From Closterium sp. NIES-65 (Eukaryota > Streptophyta > Zygnematophyceae > Desmidiales > Closteriaceae): 64,000 nt of DNA. Below are positions 1 through 64,000 of this stretch, in pieces. The stretch is from NCBI GenBank assembly GCA_948144175.1, contig CANXME010002057.1:2094001-2158000 (forward strand). Direction: 5' to 3'. The number at the start of each line of letters is the position of its first letter. The first letter of the stretch is position 1. Made by a program: the position numbers and the translations under genes. A model generated the notes under the pieces. The model was given only the letters and a program-made list of their open reading frames with translations, had not been told where the DNA came from and did no database searches.

Positions 1-235
1 GCATGCACGCTGTGCATGTGACCATGTGCATGCATGCTGAGCATGTGACCATGTGCATGCATGCTGTGCATGTGACCATGTGCATGCATGCTGAGCATGT
101 GACCATGTGCATGCATGCTGTGCATGTGACCATGTGCATGCATGCTGAGCATGTGACCATGTGCATGCATGCTGTGCATGTGACCATGTGCATGCATGCT
201 GTGCATGTGACCATGTGCATGCATGCTGTGCATGT
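1..235. repeat. 27-bp minisatellite, about 8.5 copies
   Basis: A 27-bp unit rich in GCATGCATG repeats head to tail from the window edge. Units alternate between two variants differing at one T/A position, so the array probably grew partly as 54-bp dimers. It lies directly upstream of the first recognisable exon and is most simply an intronic minisatellite; the open frame through it only reflects a unit length divisible by three. Confidence 0.9.
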
Positions 236-252
236 GTGTGGAAGGGGGGCAG

Positions 253-3200
253 ACCCTCGGCAAGGATGTAGTGGTGGACCTCGTGTGCTACAGGCGACAT
301 GGGCACAATGGGCAGGTGAGAATCTCTTCCCTAGAGTGCACTTGCGATGCCAGCAATGGGTGCGTGCAAGCATGGGAGCATGTGTGTGGGTGGAGGCGCA
401 GACGGCAAGGATGTAGGGGTGGACCTCGTGTGCTACAGGCGACATGGGCACAACAAGCAGGTGGGCATGCTAGCTAGACTGCACGTGTTGGCATTTCAGC
501 GTGCGAGTATGTGAGCATACACATGAGCAACGCAGGTGCTATGCTGCACTGCACATAACATATACGCACACACGTATGCGCTCCTTTTGAGACGTCTCAA
601 AAGACGCTGCACTGCACATAACATATACGCACACACGTATGCGCTCCTTTTGAGACGTCTCAAAAGACGCTGCACTGCACATAACATATACGCACACACG
701 TATGCGCGCACGCATGCACACAAGCACGCGCCGTTCCTGACAAGGCAGCATCGATCGATGCAGGGCGCCCAATCCGCTCCCTATCTCTTACCCCCTGTCC
801 GTCCTACTCCCTCCTTCCCACCACAGGACGTATCCGCTGATGTACTCTCATATGCACACCAATATAATCTGATTCTTCCCCCCTCCTCCCAACCGCCCCC
901 TTCTTCTCTTTACAGGACGACCCACGAGTGACACAACCCCTGATGTACGCTCTGGTGGACCGTGGACGCCCACCCTTCCATTCGCAAACATGTGCACACC
1001 AATATAAACTTATTCCTCCCCACTCCTCCCAACCGGCCCGTGTTCCTCTTTACAGGACGACCCACGAGTGACACAGCCCCTGATGTACTCTCTAGTAGAC
1101 TCCCACCCGCCATGCCTTCAGCTGTATGCCTCGCGGCTCATGGCAGAGGAGGTGGTTACAGCGGAGGTGAGTGAAGAAGCGTTGTGCCATTCACATGAGC
1201 CACGTGTCGTGCCTATCTGTAACTCCACTGTTGGCGGTTACAGCAGATGTGAGTGCTGCACTGCTGGTTACAGCAGATGTGAGTGCTGCACTGCTGGTAC
1301 ACGCCCACCTTCCATGCCTTCAGCTCCACGCCGCACGGTTCATGGCAGAGGAGGTGGTTACAGCGGAGGTGAGTGCAAGGAGTGTGTGTTGTGCCTTTCA
1401 CACCAGTCACATGCCACGTGTCCTGCCTGCAACTGTGCTGTATGGACGGGGTCACAGAAGAGGGGAGTTTGATGGGGTTTCTACGATGTGCATGAGGTGA
1501 GGTGATTGTTGATGTGATTGGTGACAGTGGATGGGAGCGGCGGTGTGTCGACACGGGTGCTTCAGGGTTGCACATAAATTGGAATGGGTTGTTCTCGCAC
1601 ACACCATAGCATGTGCACAAGTGGGCATGCACGTCCATACATATGCATGTCGATGCACACACATCCAGACGATGCATCTGCGCACACCACATGCTGCATC
1701 TCCTCCATCCATCCGCATCCCCCTCAGGAGATCGCCAGCTGGCAGGCTGACGTGGAGGCTGAGTTTGAGCGTGCGTTTGAGAACACCAGCAAGCAACAAG
1801 TGTCGCCACAGGATTGGCTTGCTGCCAACTGGCAAGGTACTGCCAACATTTCGTCTGTACAGCTTGCAATCGTTTCGACAGCTAGCATTAACATGCTGAG
1901 ATGGATGGAATGTTTGTGGAAACCCAGGCAGCTTGGTAAGGGAACAGAGCATGGCATGGCGTATATGTGTGCTCTCAGTCTGCCCCTGCCATGTAGCATC
2001 TCATGACTTGTCAATCTGATTCTCATGGCATGGCAGGGGAGGCGCTTGGATCGCTGGTGAGTCAGCGCAAGGTGCAGCCCACTGGCCTTCCCCTCAAGAC
2101 CTTGCAACGCGTGGTGAGGAACCGGGGAGATGGTTAAGGGAGGCCGAGATGGTGAGGTGGAAAGGACGGTGAGGGGAAGGATGGTGGAGGGGGAAGGGGG
2201 GAGGAAAACAGGGGGGAAGCGATGGCAAGGGAGAGGTGAACATGGAGAAGTTGGTATTGGGGGCTGCCTGGCGGATCAGGCGTTTTCTACGGTTTCACGT
2301 GCTCAATGCTGTTATGAGTCACGGCCTCACTTGTTCTCACGTGTCATGACCACACACGTTCCCATGTTGTACCGACCTCACGCGTTCCCTTCCCATCCCA
2401 CATGTTGCAGGGGGATGTGCTCTGCACTGTACCACCGGACTTCACCTTACACCCTCAGGTACTGTTCTGACCCTTGCTTCTGAAACCAGCTTGAAAGGTC
2501 ACACTTCACTTTCACTGTGTGCACATGCTGCATGCATGCATGGGTGCATTTGAGCTACTTATCGTGAGCGGTACGCACAACCAAACAACCATAAGCAACA
2601 CAACAATAAGCAACACAACCATAAGCAACACAACCATAAGCAACACAACCATGAGCAACACAACCATAAGCAACACAACCATGAGCAACACAACCATAAG
2701 CAACGCAGAGCAACCCTCCAATATCCAGCAGCATCATTCATTGCTCACACAGCAGTGTTAATCATCCACACAACACCACTCATGTTTCCCTTCAGAATGC
2801 ACCCAGAGCGTATGTACGGTCATGCCTCCTCTTATACCAAGATCATCCCTTGCTATTTGCCGTCATCCTTTTTGGGCGATTGCCGCAAGATCACAACCAC
2901 TGACTGATCCCCTCCTCCCTCCCTGTCCCATGCTTCCTCCGTGTCCCTTTCTTCCTTGCTCCTCCCTTGCCTCCTTCCGCTTTTCTCTCCTCCCTTCTCA
3001 TCCGTGCTTCCCTCTGTTTCTCGCCCTCATCCCACCTGGTGCACCTGTCACGTAGCTCACTGCAGGAGGATAGCAACTGATTTCTTCCTCCCTCTTCCTC
3101 CTTGCTTACCCCATACCCCGCCCTTCTCTCTTTTCTCATCCTCCTCATCCGCTGCTTCCCCGCTCTCCGTTACTCACTTTGCTCGAACCCCCACGGGTGC

Positions 3201-6200
3201 ACTGCCAGCCAGGTGGTATCGCTGCTGAAGAACCTCTTTTTAGTCGACTCAAGACACGCTCTCCCTTCTCACCCTGCTCGAAACCGACCCCCCCCCCCCC
3301 CCCCCTCCTCTCCTTCCTGCGCCCCGGGTGCACTGCCAGGTGGCATTGCTGCTGGAGAATCGCCGCAAAATGATGGCAACTGGGGAAGGCATCGACTGGG
3401 CCATGGCAGAGGCTCTTGCCTTCGGGTACGCTTGTGTGTCACTGTTGAGAGATTCCGAGGCTGGGAAAGGCATTGACTGGGAAAGAAGTTGACTGGGGAA
3501 GGCATAGACTGGGAAAGACGTTAACTGGGGAAGGCATAGACTGGGCCATGGCAGAGGCTCTTGCCTTCAGGTACGCTTGTGTGTCTCTGTTGAGACATTT
3601 CGAAACTGTTGAAGGCATAGGCTGGGCCGGGGAAGGCTTTGGCTGGGAAGGCATTGACTGGGAAACGCATAGGCTGGGGAAGGCAGAGGCTGGGGAAGGC
3701 AGAGGCTGGGGAATCCGTGTCGCCTCCACAGCCCCACCTCTTCTATTCCTCCCGCCGCCCGTGCTCTTTTCAGTCCCACCTCCCTGCTTAGATTCTTTAA
3801 CATCTGCCTGATTCAATCCCCTTGCAGCAACCCAGCACATTTCCTACTCCGATCCCATTGCCCCCACCCCACCCTCCCACCCACCCAACCACCCATCCAC
3901 TCCCGCCCCCCTTCCAGCTCGCTTCTTCTGCCATTCGACCCCGTCGCTGAACCAGACGGCAGACAGCAACCCCACCCATGCTTCCTTTTCCCATCCCAAT
4001 TCCATCCGCCCTTCTTGCCCTCTCCTCTCCCCCCCATCCAGCTCGCTTCTTCTGCCGTTTGACCCGTCTCTGAACCAGACGGCAGACAGCAACCCCACCC
4101 ATGCGGTGCGGCTGAGCGGGCAGGACTGTGAGCGCGGCACCTTCAACCACCGCCATGCCGTCATGCATGAACAGACCACGGGGCAACGGTGAGTGTGATG
4201 TGATGACATGACATGCATGCTCTTGTATGTGCGCACAGACTCCCGGCGGGGCACCTTCAACCACCGCCATGCTGCCATGCATGAACAGACCACGGGGCAA
4301 CGGTGAGTGTGATGTGATGACATGACATGCATGCTCTTGTATGTGCGCACAGACTCCCGGCGGGGCACCTTCAACCACCGCCATGCTGCCATGCATGAAC
4401 AGACCACGGGGCAACGGTGAGTGTGATGTGATGACATGACATGCATGCTCTTGTATGTGCGCACAGACTCCCGGCGGGGCACCTTCAACCACCGCCATGC
4501 TGCCATGCATGACCAGACCACGGGGCAACGGTGAGTGGGATATGATGTGTTGTGATGTGATGTGATGTGATGTGATGTGATGTGATGTGATGTGATGTGA
4601 TGTGATGTGATGTGATGTGATGTGATGTGATGTGATGTGATGTGATGTGATGTGGTGTGATGTGATGTGATGTGATGTGATGTGATGTGGTGTGATGTGA
4701 TGTGATGTGATGTGATGTGATGTGGTGTGGTGCACCATCTTACATGTGCACATGCACTCATGGGGCACCTTCAACCACCGCCACGCCGTCATGCACGACC
4801 AGACCACGAGGCATTGGTGAGTTGGGGGAAGCAGTGAGTGTGATGTGATGTGATGTGATGTGATGACATGACATGCATCATGCTCCTGTCTTTTATGCAC
4901 GCATACACTCACGGGGCACCTTCAGCCACTGCCATGCAGTCATGCACGACCACCAGGCCACAGGGCAGCAGTGAGTTGGGGGAGGCGGTGAGCTGGATAC
5001 GACGCATGCTCTTATATGCCCGCACACACTCCTGGGCACCTTCAGTTCAACCACCGCCGTGCCGTCATGCATGACCAGGCCACGAGGCAGCGGTGAGTTT
5101 GATGTTGTCTAGGGTTGTGGGGCCATATTCGCAAAAATGCTAGCGTCTAGTCTTTATATCATACCATACACAATTGTTCAGAGCTGCTACTTCACACTAG
5201 TACTCCCTCCCTACCATACGACCCCAACACACTCGCGTGCTTTACCACAAGTACACCTCGCTGCAGCACGTGGCAGCAGGGCAGGAGCAGCTCATGGTGT
5301 CCGCGTAACTCGAACCTGTTGGTGGCACCCGTATCCCCCCACATGCAATGCAACCCCAGCCATTCTGTTTGCTTCCCTGCAGGTACACCTCGCTGCAGTG
5401 TGTTTCAGCAGGGCAGGAGCGGGTCATGGCGTCCGCGTAACTCGAGCCTGTCGGAAGCAGCAGTGCTGGGCTTTCTGGTTGCCTTGGTGGCAACCGTATC
5501 CCCCCACATGCAATGCAACCCCAACCATTCTGTGTGCTTTCTCGCAGGCACACTCCGCTGCAGCAGCACGTGGCAGAGGGGCAGGAGCGGTTCATGGTGT
5601 GCAATTCAAGGCTGTCGGAGGCTGCTGTTCTGCCCTCACAGTGCGCTACTCCCTCCCTCCCACCCCATGCAATACGGCCCACATGTGAATCATGATCCGC
5701 TGCAGATACACCCCTCTGCAGCACGTGGCTGCAGGACAGGAGCGATTCATGGTGTGCAACTCGAGCCTGTCAGAGGCAGCAGTGCTGGGCTTCGAGTACG
5801 GCTTCAGTCTGGAGAACGAAAATGCCCTTGTGTGCTGGGAGGCGCAGGTGACTTGGGAAGGTGAATGGTGTGTGTGCCACGCTGAGTTGGGCTTTGAGTA
5901 CAGCCACTGGTGTGGTGTGCTGGTGTGCCGTGCAGTGCTGGGCTTTGAGTATGGCTTCAGCCTGGAGAACGAAAACGCCCCGGTCTGCTGGGAGGCGCAG
6001 GTGAGGTGAGAGTTAGATGGACTGCTCTCGTGCACTGGGTCTCGAATGCAGGTTAGTCTGGAAAATTAGAATACCCTCGTCTGCTGGGAGGCTCAGGTGG
6101 TTTAGGAGGCCGCTCGTGTGCCGTACAGTGTAGGCATGTGCTTTGTGCTGTGCCTGCCTGCAAGGCTCGTGTTCTCGTGTAACCTCATCTGCTCGGAGGC

Positions 6201-9200
6201 CCAGGTGGGCTATAACACTCCATTCTTCCTTTGCCCCTCTCTGTATCCTACCCCTCTCTTTTTTGCCCCAATCAGATTGCCCTCGCCTCTCCCTCTCTTC
6301 TCTCTCCTCCCACTGCCTCTCTCTCTCCCCCCGCCCCGGTCAGTTTGGGGACTTTGCGAACAACGCGCAGGCGATAATAGACAACTTCATAGTGAGCGGG
6401 GAGGACAAGTGGATGACCCCCACGGGCCTTGTGCTGCTGCTGCCGCACGGCTTTGACGGCCAGGGCCCCGAACACTCCTCCGCCCGCCTCGAGAGGTACC
6501 TTCAGGTGGGTTGCTATTGGGGAGCTTGAGAGGTACCTGCAGGTGGGTTGCTATTGGGGAGCTTGAGAGGTACCTGCAGGTGGGTTGCTATTGGGGAGCT
6601 TGAGAGGTACCTGCAGGTGGGTTGCTATTGGGGAGCTTGAGAGGTACCTGCAGGTGGGTTGCTATTGGGGAGCTTGAGAGGTACCTGCAGGTGGGTTGCT
6701 ATTGAGGGCGTGAGAGGTACCTTCAGGTGGGTGGTCTTGGGGGGCCTGAGAGGTACCTGCAGGTGGGTGGGTCTGTCTATTAACTGCCAAAAAAGCTACT
6801 GATTTCTCGCTGCTGCTGCCGCACGGCTTTGACGGCCAGGGCCCCGAACACTCCTCCGTCCGCCTCGAGAGGTACCTGCAGGTGGGTGGTCTTGGGGGGG
6901 CTGAGAGGTACCTGCAGGTGGGTGGTCTTGGGGGGCCTGAGAGGTACCTGCAGGTTGTTGTTCAGGTTGTCCTTCAGTTGATCCCTCAGGTTTTCTGATT
7001 TTATTTGATTTCAAATGGCCATGGCACGCCACTCAATCCGCGTCTGTCTGCCCTCCGTGACAGCTCGGCTAGACACCTTCCATCCCTTCGCCTACTGCCA
7101 CCCCACTTTTCCATTCATTTCCTCCTCCCCTCCGCTCCCCCAACACTCTCCGTCCTCTGTTTCCCCACCTCCGTCCCATTTCTTCCCCTCCCTCTTTCCC
7201 ATTCCCTCCCCTCCCTCTTTCCCATTCCCTCCCCTCCCTCTTTCCCATTCCCTGCCCTCCCCCATTCGCTTCCCTTACCTCTCTGCTGCCCCATTCCTTC
7301 CCCTTCACCTATCTTCACCAGGAAGCAGCTGGTGAACGACAATGCCGACCACCTTCCCGGCTACAGTCCACACTTGGCCGCTTTTGAGTCGACTCAAATG
7401 TCCCTACCTCCTTTTTCTTCCGCTCCCCAATTCCTTCCCCTTCACCAATCTCCAAGCAGCTGGTGAACGACGATGCCGACCACCTTCCCGGCTACAGTCC
7501 GCACCTGGCCGCCCAGATTGAGGCGGGGTTCACCATAGCCGACCGCGGTGAGTGGGCGGGCGGCGGTGGGCTGGGTGGCAACAGTGCTTGGATGACGTGT
7601 CGATGGGCGTGAATCAACAGAAATGGAAAAATAGTTCTCCGGCTGAAACAGCTTGAGGGGTATGCATAGAAGAACGCAGAGCATGGGAAGAGCAAGTGCA
7701 TGCAGATTGGGAATTTGGTGAAGATGGCAGTTGATGCGGAGTGGGCAGTTGATGTGGAGAGGGCAGTTGATGCGGAGAGGGCAGTTGATGCGGAGAGGGC
7801 AGTTGATGCGGAGAGGGCAGTTGATGCGGAGAGGGCAGTTGATGCGGAGAGGGCAGTTGATGCGGAGAGGGCAGTTGATGCGGAGAGGGCAGTTGATGCG
7901 GAGAGGGCAGTTGATGCGGAGAGAGCAGTTGATGCGGAGAGGGCAGTTGATGCGGAGAGGGCAGTTGATGCGGAGAGGGCAGTTGATGCGGAGAGGGCAG
8001 TTGATGCGGAGAGGGCAGTTGATGCGGAGAGGGCAGTTGATGCGGAGAGGGCAGTTGATGCGGAGAGGGCAGTTGATGCGGAGAGGGCAGTTGATGTGGA
8101 GAGGGCAGTTGATGCGGAGAGGGCAGTTGATGCGGAGAGAGCAGTTGATGCGGAGAAGGCAGTTGATGCGGAGAGGGCAGTTGATGCGGAGAGGGCAGTT
8201 GATGCGGAGAGGTCAGTTGATGCAGAGAGGGCAGTTGATGCGGAGAGGGCAGTTGATGCGGAGAGGGCAGTTGATGCGGAGAGGGCAGTTGATGCGGAGA
8301 GGGCAGTTGATGCGGAGAGGGCAGTCGATGCGGAGAGGGCAGTTGATGCGGAGCAGGCAGTTGATGCGGAGAGGGCAGTTGATGCGGAGAGGGCAGTTGA
8401 TGTGGAGAGGGCAGTTGATGCGGAGCGGGCAGTTGATGCGGAGAGGGCAGTTGAGGAGGAGCGGGTACTAGAAGGACTGTTGGTGATGACGTCTCTTTTT
8501 TCAACCCTGCCAACCCTAATCCATGGCAGACAACAAAGGCCACGTGTCGCTCTCTGATTTGCTGGAGTTCATGCAGTCGCAGTACGGGCTGGGCCACGAC
8601 TACGTGACGGCGCTTGCCCACCAGATGCACATCGACGAATCAAATCAAATCTCCAAGTGAGCCAACAAATTGGTGAAGGAGCTACCACATGCATCCATAC
8701 ATGTAGCTCGTGTAATCATTTCTGTGGTATCAACTCTGGGTCAGTGGGAGGCATTCATGGTGTGTACGTAACATGCCGACATACATGCATACATACATCC
8801 GGCATGTGTGGTCACATCACGTGTGTGCCTCCAGGGCGGACTGAGAGGCATTCGTGGTGCTTTGGTTGCAGCAACGTACGCTCCGCTGTGATAATAGGTG
8901 TCTTACTCAGATCCATGCATGCATCATACATATGCCATGTGCTTTGTGTGTCCTGCCAGGGCGGACTGGGAGTCATTCATGGTGAGGTGGATGAGGCGCA
9001 ATGCACAGAGGGACAACAACGTGTGTGTCGTCAACCTCACCACGCCCGCCAATTACTTCCACGCCCTCCGCCGCCAGGTGCCCTCTCCGCCGCCAGGTGC
9101 CCTCTCCGCCGTCAGGTGCCCTCTCTGCTGTCAGGTGCCCTCTGCTGTCAGGTGCCCTCTCTCTGCTGTCAGGTGCCCTCTCTGCTTTCAGGTGCCCTCT

Positions 9201-12200
9201 CTGCTGTCAGGTGCCCTCTCTGCTGTCAGGTGCCCTCTGCTGTCAGATGTTAGTGTTAGCCTTCAATCTCACACTTTGTACTTCGTATTTTCTATATCCT
9301 AGAGTAGTGTAGTTTGCACATTGTGTTTGGTTGGGTGTACACCTACATCCCAACCAAACCCAAATGTAATCTCCAAGCAATCTCCAACCCACCAATTGGA
9401 AGATTGCCTTGGGATTACCCCTAATCCCTAGGATTGCCCCCGATTCCCTTCCCCATCCATTCCCTCCCCTTCTTGGATGTATTTTAAGAGCTTCAAGCTC
9501 ATTACTAATGCATCGCTTCTAAGCCTAAGTTCTAAGATGGTATCAGAGCCTTTCAAACCGCACACGCGGATCGTGATCCTCTTATCTCTGCGGATGTTCG
9601 TCCCGCAAACCTCGGCGTAACCGCCTTCAATCTCATCGCAGTTGTTTCGTGACATTCGTGGGCGGAAATTCTTCCGCACCACTTTCCCGTCACTCTCGAC
9701 GGCATCTACTATCTGACTGGTAAGCGCGTCGTTGGCGTTTTAACCTATCGTTCGTTTTCGTCGAACATTATCGCGTCATTCCTTCTCCTCGTCGGGCTGT
9801 CGCCCGTCGCCCTGCAGCTTCTCGTCGGGCCGCCGCCCGTCGCCCCGCAGCTTCACCTTTGGGCTGCCGCCCGTCGCTCCGCATCTGCACTCCTACCTCC
9901 ATCCCCCTCCCTTTCCCGCAGCTGAACAGGTGCAGCAGCGCAGCCGAGCAACAGCGTAGCCACGAAGCCGAGCAGCCGTGTAGCCGCGAAGCCGAGCAGC
10001 AGCGCAGCCGAGAAGCTGAGGGTGGTGTGTGGGGGGGTGTGTGGGAATAGGATTAGTAGGTAGTTGACACTAAATTGGCGTTTCAGTCGAATTCTCCTTC
10101 AGAAACCCTAAACCTCAAAATTCTCTTTTGTAAACCCTAAACCTCCGGTTCTTCAAAATCTCCTTCGGAAACCCCAAACCTCAAGTTCCTATCGTTGTCT
10201 CAAGAGCGGCGCTCCGCGCGACACCCTAAGGGGTCTCCATCATGGCATTCGCCTCGTCCACCATGGCCAACCCCATCACCCCGCTCCGTCTTGACGCCGA
10301 TGGCTCTAGCTCCAACTTCAAGGCATGGAGCTATGGGGTTTACAAGCACCCGCTGAGCCGTGACGTGCAGGGATTGGACCTCAAGGATGTCCTCCTCAAC
10401 CGTGGCAAGGGAAAACAGCCCCTTCTCCCTCGCGAGCCGACCGAATCCGCTAGTGAGGCTGACACAAAGGCATATGAGGAAGCCGTTGAGAAGTACCGGA
10501 AGTGGTAGAAGGCCGATGCTGCAATTATCAGCGTCTTCATCGCCTCCACCCCTCCAAAACTTGTCAACACGTTCCATAACTACCCTACCTCCAACGCCAT
10601 CTGGAAGTATCTCCAGGATCGGTTCATGAACAAGACTGCAGTCGGAGTTGCCATCCTCATCCCCAGCATGTTTCAGGTCCGCCTTGAGGATTGCTCGGGA
10701 ATGGCCGACTACATTGCCAAGGTTTAGACCATTCATGGCGAACTCAAGGAGCTGGGTATAGTCTTCCCCGAACAGGCCCCTGCAGCAGCTTTTCTCGTTG
10801 GTCTCACCACAACCTATGAAATCACAAGGAAGATGCTCCTCACGCTGACTGCGGAAGACCTCACTTTTGCCAAGGTCTCCACCGCACTCCTCTCTGCCGA
10901 GAAAGACTCCTCGGCTCAGGCCAAGGCTTACGCCATCCGTGCTCCCATGCCTCAAGCCAGTGTCGCATCGGCCCTTGCCTCGGCGCCCCTCCAGCGCAAC
11001 CGCTTCCCACCGTGCACCTACGTCGTCAAGTATGACAACCGCAAGGGACAAGTGTGTGGTGGCACTAACCACCCCCTCGCTACGTGCTTCAAGAAGAAGG
11101 ACGACGAATGGTACGCCATCCACGGCATAGACAAGATGCCACCGAACTGGATGCGTGCGCGTAAGGCCAACTTGGTTGAGGTCCAGGACCCCGCTTCGGC
11201 TAATGCTAGTGATAGTGCTCCTGCTGATGCCCGTATCAACCTGTTGTTCCCTGACACTGCCATGATTAATGAAGCTTCCTCCCAGTACATCGGCTCATCA
11301 CAAGCACCACAATACATAGAGTTCACACTCGACAGTGGGGTCACACACACTGTAATCAAGGAGACACTCTTCTTCAAACCCTACGCAACACCCATCCCTC
11401 TTCTAGGAGCTGACTCAAGCTTCACCACTCATGCCAAAGGTTCATCCACAGTCCTGTGCCCCGCCTTCCCTTCCGGCACTGTCACTGGAATGTGCGTGCC
11501 TTCACTCCGCCACAATCTCGTGGCCCAAACGGAAATTCAGGAAGCTGGACTACGCACCATCTTTTGGGAGAACGAGAACTATGGTGATATCCTCGACCCA
11601 CTCACCAACAAGGTCTTATCTCGTTTCACCCTCAACAGCAGCGGCCTTTACACGCTGCAAGTACCCATCCCACAGGTGTCAACCACCCAAACAGCGGCGA
11701 CTACCTCACCATGCTCGTGCCGCAGTTTCTCCAACCCGACCATACTCTACCACCATCGGCTCGGGCACCCAAACTTCCGCACACTTGCTGACATGGCCTC
11801 CAAGAAACTTCTACTCGGCCTGCCAGCCTCACTTCCTCCACCACCAGACTCCCCCGCTCCCGCGTGCCTTGACTGCACCAAAAGCAAACTGCGTCAACAG
11901 CCCCACCCGGCCTCACCCTCTGTTGCAGCAGGACCACTGGACCTGGTACACCTGGACGTCTGGGGCCCTGCCCCTGTTCCCGCACGAGGTGGTTATCGCT
12001 ACTTCCTTGTTATCGTCGATGACCACTCTCGCTACGTCTCTGATCACCTCCTCCACACTAAGGCTGCGGTTCCAGAGGTCCTCATGGCGTGGGCTAAACA
12101 GGCACACCCTGGTGCAGATCACTGAGTGCCTCCTCAGCCACTCCAACGCTCCACACTCTCTCTGGGGGTACGCTCTCTACCACGCCGCCCTCCTCTACAA

Positions 12201-15200
12201 CCTTTACCCCCACCCGCATCTTCCCGACACCACTCCAACCACTCTCTGGCTCGGGAAAACGCCCACTGCTCGCTCTCTTCGCGTTTGGGGGTGCACCGCC
12301 TATGTCCTCCTCAACCCTCAGGCTCGACGGCAGCACGGCGGCAAGCTCGGTCCCAAGACCCAGACATGCATCTACCTCGGACACAACGCCGACTCGCCTG
12401 ACTACCTCTTCCTCAATCCCTCCACTCAGCAGTTGGTCCGGAGCCGCGACGTTGTCTTTGATGAGACCCGCCCATTCTACTCCACTTCGGGACGGGACCC
12501 TCTCCCTGACCCACCCTCCCTCGTGTGGGCAGACTTTGATGCGCCTCCGGACCTCTCGCCTGCTCCGGCCCCTTCACCCCCTACCCCTCCTGCCACCGCA
12601 CCGTCCCCCTCTGCGGTCTCTGACCCGCCCTCACCGGTGTCTTCGGCAGCTGCTCCTCCATCCCCCTCACTTCCCACTCCGCCGACTGTGCAGCCACCTC
12701 CGAGCGCACCTATCACCTACCATCGGCGGTCCCGCCCTCCGGCCCCACCTCCTCCCCCGGTTCCCCCCACCACAGAGAAACCCGCTCTCCCACAGTCGCC
12801 CGAGCTGATCACGTACCACCGGCGGCCCATTCCCCCGCCCAAGCCTCCTAAGTCAACCCCTCCGACACCGCCTGCCCCACCCTCTTCTCCGGTGGCTCAT
12901 GGCATTCGTTCGCATGGCGCGGCTCTTCCACTAGCGCTGGTTCTTCGATACACGGCGATCACACCGCCTCCTCCTGCTGGGGGGGATGTGCCCTCTACCC
13001 TTCTGGAAGACAGGCATGAGGAGCTGTGTGATCTTCATGCAGTCATTCCTCAGCTCTCGCACATATTCCCCGACATCACTGACTCACCCTCCCTCAACTT
13101 CGCGGAGAACCCGACCATCCCTATCCCTCTCACCGTCCAAGAGGCTCTCTCAGGCCCTCATGCTGCCGAATGGCGTGCTGCCATGGAAGCGGAGATTGCA
13201 GCATTCACCCGCAAGCACTCCTTCGACGACGAGACTCCACCTCCAGGAGTCAACATCGTCGGGGGCAAGTGGTTGTTCCGTGTAAAACAGCTCCCAGACG
13301 AGGCCCCGGTGTTCAAAGCGCGTTACGTAGCCAAGGGCTTCACCGAGCAGCAGTACCGCGACTTCTTCCTAACCTTCTCCCCCACATCCAAACCTCCCAC
13401 CATTCGTACGCTCATGGATGTTGCTGCTCGAGAAGACTTTGAGATCAAATCCATGGATGCCTCATCTGCCTTCCTACAAGGACGTCTCAAGGAGAGAGTG
13501 TTCATGGACAGACCAGAAGGCTTCCCAGGAGAATTCCCTCCCAACACTGTCTGGAAGCTGAATCACCCCGTCTACGGCCTTAAACAAGCCCCTCGCGAAT
13601 GGCACAACAAGGTGAAAGAAGTCCTCCTCTCCCTGGACTTCCACCCTTCAACTGCTGACCCGACTCTCTTCATCCGCCGTCATTCTGAGCCATTCTACAT
13701 CCTGGTCTACGTGGATGATTTCATCCTCGTTGCCAAGGACTCGGCCCAGATGACTTCTGTCCAGGCAGCCCTGAGCAAGGCTCTCCAGATGAAAGACCTC
13801 GGTGACCTCAAGCACTACCTGGGGATGCAGATCACTCGTGATCGCCAGGCTCGCACCATTTCACTCTCCCAGGAGTTCTACATCGGCAATGTGCTCAAGC
13901 TGTTTGAGATGGAGCTGTGCACACCTGTTGCCACCCCGCTGCCGCTGCAACACCTCCTCACTTCTCCAGCTGTACCCACACCAGAGGCCTGCTCTGAGCC
14001 ATACCCGGAGCTTGTTGGGTCCCTCACGTATGCCATGATGTGCACCCGACCGGACTTGGCCTATCCTGTCGGTGTCCTCTCTCGCTACGTGGCCCCTGGA
14101 CGCTTCACTGATCTTCACTGGAAGGCGGCGAAGCGGGTGCTGCGCTATCTTCAGGGCACCAAGTCTCACGTTCTCACACTCGGTGGGCTCTCCCCTCCTC
14201 GCCTGGAAGGTTACACCGACTCCTCCTGGGCTGATGACCAGACCGACCGACGCTCCTCTCAGGGCAACTACTTCACCCTTGGGAGCGGAATTGTCAGTTG
14301 GCGCTCCACCAGGTCGTCTGCAGTCTCCCTCTCCTCCTGTGAGGCAGAGCTCTACGCAGGCACCATGGCTGCTTAGGAGGCCCGTTGGCTCACCTTCCTA
14401 CTCCAGGAGCTTGGTTTCCCACAGTCCGCCCCCACCCTCTGGTGTGACAACCAGAGTACCATCCACATCTCTCAAGACCCTGTGTATCACACCCGTACCA
14501 AGCATATTGAACTTTGGCACTTCTTCATCCGTGACCTTGTCCAACAGGAGCAGCTGAAAGTGGAATACGTTGCATCTGACTGCAACCTGGCTGATCTGTT
14601 CACCAAGCCCCTTGGGAAAGTTCCCCACCACCGTCTCCTAGGCGCCATAGGGCTATGTGCACCACCCTCTCTACCATGAGTTCGATTGACGCCTATGGGG
14701 GGGTGTTAGTGTTAGCCTTCAATCTCACACTTTGTACTTTGTATTTTCTATATCCTAGAGTAGTGTAGTTTGCACATTGTGTTTGGTTGGGTGTACACCT
14801 ACATCCCAACCAAACCCAAATGTAATCTCCAAGCAATCTCCAACCCACCAATTGGAGATTGCCTTGGGATTACCCCCAATCCCTAGGATTACCCCCGATT
14901 CCCTTCCCCATCCATTCCCTCAACTTCTTGGATGTATTTAAAGAGCTTCAAGCTCATTACTAAGTTCTAAGATCAGGTGCCCTCTCTCTGCTGTCAGGTG
15001 CCCTCTCTGCTGGCAGGTGCCCTCTCTGCTGTCAGGTGCCCTCTCTGCTGGCAGGTGCCCTCTCTGCTGTCAGGTGCCCTCTCTGCTGGCAGGTGCCCTC
15101 TCTGCTTTCAGGTGCCCTCTCTGCTGTCAGGTGCCCTCTCTGCTGTCAGGTGCCCTCTGCTGTCAGGTACCCTCTCTCTGCTGTCAGGTGCCCTCTCTGC

Positions 15201-18200
15201 TGTCAGGTGCCCTCTCTGCTGTCAGGTGCCCTCTCTGTTGTCAGGTGCCCTCTGCTGTCAGGTGCCCTCTCTGCTGTCAGGTGCCCTCTCTGCTGTCAGG
15301 TGCCCTCTGCTGTCAGGTACCCTCTCTCTGCTGTCAGGTGCCCTCTCTGCTGTCAGGTGCCCTCTCTGCTGTCAGGTGCCCTCTCTGTTGTCAGGTGCCC
15401 TCTGCTGTCAGGTGCCCTCTCTCTGCTGTCAGGTGCCCTCTCTACTGTCAGGTGCCCTCTCTGCTGTCAGGTGCCCTCTCTACTGTCAGGTGCCCTCTCT
15501 GCTTTCAGGTGCCCTCTCTGCTGTCAGGTGCCCTCTCTGCTGTCAGGTGCCCTCTCTGCTGTCAAATGCCCTCTCTGCTGTCAGGAGCCCTCTCTGCTGT
15601 CAGGTACCCTCTCTGCTGTCAGGTGCCCTCTCTGCTGTCAGGTGCCCTCTCTGCTGTCAGGTGCCCTCTCTGCTGTCAGGTGCCCTCTCTGCTATCAGGT
15701 GCCCTCCACTGCTGTGTGTCACATGTGTCATCAAGGCATCGTCTCATTACGTACATATCACTACCATCATCATCTCCAAGTGCTTATCTCTCCCCATCCA
15801 CCCGACTGTACCCATGTGCACCCATCTGTCGGTCACCTCTCTCTCTTGCACAGGTCAATCGGCATTTCTCCAAGCCCCTCGTCGTCATGTCCCCCAAGGT
15901 AACGCCCCTTGCTGCTCACGCCAATATTGTACTTGACCTTCTTTGTGTATTGTTTTGAGTCGACTCAAAACACGACTCATTACATGCCCCTTGCTGCTCA
16001 CGCCCCTACTGTACTTGACCTTCCTTGCATATTGTTCTTGTGTAGAAGAGGTTGAGTGAGTTGTGCCGTAGACACGAAATCCCAAACTTACCCAAATGTG
16101 ATTACCCCAAATCTCCAACCCACCAATTGCAGACTTCAGCAGATCGTGTTGGAAAATTCTTCTGAGCTCCCTTTCATTTCTTCCAGCCCATTCTTAATGT
16201 ATATGCGACACAAGAGTGCCGTTACCCAGTCAATCACTCCCGCTCAAGTTTGTAGCATGTTTCTCCGTCCTCCCGTTCCACTCCTGTTTCCCCCCCCCCT
16301 TCCGCCCAAGCAGTACCTGCTGCATCACAAGCCATGTGCATCACCTCTCAGCCATTTCACATCCGGCACATTCTTCCAGTGAGTGAGCCCTTCTTCCCCC
16401 ACCTTCGAATGAGCCCGGCACATTCTTCCAGTGAGCTCTCATTCCCCTCTCCTGCTTCTTGTAAACCTCCCCCCTTCTTCCCCCTCCTTTCCCCATTCAC
16501 ATCCACAGTGTGACTCTCTACTTCCCTCCCCTTCATGGCAATCGCTATGTCTACAGAGCAGTTTTCGAGGCATAGACAAAGAATGGGTCATGTGCTTCCT
16601 TTCCTCTCCGCTCTGTGGAATGTTTGTTTGAGTCGTCCCAAAGACGAGTCTCAAGTCGAATCGAAACGTATTACTACACCTTTCTGTGCCATGCGAGATC
16701 CGGACATGGCTCAGTGAGCTGCGTGCGTGCAGTAGGCTTAAGCGAAGGCTGATAGGCTTAAGCAAACGTATTTCCGCTCCGCTCAAAACGTATTACTAGA
16801 CCTTTCTGTGCCATGCGTGCCCGCCAGGCCAGTGATAGCGGATGGAGACATAGGAGACAACATGCGGCATCTGCATGCTGACAAGCTGCTGCCGCCCGGC
16901 GAGATGAAACGCCTTGTGCTATGCTCAGGGAAGGTGCGGCATGGGCATGCTCTGTGTTGTGGTGCGTACTGGAATTCTGCTGACATAACATGCAACGTGG
17001 TACGGCATGTGATGGCATGGGATGGCACCTGTGTTGCAACACCACATGCTGCTGCATGCTTTGCATCCCCAACTCACCACCCTTTGCTTCCCCAACTCAC
17101 CACCCTTTGCTTCCCCAACTCACCACCCTTTGCATCCCCAACTCACCACCCTTTGCTTCCCCAACTCACCACCCTTTGCTTCCCCAACTCACCGCCCTTT
17201 GCTTCCCCAACTCACCACCCTTTGCTTCCCCAACTCACCACCCTTTGCTTCCCCAACTCACCACCCTTTGCTTCCCCAACTCACCACCCTTTGCTTCCCC
17301 AACTCACCACCCTTTGCTTCCCCAACTCACCGCCCTTTGCTTCCCCAACTCACCGCCCTTTGCTTCCCCAACTCACCACCCTTTGCTTCCCCAACTCACC
17401 GCCCTTTGCTTCCCCAACTCACCGCCCTTTGCTTCCCCAACTCACCGCCCTTTGCTTCCCCAACTCACCACCCTTTGCTTCCCCAACTCACCACCCTTTG
17501 CATCCCCAACTCACCACCCTTTGCTTCCCCAACTCACCACCCTTTGCATCCCCAACTCACCACCCTTTGCTTCCCCAACTCACCGCCCTTTGCTTCCCCA
17601 ACTCACCGTCTATCGAACTGTGCCATTATCACATCCCTTCTCTCCACATTCCTGCCACCCATGCCACAACAGCAGACCTTTTACCCACCGCACCCATGTG
17701 TCCCTACCTCCCTCCCTGCCCCCACCACACCAGATCTACTACTCGCTGGCGCACGCCAGGAGGGCGAGGAAGCAGTGGGAGGTGGGGCTGATGCGCATAG
17801 AGCAGCTGGCGCCCATGGCGGTGGACCATGTAGCACGGGTCATCAACAGCCACTCTGCTGCTGAACTCGTGTGGGCACAGGTGGGTGCTCCTCCCCTTCT
17901 TCCCCTCCTCTTGGCTCCCTCTCTTTGCTGCCCTCCACTTGCTCCCCCTCTTTGCTCCTCCTCGGGGTTGATGCGCATAGAGCAGATGGTGCCCATGGCC
18001 GTGGACCACATGGCACGGGTCATCAATAGCCATTCCAACGCTGAACTCGTGTGGGCGCAGGTGAGTGCTCCTCCCTCTTCTTTTCCACTCGCTCTGCTCA
18101 CCCCACACACTCGTGCGGCGGGAGGGTTGCTATTAGGCACTCCATTGCTTCACTCGTGAGGGTACAAGCGCAACCCAGGTATTGTTCTTAGAGTTCACAT

Positions 18201-18468
18201 GTTTCTCCATGTCTCGTATATTTTGTCGTGCCATGCCAATTTATCTAATGTATCGTTACAGGAGGAGCCCAAGAACATGGGAGCATGGCCGTACATCAGG
18301 CCACGTGTCTCCACGCTACTGCACAGCCTGTGTCCAGATCACCCTGCCACGTCAGCACCCACGCCCATCCGTTTTGTTGGTCGTGCCCCCTCTGCCTCTC
18401 CTGCCACTGGTAGCTTCGCCATCCACCAATCAGAAACCAAAGCCATCATTGATGCTGCACTTGCATGA
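253..18468 (+). CDS. 2-oxoglutarate dehydrogenase E1 component, 3' part (17 exons, left end outside window)
   Basis: This is the thiamine-diphosphate E1 subunit of the mitochondrial 2-oxoglutarate dehydrogenase complex, which decarboxylates 2-oxoglutarate in the TCA cycle. Predicted exons: 253-315, 1056-1166, 1728-1836, 2037-2113, 2411-2458, 3340-3425, 4042-4188, 5706-5847, 6344-6505, 7460-7547, 8530-8656, 8960-9077, 15854-15898, 16314-16378, 16828-16933, 17734-17880, 18262-18468. They join in phase into 615 codons ending in TGA. Family landmarks in order are [142 protein letters not shown] and [13 protein letters not shown]. The full family length is about 1000 residues, so roughly the N-terminal 40% lies to the left. 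Two oddities are about 14 extra residues before the LSGQD motif and an EF-hand-like insert at residues 316-405. All donors are GT and all acceptors AG. The family assignment is very sure; individual exon edges less so. Confidence 0.93.
402..460 (+). repeat. Donor-side copy of the [11 protein letters not shown] exon
   Basis: Near-copy of the exon at 253-315, ending in its own CAG|GTGGG donor. Its start would be in a different phase, so it looks unused. It sits downstream of the exon thought to be real, as expected for a donor-side copy. Confidence 0.75.
535..705. repeat. 63-bp tandem repeat with internal palindrome
   Basis: About 2.7 copies of a 63-bp unit. Each of the two complete units contains the perfect palindrome TTTTGAGACGTCTCAAAA (585-602 and 648-665) followed by GACG. 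Relatives of this palindrome recur in other introns of the window. Confidence 0.85.
827..1368 (+). repeat. Acceptor-side and donor-side copies around the [11 protein letters not shown] exon
   Basis: The exon at 1056-1166 has two 5'-end copies upstream, starting after CAG at 827 and 916, the second still reading [16 protein letters not shown] 3'-end copy at about 1296-1368 lies downstream, reads [20 protein letters not shown] and ends at its own GTGAGT donor. Two short copies of the TTACAGCRGATGTGAGTG boundary lie at about 1235-1290. Only the central copy has both splice sites in the required phase. Confidence 0.75.
2581..2705. repeat. 15-bp minisatellite (about 8 copies)
   Basis: Tandem units close to ATAAGCAACACAACC inside an intron of the dehydrogenase gene. 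Open frames across it on both strands are a by-product of the 15-bp length. Confidence 0.9.
3918..5095 (+). repeat. Exon-copy cluster around the LSGQD/HRHAV exon, with (GATGT)n
   Basis: The exon at 4042-4188 is preceded by a copy of its 5' end (3918-3990, with acceptor). It is followed by at least six copies of its 3' half. Three of these (ending at 4302, 4416 and 4530) repeat with a strict 114-bp period, each reading [11 protein letters not shown] and ending in a GTGAGT donor. Diverged copies end near 4815, 4971 and 5093. Between copies, 4545-4732 is an almost pure GATGT pentamer tract, which looks like slippage of the TGATGTGATG found in the intron part of the unit. Confidence 0.85.
5250..6204 (+). 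repeat. Exon-copy cluster around the [16 protein letters not shown] exon
   Basis: Three upstream copies start after an acceptor at about 5250, 5384 and 5549. Each carries the YTSLQ or HTPLQ start and loses similarity within about 100 bp. The exon taken as real is 5706-5847. Downstream lie three 3'-end copies: about 5936-6001 ([21 protein letters not shown] plus donor), 6056-6095 and 6187-6204. Confidence 0.8.
6506..6960 (+). repeat. 37-bp array made from the LERYLQ|gt exon-intron boundary
   Basis: Immediately after the exon end at 6505, a 37-bp unit starting GTGGGTTGCTATTGGGGAGC and ending GAGAGGTACCTGCAG is repeated about six times, then more loosely to about 6960. A longer copy of the exon's 3' end (about 6811-6882, [19 protein letters not shown]) is embedded. 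Each unit therefore re-creates the last residues of the exon and its donor. Confidence 0.88.
7320..7399 (+). repeat. Acceptor-side copy of the [12 protein letters not shown] exon ending in a palindrome
   Basis: A copy of the first 60 or so bases of the exon at 7460-7547, reading [17 protein letters not shown]. It stops abruptly at the 18-bp near-palindrome TTTTGAGTCGACTCAAAT (7382-7399). Confidence 0.8.
7725..8460. repeat. 18-bp minisatellite, about 40 copies
   Basis: Head-to-tail units of GCAGTTGATGCGGAGAGG with few variants, filling the intron between the exons ending at 7547 and starting at 8530. Because 18 is a multiple of three, long open frames run through it (AVDAER or GQLMRR on plus, HQLPSP on minus). 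I take these as chance and the array as intronic: the flanking exons join in phase across it. Confidence 0.92.
8730..8870 (+). repeat. Two acceptor-side copies of the ADWESFM exon start
   Basis: Short copies of the beginning of the exon at 8960-9077 (AGTGGGAGGCATTCATGGTG and GGCGGACTGAGAGGCATTC) precede it with about 105-125 bp spacing, each after a CAG. Confidence 0.65.
9063..9247 (+). repeat. 19-bp splice-boundary array, left segment
   Basis: The exon ending CGCCGCCAG|GTGCCCTCTC at 9077 runs straight into repeats of GTGCCCTCTCTGCTGTCAG. The first units still carry the exon-like CCGCCGCCAG, then grade to GCCGTCAG and GCTGTCAG. About nine units precede the Copia element, which sits inside the array. 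Confidence 0.9.
9248..9537 (+). repeat. 5' LTR of the intronic Copia element
   Basis: 290 bp, starts TGTTAGTG, ends TTCTAAGA, directly followed by the tRNA primer-binding site. Confidence 0.9.
14704..14972 (+). repeat. 3' LTR of the intronic Copia element
   Basis: 269 bp, matches the 5' LTR throughout, preceded by a run of G. Confidence 0.9.
14973..15715 (+). repeat. 19-bp splice-boundary array, right segment (about 38 copies)
   Basis: Continuation of GTGCCCTCTCTGCTGTCAG after the Copia element, with occasional 14- or 21-bp length variants. Each unit consists of a pyrimidine tract, CAG, then GT. The next coding exon begins at 15854. Confidence 0.92.
16406..16437 (+). repeat. Donor-side copy of the SGTFFQ exon end
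   Basis: GCCCGGCACATTCTTCCAGT repeats the last bases and donor of the exon at 16314-16378. Confidence 0.65.
17067..17612. repeat. 23-bp minisatellite, about 24 copies
   Basis: Units of CCCTTTGCTTCCCCAACTCA plus CCA repeat through the intron between the exons ending at 16933 and starting at 17734. All three plus frames are open only because the unit lacks stops. Confidence 0.92.
17962..18060 (+). repeat. Donor-side copy of the [10 protein letters not shown] exon
   Basis: Repeats the last two thirds of the exon at 17734-17880 ([20 protein letters not shown]...ELVWAQ) with its own GTGAGT donor. Substitutions are mostly synonymous or conservative, so it may once have been spliced, or may still be used as an alternative. 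Confidence 0.8.
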
Positions 18469-19296
18469 CTGGTAAGGAAAATATGTTAGCATATATTCTG
18501 TTTACCTTCATTATATTCAGCTCTTAATAATGTTGGTGATTATTTTGATCTATACCTAGCAGCACAAAGCTTAGACTTCTATACGTCAGCGCTACACTCT
18601 GAATGGAACATGTTTGATCAATCTCGAGATTGGCGCGAGCTCATGTGGTTGGCTCGTGCGACTCCTCCTGGCGGACCCAGCGGTCTGCCTGCTGTACAAG
18701 AAATGCTGTGGCCGCTACACCACCACGAAACTACTGTAGCTCCGTGCCTTTCATGTCTCCTCACCTCACCAACATCCTTGTTGCTCAAAATTCACTTCAT
18801 TCGGTAAGGGGAGGTTGCAGAGGATTTCTCTGCATTCGATAACGTTTCAAACGGGTTTTGTGAGAAGCAAATTCCAAGGGCACCAGGTTGGTTTGTTGTA
18901 GGCATCGTGGCTGGTCCGTCTTGAGCAATATGCACGGCAAGGTGGTTGTTGGATTCGTTCCCTTCACCTCACGATGTGCATATTCTGCATTCCGTGAAAT
19001 CACTTGTTTCGCTTCAGATTTAGGGTTTGGTCGCCTAGTACGGACAATCTCTTTTAATTCAGGTGCGATCCGAGGCATTTTCGGGCAGGCTTTGCCGTTT
19101 CGAGAGCAGCGACAAGACAAATCCCCGCGCCAGATCTACTGCGGGGATTTCGGAACAGTCCCTACTTTATCAAAGTCCACGCGAATTCCCTTTCTCCATA
19201 TTAGAATCTTATCGTGTTTCTTACTTTTAGGCTCATCCTCTATTGAAAGCTTGCACATGCTCTGTATTTCTCCCTAGCTCGCACAAGCACTTCTCA
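18469..19296. other. Intergenic stretch: 3' UTR of the dehydrogenase and upstream region of the ataxin-2-like gene
   Basis: 828 bp between two plus-strand genes. It is less GC-rich than the exons, and short AT-rich stretches just after the stop (18480-18560) suit a 3' UTR. I see no convincing TATA box or other named element; short open frames here have no recognisable motif. Confidence 0.6.
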
Positions 19297-22200
19297 ATGC
19301 ATCAGTCAGCTGCGGCCAGCAAGACCGGCAGATACGGTCGATCCCCTTCCGGTTCCCGCGACTCTCCCCTTGCGCCCTCCCGCTCCGACCAGCCCAGCTG
19401 GCGCTCCGCCGCCGCCGCCCCTCCCCCGCCCGCGGGGCCAGGAGCGGCGGGAGCAGGCGGAGGGGGGAGCACGGGATGGGGAGACAGCGCGGACGGCGGT
19501 AGATCTGCGGGTGGCGCAGCTCCCGGGGGAGCGTGGGCGCGGGGCGGACCGGGGAAGAACGACAACGCTTGGGGAAGGGGAGGTGGCGCTGGCGCGCCTG
19601 GCGGAGCCCGCGGGGGACCTGGCGGAAATCCGTGGCACACGGGCGGGGGCGGGGTGGGTGTGTTGACCGGCGCGTGGCAACAGCCGCTGCAGCACCTGCA
19701 GCAGCCGGCGCCGCCGCCTCTGTCGCAGCAGCAGGCGCAACTGGACCAGGCGCAAGCGGGGAAGGGCGCGCGAAAAGGGGACGGCGGGGGCGCGCTTGAC
19801 AGAGCGGGGGAGAGTGCGAATGGGGGGAGCGCGAACGGGGGGAGCGCGGGAGATGCGAGCGTGGGGGCAGCGCGCGCGGGGGGACGGGAATGGATGGTGG
19901 CGGTGAGCGCGTGTTTGATTGGGCATGCGGTGGAGGTGCAACTGGTGCAGGGCGACTCGTACTCCGGCATATTCCACGCTGCTAACGAGGAGGACTATGG
20001 TGAGTCAGCGTATGCTTCTAACAAGGAAGATTTGGAGAACTAGTGAACCTTCTCCCATGCCCCTAACTCCACTCAACATCCCTCTTATCCCGTGTTCCTA
20101 ACCGTGTGCCACCAGCTGTGTTGCAGTGGTTCATCCTATACCCAATTTCAATTATTCGCATCTAATTGCACCCACTCTCTCTTTGATGGAAATTCTTAGG
20201 AAAGGAATGGATGGCTAACGTCTTTTATGTGTCCTATGGACGTCCAAGTTAACCATATGTACATAAGTTTGCTCTAAGTATCATCATATGTAGGCATGAG
20301 CATGGGGCCCCGAAAGCCGGGCCGGGCCAGTTTCAAAACGCTGACCCGGCCCGGTCGGGCCAGTTTCCCCGGCCGGGTTGGGTCGATCCGTGACCCGATC
20401 CCTGAAATCGGGCTGGGTCGGGACGGGTCTTGACGCAATAGTGACCCGACCTGGAATTGGGTTAAGAATGCTCTAAATTGGGTCGGGTACTTGCCCGACC
20501 CGATTTCTTCGTCATCAACCTGATCTGGGTTATCCTAAGAATGGTAGAATGGTAGATTTCGAACCCTAGCTACAAAGGCATTTACTAGTCGACTATGTAT
20601 AGAGGCTCAATGTCGAGAGATTTGTAAAAGGTGGGAGCGGGGAGTTGGGTCCTGTAGATTATGTGCGGTAAAGAGTCGTGAGCAATCGCAAATTGGTTGA
20701 AATTGTGTTTTTCTAACTCATTTGTTGGGGCGAATGAGTCATAGGCTCAGTACTTTACCTGCAAAATCCCGACCTTCGTAGGCCAGTGAAATGGGCGATC
20801 TGCACACATACGCCAACGAAATCGCCGGTTTGCGCAGTTCGGCGGGCGAAATCGCCGATCTGCGCAGATCGGCAAACGAAATCGCCAATATGCGCAGAGC
20901 GCGGGCGAAAACGGGTTTTTTTGTACCCGACCCGCCCTCGGGTCGACCTGACCCCTTCAATGCCGGGTCGGGCCAGAGTTTTGGAAGCCTCGGCCCGGTA
21001 AGACCAGACCCGACGCGGTACCATCTGGCCCGTTCAAATCATGTCGGGTCGGGGCGAGTTGGGTCGGTTGCTCATGCCTAATCATATGTGCATCTTGTCC
21101 ATGCAAAAAAACAAACAAACAAACAAACAAAAAAAAGAGGTTTGCGACAACCTATCACATGCATCCTCAAACCCAGACACTATTTCGTTAATGTCATGCA
21201 TTTCTCCAACTTTTTGGTGTGTCAAACGCACCGTGTGAGGTATGCGTTTGTAACTTGTTGTCGTTTTAGGTAATCAAGATGAGAGGCATCTTTAAGTGTT
21301 CTTGTCGTGTAGGCCACTTGAAATGCCTCGATGGCATCGTCGTTCTGCCAGTCATGAAATCCGTCTAGCTCCATAACACAATGTGAACCTGCATCAACCT
21401 TCTTGACGATTTCATTTCCTCGTTGCAGTGAGGTGGGTGTACAGGAAATATTATTCGCGTTCCCCTTCTTATCACCATCACAACACATCCCAGAATTGCA
21501 AAGGGTTGCATCTGTTGACCAGGTGCGTGCCAGTCTGGACAAGCAAGGTATGAGTCACTTTGTCTGCTTGGGGTGGGAGCTGGTTTGCAAGTGATGGAGA
21601 AGGGGGTGACGATAATTGCCGTTGTCTGAATGTTGTTCTCTAGGTTAACGATCAGGGCGCAGTGAAAGAGATTCGAAATGCTCGTGCAAAGCAATCACAG
21701 GATACGGTGTCACTGCACTTCCTGCCGCCTATTGGTGATAGTGAGTGACATTGACGTGGCAGCTGCACAAGCCACTTGTGTTGGCTTTCAAGGTGAGTCA
21801 TGTGGGCAGCTGCCACGTCAATGTCACTCACTATCACCAAGGGGCGGCGACAGGAAGTGCAGTGACACCGTATCTTATGGAAGTTTTGCACGAGCATCTC
21901 GAATTTCTTTCACTGCGCCCTGATCGTTAACCTAGAGAACAACATTCAGACGACGACAATTATCGTCACCCCCTGTTCCATCACTTGCAGACCCGCTCCC
22001 ACCCAAAGCAGACAGAGTGACTCGTTCCTCGCTTGTCAGGGCTACCAGTCCTGTACGCGCCTGGTCAACAAATCCAATCCTTCGCAAGTCTGGGATGTGT
22101 TGTGATTGTGATAAAAAAAGAACGCGTAAGGTGTTTCCTGTACATTCACCTCACTACAGCAAGGAAAAGAAAATAGTGCCTGGTTTTGAGGATGCATGTG

Positions 22201-25200
22201 ATAGGCTGTCACAAACCTCAATTTTTCTTTTGTGGTGAAGAGTAGAATATATTGTGTGAGAATCGAAAGAGGAATGAGGAAGAAATGAGAAGAAAGGAGG
22301 AAGAAGGGTGGACAAGTATCGAGAATGGAGTTGTCGAGGGGGAAATTGTGGTTCAGAACCAATCTCGATCATTCGCATCCAATTTCAATCAATCGAGAAT
22401 GGATTGGGCAGCCGGTGCAGTCTGGTTCTTCTTATACCCGATTTCAATCATTTGCATCCAACTGCACCCACTCTTTCTTCGTGTTCCCAACCATACGTCC
22501 CCAGCTGTGGTGCTCAGGATGGAGCGGCTGGTGCGATCTCGTTGATCATCTTATACCCAATCGCACCCAATTGCACCGTATCACACGCAATCGCACCCAG
22601 TCATTCGCACCCAATTGCATCCAATCGCACCCACTCGCTCGTCGTGCTCCCATCCCAACCCCATGCTTCCAGGCGTGGTGCTCAGGATGGCGCGGCTGGT
22701 GCGGCAGGGAACGGGGCCGCAGAGCACAGAGACGCCAGCGGTCAGGGACGCTGCCAGGAAGCCTCCGGTGAAAACGCTGGTGGTTCCAGCTGTCGACCTC
22801 GTACAGCTGATCGCCAAGGCAAGCTCGTCATCAAAGCTGCTCCCTCCCCCAAGCTGCTCGTCTCCCCCAAGCTCGCTCCCAACGCTGCAGTATTTTTTCC
22901 CCCCCGAGCTCACTCCCTACGCTGCTCTCTCTCCCCCCAATCTCTTTCCCAAGCTCTCTCTGTTCACTGTTTCTCCGTATGACGGAAGCGTAGGGGGCCA
23001 TGGTGCAAGCTTGAAGGGGCCATTCCCTCATCCCTTCTCTCTCATACCCCCTTTGTCACTCACTCCCTCCTTCCTCGCACACACTCTGTTTGGATCGGAC
23101 CTGCTCACTCACCTCTCCCACTGCCCTCCCCCCCTCTCCCCTCCGCCCTACCCCCCTCCCCCTTTCCCACACCCTCGCTCACGCACAGGACGTCCCACTG
23201 TTCGGATCCGACCTGCTGGCCTCGTCTCTTGCAGCCAACGGGGAAATCAGAACAGACAGCAGCATCGGAAGCATGCTCACCAACGCACGGGGCAGCTGGG
23301 GGGGCGCAGGGGGAGGCGCAGGCGGGGAGGGGCGGGAGCTGCAGCGGTGGGCGCCGGAGGGAGGGGAGGAGGGGATGGGTCTGGACGAAGATAGCTACAG
23401 AAGCAGCTCCAGGTGGGAAAATGGGGAGAGGGGGGTAGGGAGAGGGAAGAAAGGGAGAGATGAGCATGGAATGTTGTTGTGTGCGTATGAAGGTGTGCTG
23501 GGCTGGTTAGAGTGGTGGACATTAGATGGAGGGGAGGAGGGGATGGGACTGGACGAAGATAGCTACAGAAGCAGCTCCAGGTGGGATGGAGGGGAGGGCC
23601 GGCAGATCGTAGAGGGTAAAGGGTGAAGATGCTCGCTGGCTGATGTGTGTGTGTGTGCGTTTGGGGGTGTGTCTGTTCCCATCCCCCTTGTCCTCCCCTC
23701 CTTCTTTCCCCTCGCCATCCCACTCTCACCCTGTGTGTTGGCAGGGCGTGGGAGGGGCCAGTTTGAGGCGAACCGCAAGCTGTTTGCCTTGGAAACGCCA
23801 TACGACGAAGCCATATACAGGACTCCTCTACCCCTCCCTCCCTTCCCTTTCCCGACCATCATCTCACCGACCCCCCCTTCCTCTCTCCCGTGCACTGGCA
23901 GGGCGTGGGACCAGTTTGAGGTGAACCGCAAGCTGTTCAGCGGTGTGGAGACGCCTATCCCCCTATTACACAACGAGGCCAACTACACAACGCCTATTCC
24001 CCTATACCCTCCCTCCCCTTGTTGTCACCATCTCACCCACCCACCCTTGGTCACAGGGCGTGGGACCAGTTTGAGGCAAACCGCAAGTTGTTTGGCGTGG
24101 AGACATCATTTGACGAGGCCATCTACACGACTCCGCTGGTGCGGCCGTCCCGGGAGCTGCAGGCGCATGCTGAGCGGATCGCACGGGAGATTGAGTCGCA
24201 ACCCAGCAGGAACATGCACACTGCTGAGGTGCGTGTTTTGTTGGGGGGTCAAGAAGAGGAAGGGGGGGTTGGGGGGATAAGGTGCGCTTTGTACAAATAT
24301 ACACACTCTCATGCGACCAAATGGGAGTTACAGGTTCATGCTGCGCGGTCACAGCGAGCAGGAACATGTAGACTCTCCTCATTCTCTCATTTGCCGTCCC
24401 TCCCTCTCCTCTTTACTCATCGGCCTCTCCTCTCCCTCTCGTATCCCTCTCATCCCCATCGCCCTCCCCACAACCCCCATCAAGAGCGAGGCTTTCATCT
24501 GCGGACAGCAACCCATGCACTGGCATCAGCAGTCAAGGCCGCCCTCTCCCTCAGATGACGCATCTGTTGCTGCTCTCCCTCGCATCTGTCGCTCATACCC
24601 CTCTCATCCCCATCGCCCTCCCCACAAATCCCCATCAGGAGCGGGGCTTCCATCTGCGCAATGCAGCGCGCACACTGGCATCGGCAGTCAAGGCCGCGCT
24701 CGCCTCGGATGACCCATCTGCTGCTGCTGCTGGGGGCCTGGGCGGCAATGCGGACAGTGCGTGGGACGATGATGATGATATTGACGAGGAGACCAAGTAC
24801 TCTTCGGTCATACGAGCCGCGTGAGTGGCGAGGGCCGAGAGAGGGTCCAGTGTGTATTGCCGAGAGAGGGTCCAGTGTGTATTGCCGAGAGAGGGTCCAG
24901 TGTGTATTGCCGAGAGAGGGTCCAGTGTGTATTGCCGAGAGAGGGTCCAGTGTGTATTGCCGAGAGAGGGTCCAGTGTGTATTGCCGAGAGAGGGTCCAG
25001 TGTGTATTGCCAAGAGAGGGTCCAGTGTGTATTGCCGAGAGAGGGTCCAGTGTGTATTGCCGAGAGAGGGACCAAATTGATGGCGAAAGGCACCAGCATG
25101 AAGAGGACGAACCCCTCCTTGCATGAAGAGGACGAACCCCTCCTTGCATGAAGAGGACGAACCCCTCCTTGCATGAAGAGGACGAACCCCTCCTTGCATG

Positions 25201-28200
25201 CGTGCGCTTGTGGGCATGATTGAAAATGTATTCGACCTTGTTATTCCCTTTTTTTGTTGGTGACAACAGTTCTCTAACAAAAAAACGTGGTTTTTTTGGA
25301 AAATTACCGTAAAAAACGGACCGTTTTTTACAAAAACCGTATTTTTGAACCTTGCATCCATGCACCCATCCATGCACCCATCCATGCACCCATCCATGCA
25401 CCCATCCATGCACCCATCCATGCACCTATCCATGCGCCCATGCGCCCACGGTCCACCCACACCACGTATGCCCATGTTATCACCCATGCCTTCATGTACC
25501 CGAGCGCTGATCTGGACAGCGGAATGGATGATGAGGTGAATGATGCATTCAACACCCTTACCAACAACCAGCACCAACCATATCACCCATACCTCCCGTC
25601 CCGTACCACCCACCCATGCACTCATGCCCTGCAGCGCTGATCTGGACAGTGGAATGGACGACGAGGTGGATGATGCACCCTTGCACTCTTACCATACCAC
25701 ACCATCCGTACCACCCACCCATGCACTCATGCCCTGCAGCGCTGATCTGGACAGCGGAATGGACGACGAGGTGGATGATGCCAACGATGAGACCTTCGGT
25801 GATGCCGCCCCCACCACCGTGCATGGCACTGTACGTCATTTGGGGGTGGGGGTGGGGCGAAGGGAGAGGCAGGTGAGGGAGAGAAAGGGTGGGTGAATGT
25901 GGGCAGCAATTGACGAGTTGGATGATGCCATGCCGACCATGAGACCTTCGGTGATGCCGCCCCCACCACCATGCATGGCACTGTAAGTTACTTGGGGGTG
26001 GGCCGAGGGGGAGAAGGAGGTGGGGGAGAGAAGGGTTGGGGTAGAAGTGGTGTTCGTGCGTACGCCCCCCACGGGCCATGCCATCCTGGTGGGGGGGAGT
26101 GGGGGACAGATGTGGTGCTGCCGGTGGTGGGGAATTGAGTGAATGTGTGGTTGGTGAATGTGGGGTTGGTGAATGTGAAATTCGTGGTTGCAACACATTT
26201 GGCGGTTGATAGGCGTAGGTCAAGGAAGATGCCATATGACACATGTGCCTCACCCTCTGCCCCACATGTGACACATGAAGAGTTGAATTGGCTTTCTCCT
26301 TTTCTCTTCTCTCATCCCTGCTGCTGCTCAATTCAACTCTTCATGTTCCTCTCCTCGCTGCGTCTCTATGCAAATTCTCCTTGCGTGTTGCTATCCCCAG
26401 GCGCCCCCCTTGCTGCCTACTCCAGGTGTCTCATCTGAATCCGCTGCCAAAAGCGCTCCAGGCGAAAGCCAGAAACAGACAGAAGTTGCCGCCCCAGAAG
26501 CTGCAGGCGAGGGCGAGAAACGGACGAAATCTGCCGCCCAAACGACTGCGGGTGGCAGCAGTGACGAGACGGAGAGGGGAGAGAAGGTGAAGCAGGGGAG
26601 TAGTGGAACCGAGGAAAAGGAGGAGGAAGGGACAAAGGGAGCAGCAGAGCGCGGGAAAGGGGAGAGGAAGGAGGGCGAGAAAGACGGAAAGGAAGGGAAG
26701 AAAGGGAAGGAAGGGAAGGAGGCGAGGGAGGGGAAGGCGGCAGTGGGGGCATCACGGTCATCATCAGCATCATCCACATCGTCTGCCAGTGGTGCCAGTG
26801 GCGCCAGCGGTGCTCTCTCCGCCTCTGACCTGCCCTCCATCCCCTCGCACCCGCGCCTGCGCATGCACCCCCGCCGCCTCGTGAAGGTATGGGAACTGGA
26901 GACTGGAGATTGAGGGCTGGGGGCTGGGGGCTGGGAAACGGGAATGGGGACTGGAGAAGTGGGAAGAGGAAGTGAGAATTGTGCTCTCTCTGCCTCTCTC
27001 GAGGATTGTGCTCTCTCTGCCTCCGACCAGCCCGTTCCACGTGCATGTGGGACCCACACGTTCTCTCTCCTCCTCCCCATGTTTTCCCCACTCCCCCCCC
27101 CCCCCAACCCCTCCCCCAGGCGGCATCAGGAGGGCTGTTCCAGGTGCATGGCACTGGCAGCCCATCCCGTCGCTCGCCTCTCATGTCGCCACTGCTCTCC
27201 TCCTCCCCCTGTTCCCCCCTCCCCCCTCCTTCAAACCCACCCCCCCCCCCAACCCCTCCCCCAGGCGGCATCAGGAGGGCTGTTCCAGGTGCACGGCACT
27301 GGCAGTCCGTCCCGTCGCTCGCCCCTCATGTCACCGCTGCTAACAGACGCCCCCGCCAACCTGCAGGCGCTCAACCTCGACCAGAGCGTGCCTCACTTAT
27401 CCGATGATGTGTACCGGTAGGTGGGGAGGGGTGGGGAGTGGTGGGGGTGTCGGGTGATGCCTGAAGCATGACCCCGCCAACCTGCAGACGCTCAGCCTCG
27501 ACCAGAGCGTGCCGCACGTCTCAGATGATGTATACCGGTGGGGGGGAGAGACAGGCGTGGTGTGGTGTGGGTCATGGGGCTGGGTGGGCAGGGTTCGTAA
27601 GAGTTGGGTGCGAAAGGGAGTGTGGGAGGGAGGGATGATAAGGATCAATCAGAGCATGGTCCTGCCAACCAACCTGCTGCTGCCAACCAACCTGCTGCTG
27701 CCAACCAACCTGCTGCTGCCAACCAACCTGCTGCTGCCAACCAACCTGCTGCTGCCAACCAACCTGCTGCTGCCAACCAACCTGCTGCTGCCAACCAACC
27801 TGCTGCTGCCAACCAACCTGCTGCTGCCAACCAACCTGCTGCTGCCAACCAACCTGCTGCTGCCAACCAACGTGCTGCTGCCAACCAACCTGCTGCTGCC
27901 AACCAACGTGCTGCTGCCAACCAACGTGCTGCTGCCAACCAACGTGCTGCTGCCAACCAACGTGCTGCTGCCAACCAACGTGCTGCTGCCAACCAACGTG
28001 CTGCTGCCAACCAACGTGCTGCTGCCAACCAACGTGCTGCTGCCAACCAACGTGCTGCTGCCAACCAACGTGCTGCTGCCAACCAACGTGCTGCTGCCAA
28101 CCAACGTGCTGCTGCCAACCAACGTGCTGCTGCCAACCAACGTGCTGCTGCCAACCAACGTGCTGCTGCCAACCAACGTGCTGCTGCCAACCAACGTGCT

Positions 28201-31200
28201 GCTGCCAACCAACGTGCTGCTGCCAACCAACGTGCTGCTGCCAACCAACGTGCTGCAGGCCCTTCCTTACAAGCTGAGTGTCGCGCCGCTTCCTTTCCCC
28301 CTCCGCCTCCTCCTCACAGCGAGTTCCAGGAGTTCAAGCAGAGGAGCCGGCGCATGCGTGAGGGGGCAACGTTCTAGGGAACAAAGCAAAGTCCCCAACT
28401 CACCCCTCCCTGTCACCGCCCCTCACCTCACTCCACCCCTCAACCCTGCCCCCCTCCTTCCAGCGAGTTCCAGGAGTTCAAGCAGAGGAGCCGGCGCATG
28501 CGCGACGAGGCGGAGGGGGTGCGCTCGTGCAGTGACCTGCTGGGCAAGGTGCGCGGTGTGTGCAAGGTTGGAGTTGGGGGGGGGTGTGCAAGGTTGGAGT
28601 GTGGGGGAGGGGGGTGTGCAAGGTTGGAGTGTGGGGGTGGGGGGTGTGCTGGAGGGACCGGGAAAGAAGGCATGCTGGGGGACCTGCAGAGAGAGGATGC
28701 GCTTTTGCCCATCCTGCCCATCCTGCCCATCCTCTCTGGGCAGAAGGGGTGGGTGTGTGCCCCAATTCTTGACCTGTTGGGCAAGGTGGAGCGGGAGGAG
28801 AGGGGAGAGGTGGGAAGAGGGAGGTTTTTATGGTGTGGGACAGGGCACACGCGATATGGTGTGATGAACTGGAGTTTAGTGAGCCACGCTGGTCTAGAGC
28901 TAGTGTTTTCGAGCTAGTTCTGTTCTTTTATCTAGTGTGCTTTGAGCTGCTGTGCAGTTCTGTAAGGCAGTGCTGTGTGGTGCTGTGAGATTCTGTGGAG
29001 GGCTGTGAGATGCTGTGGGGTGCTGTGAGATGCTGTTGGTACCGTGAATAATTGCTGTGCAGCACATTTATCATGTGCAGATGATCCTTGTGTTGATCCT
29101 GCCACCTCCAAGCCTCTTCCGTCTCTGCTACACTCACATTAACTGCTTCTTTTTATTCTTCCCTCTCTCTGTGTGTCCCCCACCCCACTCACTCTGCATA
29201 CCTGCCTCTGGCTGCTGCTCCTGCTGGATCACTGGCTGGCCAATCCTTGTCTGATTCTGATGGGAATGGCGGCCATATCTCTTCAGCAATTCGATTCGCG
29301 TTCACCTGTCTCTTCGTGTGAGTCTCGTTTGACTCTTGTGCCCAGCCACCTCATCAAATGCTCCTGCTCGCTCTACCTTCGACACCTACACGCAGCCACC
29401 CTCCCATCTCCTCCCTGTCTCCTATCCCCTCCCTCCTCTTTTGTCCCCACCAACCATACAATACCTCCTCGCCCCTCCTGCCTCCTTGCCTCTGCTGCCT
29501 CATAACCTCTACTCCGTCCCTCCTCCTGCCCTTCCCCTCCCCTCCTGCAGGTCGCTCCTCTGGTCGCAACACGCCCACCTACCTAGAGAGCTCCCACTCC
29601 TCCCCGGACCTGAAGCCCTTCCTAGCATCTGCAGCTTCAGCACTCCTCTGCTCCTCCTCCTCCGCAGCTGTCTCCTCCGCTGCCGCTCCTGCCACGTCAT
29701 ACCGCTCCCCGTCGCCGTCCAACCTGGCGCGCTCGAACTCGCATTCCGTGGACGCTCCTGCCACGTCAGCGCTGGCTGCCACCTCAGCAGCCAGAGCTCT
29801 GGCACCGAAGCCAGCTTCTGGCGAAGCATCAGCAACAGCAGCAACGGCGCCAGGCGAACAGGAAAAGAGCACAGGGAAGGCAGCAGATGGTGGTGTGGGA
29901 GCAGGAGGAGGAGGTGAAGGTGGTGAAACAGCAGCAGACTTGCCGAGTGGTGGTACTGGTGGAGTTGGGGCAGCAGCAGGAACGGCAGGGAAGGTGGCAG
30001 AGGGTGTGGAAGGAGCAGCAGGCAGCAGCAATGCTCCTGCTGCTACTGCAAGTGGTGCTCCTGCTGCTACTGCAAGTGGTGCTCCTGCTGCTACTGCAAG
30101 TGGTGCTCCTGCTGCTACTGCAAGTGGTGCTCCTGCTGCTACTGCAAGTGGTGCTCCTGCTGCTGTGAAGAAATCCACCCTCAATCCAAACGCCAAGGTC
30201 TGTATTGACCTTCCTCTCTTTCTCGCATGCTCTCGTCTCACCTTCTCTCTTTCTCCCTGGCTCTCTCCCCTCCCTTACCGTTGGAAGCTCCTTCTCTAGT
30301 CCGGTCATCCCTCTCTCCACCCAGCTCCCAACGTTCTCTTTTTCCTTTCTCTCATATTTTCCCAATTCCCCACACATCTGCGCACACACACACCCGTGCA
30401 CAGTTTGGCCCATGCACATACTTGCTCATTTACAGAACAGCCCACGCATGCGCACACACACACCTTGTCAGATCAGGCCATCTGCGTTTGCCTTTCAAAC
30501 CCCCTCTCACTTCCCTTCCCTTCCTCCTCGCTCCCTCCCCCCAGGAGTTCAAGTCCAACGCTAAGGTCTCCACACCCACCTTCGCCATACCCGCCTCCCT
30601 TTCACCCCCCTATCGCACTCTCTCAACCGCTTCCTATTCCATCTTCTTCCCTTCCCCCACCACTTCCCCCTCTCCCCTCCCCGTCCCTCCCCCCTCCTCA
30701 GGAGTTCAAGTCCAACGTCAAGGTCTTCACACCCACCTTCGCCATTTTGAGCTGACTGAAATGACCCCCCCCCCTCCTCCCCATCCCTCCCCACCCCTCC
30801 CCACTCCTACCCCCTTCCCCTCCCAGGAGTTCAAGTTCAACCCCAACGCTAAGGTCTTCACACCCACCTTCTCCATACCCGCCTCCCCATCCCCCCCTAT
30901 CACACTCACTCACCCGCTTCCTATCCCATCTTTTCCCATCCCTTCCCCCTCGCCCCTCCCCGTCCCCCCAGGAGTTCAAGTTCAACCCCAATGCCAAGGT
31001 CTTCACACCCACCTTCGCCATGCCCGCCGCTGCTCCTCCCCCTCTCCCCCCGCCCTTCATTCCCGCCTACCCCTCCGCCCTCCCCCCTCAGCCCCGCCCA
31101 GACCACCCCTTCCCCTTTCAACCCCTCCCTGGCGCACCCCCCTCCGCCCCTGGCGCCCCCATCCCCTTCCCCGCCCCTATCTACCTCCCCACCCCTCTCC

Positions 31201-34200
31201 CTCCCCCCTCCCCCGCCCTGTCTTCCCCCATCCCCCCTGCCAACGCCACTGGCGCCCCCACCCCTCCTGCTTCCGCGCTCCCACTCCCCCTACCCTCCCC
31301 CGGGTCCGTTCCCCCTGTGGGGCAAGCAGGGGCGGCAGGGCTTATACCTATCCCTGTTTCGTTGCCAGGTGGCATGCCGCCATTGGCTGTGGCGCCCCAG
31401 CCTATGTACATGCCGCCCCAGCAGCAGCAACAGCAGCAGCAGGCGTTGTTCTCTCAGCAAGGATTCACAGGAGGGGGTAGTGGGGGGAAGGAAGGGGGAA
31501 CGCAAGGGGAAGGCGGGAGTGATGGTGGGGAGTTTGGGGGGAGTGGAGTGGGGGGGGGAATGCAGGGGCAAGGTGACGGGCAGGGTGCAGGGACAGCAGC
31601 AGGACAAGTGCAGAACCAGAACCAAAATCAGAATCAAATCCAAAATCAGAATCAAAACCAAAATCAGAATCAGAATCAGAATTATAATCATCACTACCAG
31701 CAGCAGCAGCAGCAGCAGCAGCTGCTGCAACATCAGGCACACCAGCCAAGGTCAGGGCACCAGCGGCGGCAGCGGCACCATCAGCAGGACAAGCAGCAAA
31801 GGCATCGACAGGGAGATGGCGGGGAGTACAGTCAGCAGCAGCACCAGCAGCAGCAGCAGCAGCAACTGCAGCAACAGCAACAACAGCAGCAAGTGCATTA
31901 TGGGCAACAACAGCAGCAGCAGCAACAGCAGGGGCAGCAGCAGGGAGAGCAGGGGGATGGAAGCTTCTCTGATCAAAATGACATGAACAAGTGGCAGCCG
32001 CAGCAGCAGGTTTGTCATCCTAATCTCACCTATGGTAAAAGGCGTAGCCAGCACCACTTCAACTTTCCCGTGTCTCATTGTTTTCGTTCTCCGTTTTTTT
32101 TTCTTCTTCTTCTTCTTCCCTCACTTGTTGGAGTAAGCCTAGCCTTTGTTCAATCATTGCTTCTTTCCTTGCATCCGCCCTCCCTTGCTTCTCCACTGCC
32201 CCCTCTGCCCCCTCTCCCTCCCACCAGCCATCAGCAGCTTTCATGCCCATGCCACCCCAGGGCATGCCGCCACAAGGCATGCCAGGCCAAGGCATGCCAC
32301 CCCAAGGGATGCTGCCGCCTGGAATGCCGCCCGGCATGCCCCCTCCCATGCGCCCCTACCTCCCTGCACCGCACGGCGCCGGCCAGCCCATGCCTGGAGG
32401 CGGCATGGCGGGCGGCATGGGCAGCATGCCAATGATGTTCAGCCCGCAGGGGTTTCCCCAGCCCATGATGTATGGGCAGCACGGGCAGCTCATGTACATG
32501 CCCATGCCCCAGGTCCGTCCTCTCCCTGTCCTGGCTTTCTCATGTGTAATATGCCCTGTTGCTGTCTTTTCCCCTGTTGCTGTTGGTGTTGTTTGTTTCT
32601 CGTGAAGCGTGGCATATATTAGAAGCTTGATATCTGCAATGCTAGGAGTAGGAGGCATGGAAGGTAGGCAGCAAGAGAAAAGGTAGGGGTACAAAGTATA
32701 GAGTAGCTTGGAGTGAAGCCTCAATAATGCTCAGTTAGAGTGTTTCACCATCGCTTACCCATGTTTCTCGTGCTGCCCACCCCAGATGATGCCTGCTCCC
32801 ATGATGGTGCCCTCGCAGCAGCAACAGGACCAGTCACAGCAACAGCAACAGCAGCAGCAGCAGCAGCAGCAGCAAGAGGGCTCACAGCAAGCAAGCACTG
32901 ACCAGCAACAAGGGCAACAGCAGCAAGACGCAGGGCAGCAGCCGCAACAACAGCAGCAACAACAACAGCAGGCTCCACAGCAGGGAGCACCATTGACGGG
33001 AATGGCAGCACAGCAGAAAGGTCCGCCTCAAATGTACCCCATGGGGATGCCCCGAGGTGAGATTGGTGTGGGTAGTTGTTGAGAATTCTCATAAAAAAGC
33101 ACCTGCAACAGAATGGGCAGCACAGCAGAAAGGTCCGCCTCAAATGTACCCCATGGGGCTGCCCCGAGGTGAGATTGGTGTGGGTAGTTGTTGAGAATTC
33201 TCATAAAAAAGCACCTGCAACAGAATGGGCAGCACAGCAGAAAGGTCCCCCTCAAATGTACCCCATGGGGATGCCCCGAGGTGAGCTTGCGAGTGTAGCT
33301 GGCTGTAGCACCCTATTGAAGCTGCATCCATGCAGCTGTATCTTCTCCCCGCCTTTTCCTATTAATATTTCAACTCTCGCTCGCCTCAACACTCCTCTCG
33401 CTCGCCTCAACACTCCTCTCGCTCGCCTCAACACTCCTCTCGCTCGCCTCAACACTCCTCTCTCTCACCTCAACACTCCTCTCGCTCCCCTCAACACTCC
33501 TCTCGCTCTCCTCAATACTCCTCTCGCTCGCCTCAACACTCCTCTCGCTCGCCTCAACACTCCTCTCTCTCGCCTCAACACTCCTCTCTCTCACCTCAAC
33601 ACTCCTCTCTCTCGCCTCAACACTCCTCTCGCTCGCCTCAACACTCCTCTCGCTCGCCTCTACGCTCCTCTCTCTCGACTCAACACTCCTCTCTCTCGCC
33701 TCAACACTCCTCTCTCTCACCTCAACACTCCTCTCTCTCACCTCAACACTCCTCTCTCTCACCTTGAACACTATGTTGGAAAAAACGCTCGGGCTTCTAC
33801 GCGTATCACGTTTATACGAGAACGTATATACGGAAAAACGTGATACGTTCCGTAATCCGCGATACGTTTCGTCGGGCAGCCTGAAAAAAAAAGAGAAAAA
33901 AACTGTTGCCGCTGATTCCGCGATCTGCAATTCTGTGAAACCTAATTTTGAGATTCGAAACTCGAATGCCCCCCTCCCCTCCCCTCCACCGCACATCACC
34001 TCACACCACCTCCCAAACCCAACCTTCCCTTACGAGCTGCTCGCACGTCGGCGTGAGTACAACAGCGAATCTAATTTGGCTCACGCCAAGTTTACTGCTA
34101 TTGCTAGCAGCGGCGTCGCGTCACTTGCATTGCAGATCTTAGCAACCGCAATACTAGGACGATTCTAGCCAACAATTTCGTACTGGCGTAAACCCCACGG

Positions 34201-35334
34201 GAGTTATCCGCATCAAGTATTGCTTAAATTCTTTCCCTGTAAGCATTCTACGTCAACCGAAATGTTTTTCCCCTGCCCTAGAGATTTTTAACCTGCCCGA
34301 CGCACCGTATTTCGAGGTTTTTTGTACGCTGGAAAATTGCGTATCACGTATGTACGATACCGTATAGTTCGTATGCGTTCCGTACGCCATACGCGTATTT
34401 TCCAACATAGCTTTAACACTCCTCTCTCTCACCTCAACACTCCTCTCTCTCACCTCAACACTCCTCTCTCTCACCTCAACACTCCTCTCTCTCACCTCAA
34501 CACTCCTCTCTCTCACCTCAACACTCCTCTCTCTCGCCTCAACACTCCTCTATCGCTCTTACTTCTCTCTTTCCTCCAGTTGCCCTTCGCCATTCCTTCG
34601 TGTGGTAGCATCCCTGGTGCACGAATCTGTCTTGAAATTCTTACCAATACCAAAAAATCAGTGTGAATCATGGTACTCGCACTGTTATAAGGCACAATGA
34701 TGCAATGTGACACGGCTCAATTGGTGTGACGTAAGACCAATCTGATGTAAGCTCAATCCGAGGCCCCTCGGCCCTGCCTTCATGTTTCACCTCAACCATC
34801 TGCCCCCTTTCCAATCTTCTCTTCCACTCGCTCCCTGCCTCCCTCTCATACTCATCTACCCACTCTCCCCTTTCCTCCTCAGGCCTCACTTCCCCACCAA
34901 AATATTATTGTCAGAAGTGAAACCCACCATCTGTTCCTGTTTTGAATTCTCAGAAGACCAAAGTCTAATCTCCAATGTGAACCCCACCATACTCGTTGTC
35001 TTGTGTATTCTCCCACCCCGCTTTCCCACCAGGCCCTGTGATGCTACCTCCCCCACACTTCTTCCACCGCCCGCCAAAGGTTCTATTTCTTAGGCACGCC
35101 TAAAAACTCATTCCGCATCCTCACCCCGCACCCCTCCTCTTCTACATCCCACTCCCCCTCCCCCAACAAGGCCCTGTGATGCTGCCGCCCCCACACTTCT
35201 TCCACCGCCCACCCATGGTTCCCATGCACGGCATGCCGCCCGGCCACATGCCCATGCCGCCCCACCTGGGATCATCACCCCCGGTCATGAGCAACAGCCC
35301 CCAGCCGCCTGCCGCCATGCCGCCTGCCCGCTGA
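19297..35334 (+). CDS. Ataxin-2 / CID3-CID4-like RNA-binding protein (15 coding exons)
   Basis: Predicted exons: 19297-19999, 22673-22818, 23189-23412, 24057-24228, 24639-24820, 25740-25830, 26401-26886, 27265-27416, 28464-28548, 29287-29317, 29551-30197, 30972-32009, 32228-32512, 32786-33056, 35171-35334. All phases agree, giving 1558 codons plus stop. Domains: Gly/Pro-rich N-terminus; ataxin SM-like domain about residues 205-290 ([20 protein letters not shown], then VVLRMARLV); LsmAD about 358-470 ([37 protein letters not shown]); PAM2 about 966-989; then Pro-rich, poly-Gln and Met/Pro-rich regions. Ataxin-2 proteins bind poly(A)-binding protein through PAM2 and act in mRNA stability, translation and stress granules in the cytoplasm. 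ATG 19297 was chosen because it opens the long first exon; an in-frame non-ATG extension exists upstream. The second intron would use a GC donor. Confidence 0.92.
20291..21080. mobile_element. Non-autonomous hAT-type MITE (790 bp)
   Basis: Perfect 12-bp terminal inverted repeats TAGGCATGAGCA / TGCTCATGCCTA are flanked by a perfect 8-bp direct duplication ATCATATG (20283-20290 and 21081-21088). An 8-bp duplication and the TAGG start are typical of Ac/Tip-like hAT elements. Subterminal regions are packed with GGGTCGGG / CCCGACCC motifs, as expected for transposase binding. The interior (about 20786-20920) has repeated GAAATCGCC...CGCAGA words. No transposase is present, so it would depend on an autonomous relative elsewhere. 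Confidence 0.92.
21137..22220. mobile_element. Foldback element with long imperfect inverted repeats
   Basis: The left arm begins GAGGTTTGCGACAACCTATC and the right arm ends with the complement of nearly the same sequence. Matching blocks run inwards to a centre near 21790-21805; the inner 100 bp or so are nearly perfect around GGTGATAGTGAGTGACATTG. About 200 bp in the left arm (21188-21395) has no partner on the right. No coding capacity is seen. Whether it is a foldback transposon, a MITE or a local palindromic duplication cannot be settled, because I could not identify a clear target duplication. Confidence 0.75.
22506..22541 (+). repeat. Acceptor-side copy of the VVLRMARLV exon
   Basis: AGCTGTGGTGCTCAGGATGG and following bases repeat the start of the exon at 22673-22818, with an upstream CAG. 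Confidence 0.75.
23520..23582 (+). repeat. Donor-side copy of the [10 protein letters not shown] exon end
   Basis: Repeats the last 55 or so bases of the exon at 23189-23412, reading [12 protein letters not shown], and its GTGGGA donor. Confidence 0.8.
23745..23990 (+). repeat. Two acceptor-side copies of the LsmAD exon start
   Basis: Copies begin after CAG at 23745 and 23902 and repeat the [16 protein letters not shown] segment of the exon at 24057-24228. The first carries a 4-bp insertion that shifts its frame. The second stays in frame into [17 protein letters not shown]. Neither has the rest of the exon, so 24057-24228 is taken as the functional one. Confidence 0.82.
24483..24590 (+). 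repeat. Acceptor-side copy of the ERGFHLR exon
   Basis: Copy of the first 100 or so bases of the exon at 24639-24820 (GAGCGAGGCTTTCATCTGCG...), 156 bp upstream of it. Confidence 0.8.
24829..25075. repeat. 25-bp minisatellite, about 9-10 copies
   Basis: Units of AGAGGGTCCAGTGTGTATTG plus CCGAG start 10 bp after the donor at 24821. The 25-bp length rotates through frames, so all plus frames are open. Confidence 0.92.
25095..25200. repeat. Second 25-bp minisatellite, about 4.5 copies
   Basis: Units of GCATGAAGAGGACGAACCCC plus TCCTT, unrelated to the preceding array but of the same length. Confidence 0.9.
25352..25445. repeat. 12-bp minisatellite (about 7-8 copies)
   Basis: CATGCACCCATC repeats in the same intron, preceded by an A/T-homopolymer-rich stretch with several short inverted pairs (25240-25345). 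Confidence 0.88.
25510..25983 (+). repeat. Copy cluster around the [11 protein letters not shown] exon
   Basis: Two acceptor-side copies (about 25510-25553 and 25633-25677) precede the exon at 25740-25830. One donor-side copy (about 25909-25982, ending CATGGCACT|GTAAGT) follows. Each upstream copy reads [13 protein letters not shown] before diverging into intron. Confidence 0.85.
27121..27540 (+). repeat. Copies flanking the [14 protein letters not shown] exon
   Basis: An acceptor-side copy (27124-27205, same first 27 codons) lies upstream of exon 27265-27416. A donor-side copy (about 27468-27538, [23 protein letters not shown] then a GT-rich donor) lies downstream. The copies are in frame and conservative, so alternative use is possible. 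Confidence 0.85.
27655..28256. repeat. 18-bp minisatellite, about 33 copies
   Basis: Units of CTGCTGCCAACCAACCTG; after about 12 units the C/G variant CAACGTG takes over almost completely. The unit resembles the CCGCCAACCTGCAG found in the preceding exon and its copy, so it may derive from them. It is open in several frames on both strands, including LLPTN.LLPTN and NQPAAA; read here as intronic. Confidence 0.92.
28318..28790 (+). repeat. Copies flanking the [13 protein letters not shown] exon
   Basis: An acceptor-side copy (28320-28368) precedes the exon at 28464-28548 with 48 identical bases. A short donor-side copy (LLGKV, about 28766-28787) follows. Between them is a small array of GTGTGCAAGGTTGGAGTGTG-type units (about 28555-28650) starting at the donor. 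Confidence 0.8.
29287..29317 (+). CDS. 31-nt mini-exon of the ataxin-2-like gene ([10 protein letters not shown])
   Basis: Needed to change phase between the exon ending at 28548 (phase 0) and the exon starting at 29551 (two bases completing a codon). CTCTTCAG precedes it and GTGAGT follows. The peptide [10 protein letters not shown] fits the Ser/Arg-rich linker before PAM2 in plant relatives. Confidence 0.55.
30024..30170 (+). repeat. Coding 24-bp repeat (APAATASG)
   Basis: Six tandem units inside the exon 29551-30197 encode APAATASG, a low-complexity Ala-rich linker just before the PAM2 motif. Unlike the intronic arrays it is in frame within a supported exon. Confidence 0.85.
30545..30990 (+). 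repeat. Four tandem acceptor-bearing copies of the PAM2 exon start
   Basis: GAGTTCAAG...AACGCTAAGGTC.. segments follow CAG at 30545, 30702, 30827 and 30972, reading [51 protein letters not shown] and [19 protein letters not shown]. Only the last continues into the long open exon. The copies become steadily more like the last one from left to right. Confidence 0.88.
33106..33291 (+). repeat. Two donor-side copies of the [12 protein letters not shown] exon end
   Basis: 120-bp period copies of the last 65 or so bases of the exon 32786-33056, each ending CCCCGAG|GTGAG. Copies are almost identical to the exon. Confidence 0.88.
33372..34560. repeat. 21-bp minisatellite split by an inverted-repeat element
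   Basis: CCTCAACACTCCTCTCGCTC plus one base repeats about 19 times (33372-33770) and resumes for about 6 units (34415-34555). The CTCTCTCTCACC variant dominates at the junction on both sides, so the element inserted into an existing array. Confidence 0.9.
33771..34410. mobile_element. 640-bp MITE-like element with TIRs
   Basis: Terminal inverted repeats CTATGTTGGAAAA / TTTTCCAACATAG. Flanks CTTGAACAC and CTTTAACAC suggest an imperfect 8-9-bp target duplication, compatible with a Mutator-like or hAT-like MITE. Subterminal parts repeat CGTATCACGT / ACGTGATACG words in both orientations. No coding capacity is seen. Confidence 0.75.
35040..35090 (+). repeat. Acceptor-side copy of the last exon start
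   Basis: GCCCTGTGATGCTACCTCCC and following bases repeat the start of exon 35171-35334, preceded by CACCAG. Confidence 0.8.
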
Positions 35335-36419
35335 GGCGAAGTAGCGGTGGAGGTGGGGGAGTGGGACAGGTGCAGACATGCCGCTTGCGCACATGCACAT
35401 GCACCGCCGCCATGCCCCCTGCACGGCGAGGCGAAATAGGTTGGAGTTTGGGGGGGGGGAAGAGGGGGACATGAAATACAAGCATGATGCCACCCACCCA
35501 GATGCCAATCTCCAATCTCGCCCCACCTGGGGCTTGTCTCTCCCTATCATGTGCATGTGGTGCATGTGGTGCATGTGGTGCATGTGGTGCATGTGGTGTA
35601 TGTGGTGTATGTGCTGTATGTGCTGTATGCGGTCCCTGCCAGCGCATGTAAGCTTCCACCTTCCCATGTCATGAACAGCAGGGTTGTTGCCAGCAGAAGA
35701 GTTTCTGTCTGTGTTCTATAGATTGGGGAATGTATTGATATGGTACAAGGATTGTATTTGCAATATATGCAATACACTTTCTGCTATGCTTTAACAAGTA
35801 GGAAGTAATATTTCCGTCATCAAAGTATCAGGAGATCGTGGTGCAGCAGTAAACTTCAACGCGCCAGCCGCAGGAGTTGTGGCAACACCACAACGAGAGA
35901 AGCAGTCCGCTGCCTTCTTCTGTGCGCCGGGAGGAACAGCTGATGCTGGGGGCAGTGTCGTTGTTGGTTGCCGTGCCGCTCCTGCTAGGTGCTGCCTGCC
36001 CTGAAGGCAGCAGGGCAATGGCGTTTGCAGGAATAGCTGAGGAAGAATGCTCACCCTAGGAATGTAGGGTGATGTGGGGGAGCGCATGGCAAAGGATGCC
36101 ATGTGCTGAATACGAGTGAGAACTTGGAAATGGGACAAGTTCTTTTCGCGCACCATGTGAAAAGTGAGCTCGGTGAGACACATCTTATTGGTGAAGTACA
36201 ATCCATACAGCTGAACATCTTGATATGTCTACGAGAAACATTACTAGCAACGATTGGCCAAGTTATTATGGTCGGTGCTGGCATCACCTGAGTACTACAC
36301 TGCAATGTAAACCAGCAAGGACAACGGCTAGTTTCGCGCCTTGTATGAAAGTGGCCATTCACATCATTGAGCCACCCTGTTATTCGGAGATCCCGCGACG
36401 CCATCCGGGCTCGTGCGCG
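35335..36419. other. Intergenic region between converging genes
   Basis: Presumed 3' UTRs of the ataxin-2-like gene (plus) and the secreted-protein gene (minus). It contains a CATGTGGTG nonamer array at 35548-35632. AT-rich words around 35740-35800 could contain poly(A) signals. No further gene is supported; the open frames here lack any recognisable motif. Confidence 0.55.
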
Positions 36420-37175
36420 TTACGCCTTCCACGCGGCCTTGGCGCTCTGCGCCTTGCCAAGGGCGGACGCGAGCAGGCTCTTGTCGGCACCTCCGGCGGG
36501 GAGCATGATGCTCACACCGTTGATGGTGGCGATCGAGTTGTCGATCTGCCCCGCCACCAGCGTGCGCTGCCCAGTGCGAATCAGAATGGCGGCGTTGCGC
36601 AGCGCCGCCGCCGTGTCCGTGAGGCTCTTGACGTACGTCTTGACGGAGAGCTTCGCCTTGGCGCTGTCCACGTCCACCGCCGCCGCATCCAGCAGCGATA
36701 CCACCTTCGAGTCCGACCCGCTCAGCTTCACCGCCGGCTTCCCCGCGCCGGGCGTGCCGGGCTTGCCGGGAGTGGCGGGCTTGCCAGGAGTGGCGGGGGT
36801 TGTGGGAGTGGGGGGAGTCTTCTTGCCGCCCTTCTTGTTGGGAGTGGTGGGAGTGGAAGGCGAGGGAGTGGGAGGAGACTTCTTCGACTTCTTGTCCTCC
36901 TTCTTTTTGTCCTCCTTCTTCTTCTTGTCCTTCTTCTTCTTGTCCTTGTCCTCGTCATCATCGTCGTCGTCGAGAATCCTCCTCGTCGCAGCGTCGTCGC
37001 TGAGAGCATTTGTGGCGTCGAGCTGAGCCAGATCGCCGGACATGGCAGCGGCAAGCGCGGACGAGGCAGCCTCGGGGACGGCGAGCTCGGCGGAGGCGTT
37101 GAGGCAGAGCGACGCCAGGACGAGCGCCACCAGGGGCAGCGCACAGGCTATCGCGGACATTCTCGAGTACGCCAT
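36420..37175 (-). CDS. Secreted Lys/Asp- and Pro/Thr-rich protein, function unknown
   Basis: Single-exon open frame of 251 residues. Residues 1-29 form a clear signal peptide (SAIACALPLVALVLASLCLNASA, shown in parts: hydrophobic core ALPLVALVLASL, then a small-residue cleavage site). Residues about 68-98 are an Asp run followed by alternating Lys/Asp/Glu. Residues 99-145 are Pro/Thr/Gly-rich (TPTTPATPGKP), like a wall-spanning or glycosylated hinge. The last 100 residues are Ala/Ser/Leu-rich, mostly helical in character and free of Cys. Codon use is strongly GC3, like the other host genes, and the antisense frame is open for that reason. I do not recognise the family; extracellular or cell-wall association is an inference. 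A second Met at residue 6 is an alternative start. Confidence 0.8.
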   Translation of the reverse strand: MAYSRMSAIACALPLVALVLASLCLNASAELAVPEAASSALAAAMSGDLAQLDATNALSDDAATRRILDDDDDDEDKDKKKKDKKKKEDKKKEDKKSKKSPPTPSPSTPTTPNKKGGKKTPPTPTTPATPGKPATPGKPGTPGAGKPAVKLSGSDSKVVSLLDAAAVDVDSAKAKLSVKTYVKSLTDTAAALRNAAILIRTGQRTLVAGQIDNSIATINGVSIMLPAGGADKSLLASALGKAQSAKAAWKA

Positions 37176-37565
37176 GACTATTCTTCGGAAGCAGGCAGAC
37201 TATTCGATAAAAGGAACAGGAGCGTTTGAAGGGCTTGCTTTGTGAAGCTGGGTTGAGATGCGATGAGAAATGGAGTTTATGGGCGGAATTTATGGAGAAG
37301 AGTTAGCGGGGGGCTGTGGTAGGAGGTGGAGGCTGGGAAGGCATTTCTCAATTCTCGATTGAGATGGATTGTGCGGCTCGGAAATGTGGGGAGGCGACTC
37401 TGAGAGGGGGTTGTTCGCTTGCCTGCGAGGCTTGACGGATAGCACGTCGCACACGACCGGGCATACCGTTCAGTGCGACGGGGATGGTTCGGTCGTCCAA
37501 CTGTGGCGTGGTTCTCGCTGGGTGGTGCTGCTGTGGCAACGAAATAACGTTGGCGAAGAACTGGC
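37176..37565. other. Upstream region of the secreted-protein gene
   Basis: 390 bp from the start codon to the target duplication of the Copia element. It presumably carries the 5' UTR and core promoter; TTCCTTTTATCGAATAG on the minus strand is the only AT-rich word near the start, and no confident TATA box is seen. Confidence 0.4.
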
Positions 37566-37694
37566 TGAGAAACAAGGAAAACAGGAATGAAATGACTAAG
37601 GAAAGATTGGGTACAAATACAACCCTAGAAACCCTGTACCCCATATGTGCTACCCCACTATAGCCTACAGCAACTATGTCATATAAATCTGACA
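37566..37694 (-). repeat. 3' LTR of the outer Copia element
   Basis: 129 bp; on the minus strand it starts TGTCAGATTTATATGACATA and ends TTTCTCA. Identical to 52163-52291. Confidence 0.93.
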
Positions 37695-37900
37695 CACCCC
37701 CATAGGCAAAGTGGGGGAGAACAAGGGGTCACAAGACCAGTCAAGCAAAGCAAAGCAAGCTCAGGGTGGATCACAAAGTCACCACACAGTCCGAGCACAA
37801 GAGTAGGGCCAGAGGCCAGTTCACATGCAGGAGTACAGACATATATATAAAACTAGACAAACAAGAGCAGGCATATATATATGTCACAGTACAAGTGAAG

Positions 37901-40900
37901 TCAAGAGGAGAGCAAGTGAGGCAAGACAGGCACAAGACCCAGCTGGGTGCAAAAGCGCTGATGGTCACAAGGCGCGTGTGCCTTGGTGAACACATCAGCA
38001 GTGTTGGCCTCAGAGGCCACGTACGCAAGTCGCAACTGACCACGCTGCTGCAGCTCACGAGCAAGGAAGTAGCGGAGAGCAATGTGCTTCGTTCTGTGCT
38101 CCAAGCGCTGCTCTCGACACAAGGCCAGCATAGCCTTGTTGTCTACGTACAGCACTGGAGGAGAACGAGGCGGCTCTCCAAGGTCAGTCAGCAGGTAGGT
38201 GAGCCAGCGAAGCTCCTGTGCAGCCATGGCCCCGGCGTAGATCTCAGCCTCACAACTGGAGCCGAGAACCGAAGACGAGCGAGTAGACCGCCACGAGACA
38301 GAGCCGGAACCAAGGCTGAAGGTGTAACCCTGTGACGACCGCTGCGTAGCCTGGTCGTCAGCCCAAGAAGCGTCCGCGTGGCCGGTAAGGACCACTGGAC
38401 TCCGCCCTCCAAGCACTAGCCCCATGCCCGACGTGCTGCACAGGTAGCGCAATACCCTCTTCGCTGCAGCCATGTGCTCTGGTCTGTGTCTCCCGGGAGC
38501 AACATAGCGAGCAAGAATGCTCAGAGGGTATGCAAGGTCAGGTCGTGTGCAGGTCATCAGGTACATGAGGCAGCCAACAAGCTCTGCATACGGGCCACTC
38601 GACTCTACGGACTCATCCGAAGGCAGAGCTGAGAGTGAGTGGCGAGTAGGCAGAGGAGTGGCCTGAGGCGAGGAGTACGTGAAGCCGAAGCGCTGAAGGA
38701 CCTGCTGCACCATGTGTGACTGAGTCAAGGTAATGGTGCGGCGTGCTCTGTCCCGAGTGATCTGCAAGCCAAGGTAGCTGCGCAGTTCACCCAGGTCTGT
38801 GCACGTGTGTCTCTTCAGCAGCTCGGACTTCACGTAGGCGAGTCCAGCAGTGTCCGCTGTGGCAAAGACCAAGTCGTCGACGTACACGAGGATGTAGAAC
38901 GGCGGCAGGGAAGTGTCGGTGCGAAGAAACAGCGACGGGTCAGCAGTAGAAGGAGCAAACCCAAGAGCCGCAAGCGTAGTCCTCAGTGTGTCGTGCCACT
39001 CACGTGGTGCCTGACGGAGACCGTAGACTGGCCGTCGGAGGCTCCACTGGGTGCCAGGAGGGAAAGTCCCAGTGAAGCCAGGTGGACGGCGAAGCCAGAT
39101 CTCCTCGTGCAGGCTACCCTGCAAGAACGCAGTGCTGAAGTCGAGAGAGTGAAGCTCGTAGTCGCGCTGAGCGGCTATGTGCAGCAGCACCCGAAGAGTA
39201 GTCATCTTCGGGGTGGGAGAGAAGGTCTGAAAGTAGTCAACTCCCTGCCGCTGACTGAAGCCACGAGCAACGTACCGTGCCTTGAAGACAGGTGGAGAGC
39301 CCGGCGGCCGCTTCACCCTGAAGATCCACATGCCACTGACGATGTTCGCCCCAGGAGGGGGAACCGCGTCAACGTAGGTGCCTGTGGACTTCCAGGAAGC
39401 CATCTTTGCATCCATAGCTGCCTGCCACTGAGAGGAGTAGGGACCCTCTACGGCCTCCGCGTAAGAACGCGGAGTCGGGATGTCTAGTGCATCCGGGTCT
39501 CCCTCAGGGGCAAGCAGTACAGACGCGAGATGAGGTGAAGCAGCCGCTAGACACTGTAACTCCTCCTGCCTGTCCTCTAGGACGTCCGTGCCAAGAGCAC
39601 ACTCACCCCCGACGGACGGAGGACAGACAGACGCAGACTCAGCAACAAGACTAGCAGCGTAGTCGAGACGACAGCGAGCAGCAAAGTCGACGAGCTCAGC
39701 GACTAGAGCAGACGCAGCAGTGGACTCAAAAGAGGGGTCAGTGACGACAGTAGCAAGCAGACGCGTGACAGTAGGACTAGCAGCACGAAGAGAGTCCGAC
39801 TCAGGGTCGGCAAGCGCAGGAAGAGAGGACTCAGGAGGAGAAGGCAAAGGGGCACGCAGAGGAGCAGTGGACGGACGCAAAGACATCCGGTGCGTGCCAG
39901 GGACAGGAGGAGGACGCTGACGCGAACTGCGACCACTAGCGCGAGCAGCACGAACAGGCGACGCGGGACGAGACGCAGGCTCACGACGCTCAGCAAGACC
40001 TCCAGTAGGACCAGTGTAAGGAGAGGGAGCAGGCAGTGGAGAGGAAGGCTCCAGTAGGGACTGCGACTGGACAGGCGGTGGACCCTCTACTGGAGGAGAA
40101 AGACCAAGAACCTGCTGCAGGAGCGGAACGAAGTACGGCCGAGGCCGCGCGGCAGCTCCAGACTCAGCAGGGACAGCACCAGCACCCCCCACACCTCCAG
40201 CGGCAGGACCAACAGCAGTAGGCTCAGCACCAACGCCCGCAGCAGCTCCAGCTCCAGGAGGACCAGTAGGTCCAGCAGCTCCGGGACCGGCAGCACCCGC
40301 ACCCTCGACGGTCGAAGAAGCTCCAGCTCCAGCTCCAGCAGCACCTCCAGACTCAGCAGCACGCCTCCAGCGGCGAGCGAACCACTCGCGCAGCTCCTGT
40401 GGAGAGAGGGGCTCCCGGCGAGACGCAGCAGCAGGAGAAACCCCAGGCTCAGCAGCTCCAGACGCAGCACCCCCAGGCTCAGCAGCTCTCAGCTCAGCAC
40501 CCCCAGGCTCAGCAGCTCCCGACCCAGGACCCCCAGACCCAGCACCTCCAGGCACAGCACCCCCAGGCTCAGTACCCCCAGGCTCCGCACCCTCCGCAGT
40601 AGCACCCTCAGGCCCAGCACCCCCAGCAGTAGTACCCCCAGGCTCAGCACCCCCGCGCACAGCACCCCCAGAGTCAGCACCCCCAGGCTCAGCACCCGCA
40701 GCAGCACCAGAGTCACCAGTAACCTCGACCGGGTCAGCGGCGTCTACCTGGGACACACCTGAGGGGGCAGGAACCTGAGGGGGGAGGGGGTCTACCGGGG
40801 GGGGAACCGGCACAAGGAAGTCCGGGGGAGGGGGGAGGGAAGGAGTGCGGTAGGGGAAGAGACGGTAGAAGGGGACTGACTCGTCGAACGTGACGTCCTG

Positions 40901-43786
40901 GGAGGACAGAACACGACGAGAGGAGGGGTGGTAAAACTGCCACCCTGGGGCGTCAGTGGGGAAGCCAAGGAAGACACAGGGAGCAGCACGAGGGGACAGC
41001 TTGTCCGCAGACAAGTCGCAGACAAACGCCCGAGATCCCCAGACACGGAACACAGACGCATCGCCAACCTTCCCCGTCCACAGCAAGGCTGGGGACATCG
41101 CAGGCCGAGAGACCCGGGGGTGAAGGTTGAGCTGATGCGCCGCGTACCTCACCGCAAACGGCCACAGAAAATGGGGGGCAGCCGCATGCATCATGGACGT
41201 ACGAGCGACATCCATGACCATGCCAATGCGGCGCTCAGCAATCCCATTTTGCTGTGGTGAGTCCGGAAGCGTGAAGGTCTGGCGGATCCCCCGTGCGCGA
41301 CAGTAATCTCGCAGAAGGCGAGAAGAGAACTCTCCGCCTCTGTCAGAGTGCAGACGCAGAACAGGAAAGTCCGAGCCGAAGCTCTTCCTGAGCTGGAGAC
41401 GAGCCTCGCGGATCCAGTCGATCAGCACCTCAGTGACCTCACCCTTGCTGCGCAAGGGGAGGACTGTGGTGTAACGCGAGTAGTCGTCAACCACCAACAG
41501 GAAGTAGCGCTCGTAACCCTGCCCACGGACGGGGGCTGGGCCCCACACATCCATGTGAAGCGTCTGCAGGGGAGCCTCTGTCGGGGGGAAGTGGGAGGAG
41601 TGAGGAGTAGCCCGGAGGCGACCCTCGACACAGGGGACACAGGAAGGTCCTGGCCCGGAGGGGAGAGGAGGGAGAGACTGGGGAAGACCAGAGACAAGGA
41701 CACGGGAAGCCATGCTCCGAAGACGGGGCAAGGAGGGGTGGCCAAGACGGTGGTGCCACAGGAGAGTCTCGTGAGACAGGAGGCGACAAGAACAGGGGGC
41801 AGACTCAGGACCTGACCGGGACGCAGCAGCAAGTACCTGACCCGACGCAGCCACCTGACCAGACGCAGGGACAGGAGGAGACTCAACGGTCAGGGTGTAG
41901 AGACTCGACCCCGGCCGACGCGAGAACGTGTCCAGGTGTCGGCCTGTGCGTGCCTCTGTGCAGTGGGTCACGCGCTGACTCGCAGGAGTGAACTGGTGAA
42001 CACCCCCATCCTGCAGGTCCGCTCCACTCACCAAGTTCGTGGAGAACGAGGGAAGGTACAGACCCGACAGGGTGCCCGAAGGGGCAGCCGGACACGGGAG
42101 GACAGTGGAGAAGTGAGACAGGACAGGACCTCCAGAGGGGTCAGCAAGGGAGACTGCAACCGGCCGGCCGAGCGGCGTAAGGGTAGTGCGGTCTCGAAAG
42201 AAGGAGCGAGAAGCTCCGGAGTCAAGTGTGAAAGTGAGGGAGGACGAGGACGACGCAGTACCTGAGAGCGCAGTCTCACCAGTACCTGAGAGCGCAGACG
42301 CACTGGCACCTAGAGCAGCAGCCTCACAAGCACCTAGCGCAGCAGTACCAATGCCCGGGTCGGGCTGGAAACAACGGTAACCCTCATTCTCCTCACTATA
42401 ATCCACAACATACATAGCAGTAAGGATAGCATCAAAATCAAGATCAAAGATCGCTACACCAGCCCTGAGAAGCTCATCCCAGCGAGGGATCTCACTAGCC
42501 CCAGGGAACTGCTGACGCCAGGCGTCCGTCAGGCGGCCAAAGCAGCGCTGGGTGGCGTGGGCACCCCCACACTGCTCACCCGCGCGGTCGCCGGAACGAA
42601 GAACGTAGGTGCAGGGACCAGTACCCCCACCCCTCTGACGCCCAGCGTACCACTCACGAAGCTGCTGAGGCGAAGGGATGTCCCGCGAGCGCTGCTGCTG
42701 CTGCCGGTGCGAGCGCTGGCCACCACCACCGCCGCTACGCTGCTGGGTACCACCCCGACCAGCTCCACCTCCTCCACCACCACTGCCTCCTCCGCTGCCG
42801 CCTCCACCGCCTCCACCTCCGCCGCCTCCACCTCCGCCGCTGCCTCCACCACCACCGCTGGCACCACCACCACCGTCTCCGCCGCTGCTGGCACCACCAC
42901 CACCACCACCCCCGCCACTAGTCCCGCCGCCACCCCCACTCCCTCCGCCGCCACCGCCGCCACCGCCACCGCCCCCTCCAGCTCCACCCGCGCCCTTGCC
43001 CCCCTTGCCCTTGCTGGAGCGACGTCTCCCACTAGGGGCAGACGCCGCGCCGACCGACTCAAGACCAAGCAGGTCGGCAGCAGCAGCAGAGGCAACAGAG
43101 GGCAGCAAGGGGGAAGGAGAGCACCCCTCAAAGATGGGGGTGCGAGGGTCACCACGAGAAGCACCTACAGCGACTATGCTCTTCTCCGCTGCAAGGAGGG
43201 CCTTCTCGAGGAGGTCGACGGTGAGGGTGGTGGGACAGACTGCGAGAAAGTGGTCCCTGACGACGCGAAGGGAGTCAGGGAGGCGCGCGACTACGTAGTA
43301 GAGAGCGATGTACATGGGGGGGGGGTTCTTAGCGCAGAACTCAGCAGGAAGGGCGGCGCGGTAGCGAGTGTCACTAGTGCGGAGGTGCGTAATGAGGTCA
43401 GCGACAGTGGGAAAGGCAGAGAGGTCAGGAAAGAGGTAGGGAAGCATGAGACGGCTCAGTGCAGCAGTGGCAGGGGAGGAGTAGCGCGCAACTACAGCGT
43501 CGTACAAGGTCTGAGCACTCTTGTACTGACTAAAGTGGGCACGCTCAGAGGTAGGGAGGTGGCGACGCACAGCAAGACGTGCAGCAGCATCGCGGGTGGC
43601 CCACTTAGAGCGGACAGCGGGATCAGCATCAGCAGCAGGAGCAGGAGAGGCGCCAGAGGTGAGATCAAAGAGAGAAAGGTCGTCAGCCCTGTCGCACTGT
43701 AAGAACAGCTGCAGGTCGTCTAACCAGACCTCAAAATCAATGGCGCGACCCTCAGCGTCAAAAGCTAGGACACTAGGGGTAGCCAT
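37901..43786 (-). CDS. Copia gag-pol polyprotein of the outer element
   Basis: One uninterrupted frame of about 1960 residues from the MATPSVLAF start. Parts in order: gag-like domain; Gly-rich stretch of about 80 residues; an atypical zinc-binding motif; aspartic protease (TLDSGAS); integrase with an HHCC zinc-binding head and DDE core; a long Ala/Gly/Glu/Pro repeat linker; reverse transcriptase with YVDD; RNase H. Gag and pol share one frame, as usual for Copia. The linker and Gly tract make it longer than the usual 1300-1500 residues. Confidence 0.93.
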   Translation of the reverse strand: MATPSVLAFDAEGRAIDFEVWLDDLQLFLQCDRADDLSLFDLTSGASPAPAADADPAVRSKWATRDAAARLAVRRHLPTSERAHFSQYKSAQTLYDAVVARYSSPATAALSRLMLPYLFPDLSAFPTVADLITHLRTSDTRYRAALPAEFCAKNPPPMYIALYYVVARLPDSLRVVRDHFLAVCPTTLTVDLLEKALLAAEKSIVAVGASRGDPRTPIFEGCSPSPLLPSVASAAAADLLGLESVGAASAPSGRRRSSKGKGGKGAGGAGGGGGGGGGGGGGSGGGGGTSGGGGGGGGASSGGDGGGGASGGGGGSGGGGGGGGGGGGGGSGGGSGGGGGGAGRGGTQQRSGGGGGQRSHRQQQQRSRDIPSPQQLREWYAGRQRGGGTGPCTYVLRSGDRAGEQCGGAHATQRCFGRLTDAWRQQFPGASEIPRWDELLRAGVAIFDLDFDAILTAMYVVDYSEENEGYRCFQPDPGIGTAALGACEAAALGASASALSGTGETALSGTASSSSSLTFTLDSGASRSFFRDRTTLTPLGRPVAVSLADPSGGPVLSHFSTVLPCPAAPSGTLSGLYLPSFSTNLVSGADLQDGGVHQFTPASQRVTHCTEARTGRHLDTFSRRPGSSLYTLTVESPPVPASGQVAASGQVLAAASRSGPESAPCSCRLLSHETLLWHHRLGHPSLPRLRSMASRVLVSGLPQSLPPLPSGPGPSCVPCVEGRLRATPHSSHFPPTEAPLQTLHMDVWGPAPVRGQGYERYFLLVVDDYSRYTTVLPLRSKGEVTEVLIDWIREARLQLRKSFGSDFPVLRLHSDRGGEFSSRLLRDYCRARGIRQTFTLPDSPQQNGIAERRIGMVMDVARTSMMHAAAPHFLWPFAVRYAAHQLNLHPRVSRPAMSPALLWTGKVGDASVFRVWGSRAFVCDLSADKLSPRAAPCVFLGFPTDAPGWQFYHPSSRRVLSSQDVTFDESVPFYRLFPYRTPSLPPPPDFLVPVPPPVDPLPPQVPAPSGVSQVDAADPVEVTGDSGAAAGAEPGGADSGGAVRGGAEPGGTTAGGAGPEGATAEGAEPGGTEPGGAVPGGAGSGGPGSGAAEPGGAELRAAEPGGAASGAAEPGVSPAAASRREPLSPQELREWFARRWRRAAESGGAAGAGAGASSTVEGAGAAGPGAAGPTGPPGAGAAAGVGAEPTAVGPAAGGVGGAGAVPAESGAAARPRPYFVPLLQQVLGLSPPVEGPPPVQSQSLLEPSSPLPAPSPYTGPTGGLAERREPASRPASPVRAARASGRSSRQRPPPVPGTHRMSLRPSTAPLRAPLPSPPESSLPALADPESDSLRAASPTVTRLLATVVTDPSFESTAASALVAELVDFAARCRLDYAASLVAESASVCPPSVGGECALGTDVLEDRQEELQCLAAASPHLASVLLAPEGDPDALDIPTPRSYAEAVEGPYSSQWQAAMDAKMASWKSTGTYVDAVPPPGANIVSGMWIFRVKRPPGSPPVFKARYVARGFSQRQGVDYFQTFSPTPKMTTLRVLLHIAAQRDYELHSLDFSTAFLQGSLHEEIWLRRPPGFTGTFPPGTQWSLRRPVYGLRQAPREWHDTLRTTLAALGFAPSTADPSLFLRTDTSLPPFYILVYVDDLVFATADTAGLAYVKSELLKRHTCTDLGELRSYLGLQITRDRARRTITLTQSHMVQQVLQRFGFTYSSPQATPLPTRHSLSALPSDESVESSGPYAELVGCLMYLMTCTRPDLAYPLSILARYVAPGRHRPEHMAAAKRVLRYLCSTSGMGLVLGGRSPVVLTGHADASWADDQATQRSSQGYTFSLGSGSVSWRSTRSSSVLGSSCEAEIYAGAMAAQELRWLTYLLTDLGEPPRSPPVLYVDNKAMLALCREQRLEHRTKHIALRYFLARELQQRGQLRLAYVASEANTADVFTKAHAPCDHQRFCTQLGLVPVLPHLLSS

Positions 43787-44062
43787 GGCGACGACAGCGA
43801 CGCAGTGCAAGCAGCAGGGAAAGAGCTCGCAGTGGCAGTGGAACTGTGCTCACCAGGGAGGGCATGTCGAGTAGGTATGCAGAAAGGCGGCTCAGCGACC
43901 TGGCGGCTGGGGTGCTGGGCGGCTCGGGCGCAGGGCGGCTCGGCTCCCGGGCGGCTCGGCTCCCGGGCGACTCGGCTCCCGGGCGGCTCGGCGGCTGGGC
44001 GGCTCGGGTGCAGGGCGGCTCTGCTCCCGGGCGGCTCGGCGGCAGGGCGGCTCGGGTCCCGG

Positions 44063-44191
44063 TGTCAGATTTATATGACATAGTTGCTGTAGGCTATAGT
44101 GGGGTAGCACATATGGGGTACAGGTTTTCTAGGGTTGTATTTGTACCCAATCTTTCCTTAGTCATTTCATTCCTGTTTTCTTTACTTCACA
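44063..44191 (+). repeat. 5' LTR of the inner Copia element
   Basis: 129 bp, TGTCAG...TTCACA, identical to its partner at 51266-51394. Confidence 0.94.
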
Positions 44192-44202
44192 TGGTATAGA
44201 GC

Positions 44203-45155
44203 GGGTCCTACCTTAGGACCGTTTTTTTAGGGCCCACCGAAGCGCGCCCCGAGGCGCGCCTTTTTTTTAGCGACCCCCTCGGGTCGCCTTTTCCCTCGCG
44301 GCCCCGCTGTCCCTCAGACGCGGCCCCGCCACCTCTCCTGATCGCGGCCCCGCCGCCTGTTTGACGCGGCCTCGCCGCCTACACTGACGCGGCCCCGCCG
44401 CCTCCCCTGATGCGGCCCTGCCGCCTCCCCTGACGCGGCTCCCCCGCCTCCCCTGACGCGGCACCGCCGCCTCCCCTGACGCGGCTCCCCCGCCTCCCCT
44501 GACGCGGCCCTGCCGCCTCCCCTGACGCGGCCCTGCCGCCTCTCCTGCCGGCCCGCCACTGCACCTGCCGGCCTGCCGCTGCACCTGCCGGCCCGCCACT
44601 GCACCCTACGGCCCGCCGCTGCACCTGCCGGCCCGCCACTGCACCTGCCGGCCTCGCCGCTGCGCCTGCCGGCCTCGCTGCTGCACCTGCCGGCCCGCCG
44701 CTGCACCCTACGGCCCGCCACTGCACCCTACGGCCCGTCGCTGCACCTGCCGGCCCGCCACTGCACCTGCCGGCCCGCCTCTGCACCTGCCGGCCCGCCA
44801 CTGCACCGGTCAACCCGCCGCTGCACCTGACGGCCCCACCCCTGCATCTCCTGGCCGAGCCGCCTCAGCAGCCGAACCGCCCGTGAGCCGAGCCGCCCGA
44901 CGCCGAGCCGCCCGGGACCCGAGCCGCCCTGCCGCCGAGCCGCCCGGGAGCCGAGCCGCCCTGCACCCGAGCCGCCCAGCCGCCGAGCAGCCCGGGAGCC
45001 GAGCCGCCCTGCGCCCGAGCCGCCCAGCAGCCGAGCCGCCCAGCACCCGAGCCGCCTTTCTGCATACCTACACGACCTACCCTGCCTGGTGAGCACAGTC
45101 CCACTGACACTGCGAGCTCTTTCCCTGCTGCTAGCACTGCGTCGCTGTCGTCGCC
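44203..45155 (+). repeat. Repetitive GC-rich leader of the inner Copia element
   Basis: Three successive families of short tandem units lie between the LTR and gag: GCGGCCCCGCCGCCTCCCCT-type (about 44285-44540), TGCACCTGCCGGCCCGCC-type (about 44540-44830) and GAGCCGCCC-type (about 44870-45060). A poly-T run and an AGGGCCCACCGAAGCGCGCC stretch precede them. The same blocks in reverse make up the outer element's leader (51400-52162 plus 43880-44062). Confidence 0.85.
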
Positions 45156-48100
45156 ATGGCTACCCCTAGTGTCCTAGCTTTTGACGCTGAGGGTCGCGCC
45201 ATTGATTTTGAGGTCTGGTTAGACGACCTGCAGCTGTTCTTACAGTGCGACAGGGCTGACGACCTTTCTCTCTTTGATCTCACCCCTGGCGCCTCTCCTG
45301 CTCCTGCTGCTGATGCTGATCCCGCTGTCCGCTCTAAGTGGGCCACCCGCGATGCTGCTGCACGTCTTGCTGTGCGTCGCCACCTCCCTACCTCTGAGCG
45401 TGCGCACTTCAGTCAGTACAAGAGTGCTCAGACCTTGTACGACGCTGTAGTTGCGCGCTACTCCTCCCCTGCCACTGCTGCACTGAGCCGTCTCATGCTT
45501 CCCTACCTCTTTCCTGACCTCTCTGCCTTTCCCACTGTCGCTGACCTCATTACGCACCTCCGCACTAGTGACACTCGCTACCGCGCCGCCCTTCCTGCTG
45601 AGTTCTGCGCTAGGAACCCCCCCCCCATGTACATCGCTCTCTACTACGTAGTCGCGCGCCTCCCTGACTCCCTTCGCGTCGTCAGGGACCACTTTCTCGC
45701 AGTCTGTCCCACCACCCTCACCGTCGACCTCCTCGAGAAGGCCCTCCTTGCAGCGGAGAAGAGCATAGTCGCTGTAGGTGCTTCTCGTGGTGACCCTCGC
45801 ACCCCCATCTCTGAGGGGTGCTCTCCTTCCCCCTTGCTGCCCTCTGTTGCCTCTGCTGCTGCTGCCGACCTGCTTGGTCTAGAGTCGGTCGGCGCGGCGT
45901 CTGCCCCTAGTGGGAGACGTCGCTCCAGCAAGGGCAAGGGGGGCAAGGGCGCGGGTGGAGCTGGAGGGGGCGGTGGCGGTGGCGGCGGTGGCGGCGGAGG
46001 GAGTGGGGGTGGCGGCGGGACTAGTGGCGGGGGTGGTGGTGGTGGTGGCAGCAGCGGCGGAGACGGTGGTGGTGGTGCCAGCGGTGGTGGTGGAGGCAGC
46101 GGCGGAGGTGGAGGCGGCGGAGGTGGAGGCGGTGGAGGCGGCAGCGGAGGAGGCAGTGGTGGTGGAGGGGGTGGATCTGGTCGGGGTGGTACCCAGCAGC
46201 GTAGCGGCGGTGGTGGTGGCCAGCGCTCGCAGCGGCAGCAGCAGCAGCGCTCTCGGGACATCCCTTCGCCTCAGCAGCTTCGTGAGTGGTACGCTGGGCG
46301 TCAGAGGGGTGGGGGTACTGGTCCCTGCACCTACGTTCTTCGTTCCGGCGACCGCGCGGGTGAGCAGTGTGGGGGTGCCCACGCGACCCAGCGCTGCTTT
46401 GGCCGCCTGACGGACGCCTGGCGTCAGCAGTTCCCTGGGGCTAGTGAGATCCCTCGCTGGGATGAGCTTCTCAGGGCTGGTGTAGCGATCTTTGATCTTG
46501 ATTTTGATGCTATCCTTACTGCTATGTATGTTGTGGATTATAGTGAGGAGAATGAGGGTTACCGCTGTTTCCAGCCCGACCCGGGCATTGGTCCTGCTGC
46601 GCTAGGTGCTTGTGAGGCTGCTGCTCTAGGTGCCAGTGCGTCTGCGCTCTCAGGTACTGGTGAGACTGCGCTCTCAGGTACTGAGTCGTCCTCGTCCTCC
46701 CTCACTTTCACACTTGACTCCGGAGCTTCTTGCTCCTTCTTTCGAGACCGCACTACCCTTACGCCGCTTGGCCGGCCGGTTGCGGTCTCCCTTGCTGACC
46801 CCTCTGGGGGTCTTGTCCTGTCTCACTTCTCCACTGTCCTCCCGTGTCCGGCTGCCCCTTCGGGCACCCTGTCGGGTCTGTACCTTCCCTCGTTCTCTAC
46901 GAACTTGGTGAGTGGAGCAGACCTGCAGGATGGGGGTGTTCACCAGTTCACTCCTGCGAGTCAGCGGGTGACCCACTGCACGGAGGCACGCACAGGCCGA
47001 CACCTGGCCACGTTCTCGCGTCGGCCGGGGTCGAGTCTCTACACCCTGACCGTTGAGTCTCCTCCTGTCCCTGCGTCTGGTCAGGTGGCTGCGTCGGGTC
47101 AGGTACTTGCTGCTGCGTCCCGGTCAGGTCCTGAGTCTGCCCCCTGTTCTTGTCGCCTCCTGTCTCACGAGACTCTCCTGTGGCACCACCGTCTTGGCCA
47201 CCCCTCCTTGCCCCGTCTTCGGAGCATGGCTTCCCGTGTCCTTGTCTCTGGTCTTCCCCAGTCTCTCCCTCCTCTCCCCTCCGGGCCAGGACCTTCCTGT
47301 GTCCCCTGTGTCGAGGGTCGCCTCCGGGCTACTCCTCACTCCTCCCACTTCCCCCCGACAGAGGCTCCCCTGCAGACGCTTCACATGGATGTGTGGGGCC
47401 CAGCCCCCGTCCGTGGGCAGGGTTACGAGCGCTACTTCCTGTTGGTGGTTGACGACTACTCGCGTTACACCACAGTCCTCCCCTTGCGCAGCAAGGGTGC
47501 GGTCACTGAGGTGCTGATCGACTGGATCCGCGAGGCTCGTCTCCAGCTCAGGAAGAGCTTCGGCTCGGACTTTCCTGTTCTGCGTCTGCACTCTGACCGA
47601 GGCGGAGAGTTCTCTTCTCGCCTTCTGCGAGACTACTGTCGTGCACGGGGGATCCGCCAGACCTTCACGCTTCCGGACTCACCGCAGCAAAATGGGATTG
47701 CTGAGCGCCGCATTGGCATGGTCATGGATGTCGCTCGTACGTCCATGATGCATGCGGCTGCCCCCCATTTTCTGTGGCCGTTTGCGGTGAGGTACGCGGC
47801 GCATCAGCTCAACCTTCACCCCCGGGTCTCTCGGCCTGCGATGTCCCCAGCCTTGCTGTGGACGGGGAAGGTTGGCGATGCGTCTGTGTTCCGTGTCTGG
47901 GGATCTCGGGCGTTTGTCCGCGACTTGTCTGCGGACAAGCTGTCCCATCGCGCTGCTCCCTGTGTCTTCCTTGGCTTCCCCACTGACGCCCCAGGGTGGC
48001 AGTTTTACCACCCCTCCTCTCGTCGTGTTCTGTCCTCCCAGGACGTCACGTTCGACGAGTCAGTCCCCTTCTACCGTCTCTTCCCCTACCGCACTCCTTC

Positions 48101-51059
48101 CCTCCCCCCTCCCCCGGACTTCCTTGTGCCGGTTCCCCCCCCGGTAGACCCCCTCCCCCCTCAGGTTCCTGCCCCCTCAGGTGTGTCCCAGGTAGACGCC
48201 GTTGACCCGGTCGAGGTTACTGGTGACTCTGGTGCTGCTGCGGGTGCTGAGCCTGAGGGTGCTGACTCTGGGGGTGCTGTGCGCGGGGGTGCTGAGCCTG
48301 GGGGTGCTACTGCTGGGGGTGCTGGGCCTAAGGGTGCTACTGCGGAGGGTGCGGAGCCTGGGGGTGCTGAGCCGGGGGGTGCTGTGCCTGGAGGTGCTGG
48401 GTCTGGGGGTGCTGGGTCGGGAGCTGCTGAGCCTGGGGGTGCTGAGCTGGGAGCTGCTGCGCCTGGGGGTGCTGCGTCTGGAGCTGCTGAGCCTGGGGTT
48501 TCTCCTGCTGCTGCGTCTCGCCGGGAGCCCCTCTCTCCACAGGAGCTGCGCGAGTGGTTCGCTCGCCGCTGGAGGCGTGCTGCTGAGTCTGGAGGTGCTG
48601 CTGGAGCTGGGGCTGGAGCTTCTTCGACCGTCGAGGGTGCGGGTGCTGCCGGTCCCGGAGCTGCTGGACCTGCGGGTCCTCCTGGAGCTGGAGCTGCTGA
48701 GGGCGTTGGTGCTGAGCCTACTGCTGTTGGTCCTGCCGCTGGAGGTGTGGGTGGCGCTGGTGCTGTCGCTGAGGGTGCTGGTGCTGTCCCTGCTGAGTCT
48801 GGAGCTGCCGCGCGGCCTCGGCCGTACTTCGTTCCGCTCCTGCAGCAGGTTCTTGGTCTTTCTCCTCCAGTAGAGGGTCCACCGCCTGTCCAGTCGCAGT
48901 CCCTGCTGGAGCCTTCCTCTCCACTGCCTGCTCCCTCTCCTTACACTGGTCCTACTGGAGGTCTTGCTGAGCGTCGTGAGCCTGCGTCTCGTCCCGCGTC
49001 GCCTGTTCGTGCTGCTCGCGCTAGTGGTCGCAGTTCGCGTCAGCGTCCTCCTCCTGTCCCTGGCACGCACCGGATGTCTTTACGTCCGTCCACTGCTCCT
49101 CTGCGTGCCCCTTTGCCTTCTCCTCCTGAGTCCTCTCTTCCTGCGCTTGCCGACCCTGAGTCGGACTCTCTTCGTACTGCCAGTCCTACTGTCACGCGTC
49201 TGCTTGCTACTGTCGTCACTGACCCCTCTTTTGAGTCCACTGCTGCGTCTGCTCTAGTCGCTGAGCTCGTCGACTTTGCTGCTCGCTGTCGTCTCGACTA
49301 CGCTGCTAGTCTTGTTGCTGAGTCTGCGTCTGTCTGTCCTCCGTCCGTCGGGGGTGAGTGTGCTCTTGGCACGGACGTCCTAGAGGACAGGCAGGAGGAG
49401 TTACAGTGTCTAGCGGCTGCTTCACCTCATCTCGCGTTTGTACTGCTTGCCCCTGAGGGAGACCCGGATGCACTAGACATCCCGACTCCGCGTTCTTACG
49501 CGGAGGCCGTAGAGGGTCCCTACTCCTCTCAGTGGCAGGCAGCTATGGATGCAGAGATGGCTTCCTGGAAGTCCACAGGCACCTACGTTGACGCGGTTCC
49601 CCCTCCTGGGGCGAACATCGTCAGTGGCATGTGGATCTTCAGGGTGAAGCGGCCGCCGGGCTCTCCACCTGTCTTCAAGGCACGGTACGTTGCTCGTGGC
49701 TTCAGTCAGCGGCAGGGAGTTGACTACTTTCAGACCTTCTCTCCCACCCCGAAGATGACTACTCTTCGGGTGCTGCTGCACATAGCCGCTCAGCGCGACT
49801 ACGAGCTTCACTCTCTCGACTTCAGCACTGCGTTCTTGCAGGGTAGCCTGCACGAGGAGATCTGGCTTCGCCGTCCACCTGGCTTCACTGGGACTTTCCC
49901 TCCTGGCACCCAGTGGAGCCTCCGACGGCCAGTCTACGGTCTCCGCCAGGCACCGCGTGAGTGGCACGACACACTGAGGACTACGCTTGCGGCTCTTGGG
50001 TTTGCTCCTTCTACTGCTGACCCGTCGCTGTTTCTTCGCACCGACACTTCCCTGCCGCCGTTCTACATCCTCGTGTACGTCGACGACTTGGTCTTTGCCA
50101 CAGCGGACACTGCTGGACTCGCCTACGTGAAGTCCGAGCTGCTGAAGAGACACACGTGCACAGACCTGGGTGAACTGCGCAGCTACCTTGGCTTGCAGAT
50201 CACTCGGGACAGAGCACGCCGCACCATTACCTTGACTCAGTCACACATGGTGCAGCAGGTCCTTCAGCGCTTCGGCTTCACGTACTCCTCGCCTCAGGCC
50301 ACTCCTCTGCCTACTCGCCACTCACTCTCAGCTCTGCCTTCGGATGAGTCCGTAGAGTCGAGTGGTCCGTATGCAGAGCTTGTTGGCTGCCTCATGTACC
50401 TGATGACCTGCACACGACCTGACCTTGCATACCCTCTGAGCATTCTTGCACGCTATGTTGCTCCTGGGAGACACAGACCGGAGCACATGGCTGCAGCGAA
50501 GAGGGTATTGCGCTACCTGTGCAGTACGTCGGGCATGGGGCTAGTGCTTGGAGGGCGGAGTCCAGTGGTCCTTACCGGCCACGCGGACGCTTCTTGGGCT
50601 GACGACCAGGCTACGCAGCGGTCGTCACAGGGTTACACCTTCAGTCTTGGTTCCGGCTCTGTCTCGTGGCGGTCTACTCGCTCGTCTTCGGTTCTCGGCT
50701 CCAGTTGTGAGGCTGAGATCTACGCCGGGGCCATGGCTGCACAGGAGCTTCGCTGGCTCACCTACCTGCTGACTGACCTTGGAGAGCCGCCTCGTTCTCC
50801 TCCAGTGCTGTACGTAGACAACAAGGCCATGCAGGCCTTGTGTCGAGAGCAGCGCTTGGAGCACAGAACGAAGCACATTGCTCTCCGCTACTTCCTTGCT
50901 CGTGAGCTGCAGCAGCGTGGTCAGTTGCGACTTGCGTACGTGGCCTCTGAGGCCAACACTGCTGATGTGTTCACCAAGGCACTCGCGCCTTGTGACCATC
51001 AGCGCTTTTGCACCCAGCTGGGTCTTGTGCCTGTCTTGCCTCACTTGCTCTCCTCTTGA
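45156..51059 (+). CDS. Copia gag-pol polyprotein of the inner element
   Basis: Uninterrupted frame of 1967 residues, nearly identical to the outer polyprotein with a few length differences in the Gly tract and the Ala/Gly/Glu linker. Approximate parts: gag 1-260; Gly-rich 265-350; zinc motif near 390-410; protease near 520; integrase head and core 660-900; repeat linker 1000-1300; reverse transcriptase 1420-1660; RNase H 1780-1930. Confidence 0.94.
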   Translation: MATPSVLAFDAEGRAIDFEVWLDDLQLFLQCDRADDLSLFDLTPGASPAPAADADPAVRSKWATRDAAARLAVRRHLPTSERAHFSQYKSAQTLYDAVVARYSSPATAALSRLMLPYLFPDLSAFPTVADLITHLRTSDTRYRAALPAEFCARNPPPMYIALYYVVARLPDSLRVVRDHFLAVCPTTLTVDLLEKALLAAEKSIVAVGASRGDPRTPISEGCSPSPLLPSVASAAAADLLGLESVGAASAPSGRRRSSKGKGGKGAGGAGGGGGGGGGGGGGSGGGGGTSGGGGGGGGSSGGDGGGGASGGGGGSGGGGGGGGGGGGGGSGGGSGGGGGGSGRGGTQQRSGGGGGQRSQRQQQQRSRDIPSPQQLREWYAGRQRGGGTGPCTYVLRSGDRAGEQCGGAHATQRCFGRLTDAWRQQFPGASEIPRWDELLRAGVAIFDLDFDAILTAMYVVDYSEENEGYRCFQPDPGIGPAALGACEAAALGASASALSGTGETALSGTESSSSSLTFTLDSGASCSFFRDRTTLTPLGRPVAVSLADPSGGLVLSHFSTVLPCPAAPSGTLSGLYLPSFSTNLVSGADLQDGGVHQFTPASQRVTHCTEARTGRHLATFSRRPGSSLYTLTVESPPVPASGQVAASGQVLAAASRSGPESAPCSCRLLSHETLLWHHRLGHPSLPRLRSMASRVLVSGLPQSLPPLPSGPGPSCVPCVEGRLRATPHSSHFPPTEAPLQTLHMDVWGPAPVRGQGYERYFLLVVDDYSRYTTVLPLRSKGAVTEVLIDWIREARLQLRKSFGSDFPVLRLHSDRGGEFSSRLLRDYCRARGIRQTFTLPDSPQQNGIAERRIGMVMDVARTSMMHAAAPHFLWPFAVRYAAHQLNLHPRVSRPAMSPALLWTGKVGDASVFRVWGSRAFVRDLSADKLSHRAAPCVFLGFPTDAPGWQFYHPSSRRVLSSQDVTFDESVPFYRLFPYRTPSLPPPPDFLVPVPPPVDPLPPQVPAPSGVSQVDAVDPVEVTGDSGAAAGAEPEGADSGGAVRGGAEPGGATAGGAGPKGATAEGAEPGGAEPGGAVPGGAGSGGAGSGAAEPGGAELGAAAPGGAASGAAEPGVSPAAASRREPLSPQELREWFARRWRRAAESGGAAGAGAGASSTVEGAGAAGPGAAGPAGPPGAGAAEGVGAEPTAVGPAAGGVGGAGAVAEGAGAVPAESGAAARPRPYFVPLLQQVLGLSPPVEGPPPVQSQSLLEPSSPLPAPSPYTGPTGGLAERREPASRPASPVRAARASGRSSRQRPPPVPGTHRMSLRPSTAPLRAPLPSPPESSLPALADPESDSLRTASPTVTRLLATVVTDPSFESTAASALVAELVDFAARCRLDYAASLVAESASVCPPSVGGECALGTDVLEDRQEELQCLAAASPHLAFVLLAPEGDPDALDIPTPRSYAEAVEGPYSSQWQAAMDAEMASWKSTGTYVDAVPPPGANIVSGMWIFRVKRPPGSPPVFKARYVARGFSQRQGVDYFQTFSPTPKMTTLRVLLHIAAQRDYELHSLDFSTAFLQGSLHEEIWLRRPPGFTGTFPPGTQWSLRRPVYGLRQAPREWHDTLRTTLAALGFAPSTADPSLFLRTDTSLPPFYILVYVDDLVFATADTAGLAYVKSELLKRHTCTDLGELRSYLGLQITRDRARRTITLTQSHMVQQVLQRFGFTYSSPQATPLPTRHSLSALPSDESVESSGPYAELVGCLMYLMTCTRPDLAYPLSILARYVAPGRHRPEHMAAAKRVLRYLCSTSGMGLVLGGRSPVVLTGHADASWADDQATQRSSQGYTFSLGSGSVSWRSTRSSSVLGSSCEAEIYAGAMAAQELRWLTYLLTDLGEPPRSPPVLYVDNKAMQALCREQRLEHRTKHIALRYFLARELQQRGQLRLAYVASEANTADVFTKALAPCDHQRFCTQLGLVPVLPHLLSS

Positions 51060-51265
51060 CTTCACTTGTACTGTGACATATATATATGCCTGCTCTTGCT
51101 TGTCTAGTTTTATATATATGTCTGTACTCCTGCATGTGAACTGGCCTCTGGCCCTACTCTTGTGCTCGGACTGTGTGGTGACTTTGTGATCCACCCTGAG
51201 CTTGCTTTGCTTTGCTTGACTGGTCTTGTGACCCCTTGTTCTCCCCCACTTTGCCTATGGGGGTG

Positions 51266-51394
51266 TGTCAGATTTATATGACATAGTTGCTGTAGGCTAT
51301 AGTGGGGTAGCACATATGGGGTACAGGTTTTCTAGGGTTGTATTTGTACCCAATCTTTCCTTAGTCATTTCATTCCTGTTTTCTTTACTTCACA
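51266..51394 (+). repeat. 3' LTR of the inner Copia element
   Basis: 129 bp, preceded by GCCTATGGGGGTG. Confidence 0.94.
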
Positions 51395-52162
51395 CCCGGG
51401 CGGCTCGGCGTCGGGCGGCTCGGCTCACGGGCGGTTCGGCTGCTGGGGCGGCTCGGCCAGGAGATCCAGGGGCGGGGCCGTCAGGTGCAGCGGCGGGTTG
51501 ACCGGTGCAGTGGCGGGCCGGCAGGTGCAGCGGCGGGCCGGCAGGTGCAGCGGCGGGCCGGCAGGTGCAGTGGCGGGCCGGCAGGTGCAGGCGGCGGGCC
51601 GTAGGGTGCAGTGGCGGGCCGGCAGGTGCAGCGGCGAGGCCGTCAGAGGCGGCGGGCCGGCAGGTGCAGTGGCGAGGCCGTCAGAGGTGGCGGGCCGCTG
51701 GGTGCAGCGGCGGGCCGGCAGGTACAGTGGCGGGCCGGCAGGAGCAGCGGCGGGCCGACAGGGGAGGCGGCAGGGCCGCGTCAGGGGAGGCGGCGGAGCC
51801 GCGTCAGGGGAGGCGGCGGTGCCGCGTCAGGGGAGGCGGCGGAGCCGCGTCAGGGGAGGCGGCGGGGCCGCGTCAGGGAAGGCGGCGAGGCCGCGTCAAA
51901 CAGGCGGCGGGGCCGCGTCAGGGGAGGCGGCGGAGCCGCGTCAGGGGAGGCGGCGGGGCCGCGTCAGGGGAGGCGGCGGGGCCGCGTCAAACAGGCGGCG
52001 GGGCCGCGATCAGGAGAGGTGGCGGGGCCGCGTCTGAGGGACAGCGGGGCCGCGAGGGAAAAGGCGACCCGAGGGGTCGCTAAAAAAAAAGGCGCGCCTC
52101 GGGGCGCGCTTCGGTGGGCCCTAAAAAAAAAACGGTCCTAAGGTAGGACCCGCTCTATACCA

Positions 52163-52291
52163 TGAGAAACAAGGAAAACAGGAATGAAATGACTAAGGAA
52201 AGATTGGGTACAAATACAACCCTAGAAACCCTGTACCCCATATGTGCTACCCCACTATAGCCTACAGCAACTATGTCATATAAATCTGACA
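52163..52291 (-). repeat. 5' LTR of the outer Copia element
   Basis: 129 bp, next to the primer-binding site at about 52152-52162 on its inner side. Confidence 0.93.
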
Positions 52292-52296
52292 CTGGC

Positions 52297-52800
52297 GTGA
52301 CGAAATCGTGGGCGATGAGCATGAGTGGGCTGGGCAGGCTATGAAATGAAACTCGCGCGAACGACGAATTTCGTGGTGTTATTCAGCACCTCCGTGTCAT
52401 CACACTCACAAGGAATCGCACATCACCCTTCCGTTGCACATCCCTAAAAATCGGATGTGTGGCGACGGGACTCAATGTATGCACACCCGTTCCATGTTGT
52501 TTGTTACGAGTGAAATTGAACGAGCGAGAATTTGTTTAGGGTGTATAAGGAATTTTCTCTATTTTCCTTAGCGCGCCCTGCAACATCGCGTATAGCAGCA
52601 GCCGTTGTTCGCCCGTTACTGCTAACGGGGCTTCGCCGACTTCGCGCGCACTGTTTTCCCAAAGCTCGCACTGCTGGACCGGCCGTGTCGGCCTACGCTT
52701 CGGGACTAGCCCGAGCCTCGCTTCCTAGTAGCACTAGCTAGCTTGCACGCACCGCGTTACCGTTTGCATGTTTCGCGTATAAATGTTCGCTCATGCCTTC
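52297..52800. other. Unassigned flank right of the Copia pair
   Basis: About 500 bp of mixed composition without a convincing gene. The stretch CGCGTATAAATG (about 52776) resembles a TATA box just upstream of the gag fragment that follows, so part of it may be an old LTR. Confidence 0.4.
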
Positions 52801-52841
52801 GCTCACATTTTGTACTCGTTTGACACCTTAGTGCAATTCTC

Positions 52842-53874
52842 GCTACTCGAACGAACTGCTGCGGCAAATCTGCGAAAGCTCTAAAGAAATTGCGGCGCTG
52901 ACGGCACAACGCACGTCCCTGCAAAATGACATCGCACGAGCACAATCCCAAGCACCTGGCACTCCAAATCAGCCCGCACCACAAACATCGCAACACAGAA
53001 TTGAGGGGCAACCCACGAGCGCCGCAAATGATGGCGTCGTCCGCCATGACGGAGACGACGACCACGGCACGACACACCCCGACGCGACGAATGCGGCCAG
53101 GAATCAGCCTCGAGTCACCATTTCGGTGCCAGCCGGCGAATCAACCTTACTGTCGCCGATGCCGCTGAAGCCGCAGCGTCCGCCATGCTTTGACCCAAGT
53201 CAGCGGGATGGTCCTACCGTTCAGGCGTTGAACGTTTTCTTCGACGCGAACTACGTCTCGGAGGACTCGGCGAAGATTCGATACGCCGTGTCGTTGCTGC
53301 AAGGACCCGCCATGGACTGGTGGCGTGTCATCGTCACGAAGCCAGTGGTCTACGCGACTCTACCGACACGGGAAGGACAAACCGGACCCTGGGCGCCGTC
53401 GTATTTCGTGAAGGTGCCCCAGTATCGCACGTGGGACACGTGGTGCGCAGGTCTGCGCGCTCGTTTCGAGCCAATTGTGGCTTCGATCGCGGCGCGACAG
53501 AGGCTCCGCACTTGGCGCCAACTCGGTTCCGTCTAAGACTACACGAGCAGGTTTCTGGCGCTATGCGAGCAGGTGGGATACATGCATGAGAGCGAGCGCA
53601 TCGACCGCTACATCGGCGGCCTGAAGCAGGACATCGCTCAGGAAATCCAGCTTCGAGGCGTTACCGATTTTCAGGAGATTCTCTCCATGGCAGAGAAACT
53701 CGATTTCTTCCGCCGACCGAGACCGGGGTCCTACGGAAGCAGCAATGGGGGACATCGGCCTCGTGGGACGAACGAGGGCGCTACGATACGTGCCGTCACC
53801 GCAAATGCCGCTGTCGCACCGTTCAAAGGACGCTGCTTTGCGTGCAACCGGCCGGGACACCGCAAGAGCGAATG
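52842..53874 (+). mobile_element. Ty3/gypsy-like gag fragment (broken)
   Basis: Translation shows a coiled, Gln-rich N-terminus, a retrotransposon gag domain (AMDWWRV, WDTWCAGLRARFEPI, ERIDRYIGGLKQDIAQEI) and a canonical CX2CX4HX4C zinc knuckle (CFACNRPGHRKSEC). Protease and polymerase parts are absent. The fragment is broken and is cut off on the right by a separate LTR. Confidence 0.8.
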
Positions 53875-54518
53875 TGTGAGAGTACAACGGCTTATGCCAG
53901 CTATGCTTGCTTGCCTTTACTTTATTATGCTATTTCTAGCATAGGATAATTATATGCATGCATGAAATGCTTGAATTCCTAGGCTAGGTGCTTTCCTATA
54001 TTTTAATATAATTATAGCACCGAGCTAGGTTGCGTGCACTGAATTCTTGGCTTTTCGGTTCCCACCGAATTGCCTTTTACCGAATTCGGGAAGGATTTGT
54101 TCGGGACGCTTCGCGACCCGCGGAACATTCGCGTAACACCTGGTTACTAGGACTTGTGTCGAGCCTATATATGAGCCTCGTGTTGTACCCAGGTGATCAT
54201 TCAATTCACATTCTCTTTTCTGAGCTCGATCATAGATCCTAACAATTGGTAATCAGAGCCCGTTTACACGCGAAAGGTTTTCGACCGCTAAAACCGAGTC
54301 ATCAAAAACCGCGGGGGCGACGCAGTTAAACATCGATTTTGGGTGCGTAAAACCGGTTCTGTGTTTTTCGCTCCCCCTCGTTTCGGTTTTTTCGGACGCG
54401 TAATGTCAGGCATGGAGGGCCAAGGCGACAACTATGCGACCACGAGCAACATCGCGAGCCTCCGCACCGAGATGGAGCAGACGCAGGCGGCGCTACGACG
54501 ACTCAAGGCCCTTCTGAC
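53875..54518 (+). mobile_element. LTR plus start of a second retroelement (remnant)
   Basis: LTR-like segment about 53875-54244 (TGTGAGAG ... CCTAACA) is followed by TGGTAATCAGAGCCC, a Met-tRNA-type primer-binding site, then the start of a reading frame (MSGMEGQGDN, with a short coiled stretch). It is cut off by the Copia remnant on its right. AT-rich, unlike its surroundings. Confidence 0.72.
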
Positions 54519-57500
54519 ACACCAACCATTCCGAGCACAAGTTCAAGGCCACAAGGCCAGTTCACATGCATGTGTACATATATATATAAGGCTAGACAAG
54601 CAAGAGCAGGTATATATATATGTAAAAGTACACGCAAGGTCAAGAGGTGAGCAAGTGAGGCAAGACAGGTACAAGACCCAGTTGGGTGCAGAAGCGCTGA
54701 TGATCACAAGGCGCAAGTGCCTTGGTGAAGATATCAGCAGTGTTGGCCTCAGAGGCCACGTACGCAAGCCGCAACTGACCACGCTGCCGCAGCTCACGAG
54801 CAAGGAAGTAGCGGAGAGCAATGTGCTTTGTTCCGTGCTCCAGTCTCTGCTCTCGACACAAGGCCAGCATGGCCTTGTTGTCTACGTACAAGACTGGAGG
54901 AGAACGAGGTGGCTCTCCAAGGTCGGTCAGCAGGTAGGTGAGCCAGCGAAGCTCCTGAGCAGCCATGGCCCCTGCGTAGATCTCAGCCTCACAACTAGAG
55001 CCGAGAACAGAAGACGAGCGAGTAGCCTGCCACGAAACAGAGCCAGAACCAAGGCTGAAGGTGTAACCCTGTGACGACCGCTGCGTAGCCTAGTCGTTAG
55101 CCCAAGAAGCGTCTGCGTGACCAGTCAGGACCACTGGACTCCGCCCTCCAAGCACTAGCCCCATGCCCGACGTACTGCACAAGTAGCGCAACACCCTCTT
55201 CGCTGCAGCCATGTGCTCTGGTCGGTGTCTCCCAGGAGCAACTTAGCGTGCGAGAATGCTAAGAGGGTATGCAAGGTCAGGTCGTGTGCAGGTCATCAGG
55301 TACATGAGGCAGCCAACAAGCTCTGGGTACGGGCCACTCGACTCTACGGACTCATCCGAAGGCAGAGCTGAGAGCGAGTGGCGAGTAGGCAGAGGAGTGG
55401 CCTGAGGCGAGGAGTACGTGAAGCCGAAGCGCTGAAAGACCTGCTGCACCATGTGTGACTGAGTCAGGGTGATGGTGCGGCGTGCTCTGTCCCGGGTGAT
55501 CTGCAAGCCAAGGTAGCTGCGCAGTTCACCCAGGTCTGTGCACGTGTGTCTCTTCTGCAGCTCCGACTTCACGTAGGCGAGTCCAGCAGTGTCAGTTGTG
55601 GCAAAGACCAAGTCGTCGACGTACACGAGGATGTAGAACGGCGGCAGAGAAGTGTCGGTGCGTAGAAACAGCGACAGGTCGGCAGTAGAGGGAGCAAACC
55701 CAAGAGCCGCAAGCGTAGTCCTCAGTGTGTCGTGCCACTCACGCGGTGCTTGGCGGAGACCGTAGACTGGCCGCCAGAGGCTTCACTGGGTGCCAGGAGG
55801 AAAAGACCCAGTGAAACCAGGTGGGCGACGCAGCCAGATCTCCTCGTGCAGGCTGCCCTGCAAGAAAGCAGTGCTGAAGTCAAGAGAGTGTAGCTCGTAG
55901 TCACGGTGAGCAGCTATGTGTAGCAGTCCCCGAAGAGTGGTCATCTTCGGGGTGAGAGAGAAGGTCTGAAAGTAATCAACTCCCTGCCGCTGACAGAAGC
56001 CACGAGCCACGTAACGCGCCTTGAAGACAGGCGGAGAACCCGGCGGCCGCTTCACCCTGAAAATCCACATGCCACTGACGATATCCGCCCCAGGAGGGGG
56101 GACAGCGTCAACGTAGGTGCCTGTGGACTTCCAGGAAGCCATCTCTGCATCCATAGCTGCCTGCCACTGAGAGGAGTAGGGACCCTCTATCGCCTCCGCG
56201 TAAGAGCGCGGAGTCGGGATGTCAAGTGCATCCGGGTCTCCCTCAGGGGTAAGCAGTACGGACGCGAGATGAGGTGAAGCAGCGGCCAAGCACTGGAACT
56301 CCTCCTGCCTGTCCTCAACGACGTCCGTGCCAAGGGCACACTCACCCCCGACGGACGGAGGACAGACAGACTCAGACTCAACGACAAGACTAGCAGCGTA
56401 GTCTAGGCGACAGCGAGCAGCAAAGTCAACGAGCTCAGCAACTAGGGTAGACGCAGCAGTGGACTCGAAAGAAGGGTCAGTGACGACAGTAGCCAGGAGA
56501 CGCGTGACAGTAGGACTGGCAGCACAAAGAGAGTCCGACTCCGGGTCGGCAAAAGCAAGAAGAGAGGACTCAGGAGGAGAAGGCTAAGGGGCACGCAGAG
56601 GAGCAGTGGACGGACGCAGAGACATCCTGTGCGTGCCAGGGACAGGAGGAGGACGCTGACGCGAACCACGACCACTAGCGCGAGCAGCACGGACACGCGA
56701 TGCAGGGCGAGACGCAGGCTCACGACGCTCAGTAAGACCTCCAGTCGGACCAGTGTAGGGAGAAGGAGCAGGCAGTGGGGAGGCGGGCTGTAACTGTAAC
56801 CGTGACTGGACAGGCTGTGGACACTCTAAGGGAGGAGGAGGACCGAGAGAAGGCGAGAGACCAAGAACCTGCTGAAGGAGCGGAACGAAGTACGGCCGCT
56901 GCCGTGCAGCGACTCCAGAACCAGCAGAGACACCAGCGCCATGGTCCTCCGCACCTGCAGCAGCTACAACGTCCGACTCCACAGCACCAGCACCAGCACC
57001 AGCTCCAGGGTCCTTAGCACCAGCAGCAGCTCCAACGCCGGGGTCCTCAGTACCAGTAGCAGCTCCAACGCCCGGGTCCTCAGCACCAGCAGCAGCACTA
57101 GCGCCCGGGTCCGCAGCACCAGTCGTAGCTCCAACGTCCGGGTCCGCATCACCAGAAACAGCTCCAACCTCTGGGGCCGTAGCACCAGCAGAACCAGTAG
57201 AGTCTCCAGCACCAGTAGCACCACCAGCAACAGCGGGGTCCGCGACACCAGGCGCGCCACTCCGAAGAGTGCAGCGCCGCTCGTACCACTCACGGATCCG
57301 TTCACGGGAGGGGAGCTCCCGGCTAGGAGGAGAAGCACTAGCACCAGTCCCAGTAGTACGCCTGGCCCCAGAGGTACCTCTCCTGAGGCTGCAGTACTGG
57401 AAGTACCACTCACGCAGCTGCTCCGAGGAGAGGGCTCCGCCAAGTGTAGGACCCTCAAGCTCAGGACCTCCAGACTCAGAACCCCCAGACTCCGGACTCT

Positions 57501-60500
57501 GCGGCTCAGCACCCCCAGGCTCAGTACTCCCAGGCTCAGCACCCCCAGGCTCCGCACCCCAAGGCTCAGCACTCCTAGGCTCCGCACCCCCAGGCTCCGC
57601 ACCCCCAGGTTCCGCACCCCCAGGCTCCGCACCCCCAGGCTCAGCACCCCCAGGCTCCGCATCCCCAGGCTCAGCACCCCGAGGCTCCGCACCCACAGCA
57701 GGACGAGAGTCGACAGCTACCTCAACAGACTCAACCGGGTCTACCTGAGACACACCTGAGGGAGCGGCACCCTGAGGGGGGAGGGGGTCTACGACAGCAG
57801 GACCTGGCGCGAGGAAGAGAGGTGGGGGGGGGGAGCGGAGCAGTGCGGTAGGGGAAGAGGCGGTAGTAGGGGACGGACTCGTCAAAAGTGACGTCCTGAG
57901 AGGGCAAGACTCGGCGTGAGGTGGCGTGGTAAAACTGCCAACCAGGCGCGTCCGGGACAAAGCCGAGGAAGACGCAGGGAACAGCACGGGAGGAGAGCTT
58001 GTCCGCAGACGTATCGCGGACAAAAGCTCGAGATCCCCAGACCCGGAAACGCGACGCATCGCCAACCTCCCCCGTCCACAGCAGTGTGGGCGAGGTCTCC
58101 GGTAAGGAGACACGGGGCCACAGGTTGAGCTGATGCGCAGCGTACCGGACTGCAAACGGCCACAGAAAGTGGGGGGCAGCCGCATGGATCAAGGAGGTAC
58201 GGGCGACCTCCATGACCAGGCCAATGCGGCGCTCCGCAACCCCATTCTGCTGTGGTGAGGCCGGAAGCGTGAACGACTGCTCAATGCCGTGCTCAGCACA
58301 GTAGGCTGCCAAGAGGTCGGAGGAGAACTCACCACCTCTGTCAGAGTGCAAGCGCAGGACAGGAAAGTCCGAGTGGAAACGCTCGCTGAGCTGGAGACGG
58401 GCTCTGCGGATCCAAGGGATCAAGACATCAGGGACCTCACCCTTGGTGCGCAAGGGGAAGACCGTGGTGTAGCGCGAGTAGTCGTCAACAACTATCAGGA
58501 AGTACCTCTCCTAACCCTGAACACGGACGCGGGCTGGGCCCCACACGTCCATGTGGAGCGTCTGCAAGGGAGGAGTCGTCGGGGGAAACGAGGAGGAGTG
58601 AGGAGCGGTGCGCTGCCGCCCCTCAACGCAGGGAAGACAGGGAGGAGCAGGCGAGGGTGGGAGGGGAGGGAGGACTCTGGGAAGACCGAAGACAAGGTAC
58701 CGGGAGTGCATGGCACGAAGGCGCTGCACAGACGGGTGGCCAAGTCGGTGGTGCCAGAGGACAGTCTCGTGCGCCAGAGAGCGACACGAGCAGCGGGCAG
58801 ACAGCTGACCTGACGCGGACGCAGACGCAGACGCAGCGACCTGAGGGGACTTAGTGGTCAGTGTGTACAGGTCCGACCCCGGCTGCCGAGTGAAGGTAGC
58901 CAAGTGGCGGCCCGTACGAGCACACGTGCAGTGTGTCACGCGCTCGTAGGCAGGGGTGAACTGGTGAACACCCCCGTCCTGGAGTGCACTACCTGCCACC
59001 AAGTTCGTAGAGAACGAGGGGAGGTGGAGACCTGACAGTGTGCCCGACGGGACCGCAGGACAGGGAAGGACAGTGGAGGAGGTCGCAATGACCGGACCCC
59101 CAGAGGGGTCAGCGAGGGAGACAGCAACTGGCCTAGCAAGCGGCTCAAGGGCAGTGCGGTCACGAAAGAATCAGCGAGAAGCACCTGAGTCCAGTGTGAA
59201 GGTGTGCAGTGCTGCCGTCGACTCAGTACCAGGGGGGGCAGACGCACAAGCACCTAGAGTAGCTGCCTCACCAGCACCTGGGGTAGCAGACACGCGAGTA
59301 CCTGGAGCGGCAGACGCACTAGTCCTAATGCCCGGGTCGGGCGGCACACACAGGTACTCAGCACCCTCTCCACTAGTAGACATCACATACATAGCAGTGA
59401 GAATAGCATCAAAGTCTAGAGCATAGATATCAATCCCCTTCTTCAGGAGATCAACCCAGCGGGGCAGCTCAGTGGCCTGAGGGAACTGAACACGCCAAGC
59501 GTCATTCAGACGAGCGAAGCAGCGCTGTGTGGCGTGCGGTCCCCCACACGTCTGACCAGTGCGGTCACCAGTGCGAATGACGTACGTGCAGCTAAAGCCA
59601 CCCCCCCCTCCCCCGTGCTGAGAGTACCACTCACGGACCTCCTGGGGCGTCGGAGTGTGCTGCTGGCTCTGGCCACCGCCAGCGCCTCCACGACCACCAC
59701 CACCGCCGCCACCTCCTCGACCACCCCAACCCCTGCCGCCGCCGCGTCCACCGCCACCCCCACCACCGCCTCCACCCCTGCCACCTCCCCCGCCGCTGCC
59801 GCCACCACCCCCACCGCTGCCACTAGCCCCTCCAGTCGCGCCACCACCCCCACCGCCGCCACCGCCCCCACCACCGCCTCCCCCACTGTCACCGCCACCG
59901 CCCTTGCCCCCTTTGCCCTTGCCGCTGCGGCGCCCGCTCGAAGCTAACGCAGTCCCGACCTTCTCAGCACCAAGGAGGTCGACAGCAGCAGCAGAGGCGA
60001 CAGAGGGAAGAAGGGGGGAAGGAGAACACCCCTCAAAGAACGGGGTACAGGGGTCGCCACGAGAGGCACCTACAGTGACTATGCTAGTCTCAGCTGCAAG
60101 GAGTTCCTTCTCGAGGAGGGCAATGGTGAGCTCAGTGGGGCAGCGAGCTAGGAAGTCGTCCCTGACTGAGCGCAGAGTGTCAGGGAAGCGGGTGACTAGG
60201 TGGTAGAGAGTGAGCCGGAGTGGGGGTGGGTTCTTGGCAAGGAACTCATCAGGCATGGCGGCGCGGAAGCGAGCCTCACTAGTGCGGAGGTGTGTAATGA
60301 GGTCAGCGACTGTGTGGAAAGAGGCTAAGTCGGGGAACAGGTAGGGAAGAGAGAGACGGCCTAGTGCAGCAGAGGCCGGTGAGGAGTAGCGGGCAACGAC
60401 AGTAGTGTACAGTGCCTGTGCAGTCTTGTGCTGCCCAAAGTGCTCGCGCTCATCTATCGGCAGGGAGTTGCGAATAGCGAAGCAAGCGTGGGCGTCACGA

Positions 60501-60938
60501 GTCTGCCACTGTGAGCGGGCAGTGCTGTCAGCAGTAGCAGCAGGAGCAGGAGCATGGCCTAGGGCGTGATCGTACAGTGAGATGTCCTCCTTGGAAGTGA
60601 GCTGTAGGAAGAGGTGTAGGTCATCTAGCCAGGTTTCGAACTTCACTGGGCGGCCCTCAGCATCGAAAGCCAGTACAGGAGGGCTAGCCATAGCACTAGT
60701 AGGAGTAATAGCAGTAGGGGCACCCCAAAAACAGTAGGCAGTGCGACTCAGGTAGTGGTGGGCCCTAAAAAAAAATCGGTCCTAGGAAGGACCTGCTCTG
60801 ATACCATGTTGAAATGAATGAACAGGAATGATTGAACTAACAGTGAAATCAGTACAAGTTCCTAACCCTAGAATTGTGTACCCCCTATAGGCTAACCCAC
60901 TGTAGCCTAAAGAAGCAGAACATATATAATGTTTGACA
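54519..60938 (-). mobile_element. Broken Ty1/Copia relative of the nested pair
   Basis: On the minus strand: LTR 60938-60807, primer-binding site complement (TGGTATCAGAGC) at 60806-60795, gag 60691 to about 59500 with Gly-rich tract and zinc motif, protease/integrase about 59200-57800, Ala/Gly/Glu linker about 57700-56800, reverse transcriptase about 56300-55200, RNase H about 55150-54640. Only the right-hand LTR is recognisable. It is broken, with multiple breaks, and clearly older than the nested pair, with which it shares the whole domain order. Confidence 0.88.
60807..60938 (-). repeat. LTR of the broken Copia relative
   Basis: 132 bp, TGTTGAAATG ... GTTTGACA as seen on the plus strand, next to the primer-binding site. 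Confidence 0.8.
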
Positions 60939-60942
60939 CAAA

Positions 60943-61058
60943 TGAGGAATGAATGAACTAGGAAAGAGGTGGGTACAAGTAGGAAAACCTAGAAATGTTG
61001 TACCCCATATTGTCTACCCCACTACAGCCTAAACAGACTATAGCATATAAGTTTGACA
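60943..61058 (-). repeat. 3' LTR of the right-edge Copia element
   Basis: 116 bp, related to but shorter than the LTR of the nested pair; ends at the TTTGACA boundary before CACCCCCATAGGC. Confidence 0.8.
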
Positions 61059-64000
61059 CACCCCCATAGGCAAAGTGGGGGAGAACAAGAGGTCACAAGA
61101 CCAGTCAAGCAAAGCAAAGCAAGCTCAGGGTGGATCACAACGTCACCACACAATCCGAGCACAAGAGCAAGGCCTAAAGGCCAATTCATATGCAAGATCA
61201 TATATAAAGGTAAACAAGCAAGTGCAGGTATAGCAAGATCACAGTACAAGCAAGGTCAAGAAGTGAGCAAGTGAGGCCAAGTAGGCACAAGACCTAGCAT
61301 CGTACTGAAGCGCTGATGATCACAAGGCGGAAGTGCCTTGGTAAAGATATCAGCAGTGTTGGCCTCAGAGGCCACGTAAGCAAGGCGCAGCTGACCACGC
61401 TGCTGCAGCTCACGAGCAAGGAAGTAGCGAAGAGCAATGTGCTTCGTTCTGTGCTCCAGTCTGTGCTCCCGACACAAGGCCATCATGGCCTTGTTGTCTA
61501 CGTACAGAAATGGAGGAGAACGAGGCGGCTCTCCTAGGTCAGTCAGCAGGTAGGTGAGCCAGCGTAGCTCCCGTGCAGCCATGGCCCCCGCGTAGATCTC
61601 AGCCTCACAGCTGGAGCCGAGAACAGAAGACGAGCGGGTAGACCGCCACGAAACTGAGCCAGAGCCAAGGCTGAAGGTGTAACCCTGTAACGACCGCAAC
61701 GTAGCCTGGTCGTCATCCCAAGAAGCGTCCACGTGCCCAGTGAGGACCACTGGACTCCGCCCTCCAAGCATTAGCCCCATGCCCGACGTACTGCACAAGT
61801 AGCGCAACACCCTCTTCGCTGCAGCCATGTGCTCTGGTCGGTGTCTCCCAGGAGCAACAAAGCGTGCCAAGATGCTAAGAGGGTATGCTAGGCTAGGTCG
61901 TGTGCAGGTCATCAGGTACATGAGGCAGCCAACAAGCTCTGGGTACGGGCCACTCGGCTCTACGGACTCATCCGAAGGCAGAGCTGAGAGCGAGTGGCGA
62001 GTAGACAGAGGAGTGGCCTGAGGCAAGGAGTACGTGAAGTCGAAGCGCCGAAGGACCTACTATACCATGTGTGACTGAGTCAGGGTAATGGTGCGCTGTG
62101 CTCTGTCCCGGGTGATCTGCAAGCCAAGGTAGCTGCGCAGTTCACCCAGGTCTGTGCACGTGTGTCTCTTTTGCAGCTCGGACTTCAAGTCGGCGAGTCC
62201 AGCAGTGTCAGTAGTGGCAAAGACCAGGTCGTCGACGTACATGAGGATGTAGAACGGCGGCAAGGAGTTGTCGGTGCGCAGAAACAGCGACGGTTCGGTT
62301 GTAGAAGGAGCAAACCCAAGAGCCGCAAGTGTAGTCCTCAGTGGGTTGTGCCACTCACGGGGCGCCTGGCGGAGACCGTAGACTGGCCGTTGGAGGCTCC
62401 ACTGGGTACCACGGGGAAACAACCTAGTGAAGCCAGGTGGGCAGCGCAGCCAGATCTCCTCGTGCAGGCTGCCCTGCAGGAAAGGTGTGCTGAATTCAAG
62501 AGAGTGAAGCTCGTAGTCGCGCTGAGCGGCTATGTGCAGCAGCACCCGAAGAGTGGTCATCTTTGTGGTGGGAGAGAAGGTCTGAAAGTAGCCAACTCCC
62601 TGCCGCTGACTGAAGCCTCGAGCCACGTAACGCGCCTTGAAGACAGGCGGAGAACCCGACGGCTGCATCACCCTGAAAATCCACATGCCACTGACGATGT
62701 TCGCCCCAGGTGGGGGAACCTCGTCGACGTAGGTGCCTGTGGACTTCCAGGAAGCCATCTCTGCATCCATGGCTGACTGCCACTTTGAGGAGTAGGGACC
62801 CTCGATCGCCTCAGCGTACGATCGAGGAGTCGGGATGTCTGGTGCATCCGGGTCTCCCTCAGGGGCAATCAGCGTGGACACGAGATGAGGCAAAGCAGCA
62901 GCAAAACACTGGAACTCCTCATGCCTGTCCTCAAGGACGTCCGTGCTAAGAGCACACGCACCCCTGACGGACAGAGGAAAGACAGACTCAGACTCAGCAA
63001 CGAGACTAGTGGCGTAGTCTAGACGACAGCGAGCAGCAAAGCCGACAAGCTCAGCAACTAAGGCAGACGCAGCAGTGGACTCAAAGGAAGGGTCAGTGAC
63101 AACTGTAGCCAGGAGACGCGTGACAGTAGGACTGGCAGCACGAAGAGAGTCAGACTCCGGGTCAGCAAGAACAAGAAGAGAGGACTCTCGAGGAGACGGC
63201 AACGGAACACGCAGAGGAGCAGTGGAAGGACGCAGTGCCATCTGGTGTGTGCCCGGGACCGCAGGAGGACGCGGATGCGGAGCACGACTACTAGTGCGAG
63301 CAGCACGAACAGGCGACGCAAGACGAGACGCAGGCTCACGACGCTCAGCAAGACCTCCAGTAGGACCAGTGTAGGGAGAAGGAGCAGAAAGGGGGGAGGC
63401 AGGCTGTAACTGTGACCGCGATTGGACAGGCTATGGACACTCTAAGGGAGGAGCAGGACCAGTAGAGGGCGGGAGACCAAGAACCTGCTCAAGGAGCGGA
63501 ACGAAGTACGGCCGGGGCCGCGCAGCGCCCCCAGAACCTGCAGGGACAGCACCAGTAAACCCAGCGGCAGCACCAGCGGCACCTCCAGCCCCAACAGCGC
63601 CAACTCCAGAACCCTAAGAAGCACCAGCGCCAGCAGCACCTCCAGCGCCAACACCCCTAGTAGCTCCAGCTCCAGCAAGACCGTCAGCTCCTGTACCGCC
63701 AGCAGCTCCAGCAGTACCTCCAGCAGGACCAACTCTAGCTGCCCCAGCAGCACCCTCAGTCCCAGCAGCTTCAGTACCACCAGTACGAGCACCTTCATGA
63801 CCAGCAGCAACAGTAGTACCTCCAGCTCCAGTAGCACGGCTCCAGCGCTAGGCAAAACCACTCGCGCAGCTCCTGCGGAGAGAGTAGCTCCCGCCTCGAC
63901 GAAGCACCGCCAGAGGCCACACGAGCAGACCCAGCACCCCCAGGCTCCGCACCCCCAGGCTCTGTACCCCCAGGCTAAGCACACCTAGACTCCCCAACCC
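60943..64000 (-). mobile_element. Copia element running off the right edge (broken)
   Basis: 3' LTR 61058-60943, G-rich polypurine tract about 61060-61082, RNase H and reverse transcriptase about 61256-63000, then the Ala/Gly/Pro-rich linker to the window end. Its integrase, gag and 5' LTR lie outside. It is broken with a few breaks, and its reverse transcriptase is close to that of the other minus-strand copies. Only CAAA separates its LTR from the neighbour's LTR. Confidence 0.86.

Follow-up and report, generated by a model that had tools for sequence, protein, structure and literature searches.

Partial copies of exon borders in Closterium introns as probable remnants of short tandem duplications

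Genes of the window and their exon-border copies

The window, by which we mean the whole 64,000-nt stretch of Closterium sp. NIES-65 DNA analysed (C1759:2094001-2158000, within an 874-Mb assembly of 2,400 contigs), contains an OGDH/DHTKD1-like dehydrogenase gene and an ataxin-2-like gene, both with introns carrying partial copies of adjacent exon ends (Table 1). Copies of the 5' end of an exon with its acceptor are hereafter called head copies, and those of its 3' end with its donor, tail copies. The example singled out in the initial annotation (an acceptor fragment at 3918, an exon at 4042-4188 and donors at 4302, 4416 and 4530) was accurate to within 1-2 nt: the head copy occupies 3906-3981, the exon 4042-4189, and the tail copies start at 4246 with a period of 114.

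Table 1. Exons, border copies and palindromes mapped in the window (positions are those of the window unless a contig is given).
Feature	Position	Strand	Remarks
Complete copy (acceptor, 63 nt, donor) of exon C1759:2093713-2093775	253..315	+	reads GHNGQ, exon GHNEQ
Second, frame-broken copy of exon C1759:2093713-2093775	about 402-461	+	
63-nt direct repeats with palindrome CTTTTGAGACGTCTCAAAAG	584..666	.	
OGDH/DHTKD1-like exon	1056..1166	+	head copy 849-960, tail copy 1294-1428
OGDH/DHTKD1-like exon	3340..3430	+	head copy 3191-3232 ends beside palindrome (~3237-3254); tail copy 3523-3707
Head copy of exon 4042-4189	3906..3981	+	acceptor and first 64 aligned nt, offset -124
OGDH/DHTKD1-like exon	4042..4189	+	5' end placed by eye
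Tail copies with donor, exon 4042-4189	4246..4547	+	period 114; second gene copy longer by two units (228 nt)
Head-copy ladder, exon 5706-5847	5252..5632	+	
OGDH/DHTKD1-like exon	5706..5847	+	
Tail copies, exon 5706-5847	5932..6107	+	
OGDH/DHTKD1-like exon	6344..6505	+	downstream, 37-nt array with donor (6491-6768), then a larger tail copy (6809-6955)
Head copy of exon 7454-7546	7282..7381	+	ends at palindrome TTTTGAGTCGACTCAAA (~7382-7399); next unit holds the working exon
OGDH/DHTKD1-like exon	7454..7546	+	read by eye
OGDH/DHTKD1-like exon	8960..9077	+	head copy 8780-8859; followed by donor-containing 19-nt array split by Copia element
OGDH/DHTKD1-like exon	17734..17880	+	tail copy 17964-18082
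Ataxin-2-like exon	24058..24228	+	head copies 23742-23829 and in 23723-23952
Ataxin-2-like exon	25740..25831	+	head copies within 25481-25676, tail copy 25912-26040
Ataxin-2-like exon	27265..27418	+	head copy 27065-27196, tail copy 27472-27572
Head copies of ataxin-2-like exon 30972-32010	30511..30971	+	palindrome-like site at 30746
112-nt donor-spanning units, ataxin-2-like exon 32786-33056	33000..33289	+	GAGAATTCTC palindrome between units
Head copy of last ataxin-2-like exon 35171-35334	35011..35083	+	
Palindromes of the window	584-666, 3237-3254, 7382-7399, 15953-15970, about 30746 and 33078		

Exon maps were produced with a purpose-written spliced protein-to-DNA aligner, with E. coli proteins as references. 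The sample comprised eight loci of one genome, totalling 118 exons and 110 introns after curation: the window OGDH/DHTKD1-like gene (ogdW, 21 exons, corrected by eye), a paralogous OGDH on C2059 (ogdC, 14 exons), gcvP, two GOGAT loci (glt1, glt2), two aconitase loci (acn1, acn2) and carB. The ataxin-2-like gene was added as a hand-read gene, with exon ends accurate to 1-2 nt. OGDH was chosen as the gene in the window, and GcvP, GOGAT, CarB, aconitase and ValS as mappable by E. coli proteins; the references clpB, ppc, glgP, alaS and dnaK lay outside the searched sample. The choice was not blind, in that match lists with repeated fragments were known beforehand and the aconitase loci were picked as known to be rich. 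The window dehydrogenase was mapped with E. coli SucA, with several exon ends placed by eye; it is too diverged from its paralog for exons to be found by DNA comparison. Predicted exons gcvP 16-17, glt1 22-25 and 31, glt2 11, acn1 7 and acn2 14 were removed by curation, and exons less than 60 nt apart were merged. Every exon, with 250 nt of flank, was then compared with its own neighbourhood.

Copies were found for 60 of the 118 exons (36/91 when the two aconitase loci are left aside), with head copies upstream of 46/110 acceptors and tail copies downstream of 41/110 donors (43 and 41 with a stricter definition of the border). The number of copy-bearing exons per locus was 12/21 (ogdW), 9/14 (ogdC), 6/13 (gcvP), 4/23 (glt1), 0/10 (glt2), 12/14 (acn1), 12/13 (acn2) and 5/10 (carB). 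The initial annotation had reported copies at nearly every exon of the two window genes; the copies are real, but the fraction is lower, at 57-71% in these two genes and 60/118 over the eight loci. Its figure of at least 10/17 exons for the dehydrogenase becomes 12 of 21 mapped exons, five of which lie upstream of the window (8/16 inside it), and that of at least 10/15 for the ataxin-2-like gene becomes 10/14 exons with border copies. The process extends beyond the window genes, as had been proposed, with seven of the eight mapped loci affected and hints in the ValS match list, which contains partial repeats of the same sort, with residues 540-578, for example, lying a short way upstream of 535-621. 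The absence of head and tail copies from all 10 exons of the GOGAT locus glt2 (C1653:113001-128000) counts against the explanation that we favour below. The exons of glt2 include some of 888, 1199 and 1443 nt.

The rule that acceptor fragments lie upstream and donor fragments downstream was obeyed in all 158 head and tail rows from the eight genes (79/79 head rows and 79/79 tail rows), in full agreement with the initial annotation, and its reading of the duplicated unit as spanning one exon-intron border is also supported. This count leaves aside 16 exon-interior rows (on both sides), 17 minus-strand rows (11 from one exon), 14 whole-exon rows and a single downstream head row, in which the copy overlaps another exon. 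Thirteen of the whole-exon rows come from one exon adjoining a satellite, and only two of these 13 are good exon matches (54/63 and 52/63). Whole-exon copies concern 2/118 exons, with lengths (63 and 57 nt) that are divisible by 3 and hence preserve the frame; two of the removed low-confidence exons (34 and 41 nt) also have them. The claim that no copy other than the in-phase one has both borders correct accordingly has exceptions, such as the complete, non-working copy at 253-315, the borders of which are intact. Among 52 non-satellite pairs with at least 80% identity, there were no exon-internal or whole-exon pairs. In the ataxin-2-like gene, 12 acceptor rows lie upstream and six donor rows downstream, one of the latter coming from the donorless last exon; one acceptor row lies downstream (139/211, in the C-rich part of exon 30972-32010). 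Rows left out for this gene comprise 96 interior plus-strand rows, nearly all from low-complexity exons, and 18 minus-strand rows.

The nearest head copy is offset by 113-196 nt in 41 of 46 borders (median 150) and the nearest tail copy by 54-292 nt (median 153). No nearest head unit is under 113 nt in length, whereas tail units may be as short as 54 nt, in addition to donor arrays with periods of 19-37 nt. Similarly, each of the 46 nearest head units includes at least 47 nt of intron, whereas the 41 tail units may include as little as 23 nt; a minimum for heads would fit the need for a branch point and a pyrimidine tract in the head unit. The splice signals are largely kept, with AG in 65/77 head copies and GT in 68/79 tail copies, so the decoy splice sites described in the initial annotation do exist as candidate sites. 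The end of the head copy and the start of the tail copy lie closer together within the exon than in permuted data (median gap of 23.5 versus 39 nt, p = 0.02), a closeness that is not required by the explanation favoured below and is counted against it.

Intron growth and codon-position divergence

Exon-derived sequence accounts for 19,158 of 59,454 intronic bases (0.32), from 2% in glt2 to 53% in acn1. Median intron length was 253, 439, 504 and 756 nt for introns with 0, 1, 2 and 3 copies, respectively, and introns gained 133-141 nt per copy. Near-identical gene duplicates (0.4-1.1% divergence) differ by whole units, which indicates that turnover is recent. A second gene copy, on another contig, aligns over the corresponding region at about 98-99% and differs in units. 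In the OGDH-like pair, the difference is 228 nt (2 x 114), alongside differences in ordinary satellites and a 309-nt insertion. Six interior indels of at least 30 nt separate acn1 from its duplicate acn1b (227, 155, 159, 328, 149 and 178 nt), each beginning, in the portion printed and as judged by eye, with exon-end sequence at a ladder position; two more lie at the extreme end of the alignment. The OGDH paralog pair has length differences of 318, 30 and 37 nt. Following PMC10407611, paired contigs are read as gene duplicates of a haploid rather than as the two haplotypes of a diploid.

Within an OGDH-like intron, a Copia-type LTR element (9248-14972), with LTRs that are 97% alike, interrupts the 19-nt array that carries the donor; this element shows 2.4% divergence between the two gene copies, versus 0.6% for the surrounding introns. 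Further downstream, at 37500-63700, large repeats of the window are inverted and shuffled relative to the second contig, and 40458-43789 and 45153-48469 match the same stretch of that contig in opposite orientations (about 73-74%).

The divergence of the copies from their own exons was analysed by codon position in strict frames for 74 of the 158 rows, the other 84 being ambiguous in frame. Divergence was 4.0% (156/3930) at positions 1 and 2 and 18.1% (354/1960) at position 3, and 14.8% in the aligned intron of all rows; for frames assigned by GC3, the corresponding values were 7.1% (positions 1 and 2) and 20.4% (position 3). The ratio of positions 1+2 to position 3 was 0.22 (bootstrap 0.18-0.27), and 0.25 (0.18-0.35) at borders with a single copy. 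Two working aconitase paralogs gave a ratio of 0.345, with position 3 saturated. The codon differences comprised 306 synonymous and 150 nonsynonymous changes, the latter including six stops. Base composition was considered as the source of the pattern and rejected (predicted r = 0.94).

A different picture emerged for comparisons between gene duplicates, in which copies changed at the intron rate (0.75% versus 0.64%) and the differences at codon positions 1, 2 and 3 numbered 22/13/21 in copies versus 5/1/21 in exons, with GC3-assigned frames included, and 10/4/7 versus 3/0/16 in the small sample of strict frames. In ladders with at least two copies, changes specific to a copy amounted to 6.6% in the intron part, 10.3% at position 3 and 4.4% at positions 1 and 2, a weaker pattern. 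The combination of coding-like divergence and an apparently neutral present implies that much of the divergence arose while both sequences were coding, the copies having lost their coding role afterwards. The simplest account of the codon pattern would be unequal exchange between working alleles that had diverged. PMC10407611 reports that another strain of the Closterium complex is of hybrid origin, with recombination among sequences from different sources. A diverged working source allele was not found, the only extra copy examined, on a third CarB contig, being 100% identical over 1 kb.

A palindrome family between direct repeats

Several direct repeats of the window enclose a short palindrome of the form TTTTGAG-NNNN-CTCAAAA, with a self-complementary centre. 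The pattern TTTTGAGNNNNCTCAAAA occurs exactly at 30,327 places genome-wide, versus four for the reversed pattern, and TTTGAGTCGACTCAAA-like sites number seven in the window, versus 0.13 expected. Within 206.7 kb, 14 of 15 exact TTTTGAGNNNNCTCAAAA cores have a self-complementary centre (TCGA, GCGC, ACGT or AATT), making them perfect palindromes, and a duplicated arm abuts all 15, versus 113/293 random nearby positions; for looser matches, the arm abuts 37/51. One palindrome is preceded and followed by the same 28 nt (100% identity), another has a 45-nt intronic copy of part of an OGDH exon on each side, and yet another lies between two 78-nt head copies of the following exon. Arms of 28, 35, 45, 65 and 78 nt are 89-100% identical, and others are longer and more diverged.

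A recognisable palindrome was present at 14 of the 158 border-copy junctions (3.6 expected; one for the reversed consensus), and a perfect palindrome of at least 14 nt at 3/26 junctions of duplications with at least 88% identity. Palindrome centres lay within 40 nt of a border-copy junction in 11 cases, versus 5.5 expected, in a weak test in which random draws reached 15; the comparison of arms and the count of 14/158, obtained with a relaxed score, are more informative. On present evidence, the counts of 14/158 and 3/26 imply that the palindrome does not explain most of the border copies; it may mark a minority of them, or most palindromes may have decayed. A more far-reaching reading would be that a hitherto undescribed insertion process leaves a perfect palindrome of 18-28 nt (TTTTGAG-NNN'N'-CTCAAAA) and duplicates tens to hundreds of target bases on each side. 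Insertions into exons would survive only if the duplicated target carried a splice border, so that the exon is split harmlessly and the displaced piece becomes intron; unequal exchange between diverged alleles would multiply the pieces, and introns would in large part be a fossil archive of the element. We regard this reading as doubtful.

Origin of the copies and related systems

The copies probably derive from short tandem duplications scattered through genes and filtered by selection. Tandem duplications, mostly with units of 110-250 nt, would arise throughout genes. A unit spanning an acceptor would generate the order intron-head / intron-head-rest, and one spanning a donor the order tail-intron / tail-intron. 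Either way, an intact exon with correct borders would be left, the extra copy would join the intron and the mRNA is predicted to be unchanged, whereas exon-internal units would break or lengthen the protein and be lost. The geometry of the borders, together with purifying selection, would thus be sufficient to place acceptor copies upstream and donor copies downstream, without targeting. The repeats might then mispair in recombination, leading to the gain or loss of units and to the growth of introns in steps of about 140 nt. Many of the displaced ends may stem from a chromosome whose working allele was a different one that had diverged long before, by unequal exchange within a recombining species complex, because the copies differ from the exon mostly at synonymous sites yet look neutral now. 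A subset of the founding duplications possibly arose along with the insertion of a palindrome of 18-28 nt, which stayed between the arms. Our confidence in this explanation is reduced by the non-blind choice of loci and by the looser match of the simulation described below.

Untargeted placement was examined by calculation and by forward simulation. Under random viable placement, 36% of units would lie across a border at present intron lengths, and 95% with introns of 150 nt. Simulations without targeting, in which ancestral introns of 150, 200 or 250 nt were grown to the present mean, yielded 105/220 borders hit, an exon-derived share of 0.30 and a purely intronic share of 0.10 for a 150-nt start; 96 borders, 0.22 and 0.20 for 200 nt; and 77 borders, 0.14 and 0.34 for 250 nt. 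The observed values are 87/220 borders and 0.32 exon-derived, with 8-11 purely intronic clusters, counted by hand (8-11% beside the 87 borders, 5-7% beside 156 copies). With ancestral introns of about 150 nt, the untargeted simulation comes close to what is observed. The simulation also yields about 245 border-plus-ladder events, versus the 156 copies detected, which counts against the favoured explanation. Copy-free introns, which may hide decayed copies, have a median length of 253 nt; given this length and the poorer fit of the 200-250-nt simulations, a two- to threefold border preference would be possible.

Such a preference would be expected if some feature of the junction (splicing-coupled breaks, R-loops or nucleosome edges) attracted duplications, as suggested by the bunching of unit sizes near 150 nt and by the border share of 17/23 among non-satellite pairs with at least 90% identity, uncorrected for age, versus 0.36 expected at present intron lengths. 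The initial annotation had called for a count of boundary-spanning against internal duplicates; on the eight loci, with recent pairs matched for intron identity, border pairs numbered 13, 8 and 5 and ladder-plus-pure pairs 13, 9 and 6 at 85, 90 and 93% identity with half-unit coverage, and 11, 7 and 4 versus 4, 4 and 2 with 80% coverage, three pairs at 85% being set aside as "other" (whole-exon or interior). The resulting border share of 0.45-0.73 exceeds the 0.36 expected under random viable placement significantly in only one of six settings. As the untargeted simulation comes close, given short ancestral introns, strong targeting is not required and a mild preference is possible; we judge border-targeted duplication to be improbable. 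The simple slippage or template switching proposed in the initial annotation, with a single template and a copy decaying from birth, fits the tandem arrangement, the present intron-like rate of the copies (0.75% versus 0.64%) and, taken alone, the copy-only changes in ladders (4.4% at positions 1 and 2 versus 6.6% in the intron). It is weakened by the ratio of 0.22 (0.18-0.27), where a value of at least about 0.5 would be expected for sequences non-coding from birth, by the ratio of 0.25 (0.18-0.35) at single-copy borders, and by a synonymous share of 67%, versus about 39% expected (by arithmetic from 24% synonymous among random changes), and we consider it unlikely. Coding-like divergence over the long term could also result from weak purification of the copies as gene-conversion donors to the adjacent exon, which they resemble and lie close to, with harmful changes removed; the flat distribution between gene duplicates (22/13/21, and 10/4/7 in the small strict-frame sample) argues against this, and it appears about as improbable as border targeting.

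If a whole copy of an exon had been inserted within that same exon, head and tail copies would be remnants of one event, which would explain why the end of the head and the start of the tail are frequently almost in contact (gaps of 3, 7, -1 and 9 nt; permutation p = 0.02). This idea was suggested by the first 11 exons and dropped as a general account when the long exons failed to fit (gaps of 140, 99, 92 and 169 nt); many exons, moreover, have copies on one side only, and we hold it to be very unlikely. Assembly artefact could be suspected from the round sizes of two contigs (5,150,000 and 845,000) and from a long-read assembly with many duplicated genes, as reported in PMC10407611, but the same regions are present on second contigs with about 1% divergence and differences of their own, making an artefact extremely improbable.

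The remnants of tandem duplication favoured here resemble several known systems. Tandem duplication supplying splice sites is alike, but the unit here also holds intron sequence and an existing border. In a single recent case, a new intron was reportedly created, whereas here about half of the examined exons are involved, existing introns are lengthened and a change in the mRNA is not predicted. A 2016 study, to judge by its title, concerned tandem duplications in a plant genome. Minisatellite or VNTR ladders are known to change by unequal crossing-over. The whole-unit differences in copy number between near-identical duplicates are of the same kind, but here exon ends form part of the units, whose divergence resembles that of coding sequence. 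Mutually exclusive or tandem exon duplication involves complete exons with both splice sites, and whole-exon copies concern only two of the 118 exons. Introner elements place similar intron sequence in many unrelated genes; the units described here each copy their own exon edge. MITEs and DNA transposons have terminal inverted repeats and a short target-site duplication of fixed length. The palindrome looks like joined terminal inverted repeats (14/15 cores), with direct repeats alongside, but has no interior, and its arms vary from 28 nt to more than 100 nt, unlike a fixed target-site duplication. A literature search, with subscription journals mostly outside its reach, retrieved no report of genome-wide exon-border copies.

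The lengthening of introns, and the survival of exons through local duplication, have usually been argued from single cases. The 87/220 borders in eight loci represent many independent events in one genome, some differing between near-identical gene copies, so that the size spectrum, the selection filter and the turnover become directly measurable. The copies also constitute a standing test of the ability of the spliceosome to ignore decoy sites a hundred-odd bases away. If they carry alleles of another lineage, the introns would be an archive of lost functional alleles, and the family of palindromes may represent a novel type of insertion.

As a minor observation on the assembly, the plastid rbcL is of the green type, with land-plant Rubiscos predominating among its best matches of solved structure. 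Twenty full-domain rbcL matches lie on plastid contigs C40, C75, C97, C162, C1848 and others, some of them as inverted pairs on one contig (about 200 bases apart on C40); these plastid contigs are probably chimeric.
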